From the NCBI RefSeq assembly GCF_003605405.2, contig NZ_QYTW02000027.1:1-61546 (forward strand): a DNA stretch of 61,546 nt, written 5' to 3'. A program made the translations under genes and the position numbers. Below are positions 1-61,546 of this stretch, in pieces. Source of the DNA: Siminovitchia terrae (GTDB lineage: Bacteria; Bacillota; Bacilli; Bacillales; Bacillaceae_C). The notes under the pieces are model-generated. The model did not search any database. It was not told the DNA's origin and saw only the letters and a list, made by a program, of their open reading frames with translations. Position 1 is the first letter of the stretch. Each line of letters opens with the position of its first letter.

Positions 1-266
1 ATTAAGGAAGGATTGTTCAAGTTAAATTGAACTGCAGTTTCTAAATAAGAAGCACCTGTCTTTAACATAAATTGTACAGAATACTCCTTCTTTGTCTTTC
101 TTCGTTTTAATCCTTCTATCCCTTGAGATTTATAGGCTTTCACCCATTCAACTATTGGTGTCTGGCTTCCCATATTATATTTTTTTGCCAATGATCCATA
201 TCCAAGATTTCCATATAAATACTCGGTGACAAGCTTTATTTTAAATTCTTCACTATATTTAGCCAT
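1..266 (-). CDS. IS3-family transposase OrfA (helix-turn-helix), partial
   Basis: The visible part is about 88 codons, starting with MAKYSEEFKIKLVTEYL and continuing with a helix-turn-helix of the IS3 OrfA type (YGSLAKKYNMGSQTPIVEWV, then YKSQGIEGLKRRK). OrfA proteins bind the IS ends and are normally fused by frameshifting to the DDE catalytic OrfB. The reading frame is open to the window edge, so the protein is cut by the window and is not shown to be broken. The ATG follows the IS terminal hairpin. Family assignment is from the motif pattern; the exact IS name cannot be given. Confidence 0.8.
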   Translation of the reverse strand, partial: MAKYSEEFKIKLVTEYLYGNLGYGSLAKKYNMGSQTPIVEWVKAYKSQGIEGLKRRKTKKEYSVQFMLKTGASYLETAVQFNLNNPSL

Positions 267-320
267 AAAAACACCCCCGAAAGTTAGATTTTTCACTCTA
301 ACATTCGGGGGTCGGTACCT
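1..320 (-). mobile_element. IS3-family (IS150-like) insertion sequence, end fragment
   Basis: The segment holds the start of an OrfA-type transposase reading toward the window edge. It is preceded by a terminal region whose outer bases read GGTACCGACCCCCGAATG on the minus strand, similar to IS150-group ends. An internal hairpin (ACCCCCGAAAGTTAG at about 272-286 against CTAACATTCGGGGGT at about 298-312) lies between the end and the gene. The outer boundary is placed at about 318-325 by eye. The other end and orfB lie outside the window, so completeness cannot be judged. Confidence 0.75.
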
Positions 321-392
321 TTTCATGTGGTTTTATTTTACGACTTCTACTAATATCAATTCATTTTCAACTTATGTCCGATCCTCTTTTTC

Positions 393-881
393 TTATGGCA
401 TAAGCCGGTCAAATCGGATTCGTTTGTTCAAGTAATAGACAACGGGAGCACCGACTGCCATGACAACAAACTCACCGACGGCTACTGTAAACCATGTAAA
501 GAAAAACGGAAGGCCGAGTACTAAGTTCAGCTCATAGGCAATGATGAACATGGTAAGCGTGAAAACAGCTGTATTAAAAGCCATCCGCAGCCAGATGTTT
601 TGGATGAATTTAGTTGAGGTGATGGTGATCAAAAGGGCAATCACTGACTGGGCTACGCCAAAAATAAGGTCATAAACGCCAAGCGGAGAAAATAATAAAT
701 TGGTCAAAAATACCCCTATGACAATTCCAAAAATGTACTTTTTGTTGAAGACAACCAAATGGTTGAACATTTCTGAAATGCGGAACTGAACATTTGTGAA
801 GCCGAATGGCTGCACAAAAAAAGAAACGGCAATATATAATGCCGCTAAAATACCGTTGACAGCAAGTGTCCTGATTTTCAT
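393..881 (-). CDS. queT: QueT-family queuosine precursor ECF transporter S component
   Basis: This 162-residue, highly hydrophobic protein has about five or six membrane helices and opens MKIRTLAVNGILAALYIAVS, typical of small substrate-binding (S) components of ECF transporters. The internal pattern VQFRISEMFNHLVVFNKKY resembles QueT, which imports preQ1 or a related queuosine precursor together with the shared EcfA/EcfA'/EcfT module encoded elsewhere. The best support is the preQ1-I riboswitch directly upstream, whose 3' end overlaps the ribosome site GGGAGAG about 5 bases before ATG. It is a single-gene unit on the minus strand. A general ECF S component of another specificity is possible but unlikely given the riboswitch. 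Confidence 0.9.
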   Translation of the reverse strand: MKIRTLAVNGILAALYIAVSFFVQPFGFTNVQFRISEMFNHLVVFNKKYIFGIVIGVFLTNLLFSPLGVYDLIFGVAQSVIALLITITSTKFIQNIWLRMAFNTAVFTLTMFIIAYELNLVLGLPFFFTWFTVAVGEFVVMAVGAPVVYYLNKRIRFDRLMP

Positions 882-887
882 GATTAA

Positions 888-930
888 TCTCTCCCTAGTT
901 TTTTTTCGTGGGATGGTTTCGAACCACGTC
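888..930 (-). ncRNA. preQ1-I riboswitch controlling queT
   Basis: Read on the minus strand, the leader has stem CGTGG/CCACG enclosing a loop that begins TTCGAAACCAT, followed by the A-rich tail AAAAAAAACTAGG. This matches the preQ1-I pattern GGTTC...ACC..CCC...AAAAAACTA. The tail merges into the ribosome site GGGAGAG of queT. Ligand binding would therefore be expected to hide that site, which is translational control. The class is known to sense preQ1; the mode of control is inferred from position. Confidence 0.85.
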
Positions 931-941
931 TTACTTAGCTT

Positions 942-971
942 ATAATACCAGTGTTTGCATAGGTTTGTAAA
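942..971 (-). promoter_or_regulatory. Probable sigma-A promoter of queT
   Basis: On the minus strand TTTACA (966-971) and TATTAT (942-947) are separated by 18 bases. They lie a short distance upstream of the riboswitch aptamer, giving a transcript start just before it. It is a moderate match to the consensus with no experimental support. From here to 1253 no further gene or clear signal was found. Confidence 0.5.
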
Positions 972-1253
972 TTTTCATGTTTAAAGCATGTGCAAAATGT
1001 TTTACATTGCCTCAAAGACATTGATTGTTTTTTTTCATCACCTTGTTTTCGTAGCTCTTTAATCATATGAGCGTATTTTTACATTTTATGAGCTTCAAAA
1101 AAAGAATATAGTTGAACCGGTAGGGCGGTGTCCCCATTGGTCGACATTACAATATATGTCAATATAGCAAATAACAAAAAAGCAATCGAAAAGCTTAAAT
1201 AGCTTCTTCCTTAGTTAAATGGGGGAAAGAGCTTTGGGTAAAATGGTTTTTAT

Positions 1254-1424
1254 TTAATCTAGCAGCCGGTTGTTTTCATCCACTTCCATGATTCTAGCGT
1301 TTGAAGTTTCTTCATTAATAAATCCTGCCCCCCTGCAAACACTGCATTTATACTGCCATCCTTCATCATCAGCCAGCATTCCTGTTCCATGGCAAGCTTT
1401 GCAATGACTATCCCGAACATCCAT
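1254..1424 (-). CDS. Small CxxCxG zinc-knuckle protein (56 aa)
   Basis: This 56-residue protein carries two DnaJ-type zinc-knuckle motifs, CKACHGTG (residues 8-15) and CSVCRGAG (27-34), spaced as a single paired zinc site. The acidic tail ends ENNRLLD. A strong ribosome site AAAGGAGGAG lies about 5 bases before the ATG, which supports a real gene despite its length. The motif is known from DnaJ and from short anti-TRAP-like and other single-site Bacillus proteins, where the pair of knuckles binds one zinc ion. No specific function can be given. It lies alone between queT and the aconitase gene and is separated from the latter by a palindromic stretch. Confidence 0.75.
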   Translation of the reverse strand: MDVRDSHCKACHGTGMLADDEGWQYKCSVCRGAGFINEETSNARIMEVDENNRLLD

Positions 1425-1446
1425 TACAGTCTCCTCCTTTTATTAA

Positions 1447-1494
1447 GGGGTCTGAGCCCCACCACGTTAAAGTGCTAAAGCGGGGTCTGACCCC
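1447..1494. repeat. Pair of GGGGTC-type palindromes (REP-like)
   Basis: Two short near-perfect palindromes, GGGGTCTGAGCCCC at 1447-1460 and GGGGTCTGACCCC at about 1482-1494, flank a spacer of about 21 bases. They lie just past the end of the aconitase gene. Neither is followed by a T-run, so a plain intrinsic terminator is not supported. Similar GGGGTCAGACCCC pairs recur as intergenic repeats in many bacteria (recalled, not searched). Confidence 0.5.
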
Positions 1495-1502
1495 AGAAAT
1501 GC

Positions 1503-3470
1503 TTATTTTTCAATTGACGAAACTTTCTTCAGGCGCTCTTTCACTAGGTTGATCAATCCGCCTTGAAGTATCACATCGACTTGTCTCTGAGACAATGCAT
1601 GAGAAACCTGGATAGATACATTTTTTCCTTTTACATTAATTGTAAACTCATTACTCTGTTGTACCTTATTCCGAAGATTATTAAGTTGAAGGATATCTCC
1701 CTGTTCTATTTGATCATAATCTTCTTCATTTACAAACGTTAAAGGGAGAACGCCGAAATTCACAAGGTTTTGCCAATGGATGCGCGCAAAATCCTTAGCC
1801 AGTGCAACGCGTAGCCCAAGGAACCTAGGGGCCAAAGCCGCATGCTCCCGACTGGATCCCTGACCGTAGTTGAATCCTCCAACGATGGCATGTCCTCCTG
1901 TAGTAACACTATCCATCCCCCTTGTATAATACGTCTTATCAATGATTTCAAAAGCAAATTTGCTTATTTCCGGGAGATTACTTCGGTACGGGAGCACCCG
2001 TGCTCCCCCTGCTAGTATTTCATCGGTTGAAATATTGTCATCCATTTTCAATAAAACCGGCAGATCCAATTCGTCAGGCAATGCATCCATAGGCGGGATG
2101 GAAGCGATATTTGGGCCTTTGTGCAGCTCGACTTTCTTTGCTTCTTCATACGGTAGCGGTTCGTCCAACAAAGAAGTATCAACTGTTGGATTTTCCGGTT
2201 CTTTGCTCTTTGGATACGGTATTTTAAGTGTTCGTGGATCAGTGATTTCTCCTTTTAATGCTGAAACTGCCGCAGTTTCCGGACTGCATAGATACACACT
2301 GTCTTCCTGTGTTCCGGATCGTCCGGGAAAATTACGAGGGGTAGTCCTTAGGCTGTTCCTTCCGGTAGCTGGTGCCTGCCCCATTCCGATACAGCCGTTG
2401 CAGCCCGCCTGATGAAGCCTTGCACCTGCCTGAAGGAGACTTGCGATATGGCTTTCCTTAACAAGGTCAGTCAACATCTGTCTGGATGTTGGATTGATAT
2501 CGAATGAAATGCCGTTAGCGACCGTCTTTCCTTTGACGATTTCTGCCGCCACTGCAAAATCCCTGTAACCGGGGTTTGCCGAGGAGCCAATATATGATTG
2601 ATAGATGGGGGTGCCTGCGACTTCAGAAACAGGTACGACATTTCCAGGGCTGGACGGTTTAGCAATCAGCGGTTCCAACTTGGAAAGATTGATCTCTTCC
2701 TCAATGTCGTATGAAGCGTCAATATCTGCAGTCAACTCAACCCAGTCTTCCGCCCGTCCTTGCTCCTTTAAAAATCTCCTGATTTCTTCATCTGAAGGAA
2801 ATACTGTTCCCGTTGCCCCGAGTTCAGCCCCCATGTTCGCAATGACATGACGGTCCATGGCGCTTAATTGATCCAATCCGGGACCGTAGTATTCGATCAC
2901 TTTACCGACGCCACCCTTAACATCATGCCTTCGAAGCAACTCTAAAATAACATCCTTGGCACTGACCCAGTCAGGGAGCTTCCCCGTAAGCTTGATTCCC
3001 CACACTTTAGGCATTTTTATATAAATTGGCTCACCTGCAATAGCTAACGCCACATCCATGCCTCCGGCGCCCATAGCGAGCATTCCCATACAGCCGTTTG
3101 CACAGGTATGACTGTCGGAACCAAGGAGAGTTTTACCCGGCTTTGCCAAACGCTGCATATGCACAGGGTGACTTACTCCGTTCCCTGGACGGCTGTAATA
3201 CAGGCCGAATCTGCGTGTGGCGCTTTGTAAGAACAAATGGTCATCCGCATTTTTATTGTCGACCTGTATGATATTATGATCCACGTATTGCGCCGAAGCT
3301 TCTGTTTGAGCTCGCTCCACCCCCATGGCTTCCAATTCCAGCATAACCATCGTCCCGGTTGCATCCTGTGTAAGGGTTTGGTCGATTTTTAATCCAATTT
3401 CTTTTCCAGTAACCATCTCACCTTCAACAAGATGGGACTTGATCAGCTTTTCTGTAATATTCAGCGGCAT
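1503..3470 (-). CDS. Aconitate hydratase, short (Aquifex-type) aconitase
   Basis: This 655-residue enzyme of the aconitase family isomerises citrate and isocitrate through a [4Fe-4S] cluster. Visible motifs are GSDSHT at residues 117-122, the cluster region AGCNGCIGMGQAPATGRNS in the middle, and the C-terminal swivel domain with DDNISTDEI and GFNYGQGSSREHAAL. Its length is well below the roughly 900 residues of the usual Bacillus CitB, and it resembles the shorter Aquifex-type aconitases. The chosen ATG (3470) has AGGAGGAAGAAGG immediately upstream; an upstream in-frame ATG at 3509 lacks one. It is a single gene on the minus strand. A homoaconitase or related hydro-lyase of the same fold cannot be fully excluded. 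Confidence 0.88.
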   Translation of the reverse strand: MPLNITEKLIKSHLVEGEMVTGKEIGLKIDQTLTQDATGTMVMLELEAMGVERAQTEASAQYVDHNIIQVDNKNADDHLFLQSATRRFGLYYSRPGNGVSHPVHMQRLAKPGKTLLGSDSHTCANGCMGMLAMGAGGMDVALAIAGEPIYIKMPKVWGIKLTGKLPDWVSAKDVILELLRRHDVKGGVGKVIEYYGPGLDQLSAMDRHVIANMGAELGATGTVFPSDEEIRRFLKEQGRAEDWVELTADIDASYDIEEEINLSKLEPLIAKPSSPGNVVPVSEVAGTPIYQSYIGSSANPGYRDFAVAAEIVKGKTVANGISFDINPTSRQMLTDLVKESHIASLLQAGARLHQAGCNGCIGMGQAPATGRNSLRTTPRNFPGRSGTQEDSVYLCSPETAAVSALKGEITDPRTLKIPYPKSKEPENPTVDTSLLDEPLPYEEAKKVELHKGPNIASIPPMDALPDELDLPVLLKMDDNISTDEILAGGARVLPYRSNLPEISKFAFEIIDKTYYTRGMDSVTTGGHAIVGGFNYGQGSSREHAALAPRFLGLRVALAKDFARIHWQNLVNFGVLPLTFVNEEDYDQIEQGDILQLNNLRNKVQQSNEFTINVKGKNVSIQVSHALSQRQVDVILQGGLINLVKERLKKVSSIEK

Positions 3471-3657
3471 CCTTCTTCCTCCTGTTAAAAATTTTGTGAT
3501 GCAATACAATACTTTTATTTAGGATTGTTATTGTGGAAGTGAAATATTCATAGCTGCCTTTATTCAGGTTCACGGAATAATTCCCCAATCTTCTCTGAGG
3601 ATTAATTAAAAATGTCGGCCTCCTTTTGATTTTTCAAGGAATGCTCTCACTTTTCTG

Positions 3658-3906
3658 TTACCGGTTCTTTATGAAAGGTCCAAACAGCAGGGCGGCCAAA
3701 CCAAACAGAGCCAAGAATAAGAAGTCACGCAAAAACCATTTCCGAAGTATGCCTCCGATGGTTCCCTCATAAAGTCGACCATAAAGATAATAAAAGGACT
3801 TTATATTCATTTGCAAAGTTTTTCCTAATATGGCTTCTGTCAAGGGAGTGTTAGGGGAGAATTCAGCAAGTACAACGAAGCTTTCATTCACCGGAATAAG
3901 GTTCAT
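3658..3906 (-). CDS. Hypothetical small membrane protein
   Basis: This is an 82-residue reading frame with one clear C-terminal hydrophobic helix (FLFLALFGLAALLFGPFI) after a basic stretch. I do not recognise it. The ATG at 3906 has no convincing ribosome site. An internal ATG about 37 residues in (MNIKSFYYL) has only a distant AGGAAAAA upstream. It may be a small membrane peptide or the tail of a decayed gene. It stands alone between the aconitase and dehydrogenase genes. Confidence 0.35.
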   Translation of the reverse strand: MNLIPVNESFVVLAEFSPNTPLTEAILGKTLQMNIKSFYYLYGRLYEGTIGGILRKWFLRDFLFLALFGLAALLFGPFIKNR

Positions 3907-4231
3907 TAATAATCAAAGTATTTTTTGGAAACTTCTATCTTCAATTGGAGCCTGCTCCATCATATCCAGCCAATTCTATTCCGATAAAACGAATTGATTC
4001 ATAATTGTATTAATAATAAATAATGTTTTAATAAATGCATAAAGCAGTTATAACATAAGAAAAATGCTTAAACGACTATAAAATAATTTATGTAGGAATA
4101 CTTTACCTTCAATTTTTATAGTGAAATAATCCTACATAATTTAATCCTTTTCTTTGGCAATTCCCGAATAAAACAGTTATAGAATTTTATAAATACATTG
4201 CGTTAAAAAGCCTGGTAGTTTAGATAGGTGA
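3907..4231. other. AT-rich intergenic region with a 62-base hairpin
   Basis: No gene is seen. A long imperfect hairpin spans 4088-4149, with 10-bp perfect arms TTATGTAGGA and TCCTACATAA around an AT-rich 42-base interior. It lies downstream of the alcohol dehydrogenase stop. On the minus strand it is followed only by a broken T-rich stretch, so it is at best a weak terminator. The rest is AT-rich without recognisable signals. Confidence 0.5.
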
Positions 4232-5365
4232 CTATGGCTTTAATACAACTTTAATACAGTTATCTTCTTTGGTGTTAAATATATGATATCCGTGAGAGGC
4301 TTCTTCCAATGGCATAGTGTGAGTAATTATTTTTGTTGGGTCTATATCCCCGTTTTTTATTTTATCGAACAAGTATGGCATATAATGACGCGCTGGCGCT
4401 TGTCCCATTTTTATTGTGATGTTTCGAGCGAAAAAAGCACCTAATGGGAACATATTATATAAACCACCATAAACCCCTGTAATTTGAAATGTTCCACCTT
4501 TACGAACAGCCTTTGTAGCAATCTGGATAGCTCCTAACGTTCCACCTTGAAGCTTTAATTTCTGTTCTACCCATTCAAGTGGAGATTTTTTACCATCCAT
4601 ACCTACGCAATCGATCACAACATCTGCCCCGCCTTTTGTTAATTCCTTTAATGTTTCACCCATATCATTATATTCCGTGAAATTAAGTGTTTCTGTGTTA
4701 TTCATTTTTTTTGAATGATCGAGCCGGTTTGTAATGTAATCTATAGCTATAACACGTTCTGCGCCTTTCTCCCAAGCAAATCGTTGAGCCATTAATCCAA
4801 CGGGGCCACAGCCTAAGACAATAACAGTATCTCTTTTTTTTACACCTGCACTATCAACACTCCAATAGGCAGTAGGAAGTACATCTGATAAAAATAATAA
4901 GGACTCATCTTCTAACTCACAGCCCTTTGGTATAATAAAAGGGGTGTAGTTACCAAAAGGAACCCTTAAATATTCTGCTTGTCCGCCGGGATAATTTCCG
5001 AATTTTTCAGAATACCCAAAGTAACCCCCTGAATCATAGTGAGGATTAGAGTTATCACATTGACTTTCTAAATCATGTTGACAATATTGGCAGGTGCCAC
5101 ATGCTACGGTAAATGGAATGACGACACGGTCTCCCTTTTTTACAGCTGTAACATCCGGTCCCACTTCTTCAACAATTCCCATCGGTTCATGGCCAATAAC
5201 ATAACCAATAGGTAAAGGGAAATTTCCTTGATATAAATGAAGATCCGAGCCACATATAGCAGTTGATGTTACTTTTATAATCACATCTTCACGGTCTTGT
5301 ATCTTTGGTGCTTCTACATTTTTTACCGCTATATCATATTTTCCTTGGTATGTTACAGCTCTCAT
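4232..5365 (-). CDS. Zinc-dependent medium-chain alcohol dehydrogenase
   Basis: This 377-residue NAD(P)-dependent dehydrogenase belongs to the zinc MDR family. Catalytic zinc ligands are visible as C38 (AICGSDLH) and the GHEP motif with H59/E60. The structural zinc set is C89, C92, C95 and C103. The Rossmann motif VLGCGPVGLMA lies near residue 185. An insertion with the pattern GGYFGYSEKFGNYPGGQAEY resembles the glutathione-independent formaldehyde-dehydrogenase-like branch, but the substrate cannot be told. The ATG is preceded by an AGGAGG-like site (TTAGGAGGATATC). The gene is flanked on both sides by long hairpins, and the upstream one (5402-5465) lies within its leader. Confidence 0.88.
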   Translation of the reverse strand: MRAVTYQGKYDIAVKNVEAPKIQDREDVIIKVTSTAICGSDLHLYQGNFPLPIGYVIGHEPMGIVEEVGPDVTAVKKGDRVVIPFTVACGTCQYCQHDLESQCDNSNPHYDSGGYFGYSEKFGNYPGGQAEYLRVPFGNYTPFIIPKGCELEDESLLFLSDVLPTAYWSVDSAGVKKRDTVIVLGCGPVGLMAQRFAWEKGAERVIAIDYITNRLDHSKKMNNTETLNFTEYNDMGETLKELTKGGADVVIDCVGMDGKKSPLEWVEQKLKLQGGTLGAIQIATKAVRKGGTFQITGVYGGLYNMFPLGAFFARNITIKMGQAPARHYMPYLFDKIKNGDIDPTKIITHTMPLEEASHGYHIFNTKEDNCIKVVLKP

Positions 5366-5401
5366 GATATCCTCCTAACATATTCATAATGATACTATTA
5401 T

Positions 5402-5465
5402 TTTTACTTACAAGAAGATAAAATGATCGAATACATTGAGCAAATCATTTCATTTGTAAGTAAAA
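5402..5465. repeat. 64-base nested palindrome before the alcohol dehydrogenase
   Basis: Perfect 12-bp arms TTTTACTTACAA (5402-5413) and TTGTAAGTAAAA (5454-5465) enclose a second pair, AAATGAT (5421-5427) and ATCATTT (5444-5450). The element lies 37 bases before the dehydrogenase ATG, between it and the coat protein gene on the same strand. It could be a leader hairpin, an operator-type palindrome or an element remnant. It is not followed by a T-run on the minus strand. Confidence 0.6.
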
Positions 5466-5541
5466 TCTTTTTCCAGCATTGGTTGAGGAAATGGAACGCT
5501 CAATACATTGATAATTGGGTGCTTTGATTAAGGAAAGGTAG

Positions 5542-5574
5542 CCACTTGTACAAAATAAAAAGATGTACAAGTGG
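5542..5574 (-). terminator. Hairpin after the coat protein gene
   Basis: Arms CCACTTGTACA (5542-5552) and TGTACAAGTGG (5564-5574) form an 11-bp perfect hairpin with an 11-base loop, 8 bases past the coat gene stop. No strong T-run follows on the minus strand, so termination is likely but not certain. Confidence 0.45.
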
Positions 5575-5581
5575 TTATTTA

Positions 5582-6214
5582 TTATTGATACATCTGATTA
5601 CTTTCACCTGCTATTGGATTCTCATCAGCATATTTATGTAAAGTCTGCTGAATAATTTGTTGATCCTCTGGAACAACCTGGTAGGTTGAGCCAATTTTAC
5701 TTATCATATTTTGGTCAGCTGGTTCTAATGGATAATAACCTTTTTTAACCATATATTGCCATATGTCATAGGCATGGCTACAACTCATCATAAAAGCAGT
5801 TTGTAAAAATGAGCGTAGTTCAGGATTTGCTGCTTCCATTGCAGAATAAGCATATTCTCTTCCTGCACGTTTTAGGGTTAGTAAATAAGCTGTGGCCATT
5901 TCACGGTCATTTAAGTCTGGTACTATTGTCCTTGGTTGAACAGGTGGGTACTGATTAACTGCGGATTGAGTATAGTCGGTTAAGTTTCCTTGTTCTTTGA
6001 AGAGAGGTAACTCTTTCTTTGCTCCCTCGGTTTGATTCAGAAACTCAACCTTCATATTATAATCTCTAATATGAAAAGGGTAATGTCTTTCTAGAAGACT
6101 TTTGAATTCTTGATCTTGAATATGTTGTAGCATGTAGGACATATTCGTAATCGAGTTTACACAACTCATTGTTAATTCGTGTAAATCTTGTAATTCATGG
6201 GCAGCTAACCTCAT
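5582..6214 (-). CDS. CotF-like spore coat protein
   Basis: This 210-residue protein is of the Coat F type. It has a helical N-terminal half (LAAHELQDLHELTMSCVNSI) and a second helical half containing REMATAYLLTLKRAGREYAYSAMEAANPELR and a final YDIWQYMVKKGYY segment, the pattern typical of CotF-domain ferritin-like coat proteins. Such proteins are made in the mother cell late in sporulation and assembled in the spore coat. The chosen ATG (6214) sits 7 bases after AGGAGGAAAAAAA; the ATG at 6229 overlaps that ribosome site and is unlikely. Its presence indicates a spore former. Confidence 0.85.
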   Translation of the reverse strand: MRLAAHELQDLHELTMSCVNSITNMSYMLQHIQDQEFKSLLERHYPFHIRDYNMKVEFLNQTEGAKKELPLFKEQGNLTDYTQSAVNQYPPVQPRTIVPDLNDREMATAYLLTLKRAGREYAYSAMEAANPELRSFLQTAFMMSCSHAYDIWQYMVKKGYYPLEPADQNMISKIGSTYQVVPEDQQIIQQTLHKYADENPIAGESNQMYQ

Positions 6215-6664
6215 TTTTTTCCTCCTCATTTGTTTGTCTTAAGCAAGATTACTTTTTCCTTGATATTAAAAAAGATAATTGGAAGTTTATAGAAGTAATC
6301 AGATGATTATTTCTGAATGCTATGTATTAGTAATGTGCATTAAGGTATAAAGCTTCGGATTATTATTAAAAAGATGGGATTTTGGCATTAACGCCTAATT
6401 ATTTATATGGTTGTTTATGTTGAATTAAGGGGATAAGAAAAAAATATGTGAATAACTCGCTGGTTATACAAAACTAGATTATTGTTGAACTAAACAGGGG
6501 ATACTTGCCTTGATTGGACTAAAGGGGCCAGCTTCGTGGCGGGATAAAAATGCCAATTCAGTCATCGAATCAGTTCCTTATCAAATAACATCACTGGATA
6601 ATCATTGGCTAAATCAGGGAACTGTTGAAGGGATCTTTGCGCATTGATAACCGCTTGAAGAATT
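6215..6664. other. Intergenic region without a supported gene
   Basis: No open frame with a ribosome site is visible. The stretch around 6480-6660 is less AT-rich than its surroundings (for example GACTAAAGGGGCCAGC) and has short coding-like pieces broken by stops. It may be a remnant of an inserted element, but I cannot name it. The first copy of the 193-bp repeat starts at 6665. Confidence 0.4.
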
Positions 6665-6857
6665 TAACTTCATTCAGCAGAAGTCTCACACTTTTGTAAG
6701 TGGTGAGATGAATGCATATTGGTATTTCATTCAGTAGGGGTTCAACCCCCGGCTGAATAAAGTTAAAGCCTCCGGCGGATGCCACAGATTTTCAGAGGGA
6801 ATTTATCGAACGGAGCTCGATAAAATCTGGGTACAAATACGCCAAGGCGCATTTGAT
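6665..6857 (+). repeat. 193-bp structured repeat, copy 1
   Basis: This is a full-length copy from TTAACTTCATTCAGC to CATTTGAT. The potential 50-codon frame inside it is closed by TAG, while the ATTCAG/CTGAAT and GGGG/CCCC pairings are kept. The apical stem reads TATCGAAC/GCTCGATA, with one mismatch. Confidence 0.9.
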
Positions 6858-6945
6858 ATACGGGATACTCTAGCCCACAGCCAGATTCCTTTTTTGTTTA
6901 TTTTACCTAATTTTTTTAAATTACGGCATAATAACGATGGTTGTT

Positions 6946-7137
6946 TAACTCATTCAGCAGAAGTCTCCCACTTCAGTAAGTGGTGAGATGAATGCCTATT
7001 GGTATTCCATTCAGTGGGGTTCAACCCCCGGCTGAATTAAGTTAAAGTCTCCGGCGGATGCCACAGATTTTCAGAGGAAATTTATCGAGCTTAAGCTCGA
7101 TAAAATCTAGGCGCAAATACGCTAAGGCGCATTTGAT
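6946..7137 (+). repeat. 193-bp structured repeat, copy 2
   Basis: This full copy ends 21 bases before the ATG of the MBL gene at 7159. Compared with other copies it has a 1-base deletion in the GGGGTTCAACCCC loop, which would shift any reading frame but keeps the stem. The apical stem is TTATCGAGC/GCTCGATAA with loop TTAA. Confidence 0.9.
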
Positions 7138-7158
7138 CTCATTGAAGGAGGATTATAA

Positions 7159-8016
7159 ATGGATAAAGAAATGAATTACGGAAGTGACTACAAATATATT
7201 CCAACAACCTCTATTGGAAGTGGCATTGGCATTGAGGTACTGCCAGATTTACTTTGTCATACTGTCCAAATCGTTAATATTCATTTAGTTGGAAATCCTG
7301 ACATGAAGGAATTTGTACTAGTTGATACAGGAATGCCTGAGTCGGCAAATGAGATTATTTCCGTTACCGAAGAGCGCTTTGGGGCAAACAGTCGGCCAAA
7401 AGCAATTATTTTGACACACGGCCATTTTGATCATGTTGGGGCTGTTATTGATTTGGTTAAACATTGGGAAGTTCCTGTATATGCACATAAGTTAGAAATT
7501 CCTTTCCTGACAGGTCAGAAAAGTTATCCGGAACCAGACCCAACGGTTGAAGGCGGTATGGTTGCAAAAATGTCCCCTATGTTCCCTAATGAACCGATTG
7601 ACTTAGGGAATAACGTGCAAATGCTACCTTTTGATGGAACGGTTCCCCATATGCCAGGGTTTAAATGGATTCATACACCAGGACATGCTCCAGGTCATAT
7701 TTCGTTATTCCGAGAAAAAGATCGAGCGTTAATCGCTGGAGATGCTTTTGTTACGGTAAAACAAGAATATCTGTATAAAGTGTTCACGCAAGAACAAGAG
7801 ATAAGCGGACCTCCTCGCTATCTGACAACGGATTGGGAAGCCTCCAAAGAATCCGTCATTAAACTTGAAGCATTGAAGCCTACAGTCGCTGTCACAGGCC
7901 ATGGGTTGCCAATGTCTGGTGAATTGCTAACAACGAGTCTGAAAAAACTCGTTAATCAATTTGATCAAATTGCTGTACCTGATTACGGAAAATATGTAAA
8001 TAAACATATGCAATAA
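7159..8016 (+). CDS. Metallo-beta-lactamase fold hydrolase
   Basis: This 285-residue MBL-fold protein has the metal motif HGHFDH at residues 87-92 (H87, H89, D91, H92). Further ligand positions are suggested by the TPGHAPGHISLF and GDAFVT stretches and the late TGHGLP motif. The fold hydrolyses thioesters, lactones or similar bonds using two metal ions; the substrate is unknown, and YflN-like Bacillus proteins are the nearest kind I recall. The ribosome site AAGGAGGATTATAA precedes the ATG. It begins right after repeat copy 2 and appears to be a single-gene unit. A hairpin with ACCCCC/GGGGGT arms follows at about 8111-8137. Confidence 0.88.
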   Translation: MDKEMNYGSDYKYIPTTSIGSGIGIEVLPDLLCHTVQIVNIHLVGNPDMKEFVLVDTGMPESANEIISVTEERFGANSRPKAIILTHGHFDHVGAVIDLVKHWEVPVYAHKLEIPFLTGQKSYPEPDPTVEGGMVAKMSPMFPNEPIDLGNNVQMLPFDGTVPHMPGFKWIHTPGHAPGHISLFREKDRALIAGDAFVTVKQEYLYKVFTQEQEISGPPRYLTTDWEASKESVIKLEALKPTVAVTGHGLPMSGELLTTSLKKLVNQFDQIAVPDYGKYVNKHMQ

Positions 8017-8650
8017 AGAAGAAAGCGCCTTTTTTGGAATTAAGAAGTAGGGAGGATAAATGATATTATTGCTTAGGTATCCTTATTAAAAAATTTAACA
8101 ACTTTATTTTACCCCCATCCAAAAACAGGACGGGGGTATGCGTGTTGGAATTACTAAGCTTGAACAATGCTCCTTGAATTTTGGATCCTTTATTAATTGT
8201 AATTCTGACATTTCCTTATTGCAGGTGATGACAGCTTCGCTGATTCTACCCCTACGATTGTGTTCTTTGGATTTTAGGGAAATAAAGAACTCCTATAAAC
8301 GAAATTGTCCAATTTTATAATGTGGATTTCTTTACACAAATTTTACACCTTAAAAAGGGGCCTTACTTTTTTGTGTGAAAAGATTATAGCCTTGTTTTTT
8401 GGTAATCTACCTAGATATAACTTTCTTCCGCATTTGACAAATCATTTTTTCTTGCTGTTGGGCAGATTTTTGTAATTCTGTACAGTTTATAGTCTTCAGA
8501 GCTTGTCAGCAACTCCTTTGCACATACCCAATTTTTCTGGGAGTCTAACTGCGGGTTACATGCTTCATCATTAAATTGAAGCTGGGTGTCATAAAAGTCA
8601 TTTTTCGAAACCAACTTCTAATTTTTGGGCTCCTCGTCAAACTCGCATTG
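8017..8650. other. Intergenic region, no supported gene
   Basis: A hairpin, ACCCCC at about 8111-8116 against GGGGGT at about 8132-8137, may end the MBL transcript but lacks a T-run. Two short frames (8138-8320 plus, 8411-8614 minus) have no usable ribosome site; the second would need a TTG start. The rest is AT-rich and unassigned. Confidence 0.4.
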
Positions 8651-9739
8651 TTAATTTAAAATAGGTAAGGTTATTGTGAATTTTGTACCTTGTTGCAACG
8701 CACTCTCTACTGAAATCGTGCCTTCATGCGCTTCAATCAAACTTTTCACAATCGCCATACCTAAGCCTGTTCCTTCAGATTTTTGTTCGGTCGTCGTACC
8801 TCGATAATAACGATTAAATAGATTTTGTTGTGTTTCCTCTGTCATCCCTATCCCGTTATCTTGGATACATATGTTTAACATTTCTTGTTGTTTTTCAATC
8901 GCAGTTGTAATCATAATGGGTGCTTCATTATGGATGACTGCATTCATATAAATATTTTGGAGTGCTCGTTTTAATAAATGTGGATCAAATCCCATGGTTA
9001 AATCATGTGATTCCGCTTGCAATTCAAAATGGTGCTTTTGTGCGCGCAAATCATTGCTAGAATCGGCTATAACATGTTGGACAAACGATACAATATTTTG
9101 TGTTGTTTTACGAATGGGTACAGACTGTGAGCCATCAAAGCGCATCGCTAAATTCAAGTCTTGCACAAGTTGCTCCATATGCGTCCCCTTATCATCAATT
9201 TCTTGAATGAAATTTCGCTGTTCTTCTTTTGACCAATCATAATCAGGATTTAATAATAATGTAGAATAGCCTTTAATATACGTTAAAGGTGTTTTCAAAT
9301 CATGTGAAATCCCCGCAATCCAGTCCCGTTTTGCTTTCTCAAGTTGCGCGCGTTCGCCCTTGGCTTTTTGCAACTGTGCCCGCATATGATCAAGTTGGGT
9401 GATAACTTCTTGATATAAGTGAAAGCGCATTTTAAACTTTCCTTTACGATTATAAATTTTATTACGCTCTATGAGTGGTGAAAAATCTTCATTCCCCAAT
9501 TGGTCAATCCATTTCATCACGAGTAATAAGGGGCTGCCAAAATACCAGCCGAACCATATGATCCATAGGATTGTAACAAAGCCAATGACAACCGTTACCA
9601 ACCATTCATAACGTTCGTCACCAAAACCCAGTTTCGGCAAAATTCCTTCCATTGCAAGGGGCACAGTTAAAGCTAAAAGCAATAGCCAAAAGACAAAACC
9701 CAATAATAAATGCTGAATAAAGCGTTGCTGGATTTTCAT
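8651..9739 (-). CDS. Sensor histidine kinase
   Basis: This 362-residue membrane kinase has two N-terminal transmembrane helices (residues about 12-30 and 46-66) with a very short external loop, as in intramembrane-sensing Bacillus kinases. Next comes a HAMP-like linker and coiled coil, the H-box SHDLKTPLTYIKG with H146, the N-box NIYMNAVIHNEAP, G1 DNGIGM and G2 GTGLGMAI. It should phosphorylate the OmpR-type regulator encoded just upstream; its ATG overlaps the regulator stop by one base, so translation is coupled. The divergent ABC transporter operon at 11.05 kb is the likely target, as in antimicrobial-peptide detoxification modules. That link is inferred from context. Confidence 0.9.
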   Translation of the reverse strand: MKIQQRFIQHLLLGFVFWLLLLALTVPLAMEGILPKLGFGDERYEWLVTVVIGFVTILWIIWFGWYFGSPLLLVMKWIDQLGNEDFSPLIERNKIYNRKGKFKMRFHLYQEVITQLDHMRAQLQKAKGERAQLEKAKRDWIAGISHDLKTPLTYIKGYSTLLLNPDYDWSKEEQRNFIQEIDDKGTHMEQLVQDLNLAMRFDGSQSVPIRKTTQNIVSFVQHVIADSSNDLRAQKHHFELQAESHDLTMGFDPHLLKRALQNIYMNAVIHNEAPIMITTAIEKQQEMLNICIQDNGIGMTEETQQNLFNRYYRGTTTEQKSEGTGLGMAIVKSLIEAHEGTISVESALQQGTKFTITLPILN

Positions 9740-10458
9740 TAAGCATCACCTGTTGGCGGAATAAATTTATAGCCAATCCCTCGCAAATTCACGATAATTT
9801 TTGGCTTCCTCGTATTGTCGCCTAACTTTTTGCGCAGCTTTGCAATATGAATCGTTACGGTTTTTTCTTCACCAAATACATCTTCTCCCCATACACGCTC
9901 ATAAATTTGTGAAGTCGTAAATACGCGGTTTGGATTTTCGCAAAAGAAATGCAGTAATTCTAACTCTTTTGCGGTAGTTTGAACTACTTCCCCATGCACA
10001 GTTAATAAAGCTTCATCTGGTGAAAATGAGAACGCGTTATATACATAGTTTTTCATTTCAGATTGTGCTGGTTTTTTTTCGTACTCACGCTGCCGTCTTA
10101 AAATAGCACGTATTCTTGCTACAACTTCAAGAGGGTTAAAAGGCTTTGTAATATAATCATCACCGCCTACACTAAGCCCTGTTAATTTATCAAAATCACT
10201 GGAACGTGCACTAATAAATAAAATGGGGGCTGTTGTTTGCTGACGAATGGCCGAACATAATGCAAAACCATCTCCGTCCGGCAGCATGACATCCAATAAA
10301 ATAATATCGAAATCCTGTTCCGTTAAGGCTTGCAGTGCCTCCGCTTTCGTTGCTGCCGTCGCAATATGTGTAAAATGCTCTTTTTGCAATGTGATCTCAA
10401 GGATTTTTAAAATGCCCACTTCATCATCCACTATTAAAATGTTTGCATCATCTGTCAT
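9739..10458 (-). CDS. OmpR-family response regulator
   Basis: This 239-residue two-domain regulator has a receiver domain with the acidic pair D11/D12 (LIVDDE), phospho-acceptor D56 (ILLDVMLPDGDG) and K105 (TKPFNP), followed by a winged-helix DNA-binding domain (KELELLHFFCENPNRVFT and TVTIHIAKLRKKLGD, ending RGIGYKFIPP). The ATG at 10458 is preceded by AGAGGGAATCGC. The frame extends upstream into repeat copy 3 but has no start signal there. It forms an operon with the kinase at 8651-9739. Confidence 0.92.
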   Translation of the reverse strand: MTDDANILIVDDEVGILKILEITLQKEHFTHIATAATKAEALQALTEQDFDIILLDVMLPDGDGFALCSAIRQQTTAPILFISARSSDFDKLTGLSVGGDDYITKPFNPLEVVARIRAILRRQREYEKKPAQSEMKNYVYNAFSFSPDEALLTVHGEVVQTTAKELELLHFFCENPNRVFTTSQIYERVWGEDVFGEEKTVTIHIAKLRKKLGDNTRKPKIIVNLRGIGYKFIPPTGDA

Positions 10459-10505
10459 GCGATTCCCTCTTTTTTGCAAGATAAAAAAGTTAATTTTTTT
10501 AGGTT

Positions 10506-10698
10506 TAACTTTATTCAGCAGAAGTCTCCCACATTTGTAAGTGGTGAGATGAATGCATATTGGTATTCCAATCAGTGGGGGTTCAAACCCCGGCTGAATA
10601 AAGTTAAAGTCTCCGGCGGATGCCACAGATTTTCAGAGGAAATTTATCGAGCAGAGCTCGATAAAATCTGGGCGCAAATACGCTAAGGCGCATTTGAT
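10506..10698 (+). repeat. 193-bp structured repeat, copy 3
   Basis: This full copy lies 47 bases upstream of the minus-strand regulator gene, so here the element runs against the neighbouring transcript. Left boundary TTTAACTTTATTC; right boundary GCATTTGAT. Both GGGG/CCCC and GAGC/GCTC stems are intact. Confidence 0.9.
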
Positions 10699-10727
10699 CA
10701 TTTTGAACAAAGTGCTTTGTTGTTCAG

Positions 10728-10910
10728 CTCCAGCGCCTATCGACTAGCAGACTTTGCGACAATGTGCTCCTGCGGCGAAGCGTATTCGAAGATGTTAACC
10801 TCACCTCGTCGCAAAGCTGCATGAAGCTTACTCACGAAGTAATCCAGTAAGCTGCTTTCCTACGATAAGTCAGTAGCACTCTAGTCTGTACGTCGATGAG
10901 CAAGGCGCTA
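10728..10910. repeat. Large foldable intergenic element
   Basis: Several distant arms pair in nested order: AGCGCC (10732-10737) with GGCGCT (10904-10909), ATCGAC (10739-10744) with GTCGAT (10892-10897), and TTTGCGAC (10753-10760) with GTCGCAAA (10808-10815). The sequence beginning CAGCTCCAGCGCCTA resembles a long repeat common in Bacillus genomes (recalled, not searched). Only one copy is in this window. The 10911-11049 stretch before the ABC gene is AT-rich and should hold its promoter. Confidence 0.5.
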
Positions 10911-11049
10911 TTCTTATTCTATTCTAACAAGTTTTCTTCTGCCATACCTGTCTTTTAAGTAAAAATTACGTACATTTTCCTGCCTGTTTACTTTATTTTT
11001 ACTTTCATCTTTTACGCTGTAATTAAGCAAATAAACGGGAGGCTTATGT

Positions 11050-11970
11050 ATGGATAACATGATTCAAACAAATCTATTAACAAAACGTTATACAGTCAAA
11101 CCTGTCATTAACCAAGTAAGTATGAATATTAAAGAAGGCGAAATTTATGGCTTTCTCGGTCCAAACGGTGCTGGAAAAACGACGTTGATGAAAATGATAT
11201 TGAATTTGGTAAAGCCGACATCAGGGGAAATTTTCATTCAAAATCGACCCATTATGACAAGTTCGTATAAATATTTAAAGGACATCGGCAGCCTCATTGA
11301 ATATCCGATTTTTTATGAGGAACTAACCGCACAAGAAAATTTGCAAATGCATTGTGCTTACATGGGATATAAGGACCAAAACCATATAAAAAAAGTGCTA
11401 GACATTGTAGGTTTACAGCAAATTGAAAAGAAGAAAGTAAAGGAATTTTCCCTTGGTATGCGTCAACGTCTGGCGATTGGGCGCGCCATTGTTGCTAAAC
11501 CCAAAATTTTAATTTTAGATGAGCCCATTAACGGATTGGATCCCATCGGTATTAAAGAAGTGAGAGAGCTGCTTGTCATGCTAAAACAGCAATATGGAAT
11601 GACCATTTTAATATCGAGCCATATCGTCTCAGAAATCGAATCCATTGCAGATACGATTGGCGTATTAAATGAGGGAGAACTAATTGAGGAAATTTCGATG
11701 CATTCCCTGCGTGATAAACAGCAATCCATGATAGAAATGGTGGTTAGTGACACGAAAAAAGCGAAACAGTTATTAGAGGAAAAATTCAACGCTAAAGTGC
11801 AGATCACGAATACTAGTACCCTGAATATTCAACAAATACACGAAAAGCCATCAACATTAACTAAGCATTTAATCATGCATGGTATAGATGTAGATGAGGT
11901 CGAAACTTTACACCAATCGTTAGAAGAATACTTTGTCAATCGTATTAATGGGAGGAAACAACATGCTTAA
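11050..11970 (+). CDS. ABC transporter ATP-binding protein (BcrA-like)
   Basis: This 306-residue ATPase has Walker A GPNGAGKTT, signature FSLGMRQRLAIGRAI, Walker B LILDEPINGLDP and the switch-histidine region ISSHIVSEIES. A C-terminal extension of about 90 residues is typical of ABC-2 type drug or lantibiotic exporters. It pairs with the permease that begins 8 bases before its stop codon. The ribosome site GGGAGG lies shortly before the ATG. The operon diverges from the two-component genes and probably answers to them. The substrate is not identifiable; antimicrobial peptide export is the usual role of this architecture. Confidence 0.9.
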   Translation: MDNMIQTNLLTKRYTVKPVINQVSMNIKEGEIYGFLGPNGAGKTTLMKMILNLVKPTSGEIFIQNRPIMTSSYKYLKDIGSLIEYPIFYEELTAQENLQMHCAYMGYKDQNHIKKVLDIVGLQQIEKKKVKEFSLGMRQRLAIGRAIVAKPKILILDEPINGLDPIGIKEVRELLVMLKQQYGMTILISSHIVSEIESIADTIGVLNEGELIEEISMHSLRDKQQSMIEMVVSDTKKAKQLLEEKFNAKVQITNTSTLNIQQIHEKPSTLTKHLIMHGIDVDEVETLHQSLEEYFVNRINGRKQHA

Positions 11971-12667
11971 ATTAATAAAATTAGAATGGCGCAAGCATCA
12001 AATGGGACGTTATATTACAAGCTTTTTCTCCTGTGTTATTGGCATCTATGGCTTTGTGGCACTCATTTCATTAACTTCAAAAAATGATGTAGACGCAGCT
12101 ATGGAGTCCTTTCAGGAATTTATGTCAGTAGTTAATATTTTATCGAATATTACATTTATTATTTTGGGCAGTGTTATTTTATCTCGCTTGATCATTTCAG
12201 AGTTTCGTACGAAAACGATGCAAGTATTGTTTACCTACCCTATAAAGCGTAAAAAACTTTTATTTGCTAAGTTAACGCTTGCTTACTTATTTACTGCAGG
12301 TAGTTTATTTGCCGGGGTTTGGCTTATGCAAATAATCACATACTTTTTACAACCTTCACTCGGGTTATTTGAAGGCACAGTATCCATGCAAGATTTAGTT
12401 GCGACATTTCCAAAAACATTGACTAATGCGTTAACGATGAGCGCAATTGCTTTAATTCCGTTATTTTTCGGTATGCGTAAAAAATCGACCGCGGCCACAA
12501 TTACATCTGCCGTCATTATTGGCTTTTTGATTAACTCAACCGTTTCTGATGGCGGTGCAACATTTAGCTTAGCCAATGTTGTATTTATTCCACTCCTATT
12601 AGCACTGCTTGGCATTGGTATTGCCTATTTATCATTCCGCAACATTGATGTAAAGGATGTGGCTTAA
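11963..12667 (+). CDS. ABC-2 type transporter permease
   Basis: This 234-residue membrane protein has about six hydrophobic segments and opens MLKLIKLEWRKHQMGRYI, the cytosolic start typical of ABC-2 permeases. The ATG at 11963 follows GGGAGGAAACAAC and overlaps the ATPase gene by 8 bases, so the two are translationally coupled. It should form the membrane channel for the ATPase at 11050. The next gene starts directly after its stop codon. Specific substrate unknown. Confidence 0.87.
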   Translation: MLKLIKLEWRKHQMGRYITSFFSCVIGIYGFVALISLTSKNDVDAAMESFQEFMSVVNILSNITFIILGSVILSRLIISEFRTKTMQVLFTYPIKRKKLLFAKLTLAYLFTAGSLFAGVWLMQIITYFLQPSLGLFEGTVSMQDLVATFPKTLTNALTMSAIALIPLFFGMRKKSTAATITSAVIIGFLINSTVSDGGATFSLANVVFIPLLLALLGIGIAYLSFRNIDVKDVA

Positions 12668-13495
12668 ATGATCCGAAAAATGTTATTTGTACTATTGCTT
12701 GGAATAATCACTGTAGCCATTATTCTTTTTATGAAACAACCGGCTAAGACGATGACAATAGGTGAATATGAAGCGATGCCACATATCGATGTGACACTTG
12801 ATGAGTTAAATATCGCTATTTCCAACTCACCAGATGATAAAATACATGTTCAAATCCAAGGACATAAATTAAATAAAAATATGCTGACAATCAATGAAGA
12901 GAACAATCGATTCTTCATTAAGGAGCAGCAGAGTAAGGAAAATTGGAAAGAAAATATCCGTTTTCGTCCAACGCCAACCATAATCGTACAACTCCCCAAA
13001 TCCCAAAGTAAATCACTAACACTTAAAGGTGCAGATGGAGATTTCAACATTGAAGATTTAGCGTTGGATACAGTACAAGTAGAAACGTCGGCAGGCATGG
13101 CTTATTTAAAAAAACTGTCCATTTCAAATGCTGAACTTCATACGAACGATGGCAATGTGACAATCAATAAAAGTGCTATAGAAAACTTAAATATTGCATC
13201 AAGTGCAGGTGATGTTGCCATAAAAGAAAGCACAGGCTCAGAGCATATGATACAAACGATTGATGGGCAAATCAAAATGACAGAGGCAACAGAACAGCCG
13301 AATCTACATGTAAAAAGCGTTTCGGGTGATATAGTCATTCATTATAAAAAAGTACCAACTTCACTTCAAGTAACGACCGTGGGACCAGATATTGAAAATA
13401 CTTTACCAAAATATGATAAGAAAACCCACATGATTGGTAATGGTGCAAATGTGCTTTCAGCTGAAACGAAAGATGGTGTTATTACGATTAAATAG
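12668..13495 (+). CDS. DUF4097-type beta-repeat lipid- or membrane-anchored protein
   Basis: This 275-residue protein has an N-terminal membrane anchor (MLFVLLLGIITVAIILFM). A long extracytoplasmic region follows with short repeating strands such as LTLKGADGDFNI, VQVETSAGMAYL, ELHTNDGNVTI, LNIASSAGDVAI and LHVKSVSGDIVI. The S/T-x-D/A-G-x-(V/I) pattern every 18-20 residues is the DUF4097 beta-helix pattern. It starts immediately after the permease stop codon and so belongs to the ABC operon. Proteins of this family often accompany ABC exporters and two-component systems in Firmicutes, with roles that remain unclear. Confidence 0.82.
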   Translation: MIRKMLFVLLLGIITVAIILFMKQPAKTMTIGEYEAMPHIDVTLDELNIAISNSPDDKIHVQIQGHKLNKNMLTINEENNRFFIKEQQSKENWKENIRFRPTPTIIVQLPKSQSKSLTLKGADGDFNIEDLALDTVQVETSAGMAYLKKLSISNAELHTNDGNVTINKSAIENLNIASSAGDVAIKESTGSEHMIQTIDGQIKMTEATEQPNLHVKSVSGDIVIHYKKVPTSLQVTTVGPDIENTLPKYDKKTHMIGNGANVLSAETKDGVITIK

Positions 13496-13635
13496 AAAAA
13501 TAGAGTGAGAACTCTATGAGATCATCCTCTAAAGAAGACCTTAAAAAGGTTGGTGACCGCTAAGAACATACTTATAAAAGGAAAGGGGGTTATGCAGGTA
13601 GCAGAACAGTTCAAAAGCGTCTGTGGCTGCTGCTT
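13496..13635. other. Intergenic, no gene
   Basis: A short region after the DUF4097 gene with no T-run terminator and no gene seen. It leads directly into the partial repeat copy 4. Confidence 0.4.
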
Positions 13636-13773
13636 TTAATTTTATTCAGCGGGGGTTCAAACCCCGGCTGAATAAAGTTAAAGCCTCCGGCGGATGCCAC
13701 AGACTTTCAGAGGAAATTTATCGAGCTAAAGCTCGATAAAATCTGGGCACAAATACGCCAAGGCGCATTTGAT
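13636..13773 (+). repeat. 193-bp structured repeat, copy 4 (internal deletion)
   Basis: The left hairpins are missing: the sequence passes straight from TTTATTCAGC into the GGGGGTTCAAACCCC stem. The lost piece is what would be removed by recombination between the two ATTCAGC/T direct repeats present in full copies. The 3' half is intact, with stem TTATCGAGC/GCTCGATAA. Confidence 0.88.
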
Positions 13774-13829
13774 TAGTAAAAAAACACTTGCGTTTTTTCA
13801 AGCATTGGGATAGTATATCTTTAACCAAC

Positions 13830-13847
13830 ATACTATACGGTAGGTAT
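13830..13847. promoter_or_regulatory. Candidate TetR operator site 1
   Basis: ATACT (13830-13834), 8 bases, GGTAT (13843-13847): the same geometry as sites at 14116 and 17024, with one arm mismatch. It lies about 310 bases upstream of the acyl-CoA dehydrogenase start and probably marks the operon promoter region. The regulator is inferred to be the TetR protein at 16420. Confidence 0.5.
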
Positions 13848-13904
13848 ATATAGAAATTTCAGTCTATTTATCACTAGCTGTTTTAATGGCTAAACTGCAT
13901 ATGT

Positions 13905-14099
13905 TAACTTCATTCAGCAGAAGTCTCTCACTTCAGTAAGTGGTGAGATGAAAGCGTATTGGTATTCCATTCAGTGGGGGTTCAAACCCCGGCTGAAATA
14001 AAGTTAAAGCCTCCGGCGGATGTCACAGATTTTCAGAGGAAATTTATCGAGCTAAAGCTCGATAAAATCCTGGCACAAATACGCCAAGGCACATTTGAT
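13905..14099 (+). repeat. 193-bp structured repeat, copy 5
   Basis: Full-length copy just before the acyl-CoA dehydrogenase gene; it ends CACATTTGAT. The apical loop is TAAA in stem TTATCGAGC/GCTCGATAA. One extra A in the CTGAAATAAAG stretch would break the fortuitous frame. Confidence 0.9.
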
Positions 14100-14115
14100 T
14101 TAATTTGTCTTTAAT

Positions 14116-14133
14116 ATACTGACTATTTAGTAT
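14116..14133. promoter_or_regulatory. Candidate TetR operator site 2
   Basis: ATACT (14116-14120), GACTATTT, AGTAT (14129-14133): perfect 5-bp arms with 8-base centre, 20 bases before the dehydrogenase start codon. Bound repressor here would cover the ribosome site and any promoter between the repeat and the gene. Confidence 0.55.
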
Positions 14134-14153
14134 TATCGAAAGGAAGGATATGT

Positions 14154-15362
14154 TTGGATTTTTCTGTTTCGGAGAAAGTAGAAGTCTTACAAAAAGAATT
14201 GACAGAATTTATGGAAGAGTACATTTACCCAAATGAAAAAGTGTATCAAGATCAGCTGGAAGCCCAAGATGATCGTTGGGGCTCTGTTCCAACGATCATT
14301 GAAGAGTTAAAAGAAAAGGCAAAATCTCAAGGGTTATGGAATTTATTTTTGCCGGATAAAAAGTATGGAGCTGGTTTAACAAATATAGAATATGCCCCTT
14401 TAGCGGAGATTATGGGACGTTCCATGATCGCACCTGAAGTTTTTAATTGTAATGCCCCTGATACGGGGAATATGGAAGTACTCGTTCAATATGGTTCCCA
14501 AGAGCAAAAAAGAGAGTGGCTGGAACCATTGCTGGAAGGTAAAATTCGCTCGTGTTTTGCCATGACAGAACCGAGTGTCGCTTCTAGTGATGCGACTAAT
14601 ATTCAAGCAACTATTGTTAGAGCTGGTGATGAATATGTCATTAATGGGATAAAATGGTGGTCTTCTGGAGCTGGTGATCTCCGTTGCAAAGTGGCCATAT
14701 TCATGGGGAAAAATGACCCAAGCGCCCCCCGCTATGAGCAACAGTCTATGATTCTTGTACCATTGGATACTCCTGGTGTAACGATTAAAAGAATGTTGCC
14801 TGTATTTGGTTACGATGGGGCACCCCATGGTCATGCAGAAATTGAGTTTAAAAATGTACGAGTTCCTGTTTCAAATATGATTTGGGGAGAGGGGAAAGGA
14901 TTTGCGATTGCTCAAGGACGATTAGGACCAGGTCGTATACATCATTGTATGCGCTTAATCGGTTCCGCTGAACGAGCTCTTGAGTTAATGACGAAACGTA
15001 CCCTGCAAAGAAGTACTTTTGGTGAGAAATTAGCAAATCATGGTGTTATTCAAGAATGGATAGCTGAATCAAGGATGGAGATTGAGCAGGCAAGATTATT
15101 GACACTTAAAGCTGCCTATATGATGGATACCGTCGGAAATAAAAAGGCAAAAACGGAAATTGCTATGATTAAAGTGGTAGCACCAAATATGGCACAACAA
15201 GTGATTGATCGAGCGATTCAATTGTTTGGTGGGGCAGGAGTTAGTGAAGATTATCCACTTGCCCATCTGTATGCAAATGCAAGGACATTACGGATTGCTG
15301 ATGGCCCAGATGAGGTTCACAGGAGACAAATTGCAAGGTTAGAAATGAAGAAGTATTTTTAA
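14154..15362 (+). CDS. Acyl-CoA dehydrogenase, ACAD10/11 type
   Basis: This 402-residue FAD-dependent acyl-CoA dehydrogenase has the family landmarks [18 protein letters not shown] (FAD/substrate strand), [11 protein letters not shown], and the C-terminal [22 protein letters not shown]. The motif ADGPDEVH (residues 382-389) puts Asp383 where ordinary enzymes have the catalytic Glu of the YEGT motif. This Asp variant is characteristic of ACAD10/ACAD11 and LvaC-like enzymes, which process phosphorylated 4-hydroxyacyl-CoA. It starts with TTG, 6 bases after AGGAAGG. Its TAA stop is formed by the first bases of repeat copy 6. It heads the catabolic operon together with an SDR and an APH kinase. 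Confidence 0.9.
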
Positions 15363-15552
15363 CTTCATTCAGCAGAAGTCTCTCACTTCAGTAAGTGGTG
15401 AGATGAAAGCATATTGGTATTCCATTCAGTGAGGATTCAAACCCCGGCTGAATAAAGTTAAAGCCTCCGGCGGATGCCACAGATTTTCAGAGGAAATTTA
15501 TCGAGAGGAGCTCAATAAAATCTGGGCGCAAATACGCCAGGACGCATTTGAT
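15360..15552 (+). repeat. 193-bp structured repeat, copy 6
   Basis: Full copy whose TAA start serves as the stop codon of the acyl-CoA dehydrogenase. It ends 30 bases before the SDR start codon, so it fills the gene junction. The apical stem is weaker here (CGAGAGGAGCTC with a changed base). Confidence 0.9.
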
Positions 15553-15582
15553 ATAATCTATTATTTATGAAGGAGTAAAGTT

Positions 15583-16353
15583 ATGACAATACTAGACACG
15601 TTTAAATTATCGAATAAAACGGCCATTGTAACGGGAGGTGGAAGAGGATTAGGGGCTCATATAGCTGAAGCTTATGCTGAAGCTGGAGCGAATGTAGTTG
15701 TTTGTTCTAGAGACATATCCGCTTGTGAAGAAATGAGTCATAAACTTAAAACATACGGTGTTCAGTCATTAGCAATAGAATGTGACGTTACGAACCAGGA
15801 GCATATCAAAAATGTTGTCAATGAGACACTAGAAAATTTCGGATCGATTGATATTCTAGTAAATAATAGTGGATCATCATGGGCTGCACCTGTTGAAGAA
15901 ATGCCTTATGAAGCTTGGGCTAAAGTCATTGATGTGAATGTAACAGGAACATTTCTAATGAGTCAAGCAGTCGGTAAAGTCATGATCGAACAGAACAAAG
16001 GAAAAATAATTAACATTGCATCAATTGCAGGGTTTGGTGGAACACCAGCTTTTATGCAAACGATTGGATATAACACGAGTAAGGGAGCCGTTATGACGTT
16101 TACAAAAGATTTAGCGGTAAAATGGGGAAAATATAATATTAATGTAAATGCAATAGCACCGGGTTTTTTCCCAACAAAAATGTCTAAAGTACTGATCGAC
16201 TATGGTAAAGAAACTATACTAAGCAATACTCCGTTAAAAAGATTAGGAAAAGATTCTGATATAAAAGGGGTTGCAGTATTCTTAGCATCAAATGCCTCAG
16301 ATTATATAACGGGTGATATATTAACCGTTGATGGTGGAGCGCATGCATTGTAA
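15583..16353 (+). CDS. Short-chain dehydrogenase/reductase (SDR)
   Basis: This 256-residue classical SDR has cofactor motif TGGGRGLG (17-24), NNSG (95-98), catalytic S148, Y164 and K168 (YNTSK), and a C-terminal DYITGDILTVDGGAHAL. It reduces or oxidises a carbonyl/hydroxyl pair with NAD(P)H. In the lva pathway the SDR LvaD reduces the 4-keto group of levulinyl-CoA; here the gene sits between the ACAD and the regulator, so the same role is plausible but inferred. A GGAG ribosome site precedes the ATG. Confidence 0.9.
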   Translation: MTILDTFKLSNKTAIVTGGGRGLGAHIAEAYAEAGANVVVCSRDISACEEMSHKLKTYGVQSLAIECDVTNQEHIKNVVNETLENFGSIDILVNNSGSSWAAPVEEMPYEAWAKVIDVNVTGTFLMSQAVGKVMIEQNKGKIINIASIAGFGGTPAFMQTIGYNTSKGAVMTFTKDLAVKWGKYNINVNAIAPGFFPTKMSKVLIDYGKETILSNTPLKRLGKDSDIKGVAVFLASNASDYITGDILTVDGGAHAL

Positions 16354-16419
16354 GTGATGGAGAATGATAGATGTTTATGGTAAATTAAACATAAAAATAA
16401 AATAGTGGTGAATTCAAAA

Positions 16420-16992
16420 ATGAAGAAGAAAATTACAGAAAAAAGCATCGAACTTTTTGAAAAAAAAGGTTTTACCCAAACATCTATCCAAGATATAGTA
16501 GATGAATTAGAAGTAACAAAAGGTACATTTTATTACTACTTTTCTAGTAAAGAGCAATTATTAATGGCCATTCATCTTGAATATATAGATGATTTATTGG
16601 AACGACAAGAGAAAATTATGAAAGATGAAAGAAAATCTAGTGTTGAAAAAATAAGGAATGTAATAGCGTTATTAATTAATGATATTAAAGATAAAGGACC
16701 TAGTGGGCGTGTTTTTTTTCGAGAAATAAGGCATTTATCTAATCATAATATCGGTATTATAAAGAAAAAGCGCAACCAAATTAGATTAAATATTGAAAAG
16801 GTTATTAGAACTGGAATGGACAATGGTGAATTACGCCCTAATCTAAAACCAGATATCATTACTTTTGCCATTTTAAGCTTAACGAATTACAGCTATCAAT
16901 GGTTTAAACCAAATGGTGAAATTCATTCAGATGAATTAGTTCAAATTTATGCAGATGTGATATTTAATGGAATAATGGAAAAAAATGATTAG
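16420..16992 (+). CDS. TetR-family transcriptional regulator
   Basis: This 190-residue TetR regulator has the usual N-terminal DNA-binding domain (KKITEKSIELFEKKGFTQTS, then VTKGTFYYYFSSKEQLL) and a helical ligand domain of about 140 residues. The ATG at 16420 is preferred over an upstream GTG at 16405 because GTGGTGA lies 9 bases before it. It sits inside the operon after the SDR. Three ATACT-N8-AGTAT palindromes at 13830, 14116 and 17024 are candidate operators, suggesting auto-control and release by an acyl-CoA or similar ligand, as in FadR-type regulators. Confidence 0.88.
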   Translation: MKKKITEKSIELFEKKGFTQTSIQDIVDELEVTKGTFYYYFSSKEQLLMAIHLEYIDDLLERQEKIMKDERKSSVEKIRNVIALLINDIKDKGPSGRVFFREIRHLSNHNIGIIKKKRNQIRLNIEKVIRTGMDNGELRPNLKPDIITFAILSLTNYSYQWFKPNGEIHSDELVQIYADVIFNGIMEKND

Positions 16993-17023
16993 ATTTTGAG
17001 AAGTGTCCTTTTTTTAGTCGTAC

Positions 17024-17041
17024 ATACTAAACGGTTAGTAT
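17024..17041. promoter_or_regulatory. Candidate TetR operator site 3
   Basis: ATACT (17024-17028), AAACGGTT, AGTAT (17037-17041); the palindrome extends outward to CATACTAA/TTAGTATG, 8-bp arms. It is the best of the three sites. It lies between the regulator gene and the APH kinase gene and may control a second, internal promoter. Confidence 0.6.
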
Positions 17042-17147
17042 GGTATGTGGGCAGTAAGATCCTGTCTATTTAAATGATGTGGGATAAAACGGTCATAATT
17101 TTCATTAAAAGAGCCAAAGCCAATAAAGAACAATTGGGGAGATGAAA

Positions 17148-18218
17148 ATGGTACAAAACTATAAAGATACAATCCAAGTAAGGAAAGGCGAGGAACTATC
17201 AAAAGAAAAACTAAAACACTTTTTACAAAAAACACTTTTGGAAACTGCCAATCATGAGTTAGAAATTGAGCAATTTGGGGCTGGACATTCAAACTTAACT
17301 TATTTATTAAAAATGGGAGATTGGGAAGCTGTATTACGTAGACCGCCTCATGGACCAGTAGCGGCTAAAGCACATGATATGAAAAGGGAATACACATTCT
17401 TAAAATATATTCACAGCGTTTATAATACAGCACCGAAACCATTGATATATTCGGATGATGAATCGGTCGTTGGCAGCCCATTTTTCATTATGGAGAGAAA
17501 AAAAGGAATTATACTTGATACACAGTTTCCAGATCATCTATCTTATCGTCCTGAACTAGGAAAACAAATATCTAAATTGATGGTAAATAAATTAGTAGAG
17601 TTACATCAGATAGACTATAAACAAACAGAGCTTATTCAACTCGCAAAACCAGAAGGGTTTATGGAGCGGCAGGTAAATGGATGGATTAAACGTTATGAAC
17701 GTGCCAAAACGGATGAAATTAAAGAAGTTGAAAAACTAATCCACTATTTATTAAAACATATACCTAATTCAACTGAAGCGACTGTTATACATTATGATTA
17801 CAAATTAAATAATGCCATGTTTACGGAAGATTTTACACAAATGACAGGGCTATTTGACTGGGAAATGTCAACCATTGGCGATCCTTTAGCAGATGTTGCT
17901 GTGGCGATGAGCTATTGGATTCAAGAAAACGATAATGATCTATTAAAATTTGGCTTAGGAAAACCTCCTGTTACTATAATGGATGGATTTTTTACACGGA
18001 ATCAATTTATTGAAGAATATGCTTCTAATAGTGGTCGTGATGTCTCAACAATCGACTATTATATTACTTTTGCATATTTTAAATTAGCCGTAATCGGTCA
18101 GCAAATATATTATCGGTACAAAAATGGCCAAACAAATGATCCTCGTTTTGCGAAATTGAATATTCTTGTTAAAAACATGATGCGGCAAGCATTACAAAGT
18201 GCAAATCAATATAACTAG
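17148..18218 (+). CDS. APH-type phosphotransferase (ACAD10/11 and LvaA-like kinase)
   Basis: This 356-residue aminoglycoside-phosphotransferase-fold kinase has an N-lobe with FGAGHSNLTYLLKMG and AVLRRPPHGP. The catalytic loop is IHYDYKLNNAMF (HxDxxxxN pattern) and the metal-binding motif is GLFDWEMSTIGDPLADVA. The DWE-STIGDPLAD pattern is that of the kinase domain of ACAD10/ACAD11 and of LvaA, which phosphorylate the hydroxyl of 4-hydroxyacyl-CoA so that the partner ACAD can remove it. Two ATGs are close; the second (17148) is best spaced from GGGGAG. Being in one operon with an ACAD of the matching type strongly supports this role rather than antibiotic resistance. Confidence 0.85.
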   Translation: MVQNYKDTIQVRKGEELSKEKLKHFLQKTLLETANHELEIEQFGAGHSNLTYLLKMGDWEAVLRRPPHGPVAAKAHDMKREYTFLKYIHSVYNTAPKPLIYSDDESVVGSPFFIMERKKGIILDTQFPDHLSYRPELGKQISKLMVNKLVELHQIDYKQTELIQLAKPEGFMERQVNGWIKRYERAKTDEIKEVEKLIHYLLKHIPNSTEATVIHYDYKLNNAMFTEDFTQMTGLFDWEMSTIGDPLADVAVAMSYWIQENDNDLLKFGLGKPPVTIMDGFFTRNQFIEEYASNSGRDVSTIDYYITFAYFKLAVIGQQIYYRYKNGQTNDPRFAKLNILVKNMMRQALQSANQYN

Positions 18219-18233
18219 AAGAGTGTGAATAAA

Positions 18234-18962
18234 TTGAATGTCAACTTAATAATGAAAAAGGAAGATATCGATTCATCGAAAATTACTGATCAGCAAATTG
18301 TCGTTGTATTGGATGTTTTGCTTGCAACTTCAACAATCGTAACATGTTTATTCTACGGAGCTAAAGAAATATTTCCTGTAAAGGATAAAAGGGAAGCTCT
18401 ATTATTAGGAAAATCACTTATCAATTTTAAGCCCCTTCTTGTAGGGGAAGTGGATGGTAAAACGATACAAGGATTCTTAGATCCTACTCCGCTGTCTTTA
18501 AGTAAGATAGTAAAAGATAAAAGTATTATTTTAGCTACAACAAATGGTACGATAGCCATCCGTAAAGTAACATCTGCCAAACATGTTTTAATTGCCTCTC
18601 TACTAAATGGCGGTGCAGTAGCAGAATATATTCATAAGTATTTTGAAAACGATTACAGGATTATTGTTGTTTGTTCCGGATCGGGGAATCGTTTCTGTAT
18701 GGAAGATTTCTATGGGGCGGGTTATTTTATTCATCGCCTAGTCAACGAGTGTAATAAGAATGAAATAGAATTAACGGATAGTGCCATAAATGCCAAACTA
18801 TTTTATGAAAAATATGAGAATGAAAGCAAACAAATTCTTTCTGCAACAAGGGTTGGTAAAATGCTAGTGGACTATGGATTAGCAAATGAAATTTCCTATG
18901 TTAGCCAGCAAGATGAAATTCCGATCGTACCTCAGTTAATAGGCGACCGAATTATTGTATGA
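18234..18962 (+). CDS. ComB-family (2-phosphosulfolactate phosphatase-like) protein
   Basis: This 242-residue protein has the ComB pattern: IVVVLDVLLATSTIVTCL, a middle LATTNGTIAI, ASLLNGGAVAEYI, CSGSGNRFCMEDFYGAGYFI and a C-terminal TRVGKMLVDYGLANEISY. ComB is a magnesium-dependent phosphatase of coenzyme M and sulfolactate metabolism; many bacterial members have other, unknown substrates. The start is uncertain: TTG at 18234 fits the family N-terminus, while GTG at 18225 is also in frame. Its place after a hydroxyacyl kinase suggests a role with phosphorylated intermediates, which is inference only. Confidence 0.82.
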   Translation: MNVNLIMKKEDIDSSKITDQQIVVVLDVLLATSTIVTCLFYGAKEIFPVKDKREALLLGKSLINFKPLLVGEVDGKTIQGFLDPTPLSLSKIVKDKSIILATTNGTIAIRKVTSAKHVLIASLLNGGAVAEYIHKYFENDYRIIVVCSGSGNRFCMEDFYGAGYFIHRLVNECNKNEIELTDSAINAKLFYEKYENESKQILSATRVGKMLVDYGLANEISYVSQQDEIPIVPQLIGDRIIV

Positions 18963-19003
18963 AACAAGAGGTGCTCCTGATCAAGGGCTAACGTTATTAA
19001 ATT

Positions 19004-19196
19004 TAACTTCATTCAGCAGAAGTCTCCCGCTTCTGTAAGTGGTGAGAGGAATGCCTATTGGTATTCCATTCAGTAGGAGTTCAAACCCCGGCTGAATAAA
19101 GTTAAAGCCTCCGGCGGATGCCACAGATTTTCAGAGGAAATTTATCGAGCGGAGCTCGATAAATTCTGGGCGCAAATACGCCAAGGCGCATTTGAT
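19004..19196 (+). repeat. 193-bp structured repeat, copy 7
   Basis: Full copy between the ComB-like gene and the transporter gene, ending 18 bases before the next start codon. The fortuitous frame is closed by TAG, but all stems are present (TTATCGAGC/GCTCGATAA with loop GGA). Confidence 0.9.
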
Positions 19197-19214
19197 AGTA
19201 TTGGAGGGAATCAA

Positions 19215-20315
19215 ATGTCTGAAAAGAAAATCAATTGGAAACGCGTTTTTATTTTAGCTGGTGCGTTATGTGCGTATTTAATAGGGTCAGCTACAGCCAC
19301 AGGTCAGGAGTCGATGCAATTTTTTACAGCACATGGTTATATAGGTATTGCTTCTATCATTGTTACGTTATTAGTATTTGGTTGGGCAGCTTCATCACTT
19401 ATTGTGATAGGTAATGAAACAAAAAATCTTGAAGGAAATGTATATCAATATTTTCTTGGTAAATTTTTTGGCAAAGTGTTTGAATGGTTTGTTACCTTAT
19501 TTCTCTTTGCCTTAACAGTTACTTTAATATCTGGATCAGGTACAATTTTTGCAGACTTTTATGGAGTAAATAAACTGGTTGGTGCAGGGGTAATGGTCGT
19601 GTTAATCTACATCACTGTTTTACTTAGTCTTCAAAAACTGGTCGATATTCTCAGTTTTATTGCACCAATCATTATTATCTTTACAACCATCATAAGTATG
19701 ATCAGTATTTTTGATAGTATTGATAATCTTTTTATAGCTGAACAATTAATGAAAGAAGTAGAGGTGGTAAAAGCAGTTGACTCTTGGCTGCTTTCAGGGA
19801 TATTGTATGCTGCTTTAGGAATCACTGTAGCTGCACCATTTCTTATTAAAATGGGTTCTACAACACAGAGTCGCGGAGAGGCATTATTAGGTGGTTTATT
19901 GGGTGCATTGATTTACTCCATTACGATATCAATTATATCATTTGCATTGCTTATTAATATTAAAGATATTTTTGATAAGGAAACTCCACTTGTGTATTTA
20001 GCAGAAGGGTTTCATCCGATATTTGGTTGGGTGTTTTCATTCATTTTATTGGCAGGAATCTATACGACTGGTGCTCCGATGTTTTGGTACGTTTGTAATA
20101 GCTTTGGAGCTGAAAGAACAACAAAATATAGAGTGATTTCTCTCATTTTGATATTTATTGCCTTTTTAGGTGGGTTATTTTTACCTTTTGGAAAACTAGT
20201 TGGAACTATTTTCCCTTTGACTGGAGTTTTAGGGTTAATTCTTTTAATTGTTATGGCGTATAAACAAATTAGGCTTAAAGTGAAGACTAAACAATTAGAG
20301 AAAAAAGCAATGTAA
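19215..20315 (+). CDS. YkvI-type membrane transporter
   Basis: This 366-residue integral membrane protein has about ten hydrophobic helices. Its first helix carries ILAGALCAYLIGSATATGQE, the small-residue-rich unwound region typical of LeuT-fold carriers. It resembles the Bacillus YkvI family, whose substrates are not established. Lying within the catabolic operon, it probably imports the substrate of the pathway, in the place held by a transporter in lva-type clusters. The ribosome site TTGGAGGGAATCAA precedes the ATG. A basic cytosolic tail ends LEKKAM. Confidence 0.82.
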   Translation: MSEKKINWKRVFILAGALCAYLIGSATATGQESMQFFTAHGYIGIASIIVTLLVFGWAASSLIVIGNETKNLEGNVYQYFLGKFFGKVFEWFVTLFLFALTVTLISGSGTIFADFYGVNKLVGAGVMVVLIYITVLLSLQKLVDILSFIAPIIIIFTTIISMISIFDSIDNLFIAEQLMKEVEVVKAVDSWLLSGILYAALGITVAAPFLIKMGSTTQSRGEALLGGLLGALIYSITISIISFALLINIKDIFDKETPLVYLAEGFHPIFGWVFSFILLAGIYTTGAPMFWYVCNSFGAERTTKYRVISLILIFIAFLGGLFLPFGKLVGTIFPLTGVLGLILLIVMAYKQIRLKVKTKQLEKKAM

Positions 20316-20337
20316 GGATGAGGAGGGGGTTTTTAAA

Positions 20338-21840
20338 ATGAATATCGCTGAAATGGCTGTTAAAAATATCGAAAACTATGGTGAGTATCCTTTTATAACA
20401 TATGAAGGTAAAAATTATACTAACTTGGAATTGGAGGAAAAGTCCAATAAATTAGCAGCTTATTTAAGGGAGCAGGGGCTTGAGGAAGATGATCGAGTGA
20501 TTATTATGCTTCCAAACATGCCAGAAGTACTCATTAGCTATCAAGCAGCTTTAAAGAATGGGGCAGTCATTGTCCCCATTAACGATTCATTAAACAAATA
20601 TGAAGTTCAATATGTTGTCAACCATTGTGAGCCAACTTTTATCATTACTAATGCAGAAAATGAATATAAAATCCCTGAAAATTGTACTGGAACTATACCA
20701 AACACTATTGTAATAGATTCAGATGAAATAAGACATGTTTTTAAACAGAAGGATTGTGAAGCAATAGATATTGTTTATAAACATAAAGATGATGTTGCAG
20801 CAATTATTTATACTTCAGGAACGACAGGAACTCCAAAAGGTGCGATGATTACACATGGAAATATACATTCTGTTTATTTGGAATTGCAAGCTTTAGAATT
20901 ACTCGGGAAAGATCATAAGACTTTAGTAGAATTAGGATTTTCTATGTTAGTTGTTTTACCTATCTCACATATTTACGGATTAACTGTAACGATGATGTCG
21001 TATTTAGCTGGTGCTCGTATCGTACTAATGCCTCGTTTTGATATAGAAGAAATTTTCCAACATATTGAAAATGAAAAAATTCGCCTGTTTTCAGGTGTCC
21101 CAACTATCTTTTATCGAATGGCGCAATATGGTCAATTGAAACATTTTGATGTTTCTTCTGTTAAATATTGGATTTCTGGTGCAGCACCTTTATCAGAAGA
21201 AGTTCGTAAGTTTTTTGAGAGTCAATTTAAGACGCGGATGATAGAAGGCTATGGATTAACGGAATCAACTTCAAGCTTTGCTTTACAAAGATTACATTCA
21301 ATTAAAGATAATTCGGTCGGGAAGCCTTTTCCGGAAAGTGACGTTGCTGTTTTTGATGAAAATCATCGCCAGTTACCAAAGGGAAGTGTAGGAGAATTAG
21401 CGATTAAAGGACCGAATGTGATGAAAGGTTACTATAAAATGGCTGAGGAAACTGAACGTGTACTTCGAGAAGGCTGGCTCATGACAGGAGATGTCGGATA
21501 TATGGATGAGGACGAGGATATCTTTATCGTAGACAGGAAAAAGGATATGATCATCCGAGGTGGATTTAACGTATATCCCGTTGAGGTTGAAAAAATTCTT
21601 AATCAACATCCAAGTGTATTAGAAGCAGGTGTAATTGGTGTTAAAAATAAAGATATGGGTGAAAAAGTAAAAGCATTTGTCGCATTACAACCTGGTAAAG
21701 TAGTTACGGAAGAAGAGCTCTTGAATTATTGTAAGAGTAAATTGGCTACATACAAGGTACCCGAAGAAGTAGCCTTTCTATCTGAATTACCAGTGAATGA
21801 GCTCGGAAAAGTCGTACGGAAAGAATTGAGAAAATTGTAA
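20338..21840 (+). CDS. AMP-forming acyl-CoA synthetase (1)
   Basis: This 500-residue ANL-superfamily ligase activates a carboxylic acid to its CoA thioester via an acyl-AMP. Visible motifs: P-loop YTSGTTGTPKGAM, EGYGLTES, GWLMTGDVGYMDEDE, the hinge DRKKDMIIRGGFNVYP, and the C-terminal catalytic lysine region NELGKVVRKELRKL. It starts 22 bases after the transporter stop, with GAGGAGGGGG upstream. Its probable role is to activate the imported acid for the kinase/ACAD steps. The acid cannot be identified from sequence. Confidence 0.9.
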   Translation: MNIAEMAVKNIENYGEYPFITYEGKNYTNLELEEKSNKLAAYLREQGLEEDDRVIIMLPNMPEVLISYQAALKNGAVIVPINDSLNKYEVQYVVNHCEPTFIITNAENEYKIPENCTGTIPNTIVIDSDEIRHVFKQKDCEAIDIVYKHKDDVAAIIYTSGTTGTPKGAMITHGNIHSVYLELQALELLGKDHKTLVELGFSMLVVLPISHIYGLTVTMMSYLAGARIVLMPRFDIEEIFQHIENEKIRLFSGVPTIFYRMAQYGQLKHFDVSSVKYWISGAAPLSEEVRKFFESQFKTRMIEGYGLTESTSSFALQRLHSIKDNSVGKPFPESDVAVFDENHRQLPKGSVGELAIKGPNVMKGYYKMAEETERVLREGWLMTGDVGYMDEDEDIFIVDRKKDMIIRGGFNVYPVEVEKILNQHPSVLEAGVIGVKNKDMGEKVKAFVALQPGKVVTEEELLNYCKSKLATYKVPEEVAFLSELPVNELGKVVRKELRKL

Positions 21841-21873
21841 TTAGTTAATGTTTGAGGGGAGGATGGTAAACAA

Positions 21874-23091
21874 ATGAAAATCATCGTTTTAGGCGGTGCT
21901 GCCAATATGGCACAACCAGCAATCAATTATTTAGTACAACAAGAATCAGTTAAAGAAATTGTATTAACAGATATAAATGAGAAACGTCTGCGGCAGATTG
22001 TTGAACAACTTGGTTCCAAAGCTTCCGCAAAAAGGTTAGATATTCATAATTATGAAGAGCTTACATCAATCATGACTCATGCTGATTTAGTGATGAACTT
22101 TGTCGGACCGTATTATCGATATAAAACAGCGGTATTAGAAGCAGCAATCAATAGTGAAGTAAATTATATAGACTTATGTGATGACTATGATGTCACGATC
22201 GAGGCGTTAAAATTGGATAAATTAGCAAAAGAAAAAGGTGTTACAGCGATCACTGGAATGGGTGCTTCTCCTGGGGTAACGAATGTATTAGCTCGTCTAG
22301 GTGCAGATGCACTTGATCGAACAGATGAAATCAATACATATTGGGTTGTCGGTGATGCTGAGCCAAGTGGATTTGGAGCCTTGATTCATATGTTTCATAT
22401 AATGGAAGGGAAAGTACCAACTTTTCTAGAGGGAGAGGAAAGGTGGATACGCGCTTTTCAGCGAGATACGGCAGAGAAAATTGATTTTGGTGAACCAGTC
22501 GGTGAGGTAACGCTATATCATGTAGGTCATCCAGAACCAGTTACCCTATCTAAATATATTCCAAATGTTAAAAAGGTGACTAATCTAGGGGCACTATTAC
22601 CTGAGTTTCAAAATCCAATGTTTAAAACATTAGTTGATTTAGGACTTACAAGTGAAGAACCGATGATGTTTAAAGATGAGCCAGTTGTTCCACTAGAGTT
22701 TCTGCTTAGTTTATTTCAGCATAAACAAACAAAAGCGAAACAACGTTCTGGGAAAAAGAAGAGATCAGTCAGTGCAGCAAGGGTTGAAGTAATCGGTGAA
22801 AAAGGTGGACAAAAAGCAAGTTATACTTTTACAAAATCAGCATATGATCGAATGGATCAGGGGACGTCAGTTCCAGCAGGAGTTGTCGCAGCACAGTTAT
22901 TAAATAAAGAGATTAATATACAAGGGGTAGTTGCTCCAGAATGTTTAGCGCCCAAACAAATAATGGCTAGTTTACAAGAAATTGGATATTTTGAAGGAGA
23001 AAAAGGTTTTCAGGTAAAACGAACCATCGAGGATAGTACGGTAACAAGTTCCATTATAGACACTGAAACATTTCCGGAACTATGGGAATAG
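21874..23091 (+). CDS. Saccharopine-dehydrogenase-like NAD(P) protein (1)
   Basis: This 405-residue protein has an N-terminal Rossmann fold (IIVLGGAANMAQPAINYL, IVLTDINEKRLRQIV) and the family patterns NFVGPYYRYKTAVLEAA, YIDLCDDYDVTIEAL and TGMGASPGVTNVLARLGAD. These place it in the saccharopine dehydrogenase NADP-binding family, whose members act on amino-acid, polyamine or lipid substrates. It is a clear paralogue of the next gene. The exact reaction is unknown; it is predicted to be a reductase or dehydrogenase of the same pathway. GAGGGGAGGATGG precedes the start. Confidence 0.82.
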   Translation: MKIIVLGGAANMAQPAINYLVQQESVKEIVLTDINEKRLRQIVEQLGSKASAKRLDIHNYEELTSIMTHADLVMNFVGPYYRYKTAVLEAAINSEVNYIDLCDDYDVTIEALKLDKLAKEKGVTAITGMGASPGVTNVLARLGADALDRTDEINTYWVVGDAEPSGFGALIHMFHIMEGKVPTFLEGEERWIRAFQRDTAEKIDFGEPVGEVTLYHVGHPEPVTLSKYIPNVKKVTNLGALLPEFQNPMFKTLVDLGLTSEEPMMFKDEPVVPLEFLLSLFQHKQTKAKQRSGKKKRSVSAARVEVIGEKGGQKASYTFTKSAYDRMDQGTSVPAGVVAAQLLNKEINIQGVVAPECLAPKQIMASLQEIGYFEGEKGFQVKRTIEDSTVTSSIIDTETFPELWE

Positions 23092-23123
23092 AGACCGATA
23101 AAGGTAATTGGAGGTAATGAAAG

Positions 23124-24356
23124 ATGAGTAAGGTAGTCATATTAGGAGGGGCAGGAGGGATGGGATCAATGGCGATAAAAGATCTCGTCTTAAATAAGCG
23201 TTTCTCCGAAATAGTGATTGCGGATATAAATATAGAAGCGGCGAATCAAATTGTACAAGAAATAAATAGCGATCTCGTTTCAACTGCATCAATTAATGTA
23301 ACAGATCGAAAAGAATTAATACAATTATTATCGGATACATCAATCGTTATTAATTTTGTAGGTCCATTTTACCGATTTGCTCCAATGATTATCGAGGCTT
23401 GTATGGAGGCAAAAACAAATTATGTCGATATTTGTGACGATTATGATGCAGCAGAAGAGATTTTAAAAATGGACAAGCGTGTAAAAGATGCTGGAATTAC
23501 CGTATTAACAGGAATGGGGACTTCTCCAGGGATAACGAATATTTTAGTGAAAATGGGTATGGATCAATTGGATGAAACTGAAGAGGTGGAAACGATTTGG
23601 GTAATGGGAGAATCAGAGACAGGATCAGCCATTTTGTACCATGTATTTCATGGCGGAACGGGTCTCGTACCAGGCTATTCAGAAGGAAAACAAACGATGA
23701 TAAAACCTTTTCAAGAAGAAGGTTCATTAGTTGTTGAATTTCCGGAACCACTTGGGAAGGTAAAAGTGTATGATGTTGGTCATCCGGAGCCAATTACCAT
23801 TCCGCACTTTTACCCTGAAGTAAAAAGAGTAACGAATAAAGGGGCGCTGTTACCAAGTAAGATTGTGGATAATTTCAAAAAACTATTCGATTTAGGCTTT
23901 GGTTCAACGACACCTATAAATGTAAATGGGACGGACATCGCACCAAGAGATTTTGCAGTTCGTTTTTTACAAGAAAATCCTGAATTGCTTGCAGTAGGTG
24001 AATCTAATGGACTTGGTGGATTAAAAGTAATAGTCAAGGGGAAAAAAGAGGGAAAAGATTTAGGATTTGTTTATACAACTGTTAGCTCTGAACCGACAGC
24101 AGCTTCAGTAGCTATTCCAGCAGTAGTAGGGGCAGAATTAATTAAGGATGGGAAGGTAGATTCGATTGGAGTAATTGCCCCGGAAGTATTAAATCCTATG
24201 GATGTATTTGATTATTTAGGAAGCCGTAAAAGCGTAAATGAAGCATCTGTAAGCTCTGGTTTAATCATTGATATGATCTTAGATGATGGTTCCATTCAAT
24301 CCATTAAAAAGGGACGACCTTTAACTTCATTCAGCAGAAGTCTCCCACTTCAGTAA
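23124..24356 (+). CDS. Saccharopine-dehydrogenase-like NAD(P) protein (2), C-terminus altered by repeat
   Basis: This 410-residue paralogue of the preceding gene has the same landmarks (VILGGAGGMGSMAIKDL, NFVGPFYRFAPMIIEA, YVDICDDYDAAEEIL, TGMGTSPGITN). Its last 11 residues ([11 protein letters not shown]) are encoded by the first bases of repeat copy 8, which has landed in the 3' end of the gene and supplies a new stop. The core fold is complete, so activity may be kept. Tandem paralogues suggest a heterodimer or two successive reactions. Confidence 0.82.
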   Translation: MSKVVILGGAGGMGSMAIKDLVLNKRFSEIVIADINIEAANQIVQEINSDLVSTASINVTDRKELIQLLSDTSIVINFVGPFYRFAPMIIEACMEAKTNYVDICDDYDAAEEILKMDKRVKDAGITVLTGMGTSPGITNILVKMGMDQLDETEEVETIWVMGESETGSAILYHVFHGGTGLVPGYSEGKQTMIKPFQEEGSLVVEFPEPLGKVKVYDVGHPEPITIPHFYPEVKRVTNKGALLPSKIVDNFKKLFDLGFGSTTPINVNGTDIAPRDFAVRFLQENPELLAVGESNGLGGLKVIVKGKKEGKDLGFVYTTVSSEPTAASVAIPAVVGAELIKDGKVDSIGVIAPEVLNPMDVFDYLGSRKSVNEASVSSGLIIDMILDDGSIQSIKKGRPLTSFSRSLPLQ

Positions 24357-24512
24357 GTGGTGAGATGAATGCCTATTGGTATTCCATTCAGCGGGGGTTC
24401 AAACCCCGGCTGAATAAAGTTAAAGCCTCCGGCGGATGCCATAGATTTTCAGAGGAAATTAATCGTGCGGAGCTCGATAAAATCTGGGCGCAAATACATC
24501 AAGGGCATTGAT
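24322..24512 (+). repeat. 193-bp structured repeat, copy 8 (inside a gene end)
   Basis: Nearly full copy that begins within the coding frame of the second saccharopine-dehydrogenase-like gene and provides its TAA stop at 24354-24356. The right end is slightly eroded (GGGCATTGAT). Confidence 0.9.
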
Positions 24513-24602
24513 CATACTTAACTAAAGTTTGAAGGAAACGGTTGGTTATTTTGAAGGTTAATTAACTGAATATTATAAAATATAGTGTTGAGGGTGAAGG
24601 TA

Positions 24603-26141
24603 ATGAAAAAAGATATAGACGAGTTATTGAGAAGAAAAGAGAACGCCAAATTAGGAGGCGGAGAAGAGAAAATAAAACGACTACATGATGTGGGTTTCTA
24701 TACGGCAAGGGAACGAATTGAGAAACTGGTTGATAAAGCTACATTTCTAGAGTTCGGGATGCTTGCTCATTCCGATCAGGTTGGTAGTGAAGACAAAAGT
24801 GCTGGTGATGGTATTATTACCGGTCTTGCTAAAGTAGATGGTCGCCCAGCTGTAGTTCAAGCTATTGATAAAACAGTGTTTGCAGGAACAACTGGTATGG
24901 TACATGCTCGAAAAACTAAATCGATTCATGCATATGCACTTAAACGAGGTCTACCGATGTTCAATTTAACCGAAGGCGGAGGTTTACGAATGCCAGATGG
25001 TATGGGGTCAGATGGCGTGAGTCAAAGCTTATTTCCTGAAGAATTGTTGTTACATAGGCGGCAAGTACCAATGATGACAGCAGTTTTAGGTGATAGTTTT
25101 GGTGATCCAGCATGGGTAGCAGTAACCTCTGATTTTGTTTCTCAACGTAAAGGTACTACGATGGCTGTTGCAGGCCCACGTATTTTAGAGATGGCCACAG
25201 GTGAGAAAGTAAGTGATGAGGAGTTAGGTGGCTGGAAACTGCATGCTAATACTACAGGACAAGCTGATCATTTTTCAGAGACCGAGGAGGAGAGCATTGA
25301 AGAATTAAAACGATTTTTTTCCTACATGCCCCTCAATGCAGATGAAGAACCGCCGTTTAAACAATCAAATGATGATCCTTACAGAAGACTTGATGAAGTA
25401 ATCGACCTTGTACCATCCAGAAGAGCACAAGTATACGATATGAAAAAAGTGATTCAATCTATTGTCGATGATGGAGATATATTTGAAATAAAGTCCATAT
25501 ATGGTCCAGCATTGCTAACTGTATTAGCGAGAATTGATGGACGTGTTGTAGGAATTATCGCCAATCAACCATTGAAATATGCAGGATCTGCAGGCCCACA
25601 TGAAGCTGACAAAGCTACTGAATTTATTTGTCTCTGTGACTCGTATCATATCCCCATGATTTTTTTACATGACACTCCTGGATTCCGCGTATCACGCGAT
25701 GCGGAGAAATATAAAATGCCTACGAAGATACTACTTTGGAATCAAGCCCTTGCCCAATCATCTGTACCTAAAATTTCGGTCGTCATTAGAAAAAGTATCG
25801 GTGCAGCTTTTGCTAATATGTGTGGTCCTACAATGGGCGCTGACTTTGTTGTGGCTTGGCCGGGCGCTGAAATTAATTTTACAGGACCAGAAGTTGGAGT
25901 AAATGTAGTATATGGCCGCAAATTGCAACAGTCTGAAGACCCTGAGAAAGAACGATTAGAATTATTAAAAACATGGGAATTCGATAGTTCACCTTATAAA
26001 GCTGCTGCGAAGTATTTGCTTGAGGATATTATTGACCCACGAGACACAAGGAAATTTTTGGCTCAAACATTAGAATATGCTTGTGTTAAAAATGGGCCTA
26101 AAAGTAAACGGCAGCTAGCTAACTGGCCAACACAGTTTTAA
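24603..26141 (+). CDS. Acyl-CoA carboxylase carboxyltransferase subunit (1)
   Basis: This 512-residue carboxyltransferase of the PccB/AccD5 type has two crotonase-like halves. Visible patterns are AKLGGGEEKIKRLHDVGFYTARERIEKL at the start, FNLTEGGGLRMPDGMG, and in the second half AGSAGPHEADKATEFICLCDSYHIP with FLHDTPGFRVS. It ends with a DIIDPRDTRKFLAQTLE segment. Such subunits move CO2 from carboxybiotin to an acyl-CoA such as propionyl-CoA. The ATG at 24603 follows GAGGGTGAAGG. Its TAA stop is the first triplet of repeat copy 9. A second, distinct CT gene lies 1.9 kb downstream. Confidence 0.88.
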   Translation: MKKDIDELLRRKENAKLGGGEEKIKRLHDVGFYTARERIEKLVDKATFLEFGMLAHSDQVGSEDKSAGDGIITGLAKVDGRPAVVQAIDKTVFAGTTGMVHARKTKSIHAYALKRGLPMFNLTEGGGLRMPDGMGSDGVSQSLFPEELLLHRRQVPMMTAVLGDSFGDPAWVAVTSDFVSQRKGTTMAVAGPRILEMATGEKVSDEELGGWKLHANTTGQADHFSETEEESIEELKRFFSYMPLNADEEPPFKQSNDDPYRRLDEVIDLVPSRRAQVYDMKKVIQSIVDDGDIFEIKSIYGPALLTVLARIDGRVVGIIANQPLKYAGSAGPHEADKATEFICLCDSYHIPMIFLHDTPGFRVSRDAEKYKMPTKILLWNQALAQSSVPKISVVIRKSIGAAFANMCGPTMGADFVVAWPGAEINFTGPEVGVNVVYGRKLQQSEDPEKERLELLKTWEFDSSPYKAAAKYLLEDIIDPRDTRKFLAQTLEYACVKNGPKSKRQLANWPTQF

Positions 26142-26302
26142 CTTCATTCAACGGAAGTCTCCCACTTCTGTAAATGGTGAGATAAATGCTAGTTGGTATT
26201 CCATTAAGTAGGGGGGCGAAGCCCGGCTGAATATGGCGGATGCCACAGATTTTTTAGAGGAAGTGTATCGAGGGAGCTCGGTAAAATCTGAGCGCATTTG
26301 AT
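26139..26302 (+). repeat. 193-bp structured repeat, copy 9 (degenerate)
   Basis: Shortened and diverged copy (164 bp) with losses in the middle; it still starts TTTTAACTTCATTC and ends GCGCATTTGAT. Its TAA is the stop codon of the carboxyltransferase gene. It ends 32 bases before the next start codon. Confidence 0.82.
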
Positions 26303-26334
26303 CGTTAAAAATTTGTTAAAGGGAGGGAATTACA

Positions 26335-28008
26335 TTGCAAAATTTAAAGAAAAAAAGTTGGCCAAGTTATTTACCAAAACAATTGGACTATAAGCTTGGA
26401 GAAAAACCACTACATGAGTATTTAAATTACAATGCAGAAAAATATCCAAGTTGTGTACCTTACAACTATTATGGTAATAAAATAACTTGGGCGATGTTAA
26501 ATGATTATACGAATCGACTAGCCCAATTTCTGAAAGAAAATCATATTAAAAAAGGTGATCGCGTCGCTTTATATATGCAAAATTGTCCACAATATATCAT
26601 TGGCTATTTTGGGATTCAAAAAATTGGCGCTATCGTTGTTCCTTTAAACCCAATGTATAAAGAAGCAGAATTAGATTACTTCATTAATGAAGTTGATATA
26701 AAAGCAGTTATTTCAACAGTAGACTTATATCCACGTGTATATGCAATTAAGGATAAAACACCAACTGTTGAATTTATCATTACTACAAGGTACCTTGACT
26801 TTTTGCCAGAAGAAATTGAATTACCTATTCCAGATGAACTAAAGATAGAAAATCAAAAGATTGATAGTACCTATGATTTTGTAGCAATAATGGAACAAGT
26901 TTCTCCTTTAAAAGAAATAGAGGAAATCGATATATGGAACGATGTTTGTCTAATGTCATTTACTTCTGGTACGACAGGAAGACCAAAGGCAGCCATGCTA
27001 ACATATGGAAATGCATTATTTAAAGCGGCTGCTACTACAAATGCATTCGGATTTACTAAAGATGATAAAACAATCATTATTCCTCCGCTTTGTCATATTG
27101 GCGGCAAGATATTGGGAGTTAATATTCCTATTTACAGTTGTTGTGAAAGCATTTTAATGTCGCGGTTCGATCCAGAGGCAACCATTCAGGCAATCGAAAA
27201 ATATAAAATTAATTTACTTTATACATTACCGCCAATGAATGTAGCGATACTAGATTATCCAAATATAGAAGAAAGAGATTTATCCTCTCTTAAGATTAAC
27301 TTCGCTACAAGTTTTGGCATTCCAGTCAGCAAAGAGCTTGCCCAAAAATGGAGGACTTTAACAAATGGATGTTTATTATATGAAGCTACATATGGATTGA
27401 GTGAGACACACGATGCTGATACGTTTATGCCTAGAGATAATATTAAATTTGGTAGTGTTGGCATTCCAACTTTCGAAACGGAAATGCGAATTATCGACCT
27501 GGATACTGGAGAAGAGTTACCAACTGGAAAACAAGGGGAAATTGTAATAAAAAGTCCTGGAGTTTTTAAGGGGTATTACAAGCGCCCAGAAGATACTTAT
27601 GAAGTGTTAAAGAATGGTAGGTTACATACTGGAGATATAGGTTCATTTGATGAAGACGGTTATTTATTTTTACATGGACGTGTAAAAGAAATGATAAAAA
27701 GTTCTGGTTATAGTGTTTTTCCTGAAGATGTAGAAGCTTTGCTTGATCGACATGAGGCAATTTTACAAGTAGCTGTTGTGGGTGTTCCAGATGAAAAAAG
27801 AGGGCAAAGTGTAAAAGCGTTTGTTGTATTAAGACAAGAATATAAAGGAAAAATTATGGAAGAGGATATCATTCATTGGGCTAAAAACAATATGTCAGCT
27901 TATAAATACCCGCGTTATGTAGAATTTAGAGACCATTTACCTGAAGCGATTTCTGGAAAAGTACTGCGAAAATATTTGCAAGAGGGAGAAGAAAAAGAAC
28001 GTTTATAG
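26335..28008 (+). CDS. AMP-forming acyl-CoA synthetase (2)
   Basis: This 557-residue ANL ligase has P-loop MSFTSGTTGRPKAAML, YEATYGLSETHD, GRLHTGDIGSFDEDGYLFLHGR, hinge KEMIKSSGYSVFPEDVEALL and the C-terminal EAISGKVLRKYL with the catalytic lysine. It starts with TTG after GGGAGGGAATTACA. It differs from the ligase at 20338 in length and motifs, so it probably activates a different acid. It is followed at 46 bases by the second carboxyltransferase gene. Confidence 0.9.
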   Translation: MQNLKKKSWPSYLPKQLDYKLGEKPLHEYLNYNAEKYPSCVPYNYYGNKITWAMLNDYTNRLAQFLKENHIKKGDRVALYMQNCPQYIIGYFGIQKIGAIVVPLNPMYKEAELDYFINEVDIKAVISTVDLYPRVYAIKDKTPTVEFIITTRYLDFLPEEIELPIPDELKIENQKIDSTYDFVAIMEQVSPLKEIEEIDIWNDVCLMSFTSGTTGRPKAAMLTYGNALFKAAATTNAFGFTKDDKTIIIPPLCHIGGKILGVNIPIYSCCESILMSRFDPEATIQAIEKYKINLLYTLPPMNVAILDYPNIEERDLSSLKINFATSFGIPVSKELAQKWRTLTNGCLLYEATYGLSETHDADTFMPRDNIKFGSVGIPTFETEMRIIDLDTGEELPTGKQGEIVIKSPGVFKGYYKRPEDTYEVLKNGRLHTGDIGSFDEDGYLFLHGRVKEMIKSSGYSVFPEDVEALLDRHEAILQVAVVGVPDEKRGQSVKAFVVLRQEYKGKIMEEDIIHWAKNNMSAYKYPRYVEFRDHLPEAISGKVLRKYLQEGEEKERL

Positions 28009-28053
28009 AAAATATTTACATTCTTATAAACTTTTATAAGGGGTGAGTAAGAT

Positions 28054-29610
28054 ATGTCTTGGCAGCCAGAAATTGATGAATTACATAAAAGGGAAAAGAT
28101 AGCTTATCAAATGGGTGGAAAAGAAAACGTGAATAGGCATAAATCTAGGGGAAAGATGACTGTAAGGGAAAGAATTAACAGCCTTCTAGATAAAGACAGT
28201 TTTCATGAGACTGGAGCAATTGCTGGAAATGCAGATTTTGATCATGATGGTGAACTAAGAGATTTTCAACCAACAAATGTAATTATTGGACGGGGAAAAA
28301 TTGATAATAGAAAAGTAGTAATAAGTGCTGATGATTTTACAGTACGAGGTGGTGCAGGTGATTTAGAAAGTATGGAAAAGCAAGTGTATGGTGAACTGAT
28401 GGCACACGAGCTCAAACTACCTATGGTTCGACTTGTTGATGGAACCGGTGGTGGAGGAAGTGTCACCTCAATAGATGAATTGGGATATGCTTACGTACCT
28501 GTTAATCCTGCTTGGGATCATGTTGTAAATAATATGGGGAGAGTGCCTGTTGTTGCAGCTTGTTTAGGATCTGTTGCAGGATTAGGGGCAGCACGTGTAG
28601 TAGCCTCACATTTTTCAGTTATGGTGGAAGATATTTCTCAGATGTTTATTGCGGGACCATTAATTGTGAAGCATGGTATGGGACAAGATTTAACAAAAGA
28701 AGAGTTAGGTGGTGTTCAAGTACATCGTTCAAGTGGGGCAATTGATAACGTGGTAAAAACGGAAAAAGATGCTTTTGAACATATTAAAAGGTTTCTATCT
28801 TTTCTTCCGAGTAATGTGTGGAAGTTACCACCAATAATGGAATCAACAGATTCTCCAGATAGGAAAGAAGGAGAACTGATTTCAATTATCCCAAAGAATC
28901 GAAGACAACCTTATAAAATTAGAACAATTTTACAAATGGTATTTGATAAGGAATCCATCTTTGAGATGGGGAGTCATTATGGTGGGGATACAGTTACAGG
29001 ATTTGCAAGATTAGATGGTCATTCAGTCGGATTCTTAGCAAATGATCCGATAGTTGGAGGAGGCGGTCTATCTGTAAAGGCATGTAATAAAATAGAACGT
29101 TTTGTAGATTTGTGTCAAACTTTCCATCTGCCAATCATTAATTTTGTAGATCAACCTGGCTTAACTATCGGACTGGCTGCTGAGAAACAAGGATTAATAC
29201 GACATGGAGTTCGAGCTATATCAGCTATTTATCAAGCAACAGTTCCAATGATTGAAATCATTCTTAGAAGAGTATATGGAGTCGGAGGAGCAGGAATGAT
29301 AAATGGTCATGGCCTTCATCTCCGCTATGCTTGGCCTTCTGGGGATTGGGGTTCATTACCGATTGAAGGCGGTTTACAAGTTGCTTATAGGCGTACATTG
29401 GAAGAAAGCGATAATCCACAAGAATTACTTGAGAAATTAGCGAGTCAATTCGAAAGTTTTCGATCTCCTCTACGAACTGCTGCTGCATTTGGGATAGAGG
29501 AAATTATTGATCCACGAGATACACGGCCGCTTTTGTGTGATTGGATTGTAGATGCATATGAATTGTTACCAGAATTATTAGGTCCTTCACGACATACAAT
29601 GCGGCCATGA
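28054..29610 (+). CDS. Acyl-CoA carboxylase carboxyltransferase subunit (2)
   Basis: This 518-residue carboxyltransferase has the N-terminal pattern KREKIAYQMGGKENVNRHKS, the acyl-CoA/biotin pocket RLVDGTGGGGSVTS and, in the second half, FLANDPIVGGGGLSVKACNKIERFVDLCQ and NFVDQPGLTIGLAAEKQG. It differs clearly from the CT at 24603, so this is not a recent duplication. With the biotin carrier at 31.8 kb it could carboxylate an acyl-CoA of the pathway, but the neighbouring biotin carboxylase is broken. The ribosome site AAGGGGTGAG precedes the ATG. Confidence 0.87.
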   Translation: MSWQPEIDELHKREKIAYQMGGKENVNRHKSRGKMTVRERINSLLDKDSFHETGAIAGNADFDHDGELRDFQPTNVIIGRGKIDNRKVVISADDFTVRGGAGDLESMEKQVYGELMAHELKLPMVRLVDGTGGGGSVTSIDELGYAYVPVNPAWDHVVNNMGRVPVVAACLGSVAGLGAARVVASHFSVMVEDISQMFIAGPLIVKHGMGQDLTKEELGGVQVHRSSGAIDNVVKTEKDAFEHIKRFLSFLPSNVWKLPPIMESTDSPDRKEGELISIIPKNRRQPYKIRTILQMVFDKESIFEMGSHYGGDTVTGFARLDGHSVGFLANDPIVGGGGLSVKACNKIERFVDLCQTFHLPIINFVDQPGLTIGLAAEKQGLIRHGVRAISAIYQATVPMIEIILRRVYGVGGAGMINGHGLHLRYAWPSGDWGSLPIEGGLQVAYRRTLEESDNPQELLEKLASQFESFRSPLRTAAAFGIEEIIDPRDTRPLLCDWIVDAYELLPELLGPSRHTMRP

Positions 29611-29764
29611 ATTAACGTAATATTCAACCTTTTTATGCACTACTCCTCGTTCAGATGAAGATTGTTGAGAAAGTGGTAAAATTTAGATTTAATCTTGCAA
29701 GAGAGTTGATATACCTGCAAACAATTAAATTAACATAGGACAATTAGATAGAGGGATGAATCAT

Positions 29765-30706
29765 ATGCTAAAAAAATTAGGAATTGAAATAGTAAAACTT
29801 GATCTTCCGTTTCGGCTTAATCATGTAAATTGTTTACTTGCAGAAGGAGAAACTGGGTGGGCGATTATTGATACAGGATTACATGATACAAAAACAATAG
29901 CTAGATGGGAGGACATTTTACAAGCGAAAAAAGTAAGTGATCTATATATTTCTCACTATCATCCTGATCATTTTGGCTATGCAGGAGGGTTGCAACAAAA
30001 GACAGGTGCCAAAGTTTCAATGACACAAGTTGATGAAAAATCTGGTAAAACGGTGTGGGGAGAAGAGTTTATTCAAGAGATTAGGAAAAATTATACTCTA
30101 TCAGGGGTTCCAGATCATATCACCCAGCTAATGACAGTAAACACAGAAGAATTCAAGGAAGTTATTACACCATATCCTAATGTAGATCACTATTTTCAAG
30201 AGGGGGAAAAAATTCTATTTGGTCAACATGAGTATGAAGTTATTTTTACTCCCGGACATGCTGATGGGTTAGTGGTGTTTTATAGTAAAGAAAATAGTGT
30301 TCTTTTATCAACTGACCATATTTTACCACGCATTACTCCAAATATCGCTTATTGGTTTCATGGAATAGAGAATCCCTTAAAAGCGTACATGGAATCTTTA
30401 GAAAAAATAAAAAGGTTAAATGTAGAATTTGTTATTCCATCACATGGGGAACCGTTTTATTATGCGAATAAACGGATTAACGAAATTTTAAATCACCACG
30501 AAGAAAGGTTAGCATTTGTGCTGAAATCGATCGGGAGAGGGATCACTGCCTACTCATTGAGTAAGAAATTGTTTGCCTTTGAGATGGATGCACATGAACA
30601 ACGGTTTGCATTAGGAGAATCAATAGCACATTTAGAATACTTACGGTATAAGGGCTACATCAACAAAGAGATTCATAATGGTATTTGCTGGTACTATATT
30701 CCATAA
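29765..30706 (+). CDS. Metallo-beta-lactamase fold hydrolase, long form
   Basis: This 313-residue MBL protein has the metal motif SHYHPDHFG, later TPGHADGL and STDHILPR, and the late IPSHGEPF. A C-terminal winged-helix-like tail is visible (AYSLSKKLFAFEMDAHEQRFALGESIAHLEYLRYKGYI). This is the architecture of MBL proteins with an added LACTB2/BSSP C-terminal domain, which may hydrolyse acyl-CoA thioesters or other esters. The second ATG (29765) is best placed after GAGGG. It sits between the CT and the broken biotin carboxylase. Confidence 0.85.
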   Translation: MLKKLGIEIVKLDLPFRLNHVNCLLAEGETGWAIIDTGLHDTKTIARWEDILQAKKVSDLYISHYHPDHFGYAGGLQQKTGAKVSMTQVDEKSGKTVWGEEFIQEIRKNYTLSGVPDHITQLMTVNTEEFKEVITPYPNVDHYFQEGEKILFGQHEYEVIFTPGHADGLVVFYSKENSVLLSTDHILPRITPNIAYWFHGIENPLKAYMESLEKIKRLNVEFVIPSHGEPFYYANKRINEILNHHEERLAFVLKSIGRGITAYSLSKKLFAFEMDAHEQRFALGESIAHLEYLRYKGYINKEIHNGICWYYIP

Positions 30707-30716
30707 ATTAATTTTT

Positions 30717-31760
30717 TGTATGGGAAAATGGCCATAAAGTGCGAAGAAGCTGGTTTTATCTTTATTGGGCCTAGTCCAACTATTATGGAACATATGGGAG
30801 ACAAAATGGCTGCAAGTTAATGGATGAAAAAAGTAGGTGTTCCTGTTATACCAGGAACAGATGAGCCACTTTCCAATTTAGAAGAAGCATTAGAAATAGC
30901 CAATACAATTGGTTACCCAATTATGCTGAAGGCAGCAGGTGGTGGAGGTTATTGGCCTTCAAATTGTACATGATGATGTGGAGCTAATGAAGAGTTTTGC
31001 AAGTAACTCTAAACGGGCTGAACAATTTTTAGGAAATAGTTCGATGTTTATTGAGAAACTATTAAAAAATGTACTGCATATAGAAATACAAGTACTAGCT
31101 GATCATTTTAGCAACATTGTTTAATCCAAAGAAGAAACCAAAAAATAATTGAAGAAGCTCCATCTTCCTTTATTTCAGAGAGCACAAGAAAAAAGATGGG
31201 AGAAGTATCTGTTCAAGCTGCAAAAGAAATTGGCTATACAACCGCTGGAACAATTGAATATTTAGTAGATGGTCAGGAGAACTTTTACTTTTTAGAAATG
31301 AATATAAGGATACAAGTAGAACACCCCGTAACAAAGGAAATAACAGGATTGGATATCGGCGAAAATCAGATTTTGGTTGCTAATAGAGAAAGACTTCGTT
31401 TAGATCAAAATTTATTAAAAATAAATGGGCATGCAATAGAGATAAGAGTATATGCAGAAGATCCGGTCCGCTTCTTTCCGTCACCTGGAAAAATAACGAA
31501 TTAAACGAGCTCAGCTGATGTTTTTATTCGTATGGAATCATCTGTTACGAATCAAAGTGTAGTATCACCATTTTATGATCCAACGATAAGCAAACTCATC
31601 GTTAAAGGTAAGAGGCTATCACTAGACTTAAACGAGCCCTTGTAAAGTATAAAATTGAAGGAATTAAAACAAATCTGCCAATGCTGCAGAAAATTGTGAA
31701 TCATGAACAATTTTTTTTACAGGGAATACTACGACAAATTTTATTAATAAATATTATATA
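30717..31760 (+). pseudogene. Decayed biotin carboxylase (AccC-type) gene
   Basis: Pieces of a biotin carboxylase can be read in order but in different frames. GDKMAAS followed by a stop, then [27 protein letters not shown], then EKLLKNVLHIEIQVLADHFSNIV and a stop, then TAGTIEYLVDGQENFYFLEMN, RIQVEHPVTKEITGLDIGE and INGHAIEIRVYAEDP, and finally PFYDPTISKLIVKG. At least two in-frame stops and several frameshifts are present, and the N-terminal ATP-grasp start (about 80-100 residues) is missing. It cannot make a working enzyme. The intact biotin carrier follows at 31796. Confidence 0.9.
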
Positions 31761-31795
31761 CCGACTAACCAGAAATGATATAAGGAGGAAAAATC

Positions 31796-32008
31796 ATGAG
31801 TGAAGTAAAAGCAACGATGCCGGGGAATGTATGGAAAGTAATAGTCGAAGTAGATGATGAAGTTACAGAAGATCAAGATATTGTGATTTTAGAATCAATG
31901 AAAATGGAAATCCCAATATCTACTGGAACAGCGGGTTTAATTCAGGAAATAAAAGTATCAGAGGGCGATTTTATAAATGAAGGAGATGTTATTGCAATTA
32001 TCAAGTGA
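31796..32008 (+). CDS. Biotin/lipoyl carrier protein (BCCP-like)
   Basis: This 70-residue stand-alone carrier domain has the biotinylation motif ESMKME with K36. It has the flanking hairpin residues typical of acyl-CoA carboxylase carriers (ATMPGNVWKVIVEVDDEV and SEGDFINEGDVIAII). The lysine would carry biotin between a biotin carboxylase and a carboxyltransferase. Ribosome site AAGGAGG lies upstream. The TGA stop is created where the truncated repeat copy 10 begins. With its biotin carboxylase decayed, it depends on one encoded elsewhere, or is on the way to loss. Confidence 0.88.
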   Translation: MSEVKATMPGNVWKVIVEVDDEVTEDQDIVILESMKMEIPISTGTAGLIQEIKVSEGDFINEGDVIAIIK

Positions 32009-32100
32009 AAGCCACCGGCGGATGCCACAGATTTTCAGAGGAAATTTATTGAGCGGAGCTCGATAAAATCTGGGCGCAAATACGCCAAGGCGCATTTGAT
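32005..32100 (+). repeat. 193-bp structured repeat, copy 10 (3' half only)
   Basis: Only the part from GTGAAAGCC to GCGCATTTGAT remains, with the TTATTGAGC/GCTCGATAA stem. The junction provides the TGA stop of the biotin carrier gene. Confidence 0.88.
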
Positions 32101-32163
32101 AAAGAGCAATGGATACCTTTAATCCAGGTCTATTCAATTTTCACACTCTGACGATTCTAGAAT

Positions 32164-32212
32164 AAAAAAGCCTGGGGGTAACTGTTTAACAGTCACTCCC
32201 GGGCTTTGCCTT
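32164..32212 (-). terminator. Strong hairpin, T-run on the minus strand
   Basis: AAAAAAGCCTGGG and CCCGGGCTTT form a GC-rich stem around a loop with an inner GTAACTG..CAGTCAC pair. On the minus strand the stem is followed by TTTTTT; on the plus strand only by TTTGCC. It may still stop the plus-strand catabolic transcript. No minus-strand gene ends right here. Confidence 0.55.
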
Positions 32213-32267
32213 CTATGGTATAGCAAAAAGTTAGTTAGCTGTGCTCAAAGTCTTGGATAATCCATAG

Positions 32268-32297
32268 TTGACAAATAGGAATTATATGTTTTAGTAT
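32268..32297 (+). promoter_or_regulatory. Probable promoter of the FbpA-like gene
   Basis: TTGACA (32268-32273) and TAGTAT (32292-32297) with an 18-base spacer. It lies about 50 bases before the FbpA-like start. No convincing Fur box was found beside it. Confidence 0.5.
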
Positions 32298-32349
32298 AAG
32301 TATAAGATATTGATCGGATCATCTACATCAATGAAAGGGGAGAAAACGA

Positions 32350-32559
32350 ATGAGCCAAATCACACAGACAGTTGAAAGCAGAAGGAAAGAGTTAATTGAC
32401 AAGCTTGTGATGATGGGAGTATACAAGCACGGAGACAAACATCTTTTCGAATTATCTTTGAGAGAATTGGAATATAAATATCGCAAAGTCAGGTCAAGCA
32501 GCCACCCTCACAGTCAAACGGGTTCCATTCGTTGGGTGAGAAAAAAAGTTAACGTATAG
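32350..32559 (+). CDS. FbpA-like small basic protein
   Basis: This 69-residue basic protein has the core SRRKELIDKLVMMGVYKHGDKHLFELSLRELEYKYRK. This resembles the short family of Fur-regulated basic protein A, which works with the FsrA RNA in iron-sparing in Bacillus subtilis. It has a strong ribosome site (AAAGGGGAG) and its own promoter. No iron-box was recognised upstream, so iron control is not shown here. Single-gene unit. Confidence 0.72.
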   Translation: MSQITQTVESRRKELIDKLVMMGVYKHGDKHLFELSLRELEYKYRKVRSSSHPHSQTGSIRWVRKKVNV

Positions 32560-33070
32560 TTTTGGGGAATCAGTTGGCGGAAAGCGGTTTGTTCGTTTTT
32601 CACCGACTGATTTTGCATTTGTGAGGTTTCATCCAGAAAGCAGCTAATGGATGCCCGCCACATCGGTGCATTTAAGAGGAATCGGCGGATGACTATATAT
32701 TCTAGATATGTGAGCCATGGCCCCATTATTTGGGCACCTGACCGAATAACCGACGGTCAAACATACTCGCTACCTTAGAAAACCAAAATACTGTTTGTGT
32801 AAGGCAAATCCCGTCTGAAAAAAGTCTTATTTTCCAATTTAGCTGGGATAATGTCAAGAAAAACGAACTACTGTCCGAACACGAGGGAATACGATCCGAA
32901 AAAACGGAATACTGACCAGAAAATCGAAATACGATCCACTTTGGTCAAAATACTGTCTAGAAAAGAAAAATACTTTAGGTTGATCTCTATTATTAACCAT
33001 TAAGCAATAAAGAACGGGCATTAAAGCCCGTCCTAACATCTGCTTTCCTTTCTGGTTACTCCTGTTACTA
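32560..33070. other. Gene-free stretch with short tandem repeats
   Basis: No supported gene. The main content is the array of 20-21-base degenerate repeats at 32866-32975, listed separately. The 32580-32760 part has only unsupported short frames. Confidence 0.45.
32866..32975. repeat. Degenerate 20-21-bp tandem repeat array
   Basis: About five units can be read, each close to GGAATACTGNCCGAAAAAAC, for example GGAATACGATCCGAAAAAAC, GGAATACTGACCAGAAAATC and AAAATACTGTCTAGAAAAGA. Spacing is 20-21 bases with no unique spacers, so it is not CRISPR. Function is unknown. Confidence 0.65.
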
Positions 33071-33295
33071 TCAAATTTTATCCAATGAATCTCCACGCAT
33101 GAAGCGCTCGAATTCTTCCATATCTTTATTCTTATTTTTGGATAGCTGGAAGGGGTTTCGCTCTCTTTTCTCATCATCGACGAATACGCCCAGTTGCGGG
33201 CTTTGCGTTGCTGTCGGATCATTGATTACACTCTCATATTTACCGTCGGAGTGAGGGGTAGCATTTGAGTGGACATCTTCAGTTTTTCTTGGCAT
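33071..33295 (-). CDS. Small hydrophilic hypothetical protein (74 aa)
   Basis: This 74-residue, highly polar protein (MPRKTEDVHSNATPHSDGKY to FERFMRGDSLDKI) has no membrane segment or known domain. An AAGGAGATGATATC site precedes the ATG, and a TTGACT promoter lies about 150 bases upstream. Such short charged proteins are common in spore formers, but I do not recognise this one. Confidence 0.68.
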   Translation of the reverse strand: MPRKTEDVHSNATPHSDGKYESVINDPTATQSPQLGVFVDDEKRERNPFQLSKNKNKDMEEFERFMRGDSLDKI

Positions 33296-33431
33296 GATAT
33301 CATCTCCTTTTCATTATCTTTGGAAAAACAAAGGATTTTATGTGATAAATATTCATTGATCACATTTCATTTGGAAACATTACATATTATAATATTAAGA
33401 AAATATTGATTTAATTATTCAATTCTATATA

Positions 33432-33473
33432 ATAAAATGTAAAATTAAGTCAACTATTTTGTAAGCGCTTAAA
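33432..33473 (-). promoter_or_regulatory. Promoter with a cre-like site for the 74-aa gene
   Basis: On the minus strand TTGACT (33448-33453) is followed after 16 bases by TATATA. Just upstream lies TGTAAGCGCTTAAA (33460-33473), one mismatch from the catabolite-responsive element consensus. CcpA control is possible but the match is short. Confidence 0.35.
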
Positions 33474-33485
33474 AACACAAAAGTT

Positions 33486-33678
33486 TAAACTTCATTAGCA
33501 GAAGTCTCCCACTTCAGTAAGTGGTGAGATGAATGCCTATTGGTATTCCATTCAGTGGGGGTTCATCCCCCGGCTGAATAAAGTGAAAGCCTCCGGCGGA
33601 TGCCACAGATTTTCAGAGGAAACTTATCGAACGAAGCTCGATAAAATCTGGTCGCAAATACGGCAAGGCGCATTTGAT
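33486..33678 (+). repeat. 193-bp structured repeat, copy 11
   Basis: Full copy upstream of the third CoA ligase, starting GTTTAAACTTCATTAGC. The apical stem is TTATCGAAC/GCTCGATAA. The 33679-33805 stretch up to the ligase is otherwise empty. Confidence 0.9.
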
Positions 33679-33805
33679 AAGGGCTGTTTATTTGTGAAGG
33701 GTTAATAAACCCATGTCCCTACTAAAAGCATGAATCTAGGTGTTAAATGCATCATCAGAGACTCCATCGTCAACCGCTTAATAATAAAAAAACAAGGAGG
33801 AAAAT

Positions 33806-35464
33806 ATGCCTGGTTTAATACACAAAACGATTGGTCAGTTGTTGGATGAGGTTGCCGGAAAATATCCAGAAAACGACGCGGTTGTGTTTCCAAACCGGAA
33901 GCTTCGTTATTCCTACGAGGACTTTAATCGACATTGCCAACAGGTGGCAAAAGGTTTTATGAAGCTCGGTTTGGAAAAAGGGGATCATCTCGCCGTTTGG
34001 ACGTCCAATCAGCCGGAGTGGTTATCTGCCCAGTTTGCTACAGGAAAAATGGGAGCGGTGCTTGTTACGGTAAATACTAATTTTCAAACAGCTGAACTTG
34101 AATATCTGCTTTCCCATTCAGATTCGACAACACTGATTTTGATGGAGTCATATAAAGGAACCTCTTATGTAGATATGTTGTACGAGATTGTTCCCGAACT
34201 CAAAACTTCCGAACCCGGAAAACTTCAGTCTAAATCACTGCCATTTTTGAAAAATGTTGTTATTTTAGGGGAGAAGCGTTTTCCAGGAATGTTCTTATGG
34301 TCGGACATAATGAGGCTTGGACTAGAGATTGATGATCAAACATTTGAAAGAAGACAAGCGGAACTGCAACCAGATGATGTAATCAATATGCAGTATACTT
34401 CAGGAACAACAGGTTATCCAAAAGGTGTCATGCTGAGCCATTATAACTTAATTAATAATGCAAATAGTATTGCGACCTGCATGGAATTAACAGAAAAAGA
34501 CCGATTATGTATTCCGGTACCATTTTTCCATACATTTGGCTGTGTTCTGGGTACGCTGACAAGTGTGACTGCTGGTACGACCATGGTAATTGTAGAAGAA
34601 TTTCAAGCGGAACAGGTGCTGGAAGCGATTGAAGCGGAAAAATGCACTGCCCTTCATGGTGTCCCAACGATGTTTATCGCGGAATTGAACCACCCGGATT
34701 TTGAAAAATATGATTTAACTTCTTTGCGAACTGGTATAATGGCAGGCTCAACCTGTCCGATTGAAGTGATGAAGGCTGTGACAGAAAAAATGGGGGCTAA
34801 GGAAATTACAATTGCCTACGGACAAACAGAGTCATCGCCTGTTATCACTCAGACAAGAACAAATGATCCATTAGAAATCCGTGTTGCTACTGTTGGCCGT
34901 GCACTGCCAAATGTGGAAGTGAAAATTGTTGAACCGGGAACGAATCGAGAAGTCCCCAGTGATGTAGAAGGGGAATTGTGTACAAGAGGGTACCACGTGA
35001 TGCGAGGGTATTACAAGAATGAAAAAGGAACAAGAGAAGCCATCGATGATGAAGGCTGGCTTCATACCGGTGATTTGGCCGTACTGGATAAATATGGATA
35101 CTGCCGGATTGTAGGGCGTCTGAAGGATATGATCATCCGAGGCGGTGAAAACATTTATCCGCGCGAAATAGAGGAGTATTTTTATCAGCATCCGAAAGTG
35201 TTGGATGTCCAAGTAGTCGGTGTGCCAGATGAATTTTTCGGTGAAGAGGCTATGGCTTGGGTTATATTAAAGGAAAACGAAACAGCCTCGGAGGTGGAAA
35301 TAAAGGAGTATTTCAAAAGAAAGATATCCCGTCAAAAAATACCCCGTTACATTCAATTTTGTGAGGGATTCCCGCTTACAGCATCCGGAAAAATACAAAA
35401 ATTTAAGCTGCGGCAGATGGGGCTTGAATTAATTAATGCCCGTGTTTTGAAAGGCGAATCCTAA
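33806..35464 (+). CDS. AMP-forming acyl-CoA synthetase (3)
   Basis: This 552-residue medium/long-chain fatty acid CoA ligase has P-loop MQYTSGTTGYPKGVMLSH, IAYGQTESSPV, GWLHTGDLAVLDKYGYCRIVGR, hinge KDMIIRGGENIYPREIEEYF and C-terminal LTASGKIQKFKLRQ with the catalytic lysine. It has a strong site AAGGAGG before the ATG. It stands alone between two repeat copies (11 and 12) and is closer to general fatty acyl-CoA synthetases than the two ligases in the main cluster. Confidence 0.92.
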   Translation: MPGLIHKTIGQLLDEVAGKYPENDAVVFPNRKLRYSYEDFNRHCQQVAKGFMKLGLEKGDHLAVWTSNQPEWLSAQFATGKMGAVLVTVNTNFQTAELEYLLSHSDSTTLILMESYKGTSYVDMLYEIVPELKTSEPGKLQSKSLPFLKNVVILGEKRFPGMFLWSDIMRLGLEIDDQTFERRQAELQPDDVINMQYTSGTTGYPKGVMLSHYNLINNANSIATCMELTEKDRLCIPVPFFHTFGCVLGTLTSVTAGTTMVIVEEFQAEQVLEAIEAEKCTALHGVPTMFIAELNHPDFEKYDLTSLRTGIMAGSTCPIEVMKAVTEKMGAKEITIAYGQTESSPVITQTRTNDPLEIRVATVGRALPNVEVKIVEPGTNREVPSDVEGELCTRGYHVMRGYYKNEKGTREAIDDEGWLHTGDLAVLDKYGYCRIVGRLKDMIIRGGENIYPREIEEYFYQHPKVLDVQVVGVPDEFFGEEAMAWVILKENETASEVEIKEYFKRKISRQKIPRYIQFCEGFPLTASGKIQKFKLRQMGLELINARVLKGES

Positions 35465-35507
35465 CTTTCAAAATTCATTATGACAAGAGCCCCTAGAGAA
35501 TGTATTT

Positions 35508-35685
35508 TAACTTCATTCAGCAGAAGTCTTCCACTTCAGTAAGTGGTGAGATGAATGCATATTGGTATTCCATTCAGTGTGGGTTCAAACCCCGGCTGAA
35601 TAAAGTTAAACCACAGATTTTCAGAGGAATTTATCGAGCGGAGCTCGAGAAAATCTGGGCGCAAATACGCCAAAGCGCATTTGAT
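35508..35685 (+). repeat. 193-bp structured repeat, copy 12
   Basis: Copy with a short internal loss removing the CTCCGGCGGATG hairpin; the outer ends are normal (TTTTAACTTC, GCGCATTTGAT). It lies 44 bases after the ligase stop. The 35686-35834 remainder is intergenic with no gene. Confidence 0.88.
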
Positions 35686-35834
35686 AAGTCCCATGATTCG
35701 GACCGCAAGGAGCTTAGCTTCGATTTTCCTGCAAAATAATAATGTGATAATGTGAAAGTTCATCGTACATGAAGAAATAATCCTCATCCTATGATACACT
35801 AAAGGGAAAAAGCAGCCAGGAAAAGGAGATACTC

Positions 35835-36977
35835 ATGGTAAAGACGGTATTATTCGATGTAGATGGTGTGTTATTAAGTGAGGAGCGCTATTTTGACATG
35901 TCCGCCCTTGCTGTATGGGAAGTTTTGATCAGTCCTAATTATTTGGGAATAGATTCTGAAAAATTTAAAACAAACCTCACAAATGAGGAAATTGAAAATA
36001 TACGGAAAGAAATCTTTGTAGATGATAGAGTATTGAAATTTTTAAAAGCAGGTGGACTGAACGCCAATTGGGATATGATCTATTTGACAGCCGCTTATCA
36101 GCTCCTTCACTTATTGGAGCAAGTAAAGGACGAACTTGAAAACAACATTACAAAATGGCTGACGAACGAGATTGACCGCAAAGTTTTATTGGAAATAGGA
36201 GAGGCGTTGGATGGCAGAGATCTGGTATTCGATTTTCAAAAATTCCTTGTTGACTTTCAAGGCGCCAAGCCGACACAGCAGGGGTTGATGGATCATTTGG
36301 ATTATCTGTCAAAAGAAAAGTTCGGTGTCGAAACAAGAATGTTCGGGAAGATGGATCAGCTTTGGTCAACATGCGAGCTTGTTTCCCAAGAGTGGTATGT
36401 TGGAGATGAACACGTGCTTGAATCCACCGGAAGACCATCAGTCCAGACTGGAAAAGCCGGATTCATGTCTGATGAAAAAGTGCTTGCCGATAAAGAAAAG
36501 ATTGCTGAGCTTTTTGATACACTGACAAACAGCGGTGTAAGGGTCGGAATTGGCACAGGACGTCCAGAGCTCGAAACGATCGAGCCATTTAAAGCGTTGG
36601 ACTGGATGAAACATTTTGACACAAGTTACATTGTTACAGCAGATGATGTATTAAGAGCTGAGCGGACGCATCCTGAAGGACCTTCCCTTTCAAAACCTCA
36701 CCCATTTACCTATATAAAGGCTTTATCAGGCAAGACGAAGACAGATGACGAATGTCTTGCAGAGGAATTGCCTGTTGAAAATGGCCATGAGACGCTTATT
36801 GTTGGCGATTCTCTTGCAGATCTATTGGCTGCAAGAAAGATGGGGTGCTTGTTCGCAGCAGTCCTTACCGGATTATCTGGTAAGGATGCACGTCCTGAAT
36901 TTGAGGAATATAATGCGGATTATATTTTAGACGGTGTCCTTGATGTGAAGAACCTCATACTTTCTTTAGTAAAATAA
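35835..36977 (+). CDS. HAD-superfamily hydrolase
   Basis: This 380-residue protein opens with the HAD motif I VLFDVDGVLLSEE (nucleophile Asp). A large all-helical insertion of about 200 residues follows, then GIGTGRPELETI (motif II region), KPHPFTY (motif III Lys) and VGDSLADLLAARKMG (motif IV acids). It should be a phosphatase or phosphotransferase acting on a small phosphorylated compound; the substrate is unknown. The long cap is unusual compared with the typical 220-260 residues. AAAGGAGATACTC precedes the ATG. It converges with serA across a two-way terminator. Confidence 0.88.
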   Translation: MVKTVLFDVDGVLLSEERYFDMSALAVWEVLISPNYLGIDSEKFKTNLTNEEIENIRKEIFVDDRVLKFLKAGGLNANWDMIYLTAAYQLLHLLEQVKDELENNITKWLTNEIDRKVLLEIGEALDGRDLVFDFQKFLVDFQGAKPTQQGLMDHLDYLSKEKFGVETRMFGKMDQLWSTCELVSQEWYVGDEHVLESTGRPSVQTGKAGFMSDEKVLADKEKIAELFDTLTNSGVRVGIGTGRPELETIEPFKALDWMKHFDTSYIVTADDVLRAERTHPEGPSLSKPHPFTYIKALSGKTKTDDECLAEELPVENGHETLIVGDSLADLLAARKMGCLFAAVLTGLSGKDARPEFEEYNADYILDGVLDVKNLILSLVK

Positions 36978-36981
36978 CATT

Positions 36982-37025
36982 AAAAAGAGATCCTGCACTT
37001 TGATTGAGAGCAGGATCCCTTTTTG
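36982..37025. terminator. Two-way terminator between the HAD gene and serA
   Basis: GATCCTGC (36989-36996) pairs with GCAGGATC (37010-37017). The plus strand continues CCTTTTTG and the minus strand CTCTTTTTAATG, so it can stop transcripts from both directions. Confidence 0.85.
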
Positions 37026-37071
37026 TAACAAATTTTAATCGAATTGCATGTCCAGATTGATCAAAAGTCGA

Positions 37072-38685
37072 TTAACCGTGATAAACTGGTATGTTTTCGT
37101 TCGGCAGTTCAAGGAACTGAACAGCTCTCAAGCCGTCCATTTCAACCAAATCTTTGGCAACTTCATCGTCGACTTTTTTATCGAGGGTAAGAACCATAAT
37201 GGCTTCTCCACCAGCTTCGGCTCTTCCAACCTGCATCGTACCAATGTTGATCTGGTGGCTGCCGAGGATGGATCCGACACGTCCGATCATTCCAGGGACA
37301 TCGTGGTGTTCGATATATAGCAAGAAGCGCTCTGGACGAACGTCAACGCTGTATTCGTTCATCTTCACGATACGTGCGCCATAACCGTTAAGGATAGTGG
37401 CTCCGATGCTGGCGCTGTCGTTACCATTATACAAAGTTAATTCCATATAGCTCGCGAATCCTTTGGAAGTCGGATTGTTGGTAACGTTAAAAGAGACTCC
37501 TTGGTCATTCAATAAATGAAGAACGTTAATCATATTAACGGAATCACTTAAATGATGTGATAGGATTCCTTTAATCATCGTTCTTGTTAAGAAGTCGTTA
37601 TCTTCTTTGGCTAGATTTCCGTAATAATTTATTTCAATTTTTTCTGGAGCTTGTTTCAGCAGTTGGATTGCAAGAATTCCAACTTGTTCTCCAAGATCAA
37701 TAAATGGTTGAAGCTTTTTCTGAGTTTCGCCAGAAACTTGCGGCATGTTAATCGCATGGCGAATGGAATCTGTTTCGAAAATATCGATGATTTCTGCACT
37801 GACTTCCTGCGCTACTTTTTCCTGTGCTTCTACAGTCGAAGCGCCAAGGTGAGGTGTGACAATTGCATTTGGATGGCTGAGTAATTCTTGATTGGAGGCA
37901 GGCTCAGTTTCGAAAACATCGATGGCTGCACCTGCCACTTGTCCGGAATTGAGTCCGCGAACAAGGGCGTTTTCATCAATGATGCCGCCACGTGCGCAGT
38001 TGATGATTCGTACACCTTTTTTTGTTTTAGCCAAGTAATCGTCATTGATCAGGCCCTTTGTATCCTTCGTAAGCGGTGTATGGACGGTTATGAAGTCTGC
38101 AGCTTCGGCAATTTCATCCAAAGTGGCTTTTGTGATGCCCATTTGGTTTGCGCGATCCTCAGTCAAATAAGGATCGTAGCCCAGGATTTTCATGCCGAAT
38201 TTTTTCGCTCTCTTTGAAACTTCTGCCCCAATTTTACCCATTCCGATAATACCGAGGGTTTTTTCATATAATTCAACGCCTTTGAAAGCATTGCGATCCC
38301 AGTTTCCTGCTGAAGTAGACATGTGTGCATGTGGAATTCGGCGGGCCAAAGAAAGCATCATGGCCATTGTATGTTCCGCAGCAGCAATTGTGTTGGCGCC
38401 AGGAGCGTTGATTACGAGAATTCCCTTCTTAGTTGCAGCATTTACATCAATATTGTCAACCCCAACACCAGCGCGGGCAACAACGCGAAGTTTTTCAGCT
38501 GCGTTAAGGAGATCCTCTGTCACCTGTGTCTGGCTTCGAACAATCAATGCGTCGTAGTCTTTGAAGATTTCTTTTATCTCTTCAGGAGATAATCCTGATT
38601 TCTTATCTACGGTAAAATTCGGATGATCATACAGTGCCTTTAATCCCGTATCGCTGATTGAATCTGTTACTAACACTTTATACAT
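37072..38685 (-). CDS. serA: D-3-phosphoglycerate dehydrogenase
   Basis: This 537-residue enzyme makes the first step of serine synthesis, oxidising 3-phosphoglycerate with NAD. It begins MYKVLVTDSISDTGLKALYD, has VVARAGVGVDNIDVNAA, the NAD motif LGIIGMGKIGAEVSKRAKK, the catalytic region NCARGGIIDENAL and TPHLGASTVEAQ with the active-site His. An intermediate regulatory domain and a C-terminal ACT domain (FLLYIEHHDVPGMIGRVGSI) follow, the latter commonly sensing serine. The ATG at 38685 overlaps the end of the aminotransferase gene by 8 bases. Both belong to the T-box-controlled transcript that begins near 40.1 kb. Confidence 0.95.
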   Translation of the reverse strand: MYKVLVTDSISDTGLKALYDHPNFTVDKKSGLSPEEIKEIFKDYDALIVRSQTQVTEDLLNAAEKLRVVARAGVGVDNIDVNAATKKGILVINAPGANTIAAAEHTMAMMLSLARRIPHAHMSTSAGNWDRNAFKGVELYEKTLGIIGMGKIGAEVSKRAKKFGMKILGYDPYLTEDRANQMGITKATLDEIAEAADFITVHTPLTKDTKGLINDDYLAKTKKGVRIINCARGGIIDENALVRGLNSGQVAGAAIDVFETEPASNQELLSHPNAIVTPHLGASTVEAQEKVAQEVSAEIIDIFETDSIRHAINMPQVSGETQKKLQPFIDLGEQVGILAIQLLKQAPEKIEINYYGNLAKEDNDFLTRTMIKGILSHHLSDSVNMINVLHLLNDQGVSFNVTNNPTSKGFASYMELTLYNGNDSASIGATILNGYGARIVKMNEYSVDVRPERFLLYIEHHDVPGMIGRVGSILGSHQINIGTMQVGRAEAGGEAIMVLTLDKKVDDEVAKDLVEMDGLRAVQFLELPNENIPVYHG

Positions 38686-39835
38686 GTTCAGCCCAAACCT
38701 CCTGTGCTCTTCTAGTGGCGACGCCGAGTGTGTCTTTGCCTTCAATTGCCTTGATGGTCATTTCAAGTGCACCTAATACAGTTAACACGTCAAATGGCGT
38801 GCAATATCCCATATGACCAATCCGGAAAATTTCACCGGATAATTTTTGTTGACCGCCAGCAAGTGAAATTCTGTATTGATCAAGCATCATTTTTTTCATT
38901 TCATTCGCTTTTCCATTTTCCGGTTTTACAGCTGTGACGGTTGGAGAAGCAACATCATCAGATGTCAAAAGCGGGATGTCCAATGCTTTGACCCCTTCGC
39001 GAGTCATTGTTTTTAAGAGCTCATGACGCTTGATGACATTTTCCATTCCTTCTTCTTCGATCATCTGGCAGACTTCTTGGGCCCCGTAAATAAGAGAGAC
39101 CGCTGGAGTGAACGGAGTGGATCTTTTTTGGTCATAGGAATCGAAATAACGGTTCAAGTCAAAGAAAAAGCGGTTGGATTTATTGTTTTTGATTACATCT
39201 TTTGCGTGATCACTAACTGCTACGAAAGCGAGCCCTGGTGGAAGCATTAACGCTTTTTGTGAGCCAGAAACCAAAATATCGATATTCCAGCCTGCCATAT
39301 CAGCAGGTACGCCACCGATACAGCTGACACCGTCGACGATGAAAAGCGCATCAGATACACGCTTGGTCACCTCGCCGAGTTCTTTGATTGGATGAATTAC
39401 AGCAGTGGAAGTTTCACAGTAAGTGGCAAAAACTGCCTTGAAACTTGTATTAGCTGTCTTAATAAAATCTTCAAGCTGTTCAGGCTGGCATGCTTTGCCC
39501 CATTCCACTTCGAGTCTGTGCACATTGGCTCCATGAGCTTCACATATTTTTGCAAAGCGATCGCCAAAAGCTCCACCAACGATGACGACAACATCGTCGC
39601 CTGGTTCAATTGTGTTGACTGCGGCAGTTTCTAAAGCTCCTGTTCCGCTGCCTGAGATGATGCAAACAGGATTGTCCGATCCAAAAACCGGCTGAAGTCT
39701 TGTGGACACATCTTCTAGTAATGCAGGGAATGCAGCACTGCGATGGCCGATCATCGGCTTGCTCATCGCAACATTCACTCGATCTGGAATCGGAGTAGGT
39801 CCAGGTGTAAACAGATACTCTTTGTCTAAAAACAC
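38678..39835 (-). CDS. Class V aminotransferase of the serine operon
   Basis: This 385-residue PLP enzyme of the alanine-glyoxylate/serine-pyruvate aminotransferase type has IISGSGTGALETAA, FIVDGVSCIGGVPADMAGW and the PLP lysine in VSGSQKALMLPPGLAF. It lies directly before serA in one transcript, so it may supply phosphoserine aminotransferase activity in place of a standard SerC. It could also act on serine or alanine with glyoxylate. It starts with GTG about 10 bases after AAAGGATG. The T-box leader upstream ties expression to an uncharged tRNA, probably tRNA-Ser. Confidence 0.87.
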   Translation of the reverse strand: MFLDKEYLFTPGPTPIPDRVNVAMSKPMIGHRSAAFPALLEDVSTRLQPVFGSDNPVCIISGSGTGALETAAVNTIEPGDDVVVIVGGAFGDRFAKICEAHGANVHRLEVEWGKACQPEQLEDFIKTANTSFKAVFATYCETSTAVIHPIKELGEVTKRVSDALFIVDGVSCIGGVPADMAGWNIDILVSGSQKALMLPPGLAFVAVSDHAKDVIKNNKSNRFFFDLNRYFDSYDQKRSTPFTPAVSLIYGAQEVCQMIEEEGMENVIKRHELLKTMTREGVKALDIPLLTSDDVASPTVTAVKPENGKANEMKKMMLDQYRISLAGGQQKLSGEIFRIGHMGYCTPFDVLTVLGALEMTIKAIEGKDTLGVATRRAQEVWAEHV

Positions 39836-39866
39836 TGATTGTTCATCCTTTCAAAATGAATTAAAT

Positions 39867-40107
39867 GAAAAACCCCTCATAACAGGCATAGATGCCTTGT
39901 TATGAGGGACGTAAATATCCGTGGTGCCACCCTCGTTCACTACTTAGAAAATAACATTTCCTGAAATAGTCTCGAGAAGATAACGGCATATGGCCGGGCG
40001 CAGGCGCCAGTTCCGGAGTGCTGGGCTGTTTGAGGTAAAATCATCGGTTTTCACCAACCACCGACTCTCTCAAGATCTTACTTCAAGCCTTCTCCATCAT
40101 TACAGAT
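39867..40107 (-). ncRNA. T-box leader of the serine operon
   Basis: On the minus strand the conserved T-box GGGTGGCACCACGG (about 39919-39933) is followed by a terminator hairpin with arms CCCTCATAACA/TGTTATGAGGG (39874-39908) and a T-run. Upstream are Stem I features, including an AGTA loop and GGTTGGTGAAAACCGATG distal loop. An AGC triplet (serine) lies on the 3' side of the presumed specifier loop, though two AGC triplets are close. The operon content supports tRNA-Ser. Confidence 0.88.
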
Positions 40108-40150
40108 TAAGGTGATTCAATTATATGAAACATTTTAGCACAACAAAGTG
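40108..40150 (-). promoter_or_regulatory. Probable promoter of the T-box transcript
   Basis: On the minus strand TATAAT lies about 10 bases before the leader. TTGACA is nearby, but 23 bases upstream, too far for a standard spacer; a TTTGTT hexamer gives 17 bases. The exact -35 is unresolved. Confidence 0.4.
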
Positions 40151-40324
40151 TCAATAAAAAGGGGGAAAGTTAAGAAATTAAGTTTAAAATGTTAACAAAA
40201 TACTGAATCCGTTTACAAAAGGTGTTGCCAATTAAAAGTGATTCATACGAGAATCTATCATAGAAATATAGTAATATGGATAAAAGTGATAATCTAAACA
40301 AACGGGCGGGTGAAGGTATTGAAA

Positions 40325-43051
40325 ATGGAAGACTGCTTGGTAAAAAGAGCATATTACGAGGAAAAGTTCTTGCAAGGAGACTTGGAGGAGCATCCCATTC
40401 GCCAGTTGGGAGAGCTTTATTTAGAAGAACAAAAAAAGGATATGGCCGATCTGTCTTATATTCGATTTGCCCAAGGTGAAGTGTACTTTCATAACTGTGA
40501 TTACGAGGCAGCCATTTTTAAATGGGAGAACATACATAATGAACTGGAGCCTTGGGCAAAAAAGAATATCGCTGATGCGTACTTTGAACTTGGCTTTTTG
40601 AGCACAGCGGAGGATATTTACAAATCAATAACATCAGACTCCCTTATCTTGAATACAGAAGTGGCTCTGCAGTTGTTCACACTTTATTTGGAACAGCAGA
40701 AGTATCCAGAGGCTGACCAAATGATTAAAAATGCCGTTGCTATTCATCCGGATTATCAGAATGTGACGGAGCTGGCATGCGCCTTTTTTGAAGAACAGGA
40801 AGATTGGAACAGTGCAGTTGAGCTTGCTGTAAACGAAGCGGCGCGGACGAAATTGCCTGAATGGTTCCAAAAGATTCATTCTTTCATTGAGAATGGTCAT
40901 ACAAAATCGCAGGGGGCCTCTCATTTTGTACCAATCCTATATTTGGCACAAAAGGTGGATCTTGCTTTATTTGAAAAATTGATGGCAGCCCTTTGGAAAA
41001 GCCATGAACAGCGTGAAGATTATTTGTCATGGATCACGGAAGCCACCATCATTTTACTTGATTCAGATTTGCAGCATTCGTATAAATGGAAGTCATTGCC
41101 TGAGTTAATAAATAACACTTTTATACAATTGCTTTCGGGAAGGTATAATTTGGCAGACCTAACAGAAATCTTGCCGAATCTTTTGACTGCATGGCTGAAG
41201 GTTGCGGATATTAAAACGACTCCATTGGCATCAGCTGGTGTGTTAGCATGGAACGATGTCTTTCCTTCACAGATGAATCAGGAAGTAGTCCACTCTGCGG
41301 AAGAAAGTCTGGCAAAATCGGCTGATCAGGGGACGCTGATGGAAAAAATATCCGGACTGGTCGAGGTTATCCAGAAATGGGCAGATGAAAGAGATTTGAA
41401 CCTTCACAAAAGATTCGAAAGCAGCTTAAACCAGCTTTCAGATTTAAAATCGAGAAGGTGGATGATCGCGGGCAAATCAAACAGTGGGAAGTCCTCATTT
41501 GTCCATTTAATGCTTAAGCAGCCAGACAGCAGCTTAATTGATACATCTCTTCCCGTTTTATACAAGAACGGAGAAGAAACTGGATTTCAGTTGATGGCTG
41601 ATGAAGGAATATCGGCCGTTACAACGAGCAAGGAAATTATTGAGGCAGAAAGTCGGCAGGACACCATGCTTGTCTACTTAGAACCCAATGCTTTTTTACA
41701 AAAGCATGATGTTGCGATCATCGATTATCCAGATCTGAATGGACTGAACAAAAAAAATAAACATTTTCTGGAATATGTGAGGATGAGCGACAGCTTGTTA
41801 TTCGTCCTAAATTCAATTGAACCATTTTCTACTCAAGAATGTGAGTTTTTATTGGATGTGACAGAAAGAGTCCCTTTATGTCCTGTTCATTTTGTATTGA
41901 AAAAGAGTGAACAGCTGACCTCTGATAAGATTTCTGTTATTGGAAAAAGAATCAAAAACTATTTCCCAGATGCTGAGTTGATCATATACTCTGCAGAAGA
42001 GGACGATGAACAGCAGCAGGAGGCACTGTCCCATTTTATCGATCAGCACCTTAAAACAGAGCGGAACGAACGACTTCGGAGTGGAAACATGCTGTTTTTT
42101 ATCCGTGGAACAATCAAACACTTACTTCAGCAGCAAGTAAAGGTGGAGGAAAAGCTGCTCAAATCCATACAATTCGATGAGGATTTGCTTTCAAAACTTC
42201 AGGGGGCTATCCATCAGCTTTATGATTTGGAAGAAGAAAAGACAAAAGTAATTCAAAGTGCTTACCGGTCGCTTAAAGATGAAATACAAGCTGATATTTT
42301 AAATACGATTCCGAAATTGATTAAAGAATCTGCAGATATTCTTCGCGAGGATAGTGATTTTGGCAACATTCATCATGAATTGAATGATGAAATGAACAAA
42401 AGGATTGACGAGTACTTGCAATATACCGTCCACCCCGCATATATCAGTTCCCTGCAAAACTGGATCAGCTTATCGGAAGGCGAGCTGAATGAAGCTCAGG
42501 AACTATTGATCAGTTGGAATGACAGCTTCAATGATCTGATGGGGGAAGAGCGGATCCGTTTGGAATGTGATTTTCAAATTTTAGCAGATTGGCAGCGGGA
42601 TGCTGACAGGATGACTGGAGCTATTCAAATGGACCAGGAAAATATTTTGTTAAAGAGGACTCCTTCTCAGGTGCTGCTGAAAAGTGCAGGGAAGATATTC
42701 GGCGTTATCCCAGCGAATAATACGATGATGTATAACAGATATAAAAGCTTCGTTGAAAATGAAAATTACAATGAGACTGCGGAATCGATCGCAAACAAGT
42801 TTTTCCGCCAGTTTGAAATCCTTGAAAAAGCCATTCCGCGGGATATTTCCCTGTTTTTCAAGGAACCTTTTACAGCTTTGAAAAAATCAGCTGCTTCTTA
42901 TCAGGAGCAAGTTGATCAAAACAAGACAGCGCTCACTGAAATGAAATCTCATCCGGAGACTTTCCGTGATCCAATCAGACTGTTTGATGTGCGCTTGCGC
43001 CAACTGGAATGGCTTGAATTTCAGGAGAAAAGCAACAAGCACGTATACTGA
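40325..43051 (+). CDS. TPR-containing dynamin-like GTPase
   Basis: This large protein is about 908 residues long. Its N-terminal third has TPR-like helical repeats ([58 protein letters not shown]). A GTPase domain follows with P-loop [11 protein letters not shown] near residue 385, DYPDLNG (G3) near 467 and LKKSEQ (G4-like). A long, charged helical C-terminal region has coiled-coil character ([21 protein letters not shown]). This resembles bacterial dynamin-like proteins but with TPRs instead of a second GTPase. GTG or TTG starts 15 or 6 bases upstream are possible. It precedes mgsA with a 41-base gap. Confidence 0.8.
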
Positions 43052-43092
43052 TTATAAGGTCTTTGAATTTTAATGAAGAAAGAGGGAAAGCT

Positions 43093-43500
43093 TTGAACGT
43101 AGCCTTGATTGCTCACGACAAGAAAAAGGATAACATAGTCCAATTCGCAATGGCCTACCGCCATATCCTAAAGGATCACAAACTTTACGCAACAGGAACA
43201 ACCGGATCTAGAATTCAAGAAGCAACCGGCCTAGACATCCAGCGGTTCGAGTCCGGGCCGCTTGGAGGCGACCAGCAAATTGGAGCATTAGTTGCTCAAA
43301 ATCAAATAGACATGATTATTTTCCTCCGAGATCCCCTGACCGCTCAGCCGCATGAGCCGGATATATCGGCATTGATGAGGCTGAGTGATGTGTACGGTGT
43401 TCCCTTAGCTACCAATATGGGGACCGCTGAACTGTTAATTCGGGGCTTGGAACGCGGAGACCTTGAATGGAGATCAATCATTCACAGTGAATTACATTAA
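43093..43500 (+). CDS. mgsA: Methylglyoxal synthase
   Basis: This 135-residue enzyme converts dihydroxyacetone phosphate to methylglyoxal, a bypass for triose-phosphate accumulation. Motifs: [17 protein letters not shown] at the start, [14 protein letters not shown] (phosphate binding), [27 protein letters not shown] with the catalytic Asp and His, and [11 protein letters not shown]. The TTG at 43093 follows AGAGGGAAAGC and matches the family N-terminus; an earlier TTG in frame has no site. It may be co-transcribed with the GTPase gene. Confidence 0.93.
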
Positions 43501-43590
43501 AAACAGCAGCCTTAATGAACTGTACTCCAATTGTTAGATAATAATCGGGGTGCAGTTTTTTAGTTTATCTGGATAGAGACAGAAAGCTGC

Positions 43591-43635
43591 TGGACAAACT
43601 GAAAAACTTCTGATAAAATGACTGATAGTCAGTCA
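43591..43635 (+). promoter_or_regulatory. Promoter and operator of the TetR/SMR operon
   Basis: TGGACA (43591-43596), 17 bases, TAAAAT (43614-43619), followed at once by the palindrome TGACTGA-TAG-TCAGTCA (43619-43635). The operator overlaps the -10 element, so a bound repressor would block the promoter. The same 17-base palindrome recurs at 44261. Confidence 0.75.
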
Positions 43636-43646
43636 TTGAGGGGAGG

Positions 43647-44231
43647 ATGGTCGATATAAGTAAGAAAGAGAAAATAATTAATGCTGCGGTTCAGGTTTTT
43701 CAGGAGAAAGGCATTGAAAAAACCAAGGTTTCAGATATTGTCAAATTAGCTGGAATCGCGCAGGGAACTTTTTATTTATACTTTCCTTCAAAGCTGTCAG
43801 TGATGCCTGCCATTGCTGAGGTAATGGTTAAAAAGTTTATGGTCGAAGTCAAAAATGAGGTGGATGAGAGTGACTCAATCTCCACTCAGTTGTCCCAAAT
43901 TGTGAATGCTATTTTCAGGGTTACAAAGAATTATCGGGAAGTATTGGCATTGATCTATGCAGGGCTTTCCACTGATGATAATTTGAAAAACTGGGAAACG
44001 ATTTACGATGCTTTTTACTCTTGGATGAGTGACTTTTTAACAACTGCTAAATTAAATGGGAAAATAAGGAGTTCTGTTCACCCGGAACGTACGTCAAAGT
44101 TAATGATTGCCTTTATAGAGGCTGCTGCTGAGCAGATATACTTGTATGATGCAGTGAATGAAGAAGAAGAGAGAATGCAAAAATCAGAACTTATTATGTT
44201 TTTGGAGCATGCACTGGGCATTCAGAACTAA
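43647..44231 (+). CDS. TetR-family regulator (YvdT-like)
   Basis: This 194-residue TetR regulator has DNA-binding domain EKIINAAVQVFQEKGIEKTKVSDIV and IAQGTFYLYFPSKLSVMP, and a helical ligand-binding domain. It is followed by two small multidrug resistance genes, the same arrangement as Bacillus subtilis yvdT-yvdS-yvdR. Identical TGACTGA-TAG-TCAGTCA palindromes before it and before the SMR pair point to auto-regulation and repression of the efflux genes. The GGGGAGG site is very close to the ATG. Confidence 0.88.
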   Translation: MVDISKKEKIINAAVQVFQEKGIEKTKVSDIVKLAGIAQGTFYLYFPSKLSVMPAIAEVMVKKFMVEVKNEVDESDSISTQLSQIVNAIFRVTKNYREVLALIYAGLSTDDNLKNWETIYDAFYSWMSDFLTTAKLNGKIRSSVHPERTSKLMIAFIEAAAEQIYLYDAVNEEEERMQKSELIMFLEHALGIQN

Positions 44232-44260
44232 TTTACCAGCGCATTTCTTTTTGAAGAAAA

Positions 44261-44277
44261 TGACTGATAGTCAGTCA
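44261..44277. promoter_or_regulatory. Second TetR operator, before the SMR pair
   Basis: TGACTGA (44261-44267), TAG, TCAGTCA (44271-44277) repeats exactly the operator at 43619-43635. It lies between the regulator and the first SMR gene, allowing separate control of the efflux genes. Confidence 0.72.
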
Positions 44278-44301
44278 AGGAATAGATGGAGAGTGTTATT
44301 T

Positions 44302-44646
44302 GTGAATAAGTCATGGTTGTATGTTGGATTAACAAGCTTGTTTGAGTTATTTTGGATCTTTGGTTTTAATCATGCTGCAGTATGGTGGCATTGGCTAATT
44401 GTTGTCGGATTGATCATAGTAGATTTCCAATTTTTATATAAAGCTTGTGAGGGTCTCCCGACCGGAACAGTGTATGCCGTTTTTGCCGGAATTGGTACAG
44501 TGGGTACAGCATTAATGGACGTTTTCCTTTTTGGAGGAAGCTTTAATGGCGGAAAACTACTATTTATTTTTATTGTAGTGGTCGGAGTCATCAGCTTAAA
44601 CATTGCTGATCTGAAAGATGAACAAAAAAGAGAGGCTGTAGAATGA
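44302..44646 (+). CDS. Small multidrug resistance (SMR) protein, subunit 1
   Basis: This 114-residue membrane protein has four helices, with the key Glu of the SMR family in helix 1 (LTSLFELFWIFGF). The conserved GTVYAVFAGIGTVGTALMDV in helix 3 is also present. It starts with GTG after GGAGAG. It pairs with the next gene to form a heterodimeric EmrE-type exporter driven by protons; guanidinium or quaternary compounds are usual substrates. A tail of about 10 charged residues follows helix 4. Confidence 0.88.
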   Translation: MNKSWLYVGLTSLFELFWIFGFNHAAVWWHWLIVVGLIIVDFQFLYKACEGLPTGTVYAVFAGIGTVGTALMDVFLFGGSFNGGKLLFIFIVVVGVISLNIADLKDEQKREAVE

Positions 44647-44960
44647 TGGGATGGTTATTCGTATTTTTAGCATCAGCCAGTGAAATAACAGGCGTGATGG
44701 GGTTGAAAATGTTCAGTGAAAAGAAAACGATCAGAAATGGAGCGATCTATCTCGGTGGATTTGCAGCTTCTTTCGTTTTCCTTTATGAGTCACTAAATTA
44801 TTTACAGTTGACTGTTGCTTATTCCGTATGGATTGGAGTAGGAACGGCAGGTGCTGTACTTGTTAACATGCTTTTTTTTGGTGAATCGAAAAGTCTTGCG
44901 CGAATTGCAAGTTTGTTTTTGATCATTGTCGGAGTGACAGGACTTAAAGCAGTTTCGTGA
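44643..44960 (+). CDS. Small multidrug resistance (SMR) protein, subunit 2
   Basis: This 105-residue partner of the preceding SMR protein has the helix 1 Glu (LASASEITGVMGLKMF), LTVAYSVWIGVGTAGAVLVNM and a C-terminal LIIVGVTGLKAVS. Its ATG overlaps the previous stop in an ATGA junction, so the two are coupled and probably made in equal amounts. A strong terminator follows. Confidence 0.88.
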   Translation: MMGWLFVFLASASEITGVMGLKMFSEKKTIRNGAIYLGGFAASFVFLYESLNYLQLTVAYSVWIGVGTAGAVLVNMLFFGESKSLARIASLFLIIVGVTGLKAVS

Positions 44961-44986
44961 GGCGGGGAATAGCTTGTCAAAATAAT

Positions 44987-45031
44987 TAAAAAAGGTTCCA
45001 ACCACCAAAGCGGACGGTTGGAACCTTTTTT
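44987..45031 (+). terminator. Terminator after the SMR operon
   Basis: GGTTCCAACC (44994-45003) pairs with GGTTGGAACC (45016-45025), followed by TTTTTT. The A-run before the stem makes it look two-way. Confidence 0.88.
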
Positions 45032-45455
45032 ATAGGTTGCTTTTTTGCTTAAATAGCATACTGGTTGTTCGTGGCGATGTATTACCTTAAGTTCACAGCC
45101 ATGAACGCAAATCCTCATTCGTTTTCCGCTTTCTCTTGGCTCCTTATGGACAAACGGGTAAAACGCAAATTGGCCTTTAGGACCTAAAGACTCGCTCCAC
45201 CTCAAATTCACGTTTTCTGTGTAGAACTTCCCCGGTCTTCTCTTTTGAAAGCTGTTGAGCATAAATATGCTGAAAAGTAACAAACAGAATCTAAACAAAG
45301 AAAAAAAGAAATTATTTATTAGATGATAGTAGTTTAATTTTTATCTCTGTAAAAATCTTCTTACTCATAATTTCTACGTCACCATGTTGATTTCTCTAGT
45401 TGTAGTTCTTAATTATAGGTAGACTTTTTATGTTTCTACTTTATAGAGTACACTT
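45032..45455. other. Intergenic region, no supported gene
   Basis: A minus-strand open frame (44819-45298) crosses the terminator and the SMR gene and is not credible as a gene, although its middle resembles a peptide stretch I have seen repeated in Bacillus intergenic sequence. No promoter, RNA or gene is assigned. Confidence 0.4.
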
Positions 45456-45629
45456 TAACTTCATTCAGCAGAAGTCTCCCACTTCTGTAGGTGGTGAGAT
45501 GAATGCCTATTGGTATTCCATTTAGTGGGGGTTCAAACCCCAGCTGAGTGAATAAAGTTAAAGCCCCCAGCGGTGCCATAGATTTTCAGAGGAAATTTAT
45601 CGAGCGGTGCTCGATAAAAGTGGGGCTAT
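45456..45629 (+). repeat. 193-bp structured repeat, copy 13 (degenerate)
   Basis: The left two-thirds are recognisable from TTTAACTTCATTCAGC, with a small insertion at CAGCTGAGTGAATAAAG. The 3' end is lost: after the TTATCGAGC/GCTCGATAA stem it continues AAGTGGGGCTATTTT. Confidence 0.8.
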
Positions 45630-45704
45630 TTTATTTTTTTCGAACGTAATTCTTAACCATGAGAGATGTAGTTTTAGTTGGATTATTCTGACGGTTTATT
45701 CTGG

Positions 45705-46376
45705 TCACTTTTTTAGAACTTTAACTTCAAACGGATATAAAGTTAAATGAAAGCACATATGAACCAGTATTGCAGCAAATATGCCATTATCATAAAATTG
45801 CCATCCACAAATAATGCCTACAAGCATATTACCAATAAATATGTAGCTATACAGTGTAAATGATTTCCCGACTATTGAGGAACCGTGATAATGTGCTAGG
45901 GTAAAAATCAAACTAGATACAACTATAGATATGAGCACCGATTGCGTGATCCAAAGTAGTAAACTCAGGATTCCCCAACGAAAGATTAGCTCTTCAACTA
46001 CACTAGCATACAGTATTCGATTAGCGATGCCAATTGAATTTCTATGTTTTTCAATCTTATAAAAAGCTTTGCCTAAAAGAGGTTTAAAGAAACCATAATA
46101 GATTAAAATATGTGTAATTGAACATCCAATACCTACTATAGCTGCCTCAATCCAACTACTAATATAGATATTCTCTGCATTAAGATTTATTTTATTGATT
46201 AATGCGACACCCAATGCTACAAATATACTTAGGAAAACCATTTGTAAAATAATAGCTACAATAATAGGTACTTCTCTTTTTCCCGAAGCCGATTTTTTAT
46301 TAAGCATAATTGAAGAAATAGTCGTACCTGGGATAGAGATAGAAACGAGAGTTAAAAACACCGCCCAATTAAACAT
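45705..46376 (-). CDS. CPBP-family intramembrane metalloprotease
   Basis: This 223-residue protein with about seven membrane helices carries the CPBP (Abi) motifs VVEELIFRWGIL (EExxxR), FTLAHYHG and the late HMCFH. Family members are glutamic/metal intramembrane proteases or escort proteins, linked to prenyl-protein processing, bacteriocin self-immunity or maturation. Its ATG overlaps the end of the MarR-type gene by 8 bases, so it is the downstream partner of that regulator. Target unknown. Confidence 0.85.
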   Translation of the reverse strand: MFNWAVFLTLVSISIPGTTISSIMLNKKSASGKREVPIIVAIILQMVFLSIFVALGVALINKINLNAENIYISSWIEAAIVGIGCSITHILIYYGFFKPLLGKAFYKIEKHRNSIGIANRILYASVVEELIFRWGILSLLLWITQSVLISIVVSSLIFTLAHYHGSSIVGKSFTLYSYIFIGNMLVGIICGWQFYDNGIFAAILVHMCFHLTLYPFEVKVLKK

Positions 46377-46821
46377 GGTCAGATTCCTCAGTGATTAGAG
46401 TATACAATTTTTTGGCAAAATCTCTAAATTGCTTTGTTTCTTTTATGGATAATTTAGAATAATACTTTTCTATAACTAAGTCATCCATTTCCTCATACTT
46501 TTTAAAAAATTCCTTTCCTTTCTTACCTACTGTCACCAAAATTTCCCTTCTATTTTGGGGATTAATACTTCTTGAGACATAGTTTTCTTGCTCTAGCTTA
46601 TTAACCAGTTGACTTACTGAACTCATTGATAGGTGTAACTGATGAGATATGTCTTGAATCTTTGCTGGTTCAATTTCATTTATAAGATGTAGTACCATAA
46701 ACTGCTTTGGTGAGAGTTCAATTTCTAGTAAAGAGTAATAGTTTATTACTAAATGATGATTGATTTTATCAAATAATAAAAAACCTTCTTTAATAAATTC
46801 ACCTTGGTTCAAATTATTCAC
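46369..46821 (-). CDS. MarR-family transcriptional regulator
   Basis: This 150-residue winged-helix protein has SPKQFMVLHLINEIEPAKI, QDISHQLHLSMSSVSQLVNKLEQENYV (recognition region) and the wing NPQNRREILVTVGKKG. It probably controls itself and the CPBP protease gene. The region upstream has two GTTTAAC copies that could belong to its operator. AAGAGGTGAATA precedes the ATG. Confidence 0.9.
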   Translation of the reverse strand: MNNLNQGEFIKEGFLLFDKINHHLVINYYSLLEIELSPKQFMVLHLINEIEPAKIQDISHQLHLSMSSVSQLVNKLEQENYVSRSINPQNRREILVTVGKKGKEFFKKYEEMDDLVIEKYYSKLSIKETKQFRDFAKKLYTLITEESDHV

Positions 46822-47146
46822 CTCTTAATATTTATAAAGTTAAACATTTTATGTATATAAATAGTTCGTTTGGTTAAACTATATGCGTTGTATTTAGAAT
46901 TGTCAAGAAAGTACAGGGCAGATATGAGGTAAAGGCTCTGTATTTATAGTGTAGATACTCTGACATTGAATGGCTCCAAGATGTACAAGTTAAAATCAGG
47001 TAACTATATTACAGCAAATACACAGTATGTGGAAAAAGTGTAAATACAAAAATAACCGGCGCTGACCGGCCTTTATTATGCGAATATGGATTTAAGTGTG
47101 GTAACAAACGTAAGTTTGTTATTATTAAACTAACAGTCTAGTTTAT
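46822..47146. other. Intergenic region upstream of the MarR gene
   Basis: It should contain the MarR-operon promoter; two GTTTAAC direct repeats lie at about 46840-46885 on the minus strand. No gene is visible between here and repeat copy 14. Confidence 0.4.
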
Positions 47147-47339
47147 TAACTTCATTCAGTAGAAATTTTCCACTTCTGTAAGTGGTGAGATGAATGCATA
47201 TTGGTATTCCATTCAGTGGGGGCTCAAACCCCGGCTGAATAAAGTCAAAGCCTCCGGCGGATGCCACAGATTTTCAGAGGAAATTTATCGAGCGGAGCTC
47301 GATAAAATCTGGGCGCAAATGCGCCAAGGCGTATTTTAT
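47147..47339 (+). repeat. 193-bp structured repeat, copy 14
   Basis: Full-length copy with a changed right end (GGCGTATTTTAT). The fortuitous reading frame stays open here, but others are closed. It precedes the PPOX-like gene by about 65 bases. Confidence 0.88.
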
Positions 47340-47403
47340 CTGCTATTGTGTAAATGTAGAGTTTTTTGTGGTTAATTGGTTATCTCAAAGAAGAGGGGAA
47401 GGT

Positions 47404-48039
47404 ATGGAAATGGGATCTAATCAAAGGTTTAGTCAAACTATTGAATCTGAGGAAGAGCTTCGCACGATTGTAGGATCTCCTAGTAAATTAGTAGAGAATA
47501 AGGTAATTACATATTTAGATACTCATTGTTCAAATTTTATTTCTAAATCATCATTTTTAGTTATTTCTACAGCAGATGATGCTGGTTGTTGCGACGCTTC
47601 TCCAAGAGGAGATAAGCCAGGGTTTGTTCTTGTCTTAGATGAAAAACACTTAATTATACCTGAAAGACCAGGAAATAGAAGAATTGATTCTATGCGTAAT
47701 ATTCTATCAAATCCCAGAGTGGGGCTTCTCTTTATAATTCCAGGTATGGAAGAAACGCTTAGAGTTAATGGAAAGGCCACTTTAGTGAAAGATGAAGAAC
47801 TACTTGAAAAAATGAAAGTTAATGAACGAAAACCACTTTTAGGCATTGGTGTAAAAGTTGATGAATGTTTTATCCATTGTGCCAAAGCCTTTAAACGTTC
47901 AAATTTATGGGAACCGGATTCTTGGCCGGATAAAGAAACATTGCCTTCTGCTTCAAAAATTTTATCTGCTCACTCGAAAATTTCAAATCAAAAAGTTGTT
48001 GATATTCTTGAGGAAAGTTATACGAAACGGCTTTATTAA
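47404..48039 (+). CDS. Pyridoxamine 5'-phosphate oxidase-family flavoprotein
   Basis: This 211-residue split-barrel protein has FLVISTADDAGCCDASPRGDKPGFV, LIIPERPGNRRIDSMRNILSNPRVGLLFIIPG, RVNGKATLV and a Cys/His stretch VDECFIHCAKAFKRSNLW. This is the pattern of PPOX-like FMN-binding proteins of the MSMEG_1061 type, which reduce or bind flavin-dependent substrates. It is not the vitamin B6 enzyme itself. The ATG at 47404 lies 5 bases after GAGGGG. A terminator follows at 48147. Confidence 0.82.
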   Translation: MEMGSNQRFSQTIESEEELRTIVGSPSKLVENKVITYLDTHCSNFISKSSFLVISTADDAGCCDASPRGDKPGFVLVLDEKHLIIPERPGNRRIDSMRNILSNPRVGLLFIIPGMEETLRVNGKATLVKDEELLEKMKVNERKPLLGIGVKVDECFIHCAKAFKRSNLWEPDSWPDKETLPSASKILSAHSKISNQKVVDILEESYTKRLY

Positions 48040-48146
48040 ACTAAAAAATGTACGTCAGTTGAAAAAGGATAGGATATATAACAACCTCCTACTATTTTCC
48101 AAATATCCAATGTTTTTAAGCTAATTAAGAAATTGTTTACATTAAA

Positions 48147-48179
48147 ACAAGCCCGGTTCTCAGACCGAGCTTGTTTTTT
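48147..48179 (+). terminator. Terminator after the PPOX-like gene
   Basis: ACAAGC-CCGGT and ACCGA-GCTTGT form the stem (48147-48174), followed by a T-run to 48179. The 48180-48398 remainder is intergenic and includes the palindrome TTGATATATCAA at 48301-48312. Confidence 0.82.
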
Positions 48180-48398
48180 ACTATCTAGCATCTACCCATA
48201 TATTATTTTTAAGTCCCAAATCGCTCCAAAAGTAGCCCTAAGTACGTGCTTTTTTATACATTATCCTGCAATCTGAAATATTACAAAAAACTGGTAAACG
48301 TTGATATATCAATACTTTTTGATATTTCGTACTGGTGTTTACGTCTAAATGATATTATACTATGTAATAGATTTATATAAATTAAGGGAGCTGGACCG

Positions 48399-50138
48399 GT
48401 GAAACCTAATTCGAAATTCACAACGAAGATTGTTCCTCTAGCCATTGGTCTTATTGTCATTGTTGCAGCATGCATCGTGTGGGCGGTTCAAACAATGGAT
48501 AAGGGAACCGTCATTCCATTTTCTAAGATGGAAGACACGATCAAAGCTCAAAGTGGCGAATTGGTTTCACTCAAGGAAACGTCCGATGGGACATTGTATC
48601 TTAAAACTCCAGATGGTAAGTTTATCTCCCATGTTAGGCCAAATAGCCAAATGGTGGAAAAGCTTGTTGAGACTTACCATATTGATTATAAATATTCGAA
48701 CGGCAGCCAAGCAGGGAATTGGGTCGTCGGAGGCCTTATTATTCTTATGGCAGGAGCAGCGTTCGTTTTGCATAAGAAGGGAAAAATTGGCGTTACAGCT
48801 ATGAAGAACAGCACTTCAAAGGAAGTGCCGCTTCCTTCCATCACTCTTGATGATGTGGGAGGATTACCTGAAGAAATGAAAGAGGAAATCCTTCAGACAT
48901 TGGAGATTATCAAAGATCCGGACAAGTCTGCCAAGGTAGGTGTTGAGGCTCCAAAAGGAATTTTATTGTACGGGCCTCCTGGAACGGGTAAAACATTGCT
49001 GGCACAGGCAATTGCACGTGAAATTGGGGCTTCTTTCTTCACTGCTTCAGGTTCCGCTTTCAACGAGCTATTTGTTGGTGTTGGAGCTTCACGTGTCCGC
49101 TCCTTATTTGAAAACGCCCGGAAGCAGAAGCCAGCTGTTATTTTTATCGATGAAGTTGACGCACTTGCCGGCAAACGTAAGGCCCATGGCGGAGAAGAAA
49201 CGGAAAAAACGTTAACTGAGCTACTTGTACAGCTTGATGGCGGGCATGATAACGAGAGTGTTCTATTTATTGCTGCTACTAATAGAAAAGATATGCTGGA
49301 TGATGCGTTTCTGCGTCCTGGCAGAATTGACTTTACATTCAATGTTCCTCTTCCTGACACAAAAGGCCGAAGAGAAATCATCGATATCCATACAAAAGGC
49401 AGAAATCTTGCACAGGATGTCGTTGCTTCCCTTGGCATCCTTGCCGAAAGTACATCTGGTTTCTCAGGGGCAGAAATCAACTCATTGTTTGAGTCAGCAA
49501 GCAGAAGGGCTGTCCGTGAAGGAAGGGAACAAATCAATAAGAAAGACCTCGACTATGCGATTGACCGGACAATCCTTGGCAGCACTTCCCGATCTCTGAA
49601 TGATCCGGAAACGAAAAGACGTGTAGCCATCCATGAAGCTGGACATGCTCTTGTACAGGCAGTCACCAAGCCGGGCACTGTAAGGAAAGCGACAATCATT
49701 CCGCGTGGTCAGGCACTTGGCTATGTGGCTCCTATTCAAAAGGAACTGCACCTCTCCACAACAAGCGAACTGCTTGACCAGGTAAGTATGATTCTTGCTG
49801 GGGGTGTCGCTGAACGTCTTTACTTTGGTGAGCACAGCATTGGCGTTAGCGGCGACGTGCAGCAGGCGAAAAAACTTTTGGAGCAAATGGTTGATACGGG
49901 TATGCTCCAAGACGGTTTTACACTTACTTTTCAGAAGCAGAAAAAAGAAGAGAAAATGCAGGAACTCTTCAATGACGCTTTGGAAAAAACAAAGAACATT
50001 ATCAAGTCATATCAAACGGAGTATGATAACCTTGTCGAGATGTTAATGCATAAGGAAACTCTGGACGGTTCCGAAGTTCAGGAGATTGTGAGCGGTCAAA
50101 GGAATAATCTAGATAATGACTATGCGTATAACGTATAA
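48399..50138 (+). CDS. FtsH-like membrane AAA+ zinc protease (short paralogue)
   Basis: This 579-residue protein has two membrane helices (about 9-30 and 108-127) around an 80-residue external part. An AAA+ domain follows with Walker A GPPGTGKT, pore loop FNELFVGVGASR, Walker B VIFIDEVDAL and RPGRIDF. The M41 protease motif HEAGH and the third zinc Asp in SGDVQQAK complete the active site. It is about 60 residues shorter than the main FtsH and stands alone, so it is probably a second FtsH-type protease. It starts with GTG after AAGGGAG. Confidence 0.88.
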   Translation: MKPNSKFTTKIVPLAIGLIVIVAACIVWAVQTMDKGTVIPFSKMEDTIKAQSGELVSLKETSDGTLYLKTPDGKFISHVRPNSQMVEKLVETYHIDYKYSNGSQAGNWVVGGLIILMAGAAFVLHKKGKIGVTAMKNSTSKEVPLPSITLDDVGGLPEEMKEEILQTLEIIKDPDKSAKVGVEAPKGILLYGPPGTGKTLLAQAIAREIGASFFTASGSAFNELFVGVGASRVRSLFENARKQKPAVIFIDEVDALAGKRKAHGGEETEKTLTELLVQLDGGHDNESVLFIAATNRKDMLDDAFLRPGRIDFTFNVPLPDTKGRREIIDIHTKGRNLAQDVVASLGILAESTSGFSGAEINSLFESASRRAVREGREQINKKDLDYAIDRTILGSTSRSLNDPETKRRVAIHEAGHALVQAVTKPGTVRKATIIPRGQALGYVAPIQKELHLSTTSELLDQVSMILAGGVAERLYFGEHSIGVSGDVQQAKKLLEQMVDTGMLQDGFTLTFQKQKKEEKMQELFNDALEKTKNIIKSYQTEYDNLVEMLMHKETLDGSEVQEIVSGQRNNLDNDYAYNV

Positions 50139-50140
50139 AA

Positions 50141-50182
50141 AATCCCTCTGTTGCCCAGCAAACGGCAATAGAGGGATTTTTT
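50141..50182 (+). terminator. Two-way terminator after the FtsH-like gene
   Basis: AATCCCTCTGTTGCC pairs with GGCAATAGAGGGATT, followed by TTTTTT. The A-run on the other side lets it serve the minus-strand RHH gene that ends at 50193 too. Confidence 0.87.
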
Positions 50183-50192
50183 GTATCCAACA

Positions 50193-50381
50193 TCAGATAA
50201 TATTCCTAGGGAAAAGTATGTTTGAATTGAACCCATTATTTTTTGCCTTATCGATCTCTACAGCCTCTTCAATCCAGTTGCGTATTAAAGCGGATGGTTG
50301 GAGATTCTCTCTTTTGCAGTAGGTATAGAACTCTTCTTTTAATTCTTTTGAAATCCGTATGTTTATTTGGGGTCTTTCCAT
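50193..50381 (-). CDS. Ribbon-helix-helix protein (1)
   Basis: This 62-residue protein has the ribbon strand RPQINIRISKELKEEF followed by two helices (YTYCKRENLQPSALIRNWIEEAVEI), the Arc/CopG DNA-binding pattern. It acts as a dimer, probably on the shared motif found 39 bases before its start. The ATG at 50381 is 9 bases after GGAGGTG. A close paralogue lies at 54398, on the other side of the large sensor kinase. Confidence 0.82.
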   Translation of the reverse strand: MERPQINIRISKELKEEFYTYCKRENLQPSALIRNWIEEAVEIDKAKNNGFNSNILFPRNII

Positions 50382-51083
50382 TTCAGAATCCACCTCCAAT
50401 TCCTTATATTGGATATAAAAGAATCATAGCAATGTCGTCTATACAAAATCTGAAAGAGTGTTTATTGTTTTTCTTATAGTCCATTTATAATAGGTAAAAT
50501 TTATTTTCATATCTGAGATCAATTTTTTTCATATTAAGGTGTTTTTTCATTGTTTGTAGATAAAATTATCGAAAAATCATATCTATTATTTAAATAACGA
50601 GAGAATTTTTATAGAATTTGTCGAAGAATTTTTTCGGAAATGAAGAGCAATAATTGAATGGATTAGCTATTTAGTACTAAAAAGAACTGCGGGATATAGT
50701 ATTTTTTTACTATTTTCAGAAAAATGTTCACCGTTTATTTCACTGAGTCCTGATTAGGTGCCTGATCAGCAGCGCTTATACTAGTAAGAAGGAGAAAATT
50801 GCGGAATGCCTGCGACTGACACAATTACCAATGGATGAATAGGTATTATTGTAGCAATAAATTGCCTAGGCCGTTTTAAGAAGACGGACTCTCGAGAAAT
50901 AAAAAAAGAACGATGTTCAGGGAACCATACCTGAGGATCGTTCTGTCATGTGATTTTCTAAAGCTTACTTTAATTAAACTTGGGTCTCTATAAAGATCCT
51001 ATAAGTGCTCACTTCAAAATTGTAGTCTTTAACTGGTTAGTTTATTAAACGAGAATCAGTTTTGTAGAACAGATGAATATTAT
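50382..51083. other. Intergenic region with a shared motif and a terminator
   Basis: AGAATCATAGCA-N4-CGTCT-N-TACA at 50420-50445 also occurs before the second RHH gene. A minus-strand terminator lies at 50901-50944. No gene is seen between 50450 and 50900. Confidence 0.55.
50901..50944 (-). terminator. Terminator after the dual sensor kinase
   Basis: AGAACGAT (50907-50914) pairs with ATCGTTCT (50937-50944); on the minus strand the stem is followed by a run of seven T. It lies 140 bases past the kinase stop. Confidence 0.82.
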
Positions 51084-54000
51084 TCACTTTGTCATAATAG
51101 GAGCTTTGTTTTTCACGATAAAGGATACCTTTGTTCCATGCCCAGGTGTACTTTCGATTTCAAGGCCTGTTCCAAAGTGCCGTATTAAACGCAAGTTAGT
51201 ATTAATCAGGCCGACTCCAGACTTACTTTCTGTCCTTGTCTCTTTGATTTGGCTTAGTGTGTCTTCATCCATTCCTTCTCCATCATCCTCCACAGATATC
51301 TCAGTTTGAGTTCCGTGGACAGAAACCCGGATGAAAATCTTACCTCCATGAATACGTTTCATAATACCATGCCGGATTGCATTTTCAACTAAGGGCTGGA
51401 TTGTAAGGAATGGAATTCTTAGAGTTTCACATTCATCAATCTCCCAAATGACTTGAAGCCTGTTTTCGTATCGTACTTGCTCAATGTATAGATAAGAACG
51501 TACTACGCTTAGTTCTTCTTCAATAGAAATTAGCTCATTCATATTTTGGAATTTAAATTTATGCCTCAAGAAATGACTGAATTCTTCGAGCAGATCGCGC
51601 ATTTTATCCAAGTCAATTTCACTTAGAGCTATCACTGCGTTTAAAGTATTGAAAAGAAAGTGAGGTTGGATCTGTGCTTGCAACCATGCAGCTTCTAATT
51701 GCAGTTGCTCTTGAACGACTTTTTTGACTGTCGTCAATCCTTCGATCCTTGATCTTATTTCCAATGCTTCAACAGGTTTTTTTACATAGTCGTTTGCTCC
51801 GGCTAAGAAACCGCTTTGGATATCCCTTGGTTCGCTTCTTGCTGTAAGCAATAAAATGGGGAGTTCAGTAAGTGAATACCGCTCGCGAATCAGTCGAGTG
51901 AGTTCATACCCAGACATATGAGGCATCATAATGTCCGAGATGACCAGATCCCATTCCTTTTTATCCAACAGAGCTAAAGCTTCTTTGCCACTTGTGACCA
52001 TGGCGACATCATATTTTTCAGGAGGCAATATTGTCTCAAGCACTTGAAGATTAACTGGATCATCATCAACAACTAATATAGGCGAGCGACACAAAGCTCC
52101 TTCTTTTGAAACTCTTCGCTCAAACACTGAAGGAGTTCCGCTTTCTTCCATACCAAGTGTGCTTTTTTCCTGAGCATGACCAATCTCCGGTGGTGATGAT
52201 ATAGGGACGGGATTCTCTTCTATTTCTTTTGAATGTGCCAGACTAAGGGAGAATGTAAATTCAGATCCTTCTCCCGGAACAGATGATACTTCTACAGTCC
52301 CTCCATGAAGTTCGACCAACTGTTTAGTTATACTTAGCCCTAATCCAAATCCGCTTTCGATCATCGTCTCTTTGGAATTCGCCTGTTCATAAGGATTAAA
52401 TAGGCGCTTAAGCATGTCGCTATCCATTCCGATACCGGTATCCTTGATGACAATGAAGGCATCTTGGTTCTTTACAAAAGCTCGTATTGTAATTTGGCCA
52501 TCATTTGTATATTTGACCGCATTATGAAGTAAATTGAAAAGGATTTGAATCAACCGGTTTTCATCAGCAAATACTGGCGGAAAATCATCTGAAATTTGAT
52601 TTACCATCTTCAAAGATTTGGCATCTCCTATAAATCGAAGCATATCCAGAACTCCCTCAACAATGTGCTGGACCTCAATCGCTTTTTTCATTAGGGTTGG
52701 ATTACCTTCCTGAAGGCTTCTAACTTCAAGTAAATCATTCAATAACAGTGTCATCCTACGACCAACTGATAGAATTGTTTCGAGCTCTTTCACACTTCGT
52801 TCTTGCAACGAATCCTGTTCCCTTTCCAAAATAGATTGTGACATGTTCAACATACCATGAAGCGGGTTTTTAAATTCATGCGAAGTAGTAGCCAAAAATT
52901 GATCCTTATGATCATTCATCCTTTGTAACGTTGATGCCAATTCTTTTGTTTCAGCATGTACTCTAAAGTAACCTTTGAACCAAATAGATGTAAAGCATCC
53001 AATTGAAATAAATAAATCAAATGGATAATAGGTTACACTGATCCCGCTTTCTCGCCAAATAATGCCCCAGGTGAAATGATGACCGAGTGCGGCTAGAGAA
53101 AGGAGCAGCAAAAGATTGCCTTTTATATCTCGAATGAGTTTGTTCAATATCGCAATCAACACAATTACTGCAGTAGTGCCAGCCATCAGGAAATAAACTG
53201 GAAAAATCGTCATAATTTGGGAAGGGGTTAAAATCATTGTAATTCCGGCTGTGCACCAAATGAGAATAGAATAAATCGGAAAGATTCTACGCCAATAGGG
53301 AAGCAGGCGATGATCCGTACATTCCAGCAAGGTATAGCATGCGACTGGTATCAGGACATTCGCCAACCGAAAATCCCATTCATATCCTATATAAAACATT
53401 TGATGAAATAACTTTTCATCGTTACTTAATAAATTCATCAATGCCACACAAAAAGTAAGCACCGAGAAATATAGAAGTTTTTTGTCCTTGTTTCCCAGAA
53501 AAAATAAAATAATTGCATAAACAGAATGTATAAGAAAAATAGCGGCAGCTAGGAGCTGCATAGAGGAGGAAAACTTTACTTTCTTGGCAATGGCTTCTTC
53601 TGAACCGAATTTAACCGAACGGATGACCCCGCTGCCCCGTATATCCTCATAATTAGCTGCCTGAATGATAATTTCAATAACTCCGTTATCATCTGCCGTA
53701 AAAGTAGTTGAATAAGGTAGATTTTTTGCGACGTATTCATCTTTATTTTTTGCTATCTCTCCCGATTTTGCCAGAAGTCGCCCGTTGGCATAGACTTCTG
53801 AAGAACTTCGCACGCTTGGTATTTGAATACTATAATTCAAATCCTTTTCCGGATTTACATAAAGAAACAAGCGATAGGAAGCAAACCCAAATGGTGTTGG
53901 CTCTTTAGCGTTTAAAGCTTCATTCCATTTTCCCGGAACCTCGATGAGCTTTGGAGCTTCAGTCTCTAGTCGAGACTGAGGTTCCTGTTCTATTAATAGT

Positions 54001-54197
54001 TGTGAGGGATAAAACTCCCATTCCCCATCCAGTAAAAGGACTTCACCTTCCTCAGCATTCCAGTTACGCAAATCTAAATGTCCGTTTATGATCGGCAGTT
54101 GTTTTTGATTACTTAAGGTTTCAGCCCAGAAAACGCGAGAACTGGATAAAATAACTAAAAATATTCCCAGAATTAAAAAAATATATCTTAATTTCAT
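51084..54197 (-). CDS. Hybrid dual histidine kinase with 7TM-DISM sensor
   Basis: This 1037-residue sensor opens with signal peptide MKLRYIFLILGIFLVILSSS and an extracellular beta domain of about 170 residues. Seven membrane helices of the 7TMR-DISM type follow, then HisKA with H-box TSHEFKNPLHGML and HATPase (NLLHNAVKYTNDG, DTGIGM). A receiver domain comes next (VVDDDP, ISDIMMPHMSGYE, Lys in YVKKPVE), then a second, LytS-type kinase with QIQPHFLFNTLN and its own HATPase (NAIRHG, DDGEGM, GVGLINTNLRL). The ATG at 54197 gives the best signal peptide; the ribosome site lies behind a hairpin. It is flanked by two RHH genes. Confidence 0.9.
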   Translation of the reverse strand: MKLRYIFLILGIFLVILSSSRVFWAETLSNQKQLPIINGHLDLRNWNAEEGEVLLLDGEWEFYPSQLLIEQEPQSRLETEAPKLIEVPGKWNEALNAKEPTPFGFASYRLFLYVNPEKDLNYSIQIPSVRSSSEVYANGRLLAKSGEIAKNKDEYVAKNLPYSTTFTADDNGVIEIIIQAANYEDIRGSGVIRSVKFGSEEAIAKKVKFSSSMQLLAAAIFLIHSVYAIILFFLGNKDKKLLYFSVLTFCVALMNLLSNDEKLFHQMFYIGYEWDFRLANVLIPVACYTLLECTDHRLLPYWRRIFPIYSILIWCTAGITMILTPSQIMTIFPVYFLMAGTTAVIVLIAILNKLIRDIKGNLLLLLSLAALGHHFTWGIIWRESGISVTYYPFDLFISIGCFTSIWFKGYFRVHAETKELASTLQRMNDHKDQFLATTSHEFKNPLHGMLNMSQSILEREQDSLQERSVKELETILSVGRRMTLLLNDLLEVRSLQEGNPTLMKKAIEVQHIVEGVLDMLRFIGDAKSLKMVNQISDDFPPVFADENRLIQILFNLLHNAVKYTNDGQITIRAFVKNQDAFIVIKDTGIGMDSDMLKRLFNPYEQANSKETMIESGFGLGLSITKQLVELHGGTVEVSSVPGEGSEFTFSLSLAHSKEIEENPVPISSPPEIGHAQEKSTLGMEESGTPSVFERRVSKEGALCRSPILVVDDDPVNLQVLETILPPEKYDVAMVTSGKEALALLDKKEWDLVISDIMMPHMSGYELTRLIRERYSLTELPILLLTARSEPRDIQSGFLAGANDYVKKPVEALEIRSRIEGLTTVKKVVQEQLQLEAAWLQAQIQPHFLFNTLNAVIALSEIDLDKMRDLLEEFSHFLRHKFKFQNMNELISIEEELSVVRSYLYIEQVRYENRLQVIWEIDECETLRIPFLTIQPLVENAIRHGIMKRIHGGKIFIRVSVHGTQTEISVEDDGEGMDEDTLSQIKETRTESKSGVGLINTNLRLIRHFGTGLEIESTPGHGTKVSFIVKNKAPIMTK

Positions 54198-54200
54198 TAG

Positions 54201-54230
54201 AGTTGTTGGCGGGTTTTTGCCAACTCCCCC
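54201..54230 (-). promoter_or_regulatory. Hairpin between ribosome site and start codon of the dual kinase
   Basis: On the minus strand GGGGGA is followed by hairpin GTTGGC-AAAAACCC-GCCAAC (54205-54224) and then 7 bases to ATG. Folding the hairpin would bring the ribosome site to normal distance from the ATG. An upstream in-frame ATG at 54236 has no such site. Confidence 0.5.
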
Positions 54231-54397
54231 TTTCATATTGTTGAATCTTCAAGTCTATTATAACAGTGAACTCTAACACTGTGCTAAGGAGGATGATGAA
54301 CATTTCTTTCAAATGCTGAAACTTCTAGAAATAGAAAAATCCCTGTGAAGGGATTTTACAAAAATGCAAATTGTTACATTATATTGTTCGGCAAAAA

Positions 54398-54562
54398 TTA
54401 CTTTGAACTCAACCGGTTGTTTTTAACTCTGTCAGCTTCAATAGTCTCTTTGATCCAATGGCGTATTAATCTCGAGGGCTTAAGATGATCCTTTTTACAG
54501 TATGAATAAAACTCCTCTTTTAGTTCTTGCGATATTCGTATATTTATTTGTTGTCTTTTCAT
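54398..54562 (-). CDS. Ribbon-helix-helix protein (2)
   Basis: This 54-residue protein is a paralogue of the one at 50193. Its strand is RQQINIRISQELKEEF and its helices are YSYCKKDHLKPSRLIRHWIKETIEADRVKNN. Such small dimers bind DNA through their N-terminal beta ribbons. GGGAGAGGATTGT precedes the ATG. Its upstream motif matches that of the first gene, so both may bind each other's promoters. It lies between the kinase and the giant adhesin. Confidence 0.82.
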   Translation of the reverse strand: MKRQQINIRISQELKEEFYSYCKKDHLKPSRLIRHWIKETIEADRVKNNRLSSK

Positions 54563-54959
54563 ACAATCCTCTCCCGCATAAACTAGATTCTTTTATTAGA
54601 ATCATAGCACCTTCGTCTTTACATTTTCTGAACCAGATATTCATGTTAGCTTCTGTAAACCCTTTCTAAGTTTGGAGACAAAAATATAATTCGACAAAAA
54701 TCGACAAAAACAGAATAAAAATCAACAGTTTTTTATAAATGAAAGCGCCATTTTTGTTAAAAAGCTCTTTTATAGGTTTAAATGTACAGATTTTGTTCAG
54801 TTTATCAGTTCATAATACCTATTTGTTGAGAAAATGTTCAGTTTGAAAAAGATACTTAAAAAATTTGATAACTAATAGGTCAAAAGGAGGGATTTGTTTA
54901 TCAGCAGTTAGGCGACAGTATGGCAATGTGAAAAATAAACATGGGAGGAGAATATTGAA
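54563..54959. other. Divergent intergenic region before the adhesin
   Basis: It contains the motif AGAATCATAGCA-N4-CGTCT-N-TACA at 54598-54623 and is strongly AT-rich. It must hold the adhesin promoter, but no clear -35/-10 pair was identified. No gene. Confidence 0.5.
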
Positions 54960-57900
54960 ATGAGAAGAAAGATTGGTTTGATCACTTTTATATTTGTCCT
55001 AGTCTCACACACAGTCTTAAGTTCGTCCGTCCCGCTTACGGCAGTAGCGAAAGAACTAGAACAGAGTATATTTACTAATGTAACAATAACAGACGAACAA
55101 GGGACAATTATAGACGCAGACCAAAATTCAGTTAATCAGCTGAACATAGATGAGCAGGTGAATTTGAATTTCGATTGGTCTTTAGCGGATATGGAGGTGA
55201 GTGAAGGGGATACCTATTCATATATGCTTCCTTCAGAAGTGATTCCAAAAGCACAAGACGAAAAGCTGTTGACATCTGGGAATGAAGAAATCGGTACTTA
55301 CAATGTTTCTGCCGATGGACACGTGACATTCGCTTTTAATGAGAAAGCAGATGTTAATGCCGAAGGTACGTTGACACTTCAAGTCAATTTTAATAAAGAA
55401 GTCATAGCTGCTGATGAAAAAGTAGCGATTCCTTTTACCTTGAATCAACAAGAAAAAGTTATTCATGTTTCTTTCCAAACAGACAATGAATCAGAATCAG
55501 AGGATCCACAATCGGAAGATGAGCTGGACCAGGCTGCAGAAGTAGCTGAGGAAGACCATTCAAAAGCTGAGACAGAAGGAACATCAGCGGAAGAAACGTC
55601 CATTAAAGAAAAGAAATCAGATTCTCAAACGCAAGTGTTAAATGAGGGGGAAAAACGTGCTCCGAAACCAATCGAAGAAAATATTATCATAGATGGATCA
55701 CTCGTTTTAAAAAAGGCTGATGAGTCAGCAATTCAAGATGGAGAAATGATTAATTCAGAGGAAAATTTAAGAGTAGAATTTGATTGGGCATTACCTAATA
55801 ACCATGAGTATATTGCAGGTGATACATTCGAGTTACAATTACCTGAACAACTGGCTATTTATAATGAGATCAGTAATGTGTTAACAGATGGGGAAACGGA
55901 ATTTGGAACATATAAAGTAAGCTTAGATGGTAAGGTCCAATTCACTTTTAATGAAAATATTGAAAAGGTACCGAATGTTCGCGGTCATTTCTACGTTCAA
56001 ACAGAATTGAACAAACAAAACATCATAACGACAGAAAATATTCTAGAATTTAAAGTGAATAATGAAGTAATCGCAGAAATCCCAGTAAATGTAAAACCGG
56101 AGCATGGTCAAGCGATTGCTAAATCGGGTCAACCGCTTGGTGGATCATTTAATGCAGAAGAGATTGAATGGACTGTCATTGTGAACACAACAAGGGACTC
56201 GTTAAAAAATGCCATCATTCAAGATCCGATATTAGCAGGTCAAGAATTAATTATTGATTCCATTGTATTAAAGGAAGTAGAAGTAGATTTAAAAGGAACT
56301 ATAGTAAAAGAAAAAGACGGTACAGTTGACTTTGAAAACAATTCTAGTAAAGAACTACTAGAATTAGAATTAGGCGATACAAATAAAGCATATAAACTTA
56401 CATTTAGAACAAAAATCAAAGAAGATGAAAAGGATAAAGAAGGCGCAACTACGTATCATAATACAGCAAAGCTAGTTTCGGATAATAAAGATGACGCCGA
56501 AGCAGGTACATCCGTATCCGTTTCCCGTCCAAAATCACTTGAAAAAACATCAAGTTCATTTAATAAAGGTGATCGTTCCGTCGAGTGGACAGTAAATGCG
56601 AATTTTAATGAAAAAGCATTAAAAGCAGGAGAAACGATTACAGATGAGTTCACATTTACAGTCGGTGACAAAGCCTTAAACGATATATTTGAAATTAAAA
56701 ATATCGACATTAAACAAGTGGACTCTTTTAACAACGATGGTTCGGTGGGAAGTACTTCAATTGCACCAGAGGATTTATTTGAAATAAATATAGTTGGAAA
56801 TAAAATAACATACACGTTAAAGGCAGATACCAACAAAGCTTTTATTTTCAAATACAAAACGAAAGTCAAAGATGGAGCTTATATTACACATGATGGAACG
56901 ATAACGAATGAAGTATTATTAAATGGGAAGACAGCGGAAAGCAGCCAAGGTGTTTACCAGCAAGTTGGGAGAAAAGGCCATGGTGAAATCAATTATAAAG
57001 ATCAAACGATCGACTGGACCATTACAGTAAATGGAGATAACCAGAATTTGCACAACTTCGTTTTAACAGATGACTTTTCCGGGTCTGGTCAAAAACTAGT
57101 AGAAAATTCCATTAAGATTACGCCTGCAAAAGAGGGTGTGGTACCTACTATAGATGCGGACAAAGAAGGTTTTGAGATTGACTTTGGTCATATTACCGAA
57201 GCTTACACCATCACGTATCAAACGAAGTTTACGTATGATTTTGGCAAAGACAAAGAAAAACCAAACTTTACGAATGGTCTACACTTGTCCTATAAAACAA
57301 GTGATGGGAAGGACTACGAACTTGAAATTGGAGATAAAGTCGATCCAAATCATCAAACGAAAAATAATGGTGTCAAGAACGGTTCAGTAGATAATGAGAC
57401 AAAAGAAATTACCTGGACTGTTGATGTGAACTACAACCAGTTAAGCCTAGAAAATGCGGAGTTCCTTGATAAAATTGCTGATAACCAAAAATTAGTAGAT
57501 GGCTCATTTAAAGTGTATAAAACGACTATAGATAAAAAAGGTGGAATATCAGTTGGAGACGATGTAACAGAAAACCTCGCAATAACCACTGATAACGATG
57601 AAATTCAGATTAATTTAGGTGAAATAGATCAAAGCTATCGTATAGTGTTTAAAACCATCGATGAAGATGGTATCTATAATAGTAATGAAAAATATGAAAA
57701 CACAGCGCAGTTTATCCCACGTGAAGGGGAAGAACATAACCTAAAAGCACATGTTACGCTGCCTCATCAAGGAGAGTTTTTAGAGAAAAAAGGTGTGCAT
57801 AATAAAGAAGATTGGACGATTGATTGGGAAATCGTCGTTAATAAATCAAAGTCTAAGTTAAAAGATATCGTTGTAACGGATGACTTAGGCGATGAGAGTG

Positions 57901-60900
57901 TACAGGTTTTACTGGAAGATTCGATAAAGGTTACAAAAGAGGGATCTAATGAGCCTTTAGTTGCTGGAGAAGATTATGAAATAACATTTGATGGCAACAA
58001 ATTTGGGTTGAAAATTCCTGGAGAAAAATCAGACACATACATTGTCAAGTATTCTTCGTATATTTTAGCTCAGGAAACATCAAAAATTACAAATAATGCA
58101 AAGGTCAACTCAAACGGAGAGGTAGTCGGAGCGACTGAGAAAGTAGAGTCGGTCGAGGTAAAAGTCAGCTCAGGCGGTGGCCCTACTCAAGGCGGAACAG
58201 GAGAGCTTATCCTTGAAAAAGTCGAAGCCGGTTCGAACAAACCATTGGAGGACGTCGCCTTCGTATTAAAAACAGTCGTTGGTAATAAAGAAATTGTTGT
58301 TCGTGAAGGAAGCACAAATGCTGAAGGAAAGCTTCACTGGACTGGCCTTAAATACGGCGATTATACTCTAGAAGAGACTGTGCCAACGGGCTATTTAGCC
58401 GAAACACCATTAAAGATTAAGCTTGATTATGATAAGATGCCAGAAGGAATCAAAACAGAGAAAATTGTTAATGAACGTCAAAAAGGTACAGCTAAAATTG
58501 TAAAGAAAGACGCAGTAACAAAAGAGGCATTAGCAAATGCAATCTTCCGGATAACTAATATTGAAACAAACCAGAAATTCAAGCTAACAACGAATGAACA
58601 AGGTGTTGCAGAAGCAGAAGTACCTTTCGGAGAGTATAAGGTAGAAGAGATTCAAGCGCCTAAAGGATATAAAATTGCTACTAAATTAAGTGATATCAAG
58701 GTTGAAATCGGGAAAACAGCAGAAATTACAATTGATAACGATGCAGTTGTTGATGTTTCTGGAGAGAAAAAATGGATTGATAGCAATTCAGAAGAAAAAC
58801 GCCCGAAATCTATCACAGTTCAAGTGTTAAATGGCGATAAGATTGTTTCAGAAAAAAAAGTTACAGCTGACAATGGCTGGAAATACACATTTAAAGATTT
58901 ACGGAAGTATGATGAAAATGGTGATGAAATTACCTATACAATCAAAGAAGTTCCGGTTGAAGGATACCTCTCAAAAGTTGATGGCAACAATATCGTCAAC
59001 ATTGAATTGATGGACATTTCTGGTGTGAAGACATGGAAAGATGGAGATTCAGAAGATCGCCCCAAGTCTATCGAAGTTAACTTACTTAGAAATGGAGAGA
59101 TAAAAGACTCCAAAGAAGTCACAGAAGCTGATAACTGGAGATACAGTTTCACAGATTTAGAGAAGTATGATGAAGAAGGTAAAGAATATACGTATACAGT
59201 TGAAGAAGAAACAGTAGATGGTTACCAATCAACTGTAGATGGATTCAACATTGCGAACTTGCGTATCGGTAAAACATCCGTAGAAGGTGTGAAGACATGG
59301 AAAGACGATAACTCCAAAGATCGTCCGGAAATGATCAAAATTGACCTCCTTCAAAACGGCAAAGTTATTGACACGAAAGAAGTCACAGACGCTGATGGTT
59401 GGAAATATAGCTTTACTGACTTAGACAAGTACGATAAAAATGGTGCAGCCTATGAATACACAATTAAAGAGCAGTCTGTAGAAAAATACCAATCAACAGT
59501 GGATGGCTACGACGTCACAAACCTCCGTGTTGGAAAAACTGAAGTGTCTGGGACGAAGACATGGAAAGATGATAATGCTGAAGACCGTCCAGAGTTCATA
59601 ACTGTTAAGTTACTTCAAAATGGAAAGATAATAGAATCCAAGGAAGTAACAGCTAAGGACAACTGGAAGTACAGCTTTGCCGACTTAGATGAATTTGATG
59701 AAAATGGTAGAGTGTACGAGTACACTGTAGAAGAGGAGCCTGTAAAAGGCTATAAATCAACAGTCAAAGGTTATGATATCACGAACGTTCGTGTCGGCAA
59801 AACCTCCGTGGAAGGAACGAAAACATGGAAAGACGATAACTCTAAAGATCGTCCGGAAATGATTAAAGTGAACCTCCTTCAAAATGGTGTTGTATTTGCT
59901 ACACAGGAAGTCACAGTTGATTCTGAGTGGAAATACAGCTTCACAAACTTGGATAAATATGATGAAGAAGGAAAAGCATACGAGTACGCTGTAAAAGAGC
60001 AAGGTGTTCCTGGATATAAATCAGAAGTGGACGGCTTTGACATCACGAATACCAGATCTGAAAAAACCTCTGTTACCGTAACAAAAGGCTGGAAGGATGA
60101 TAACTCAAAAGATCGTCCAGAGTCGATTAAAGTGAACCTTCTTCAAAATGGTGAGGTAATTGATACAGCTGAAGTCACAGCAGATGATGATTGGACCTAT
60201 GAGTTCAAAGGTCTAGAAGCATATGATGAAGACGGAGTAGCATACGAGTACACTGTAAAAGAAGAAGCGATTAAAGGTTATGAAACAACCGTCGATGGAT
60301 ACGATATTACAAACGTACGTGTAGGCAAAACCTCTGTGGAAGGTAATAAGACATGGAAAGACGACAACTCCAAAGACCGTCCGGAAATGATCAAAGTCAA
60401 TCTTCTTCAAAACGGTGAAGTCATTAAAACAGCTGAGGTTACAGAAGAGACTGGTTGGAAATATAGCTTTGCCGATTTAGAAAAATATGATGAAGAAGGT
60501 AAAGAATATACGTACACAGTTAAAGAAGAAACAGTAAAGGGGTACCAATCAACTGTAGATGGTTTTGACATTACCAACTTGCGAGTCGGCAAAACATCCG
60601 TAGAAGGTATGAAGACATGGAAAGACGATAATTCCAAAGACCGTCCGGAAATGATTAAAGTTGATCTCCTGCAAAATGGTAAAGTAATTGCCACGCAAGA
60701 AGTCACGGCCGATACTGATTGGAAGTACAGCTTTACCGATTTAGACAGGTATGATGAAGAAGGTAAAGCGTATGAATACAGTGTGAAAGAGCAGCCTGTA
60801 AAAGGTTATCAATCAGCTGTTGACGGCTATAACATCACCAACCTGCGAGTCGGCAAAACATCCGCAGAAGGTATGAAGACGTGGAAAGACGATAATTCCA

Positions 60901-61546
60901 AAGATCGTCCAGAAATGATCAAAGTGGACCTTCTGCAAAATGAGCAAGTCATCGACACAAAAGAAGTGACAGCTGGCACTAGTTGGAAGTACAGCTTTAC
61001 CGACTTGGACGAATTTGACAAAAATGGTGCAGCCTATGAATACACAATTAAAGAGCAGCCTGTAGAAGGCTATCAATCAACGGTGGATGGCTACGACATC
61101 ACAAACGTCCGTATAGGCAAAACATCCGTGGAAGGTACGAAAGCATGGAAGGACGATAACTCCAAAGATCGTCCGGAAATGATTAAAGTGAACCTCCTTC
61201 AAAATGGTGTTGTATTTACTACACAAGAAGTGACAGCAAAATCAGATTGGAAATACAGCTTCACAGACCTGGATAAATATGATGAAGAAGGAAAAGCATA
61301 CGAGTACGCTGTAAAAGAGCAGGGTGTTCCAGGATACAAATCAGAAGTGGATGGCTTTGACATCACGAACACCAGATCTGAAAAAACCTCTGTTACCGTA
61401 ACAAAAGGCTGGAAGGATGATAACTCAAAAGATCGTCCAGACCATATCACCGTCAATCTTCTTCAAAATGGTGATGTAATTGATACAGCTGAAGTCACAG
61501 CAGATGATGATTGGACATATGAGTTCAAAAATCTAGAAGCATATGA
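54960..61546 (+). CDS. Giant Cna-B repeat surface adhesin, cut by the window edge
   Basis: At least 2195 codons are open, with no stop before the edge. Signal peptide RRKIGLITFIFVLVSHTVLS, then Ig-like adhesin domains with repeats of NLNFDW/VEFDW and an acidic low-complexity linker (residues about 180-235). Several collagen-binding-like domains follow, each with the pattern (I/V)xWT(V/I)xVN. Two SpaA-type domains begin near residues 1080 (GELILEKVEAG) and 1175 (GTAKIVKKDA). From residue about 1263 there are Cna-B domains of 88 residues each, with TWKDDNSKDRPEMIKVNLLQ as their signature. A cell-wall anchor is expected beyond the edge. GGGAGGAG precedes the ATG. Such proteins bind host or surface molecules or other cells. 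Confidence 0.9.
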   Translation, partial: MRRKIGLITFIFVLVSHTVLSSSVPLTAVAKELEQSIFTNVTITDEQGTIIDADQNSVNQLNIDEQVNLNFDWSLADMEVSEGDTYSYMLPSEVIPKAQDEKLLTSGNEEIGTYNVSADGHVTFAFNEKADVNAEGTLTLQVNFNKEVIAADEKVAIPFTLNQQEKVIHVSFQTDNESESEDPQSEDELDQAAEVAEEDHSKAETEGTSAEETSIKEKKSDSQTQVLNEGEKRAPKPIEENIIIDGSLVLKKADESAIQDGEMINSEENLRVEFDWALPNNHEYIAGDTFELQLPEQLAIYNEISNVLTDGETEFGTYKVSLDGKVQFTFNENIEKVPNVRGHFYVQTELNKQNIITTENILEFKVNNEVIAEIPVNVKPEHGQAIAKSGQPLGGSFNAEEIEWTVIVNTTRDSLKNAIIQDPILAGQELIIDSIVLKEVEVDLKGTIVKEKDGTVDFENNSSKELLELELGDTNKAYKLTFRTKIKEDEKDKEGATTYHNTAKLVSDNKDDAEAGTSVSVSRPKSLEKTSSSFNKGDRSVEWTVNANFNEKALKAGETITDEFTFTVGDKALNDIFEIKNIDIKQVDSFNNDGSVGSTSIAPEDLFEINIVGNKITYTLKADTNKAFIFKYKTKVKDGAYITHDGTITNEVLLNGKTAESSQGVYQQVGRKGHGEINYKDQTIDWTITVNGDNQNLHNFVLTDDFSGSGQKLVENSIKITPAKEGVVPTIDADKEGFEIDFGHITEAYTITYQTKFTYDFGKDKEKPNFTNGLHLSYKTSDGKDYELEIGDKVDPNHQTKNNGVKNGSVDNETKEITWTVDVNYNQLSLENAEFLDKIADNQKLVDGSFKVYKTTIDKKGGISVGDDVTENLAITTDNDEIQINLGEIDQSYRIVFKTIDEDGIYNSNEKYENTAQFIPREGEEHNLKAHVTLPHQGEFLEKKGVHNKEDWTIDWEIVVNKSKSKLKDIVVTDDLGDESVQVLLEDSIKVTKEGSNEPLVAGEDYEITFDGNKFGLKIPGEKSDTYIVKYSSYILAQETSKITNNAKVNSNGEVVGATEKVESVEVKVSSGGGPTQGGTGELILEKVEAGSNKPLEDVAFVLKTVVGNKEIVVREGSTNAEGKLHWTGLKYGDYTLEETVPTGYLAETPLKIKLDYDKMPEGIKTEKIVNERQKGTAKIVKKDAVTKEALANAIFRITNIETNQKFKLTTNEQGVAEAEVPFGEYKVEEIQAPKGYKIATKLSDIKVEIGKTAEITIDNDAVVDVSGEKKWIDSNSEEKRPKSITVQVLNGDKIVSEKKVTADNGWKYTFKDLRKYDENGDEITYTIKEVPVEGYLSKVDGNNIVNIELMDISGVKTWKDGDSEDRPKSIEVNLLRNGEIKDSKEVTEADNWRYSFTDLEKYDEEGKEYTYTVEEETVDGYQSTVDGFNIANLRIGKTSVEGVKTWKDDNSKDRPEMIKIDLLQNGKVIDTKEVTDADGWKYSFTDLDKYDKNGAAYEYTIKEQSVEKYQSTVDGYDVTNLRVGKTEVSGTKTWKDDNAEDRPEFITVKLLQNGKIIESKEVTAKDNWKYSFADLDEFDENGRVYEYTVEEEPVKGYKSTVKGYDITNVRVGKTSVEGTKTWKDDNSKDRPEMIKVNLLQNGVVFATQEVTVDSEWKYSFTNLDKYDEEGKAYEYAVKEQGVPGYKSEVDGFDITNTRSEKTSVTVTKGWKDDNSKDRPESIKVNLLQNGEVIDTAEVTADDDWTYEFKGLEAYDEDGVAYEYTVKEEAIKGYETTVDGYDITNVRVGKTSVEGNKTWKDDNSKDRPEMIKVNLLQNGEVIKTAEVTEETGWKYSFADLEKYDEEGKEYTYTVKEETVKGYQSTVDGFDITNLRVGKTSVEGMKTWKDDNSKDRPEMIKVDLLQNGKVIATQEVTADTDWKYSFTDLDRYDEEGKAYEYSVKEQPVKGYQSAVDGYNITNLRVGKTSAEGMKTWKDDNSKDRPEMIKVDLLQNEQVIDTKEVTAGTSWKYSFTDLDEFDKNGAAYEYTIKEQPVEGYQSTVDGYDITNVRIGKTSVEGTKAWKDDNSKDRPEMIKVNLLQNGVVFTTQEVTAKSDWKYSFTDLDKYDEEGKAYEYAVKEQGVPGYKSEVDGFDITNTRSEKTSVTVTKGWKDDNSKDRPDHITVNLLQNGDVIDTAEVTADDDWTYEFKNLEAY
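59022..61546 (+). repeat. Tandem 264-bp Cna-B units with 1320-bp super-repeat
   Basis: The DNA repeats at 264 bp (88 codons) from about 59022 on. Units differ in detail, and the whole pattern recurs after exactly five units: the stretch beginning near 59821 returns at 61141, and the variant TVTKGWKDDN unit at about 60061 returns at 61381. This indicates duplication of a five-unit block. The array continues past the edge. Confidence 0.85.

Follow-up and report, generated by a model that had tools for sequence, protein, structure and literature searches.

Several families of short, folded repeats provide the closest precedents for the sequence described here. The PATEs of the archaeon Haloquadratum are portrayed in PMC3119063 as transposase-less elements that have no inverted ends, carry palindromes near their ends, cause no target duplication, have ends of IS605-type kinship and are active although intact tnpA genes are scarce. 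The REP/BIME sequences, as outlined in PMC6006769, are short, folded and intergenic, and are served in trans by TnpA-REP. In Bacillus, bcr1-bcr3 are interspersed, structured repeats, MITE-like by description, which share a TTTAT motif and, by the accounts of PMC6542083 and PMC3446304, do not occur outside the B. cereus group, our comparison with them being by description only. Lagging-strand insertion by single-strand transposons, and the guide words and cleavage words of IS608, are set out in PMC6006769 and PMC5934647.

Here, we analysed a repeat in a window of 61,546 nucleotides of Siminovitchia terrae (contig NZ_QYTW02000027.1, positions 1 to 61,546). It resembles the PATEs in that it has no inverted ends, carries near-terminal palindromes, makes no target duplication and is too short for a transposase. 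Unlike the PATEs, it has only its left palindrome related to IS605, its right domain has a separate, larger fold that is conserved, it resides in Bacilli rather than archaea, and its bias with respect to replication strands has been measured. We consider it probable that the repeat is a mobile element of about 190 bp that lacks a transposase and moves in the manner of IS200/IS605 elements, with a putative Y1 (HUH) transposase supplied in trans.

The repeat unit and its insertion sites

An earlier note on this DNA had reported 14 copies of a 193-bp repeat, and BLAST with the consensus indeed recovers all 14, each on the + strand (Table 1); a 15th match falls on the opposite strand and stems from the palindrome in copy 4. 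More copies lie on the same contig outside the window, at 62,603, at 62,991 and at the contig end, and by extrapolation the genome holds about 400 copies, which would make up 1 to 2 percent of it. The full unit measures about 190 bp rather than 193, and five copies (4, 9, 10, 12 and 13) instead of three are shortened or damaged. The ends and hairpins previously listed are visible in the alignment of copies, as is the lack of terminal inverted repeats, but the left boundary has to be moved: the unit starts after the target TTTAA and ends in TTTGAT, and TTAA is assigned to the target, not the element, given an empty site and tandem copies in which TTTGAT is joined directly to CTTCATTC. Such head-to-tail junctions of right and left ends (TTTGAT/CTTCATTC) are seamless and occur at 3 places in G000, against 0 for a reversed control pattern.

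Table 1. Copies of the repeat and associated features in the window (a slash marks the insertion point)
Feature	Position	Strand	Remarks
Copy 1	6668..6857	+	190 bp, behind TTTAA
Copy 2	6949..7137	+	189 bp, behind TTTAA; ribosome-binding-site-like sequence and start codon downstream
Copy 3	10509..10698	+	190 bp, behind TTTAA
Copy 4	13640..13773	+	134 bp, short form: long stem P1 and one inner hairpin, without the IS605-like hairpin
Copy 5	13908..14099	+	192 bp, behind GTTAA
Copy 6	15363..15552	+	190 bp; more decayed copy at the same site in G003
Copy 7	19007..19196	+	190 bp; same site also occupied in G003
Copy 7, target TTTAA	19002-19006
Copy 7, guide word and hairpin H1	19020-19046
Copy 7, P1 3' arm	19092-19106
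Copy 7, P4	19107-19121
Copy 7, P5	19124-19168
Copy 7, P6	19173-19194		right-end palindrome
Copy 8	24325..24512	+	188 bp
Copy 9	26142..26302	+	161 bp, internal losses; shortened copy at the same site in G003
Copy 10	32000..32100	+	right half only
Copy 11	33490..33678	+	189 bp
Copy 12	35511..35685	+	175 bp, without P4
Copy 13	45459..45634	+	right end damaged, end approximate
Copy 14	47150..47339	+	190 bp, right end TTTTAT
Empty site of a G003 copy	40231..40238	opposite	element-strand reading TTTTAA/TTGG

Most of 94 copies are flanked on the left by TTTAA (T in 82, T in 91, T in 90 and A in 92 at positions -5 to -2, the A at -1 being demanded by the search pattern), and their right flanks share no fixed word. 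The empty site in the window reads CACTTTTAA/TTGG, and its occupied counterpart in G003 reads CACTTTTAA/CTTC...TTTAAT/TTGG. Empty sites identified by comparison with G003 show no duplication, with a one-base uncertainty in 2 of the 3 best-read ones. Like IS200/IS605 elements, the repeat is thus inserted 3' of a fixed target word without duplication.

Orientation relative to replication

With the direction of replication read from GC skew, the orientation of the repeat agrees with the G-rich (leading) strand in 157 of 165 copies from nine genomes, which corresponds to the preference of IS200/IS605 elements for the lagging-strand template. This holds for G000 (92/95), G001 (12/12), G003 (13/14), G005 (7/7) and G049 (12/14) and, in another order, for G471 (8/9), G770 (8/8), G644 (3/3) and G675 (2/3). 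Even where both neighbouring genes face the opposite way, 8 of 9 copies follow replication. Given the same short target word and the nearly constant direction relative to replication, these data suggest movement as single-stranded DNA with a borrowed enzyme; the orientation of the repeats is a record of replication direction.

Conserved fold and coding potential

The proposal that structure rather than protein is conserved is supported by both covariation and broken frames. In the right domain, both sides change in 18 of 29 pairs in an alignment fitted to the model, so that the suggested covariation check bears out the fold of this domain; RNAalifold returns only 3 pairs on the gappy alignment A2. 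The hairpin ATTCAG-GGGG/CCCC-CTGAAT of the earlier note competes with a longer stem that had been missed, P1, in which the target flank pairs with an internal arm (TTTAACTTCATTCAG with CTGAATAAAGTTAAA) and which, by eye, is retained in diverged relatives without the middle ATTCAG. At position -1, the P1 arm matches the target in 166 of 186 copies, against at most 147 after shuffling, with some rows misplaced by one base; in G471 and G675, seven TTTAT-like rows carry a matching arm. As a strict target guide, the arm was rejected, position -2 being mismatched in 45 of the 186 copies. An Rfam search, also proposed earlier, assigns the repeats to no family at gathering score; the best sub-threshold match, from a search of part of the window, scores 27.5 bits versus the 75 needed. 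A preQ1 riboswitch elsewhere in the window is the only Rfam family at gathering score.

A protein-coding role was considered and rejected. The consensus frame is open and third codon positions show a mild excess of changes (0.054 versus 0.034 and 0.029), which points towards coding, yet 55 of the 87 near-full copies in this genome do not keep the frame. It is intact in 32, interrupted by a stop in 51 and shifted in 28, the latter two classes overlapping.

Ends shared with tnpB elements

The kinship with IS200/IS605 elements suspected in the earlier note is supported by the target word, the absence of duplication, the strand bias, the head-to-tail junctions and the left end with its guide word, but not by the right end, which is unlike those of tnpA/tnpB elements at 91 loci. 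Over its left 61 nt, the repeat matches a tnpB element of G004 at that element's left end (E 1.8e-5), with weak left-end matches in six more such elements (E 0.007-0.13). As in the repeat, the left end of tnpB elements of related Bacillales (L153, L171, L173 and others) reads TTTAA/C, then 10-12 nt, AGAAGTC, a hairpin and GATGAAT. These elements differ in carrying tnpB and in their right end, which is TTCAC or TTCAA (in L173 TTCAT) and follows a hairpin with GAAG or GAAT; that of the repeat is TTTGAT or ATTGAT, preceded by CGCC-AA-GGCG.

With the register of guide words set by eye, 14 tnpB left ends combine TTTAA with GAAGTC (7) or TTTAT with GAAGAC (5) or deviate (2). The repeat itself combines TTTAA with GAAGTC, and one TTTAT copy in G471 has GAAGAC. 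By the IS608 code, the left guide word AAGT fits TTAA, a rule followed by 12 of the 14 tnpB left ends. On the right, the code has TGAT require C-A-N-A beside the hairpin; by eye, this word is present in CAAAT lineages and absent in CAATT ones (G049, G471), and the match between right guide word and right cleavage word fails in several lineages. Since copies without H1 are common in G471 and G675, this IS605-like hairpin may be dispensable.

The search for a tnpA/tnpB element with a matching right end, another suggestion of the earlier note, found none: across the 91 loci, the sole match to a right-end model was a repeat copy beside a tnpB remnant. Nor did a non-exhaustive survey of these loci, L169 and L173 reveal an autonomous element sharing both ends, and no autonomous version was seen among the repeat copies themselves, which for most genomes were the best-scoring ones only. 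The tnpB elements, alike on the left and unlike on the right, were set aside as the source, as were the IS200-type tnpA genes of this genome and G003, the ends of which differ. Two tnpB genes of this genome are followed at 360-420 bp by copies of the repeat; these copies are independent, as the tnpB elements have their own right ends.

Distribution

Of 397 genomes sampled across the order, 25 contain relatives, as do 18 of 398 sampled across the class; both counts include this genome. The repeat was found in more than one family of Bacilli, indeed in several, whereas bcr1-bcr3 are described from the B. cereus group alone. No match came from viral contigs or from collections of plasmids and phages at the sensitivities used. 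Y1 domains occur in 18 of 20 carriers, with none found in carriers G156 and G276, and most non-carriers have such domains too. The repeat forms a large family for which neither an Rfam match nor a published description in the literature searched was found.

Mode of mobility and alternative origins

Judged from sequence comparison, the repeat would be a widespread transposase-less variant of IS605-like elements, a candidate rather than a proven member of that family. The choice of target would be encoded in the element, by AAGT directly 5' of H1 and possibly by the 3' arm of P1, which is also complementary to the target flank, and a transposase presumably of the Y1 (HUH) class would mobilise it in trans via a putative single-stranded circle. 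Conceivable, albeit doubtful, is a chimera of an IS605-type DNA-guided left end and an independent conserved folded right domain, either a new transposase-recognised end or an RNA, with the internal arm of P1 helping to read the target by base pairing. If true, such an arrangement would parallel in nature the extended pairing that was engineered 3' of the left hairpin in IS608.

Alternatively, the copies, which are numerous, folded and intergenic, could form a REP/BIME-like family moved by a lone chromosomal RAYT (TnpA-REP) Y1 gene rather than by an IS605 transposase. G000 encodes a lone Y1 protein of 188 aa, which we take to be of the RAYT type; Y1 matches occupy equivalent positions in G003 and G001, and many carriers have similar ones. 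However, so do genomes in which no copy of the repeat was found, and the gene was set aside as the mobiliser because no copies flank it: the closest copy lies about 3.4 kb from it in G000 and, in G003 and G001, at a distance of about 1 kb. Given also that AAGT, not a word of the GTAG type, precedes the hairpin on its 5' side, and that the unit spans 190 bp against the 21-65 nt stated for REPs in PMC6006769, we regard such an origin as unlikely. Less likely still is that a transposon-borne structured RNA, TnpB/IscB guide-like or of a new class, makes up the right 105 nt, with its 3' end abutting the flank, in which case the RNA would be selected and mobility secondary. Strong covariation, the hairpin GCCTCCGGCGGATGC common to different families and a right-end position like that of TnpB guide RNAs would fit, as would the 52 G-U pairs versus 19 A-C mispairs in right-half stems, expected if the + strand is folded. 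Yet the G-U excess does not discriminate between RNA and single-stranded DNA, P1 and P6 show the reverse (14 to 34 and 11 to 30, in another alignment), Rfam offers no counterpart at gathering score, G005 has no tnpB match, and the only one in G003 contains a stop.

A similarly low probability attaches to a bcr1-like Bacillus repeat moved by other means, such as the site-specific recombination suggested for the TTTAT repeats of B. cereus. As characterised in PMC6542083 and PMC2267715, bcr1 is similar in size, structured and tied to TTTAT, and TTTAT-type copies exist in the present family, but single-strand transposition accords with the strand bias and guide word of this family. A regulatory element serving the host and selected at each site appears highly improbable: copies do precede a ribosome-binding site and start codon more often (30/87) than intergenic TTTAA sites do (74/364; p 0.007), and at most of the few sites shared with G003 those of this genome are closer to the consensus, but the distribution is patchy, an empty site and tandem junctions exist, and orientation is set by replication, not by the gene. 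As the IS200/IS605-like element without a transposase that we favour, the repeat offers natural material for testing target choice by base pairing in single-strand transposons and poses the question of what enzyme mobilises an element whose left end is IS605-like and whose right end is foreign.

Identical right halves in G156 had hinted that this half evolves more slowly, a reading that was dropped, as copies there had been chosen by right-half score; in G000, divergence amounts to about 3 percent in the right half versus 4.6 percent in the left, a small difference.

Boundaries, copy number and fold of the repeat

Our analysis shows that the repeat unit is C...TTTGAT, ~190 bp in length, because a left-flank word, empty sites and tandem junctions all define these ends. 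Among the 94 pattern-anchorable copies (out of 124 near-full copies from five genomes), positions -5 to -2 of the left flank read T, T, T and A in 82, 91, 90 and 92 copies, respectively, the A at -1 being demanded by the search pattern; no constant word was found in the right flank of the same copies. Three sites filled in genome G003 and empty in the window place the insertion after TTTTAA, TTTTAA and TTTTTAG, without target duplication and with a one-base uncertainty in two of the three, the remaining site comparisons between G003 and the window being too divergent for reading. In tandem copies on contig C7, TTTGAT is fused to CTTCATTC at 3 places, and the reversed junction pattern, used as a control, gave 0 matches.

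All 14 copies in the window lie on the plus strand. The source assembly (G000) comprises 5.3 Mb in 68 contigs, the window being the start of one of these. A loose first scan of this genome returned 609 candidate sites, 40 of which were scored, and 140 kb sampled irrespective of hits contained 10 copies of at least 90 bases, which extrapolates to roughly 400 copies per genome.

In 44 diverse sequences, 86 percent of the cells of the drawn structure pair, and two-sided cells number 50 versus 26 in shuffles, with none of 500 shuffles reaching 50; the number of pairs with two-sided change, 16, does not exceed shuffles (reached by 110 of 500). The right-domain model yielded an alignment of 59 matches of wider relatives, 51 of them distinct, the weakest of the 59 (E 0.008) being an opposite-strand match that overlaps another copy. 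Here, 94 percent of cells pair and 18 of 29 pairs show two-sided change, with 82 two-sided cells versus 21.9 in shuffles and a score of 0.214 versus 0.100 in shuffles and at most 0.054 in slid controls, values biased in favour of the model to which this alignment was fitted. By eye, however, entire stems are rewritten, for instance in G099, as is P1, the long stem pairing the target flank with an internal arm, in G471, where TTTATCTTGGTTCAG pairs with CTGAACCAAGATAAA. Short forms with P1 as the sole left-side stem include window copy 4 and others in G156, G471 and G675. In three genera, some copies have an additional domain of two hairpins, which sits at the tip of P5, a right-domain stem, in each case (loci L126 and L128 of G030, L193 and L200 of G043, and one of G675).

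Relationship to IS200/IS605 elements

The repeat probably behaves as a non-autonomous IS200/IS605 element. Over its left 61 nt it matches the left terminus of a tnpB element in the congener G004 (E 1.8e-5, small database) and, weakly, 6 further tnpB loci. A pattern search of 41 tnpB loci identified 14 left ends apart from repeat copies, in a register set by eye: 7 combine TTTAA with GAAGTC (two being near-copies from one genome), 5 combine TTTAT with GAAGAC and 2 deviate. Seven tnpB right ends were likewise inspected by eye, and in these TCAC goes with GAAG, or TCAA with GAAT. These word pairings are those of the IS608 code. The left end of the repeat obeys this code, whereas its right end has a palindrome other than that of the tnpB elements and fails the code in the CAATT lineages (G049, G471). 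The rule matched by the tnpB pairings is covered in part by PMC5934647.

A search of 91 tnpA/tnpB loci found this right end once, adjoining a tnpB remnant, and identified no parent element. Because of these two points, the right end and the parent element, the repeat is a putative rather than an established IS200/IS605 member. Y1 domains are present in 18 of 20 carriers, none being found in carriers G156 and G276, and in 27 of 31 relatives, carrier and non-carrier alike.

Distribution and orientation

By DNA similarity, the repeat occurs in 7 of 40 relatives and, at family level, in 12 of 34 genomes, with no match in congeners G002 and G004; the right-domain model, with nine candidates scored per genome, detects it in 25 of the 397 genomes sampled from the order and in 18 of the 398 sampled from the class (G000 counted throughout). 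Such a patchy distribution is compatible with horizontal spread or with loss. Shared sites are few (the window and locus L117 versus L068, L069, L118 and L119). At most of them, the G000 copy is closer to the consensus than its G003 or G001 ortholog, and identity between orthologs frequently falls under the paralog median of 0.938; slower decay, conversion and chance are the candidate explanations.

Across nine genomes, 157 of 165 copies run along the G-rich strand. The leading strand was taken from GC skew per stretch, usually of 20 kb (the whole window in its own case); many stretches were selected for containing copies, a selection blind to strand relative to skew.

Copies along the G-rich strand (G000, G001, G003, G005 and G049: copies of at least 90 bases)
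Genome	Copies	Remark
G000	92/95
G001	12/12
G003	13/14
G005	7/7
G049	12/14
G471	8/9	other order
G770	8/8	other order
G644	3/3	other order
G675	2/3	other order

Where both adjacent genes are opposed, 8 of 9 copies still follow the replication direction, and 131 of 142 copies are intergenic (genes being crude open-frame calls), whereas 1066 of 1430 leading-strand TTTAA words lie inside open frames; therefore, gene insertions of the repeat appear to have been purged. In G000, copies are in mild excess immediately upstream of a ribosome-binding site and start codon (30/87 versus 74/364 control sites).

Coordinates of additional features
Sequence	Position	Strand	Feature
Window	889-933	minus	PreQ1 riboswitch (Rfam RF00522, 54.1 bits)
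Window	31196-31504		ORF, biotin-carboxylase fragment (within the 31196-32100 region)
Window	within 31196-32100		frame resembling a biotin carrier domain (by eye), apparently ending within truncated repeat copy 10
Window	59034-61546		264-bp tandem repeat, nine to ten diverged copies, reaching the window end
L168 (G000 contig C12, near 248 kb)	1891-2440		repeat copy adjoining tnpB remnant; matching part is the last ~100 residues only
L334 (G675)	273-430		repeat copy with the extra two-hairpin domain at P5 tip
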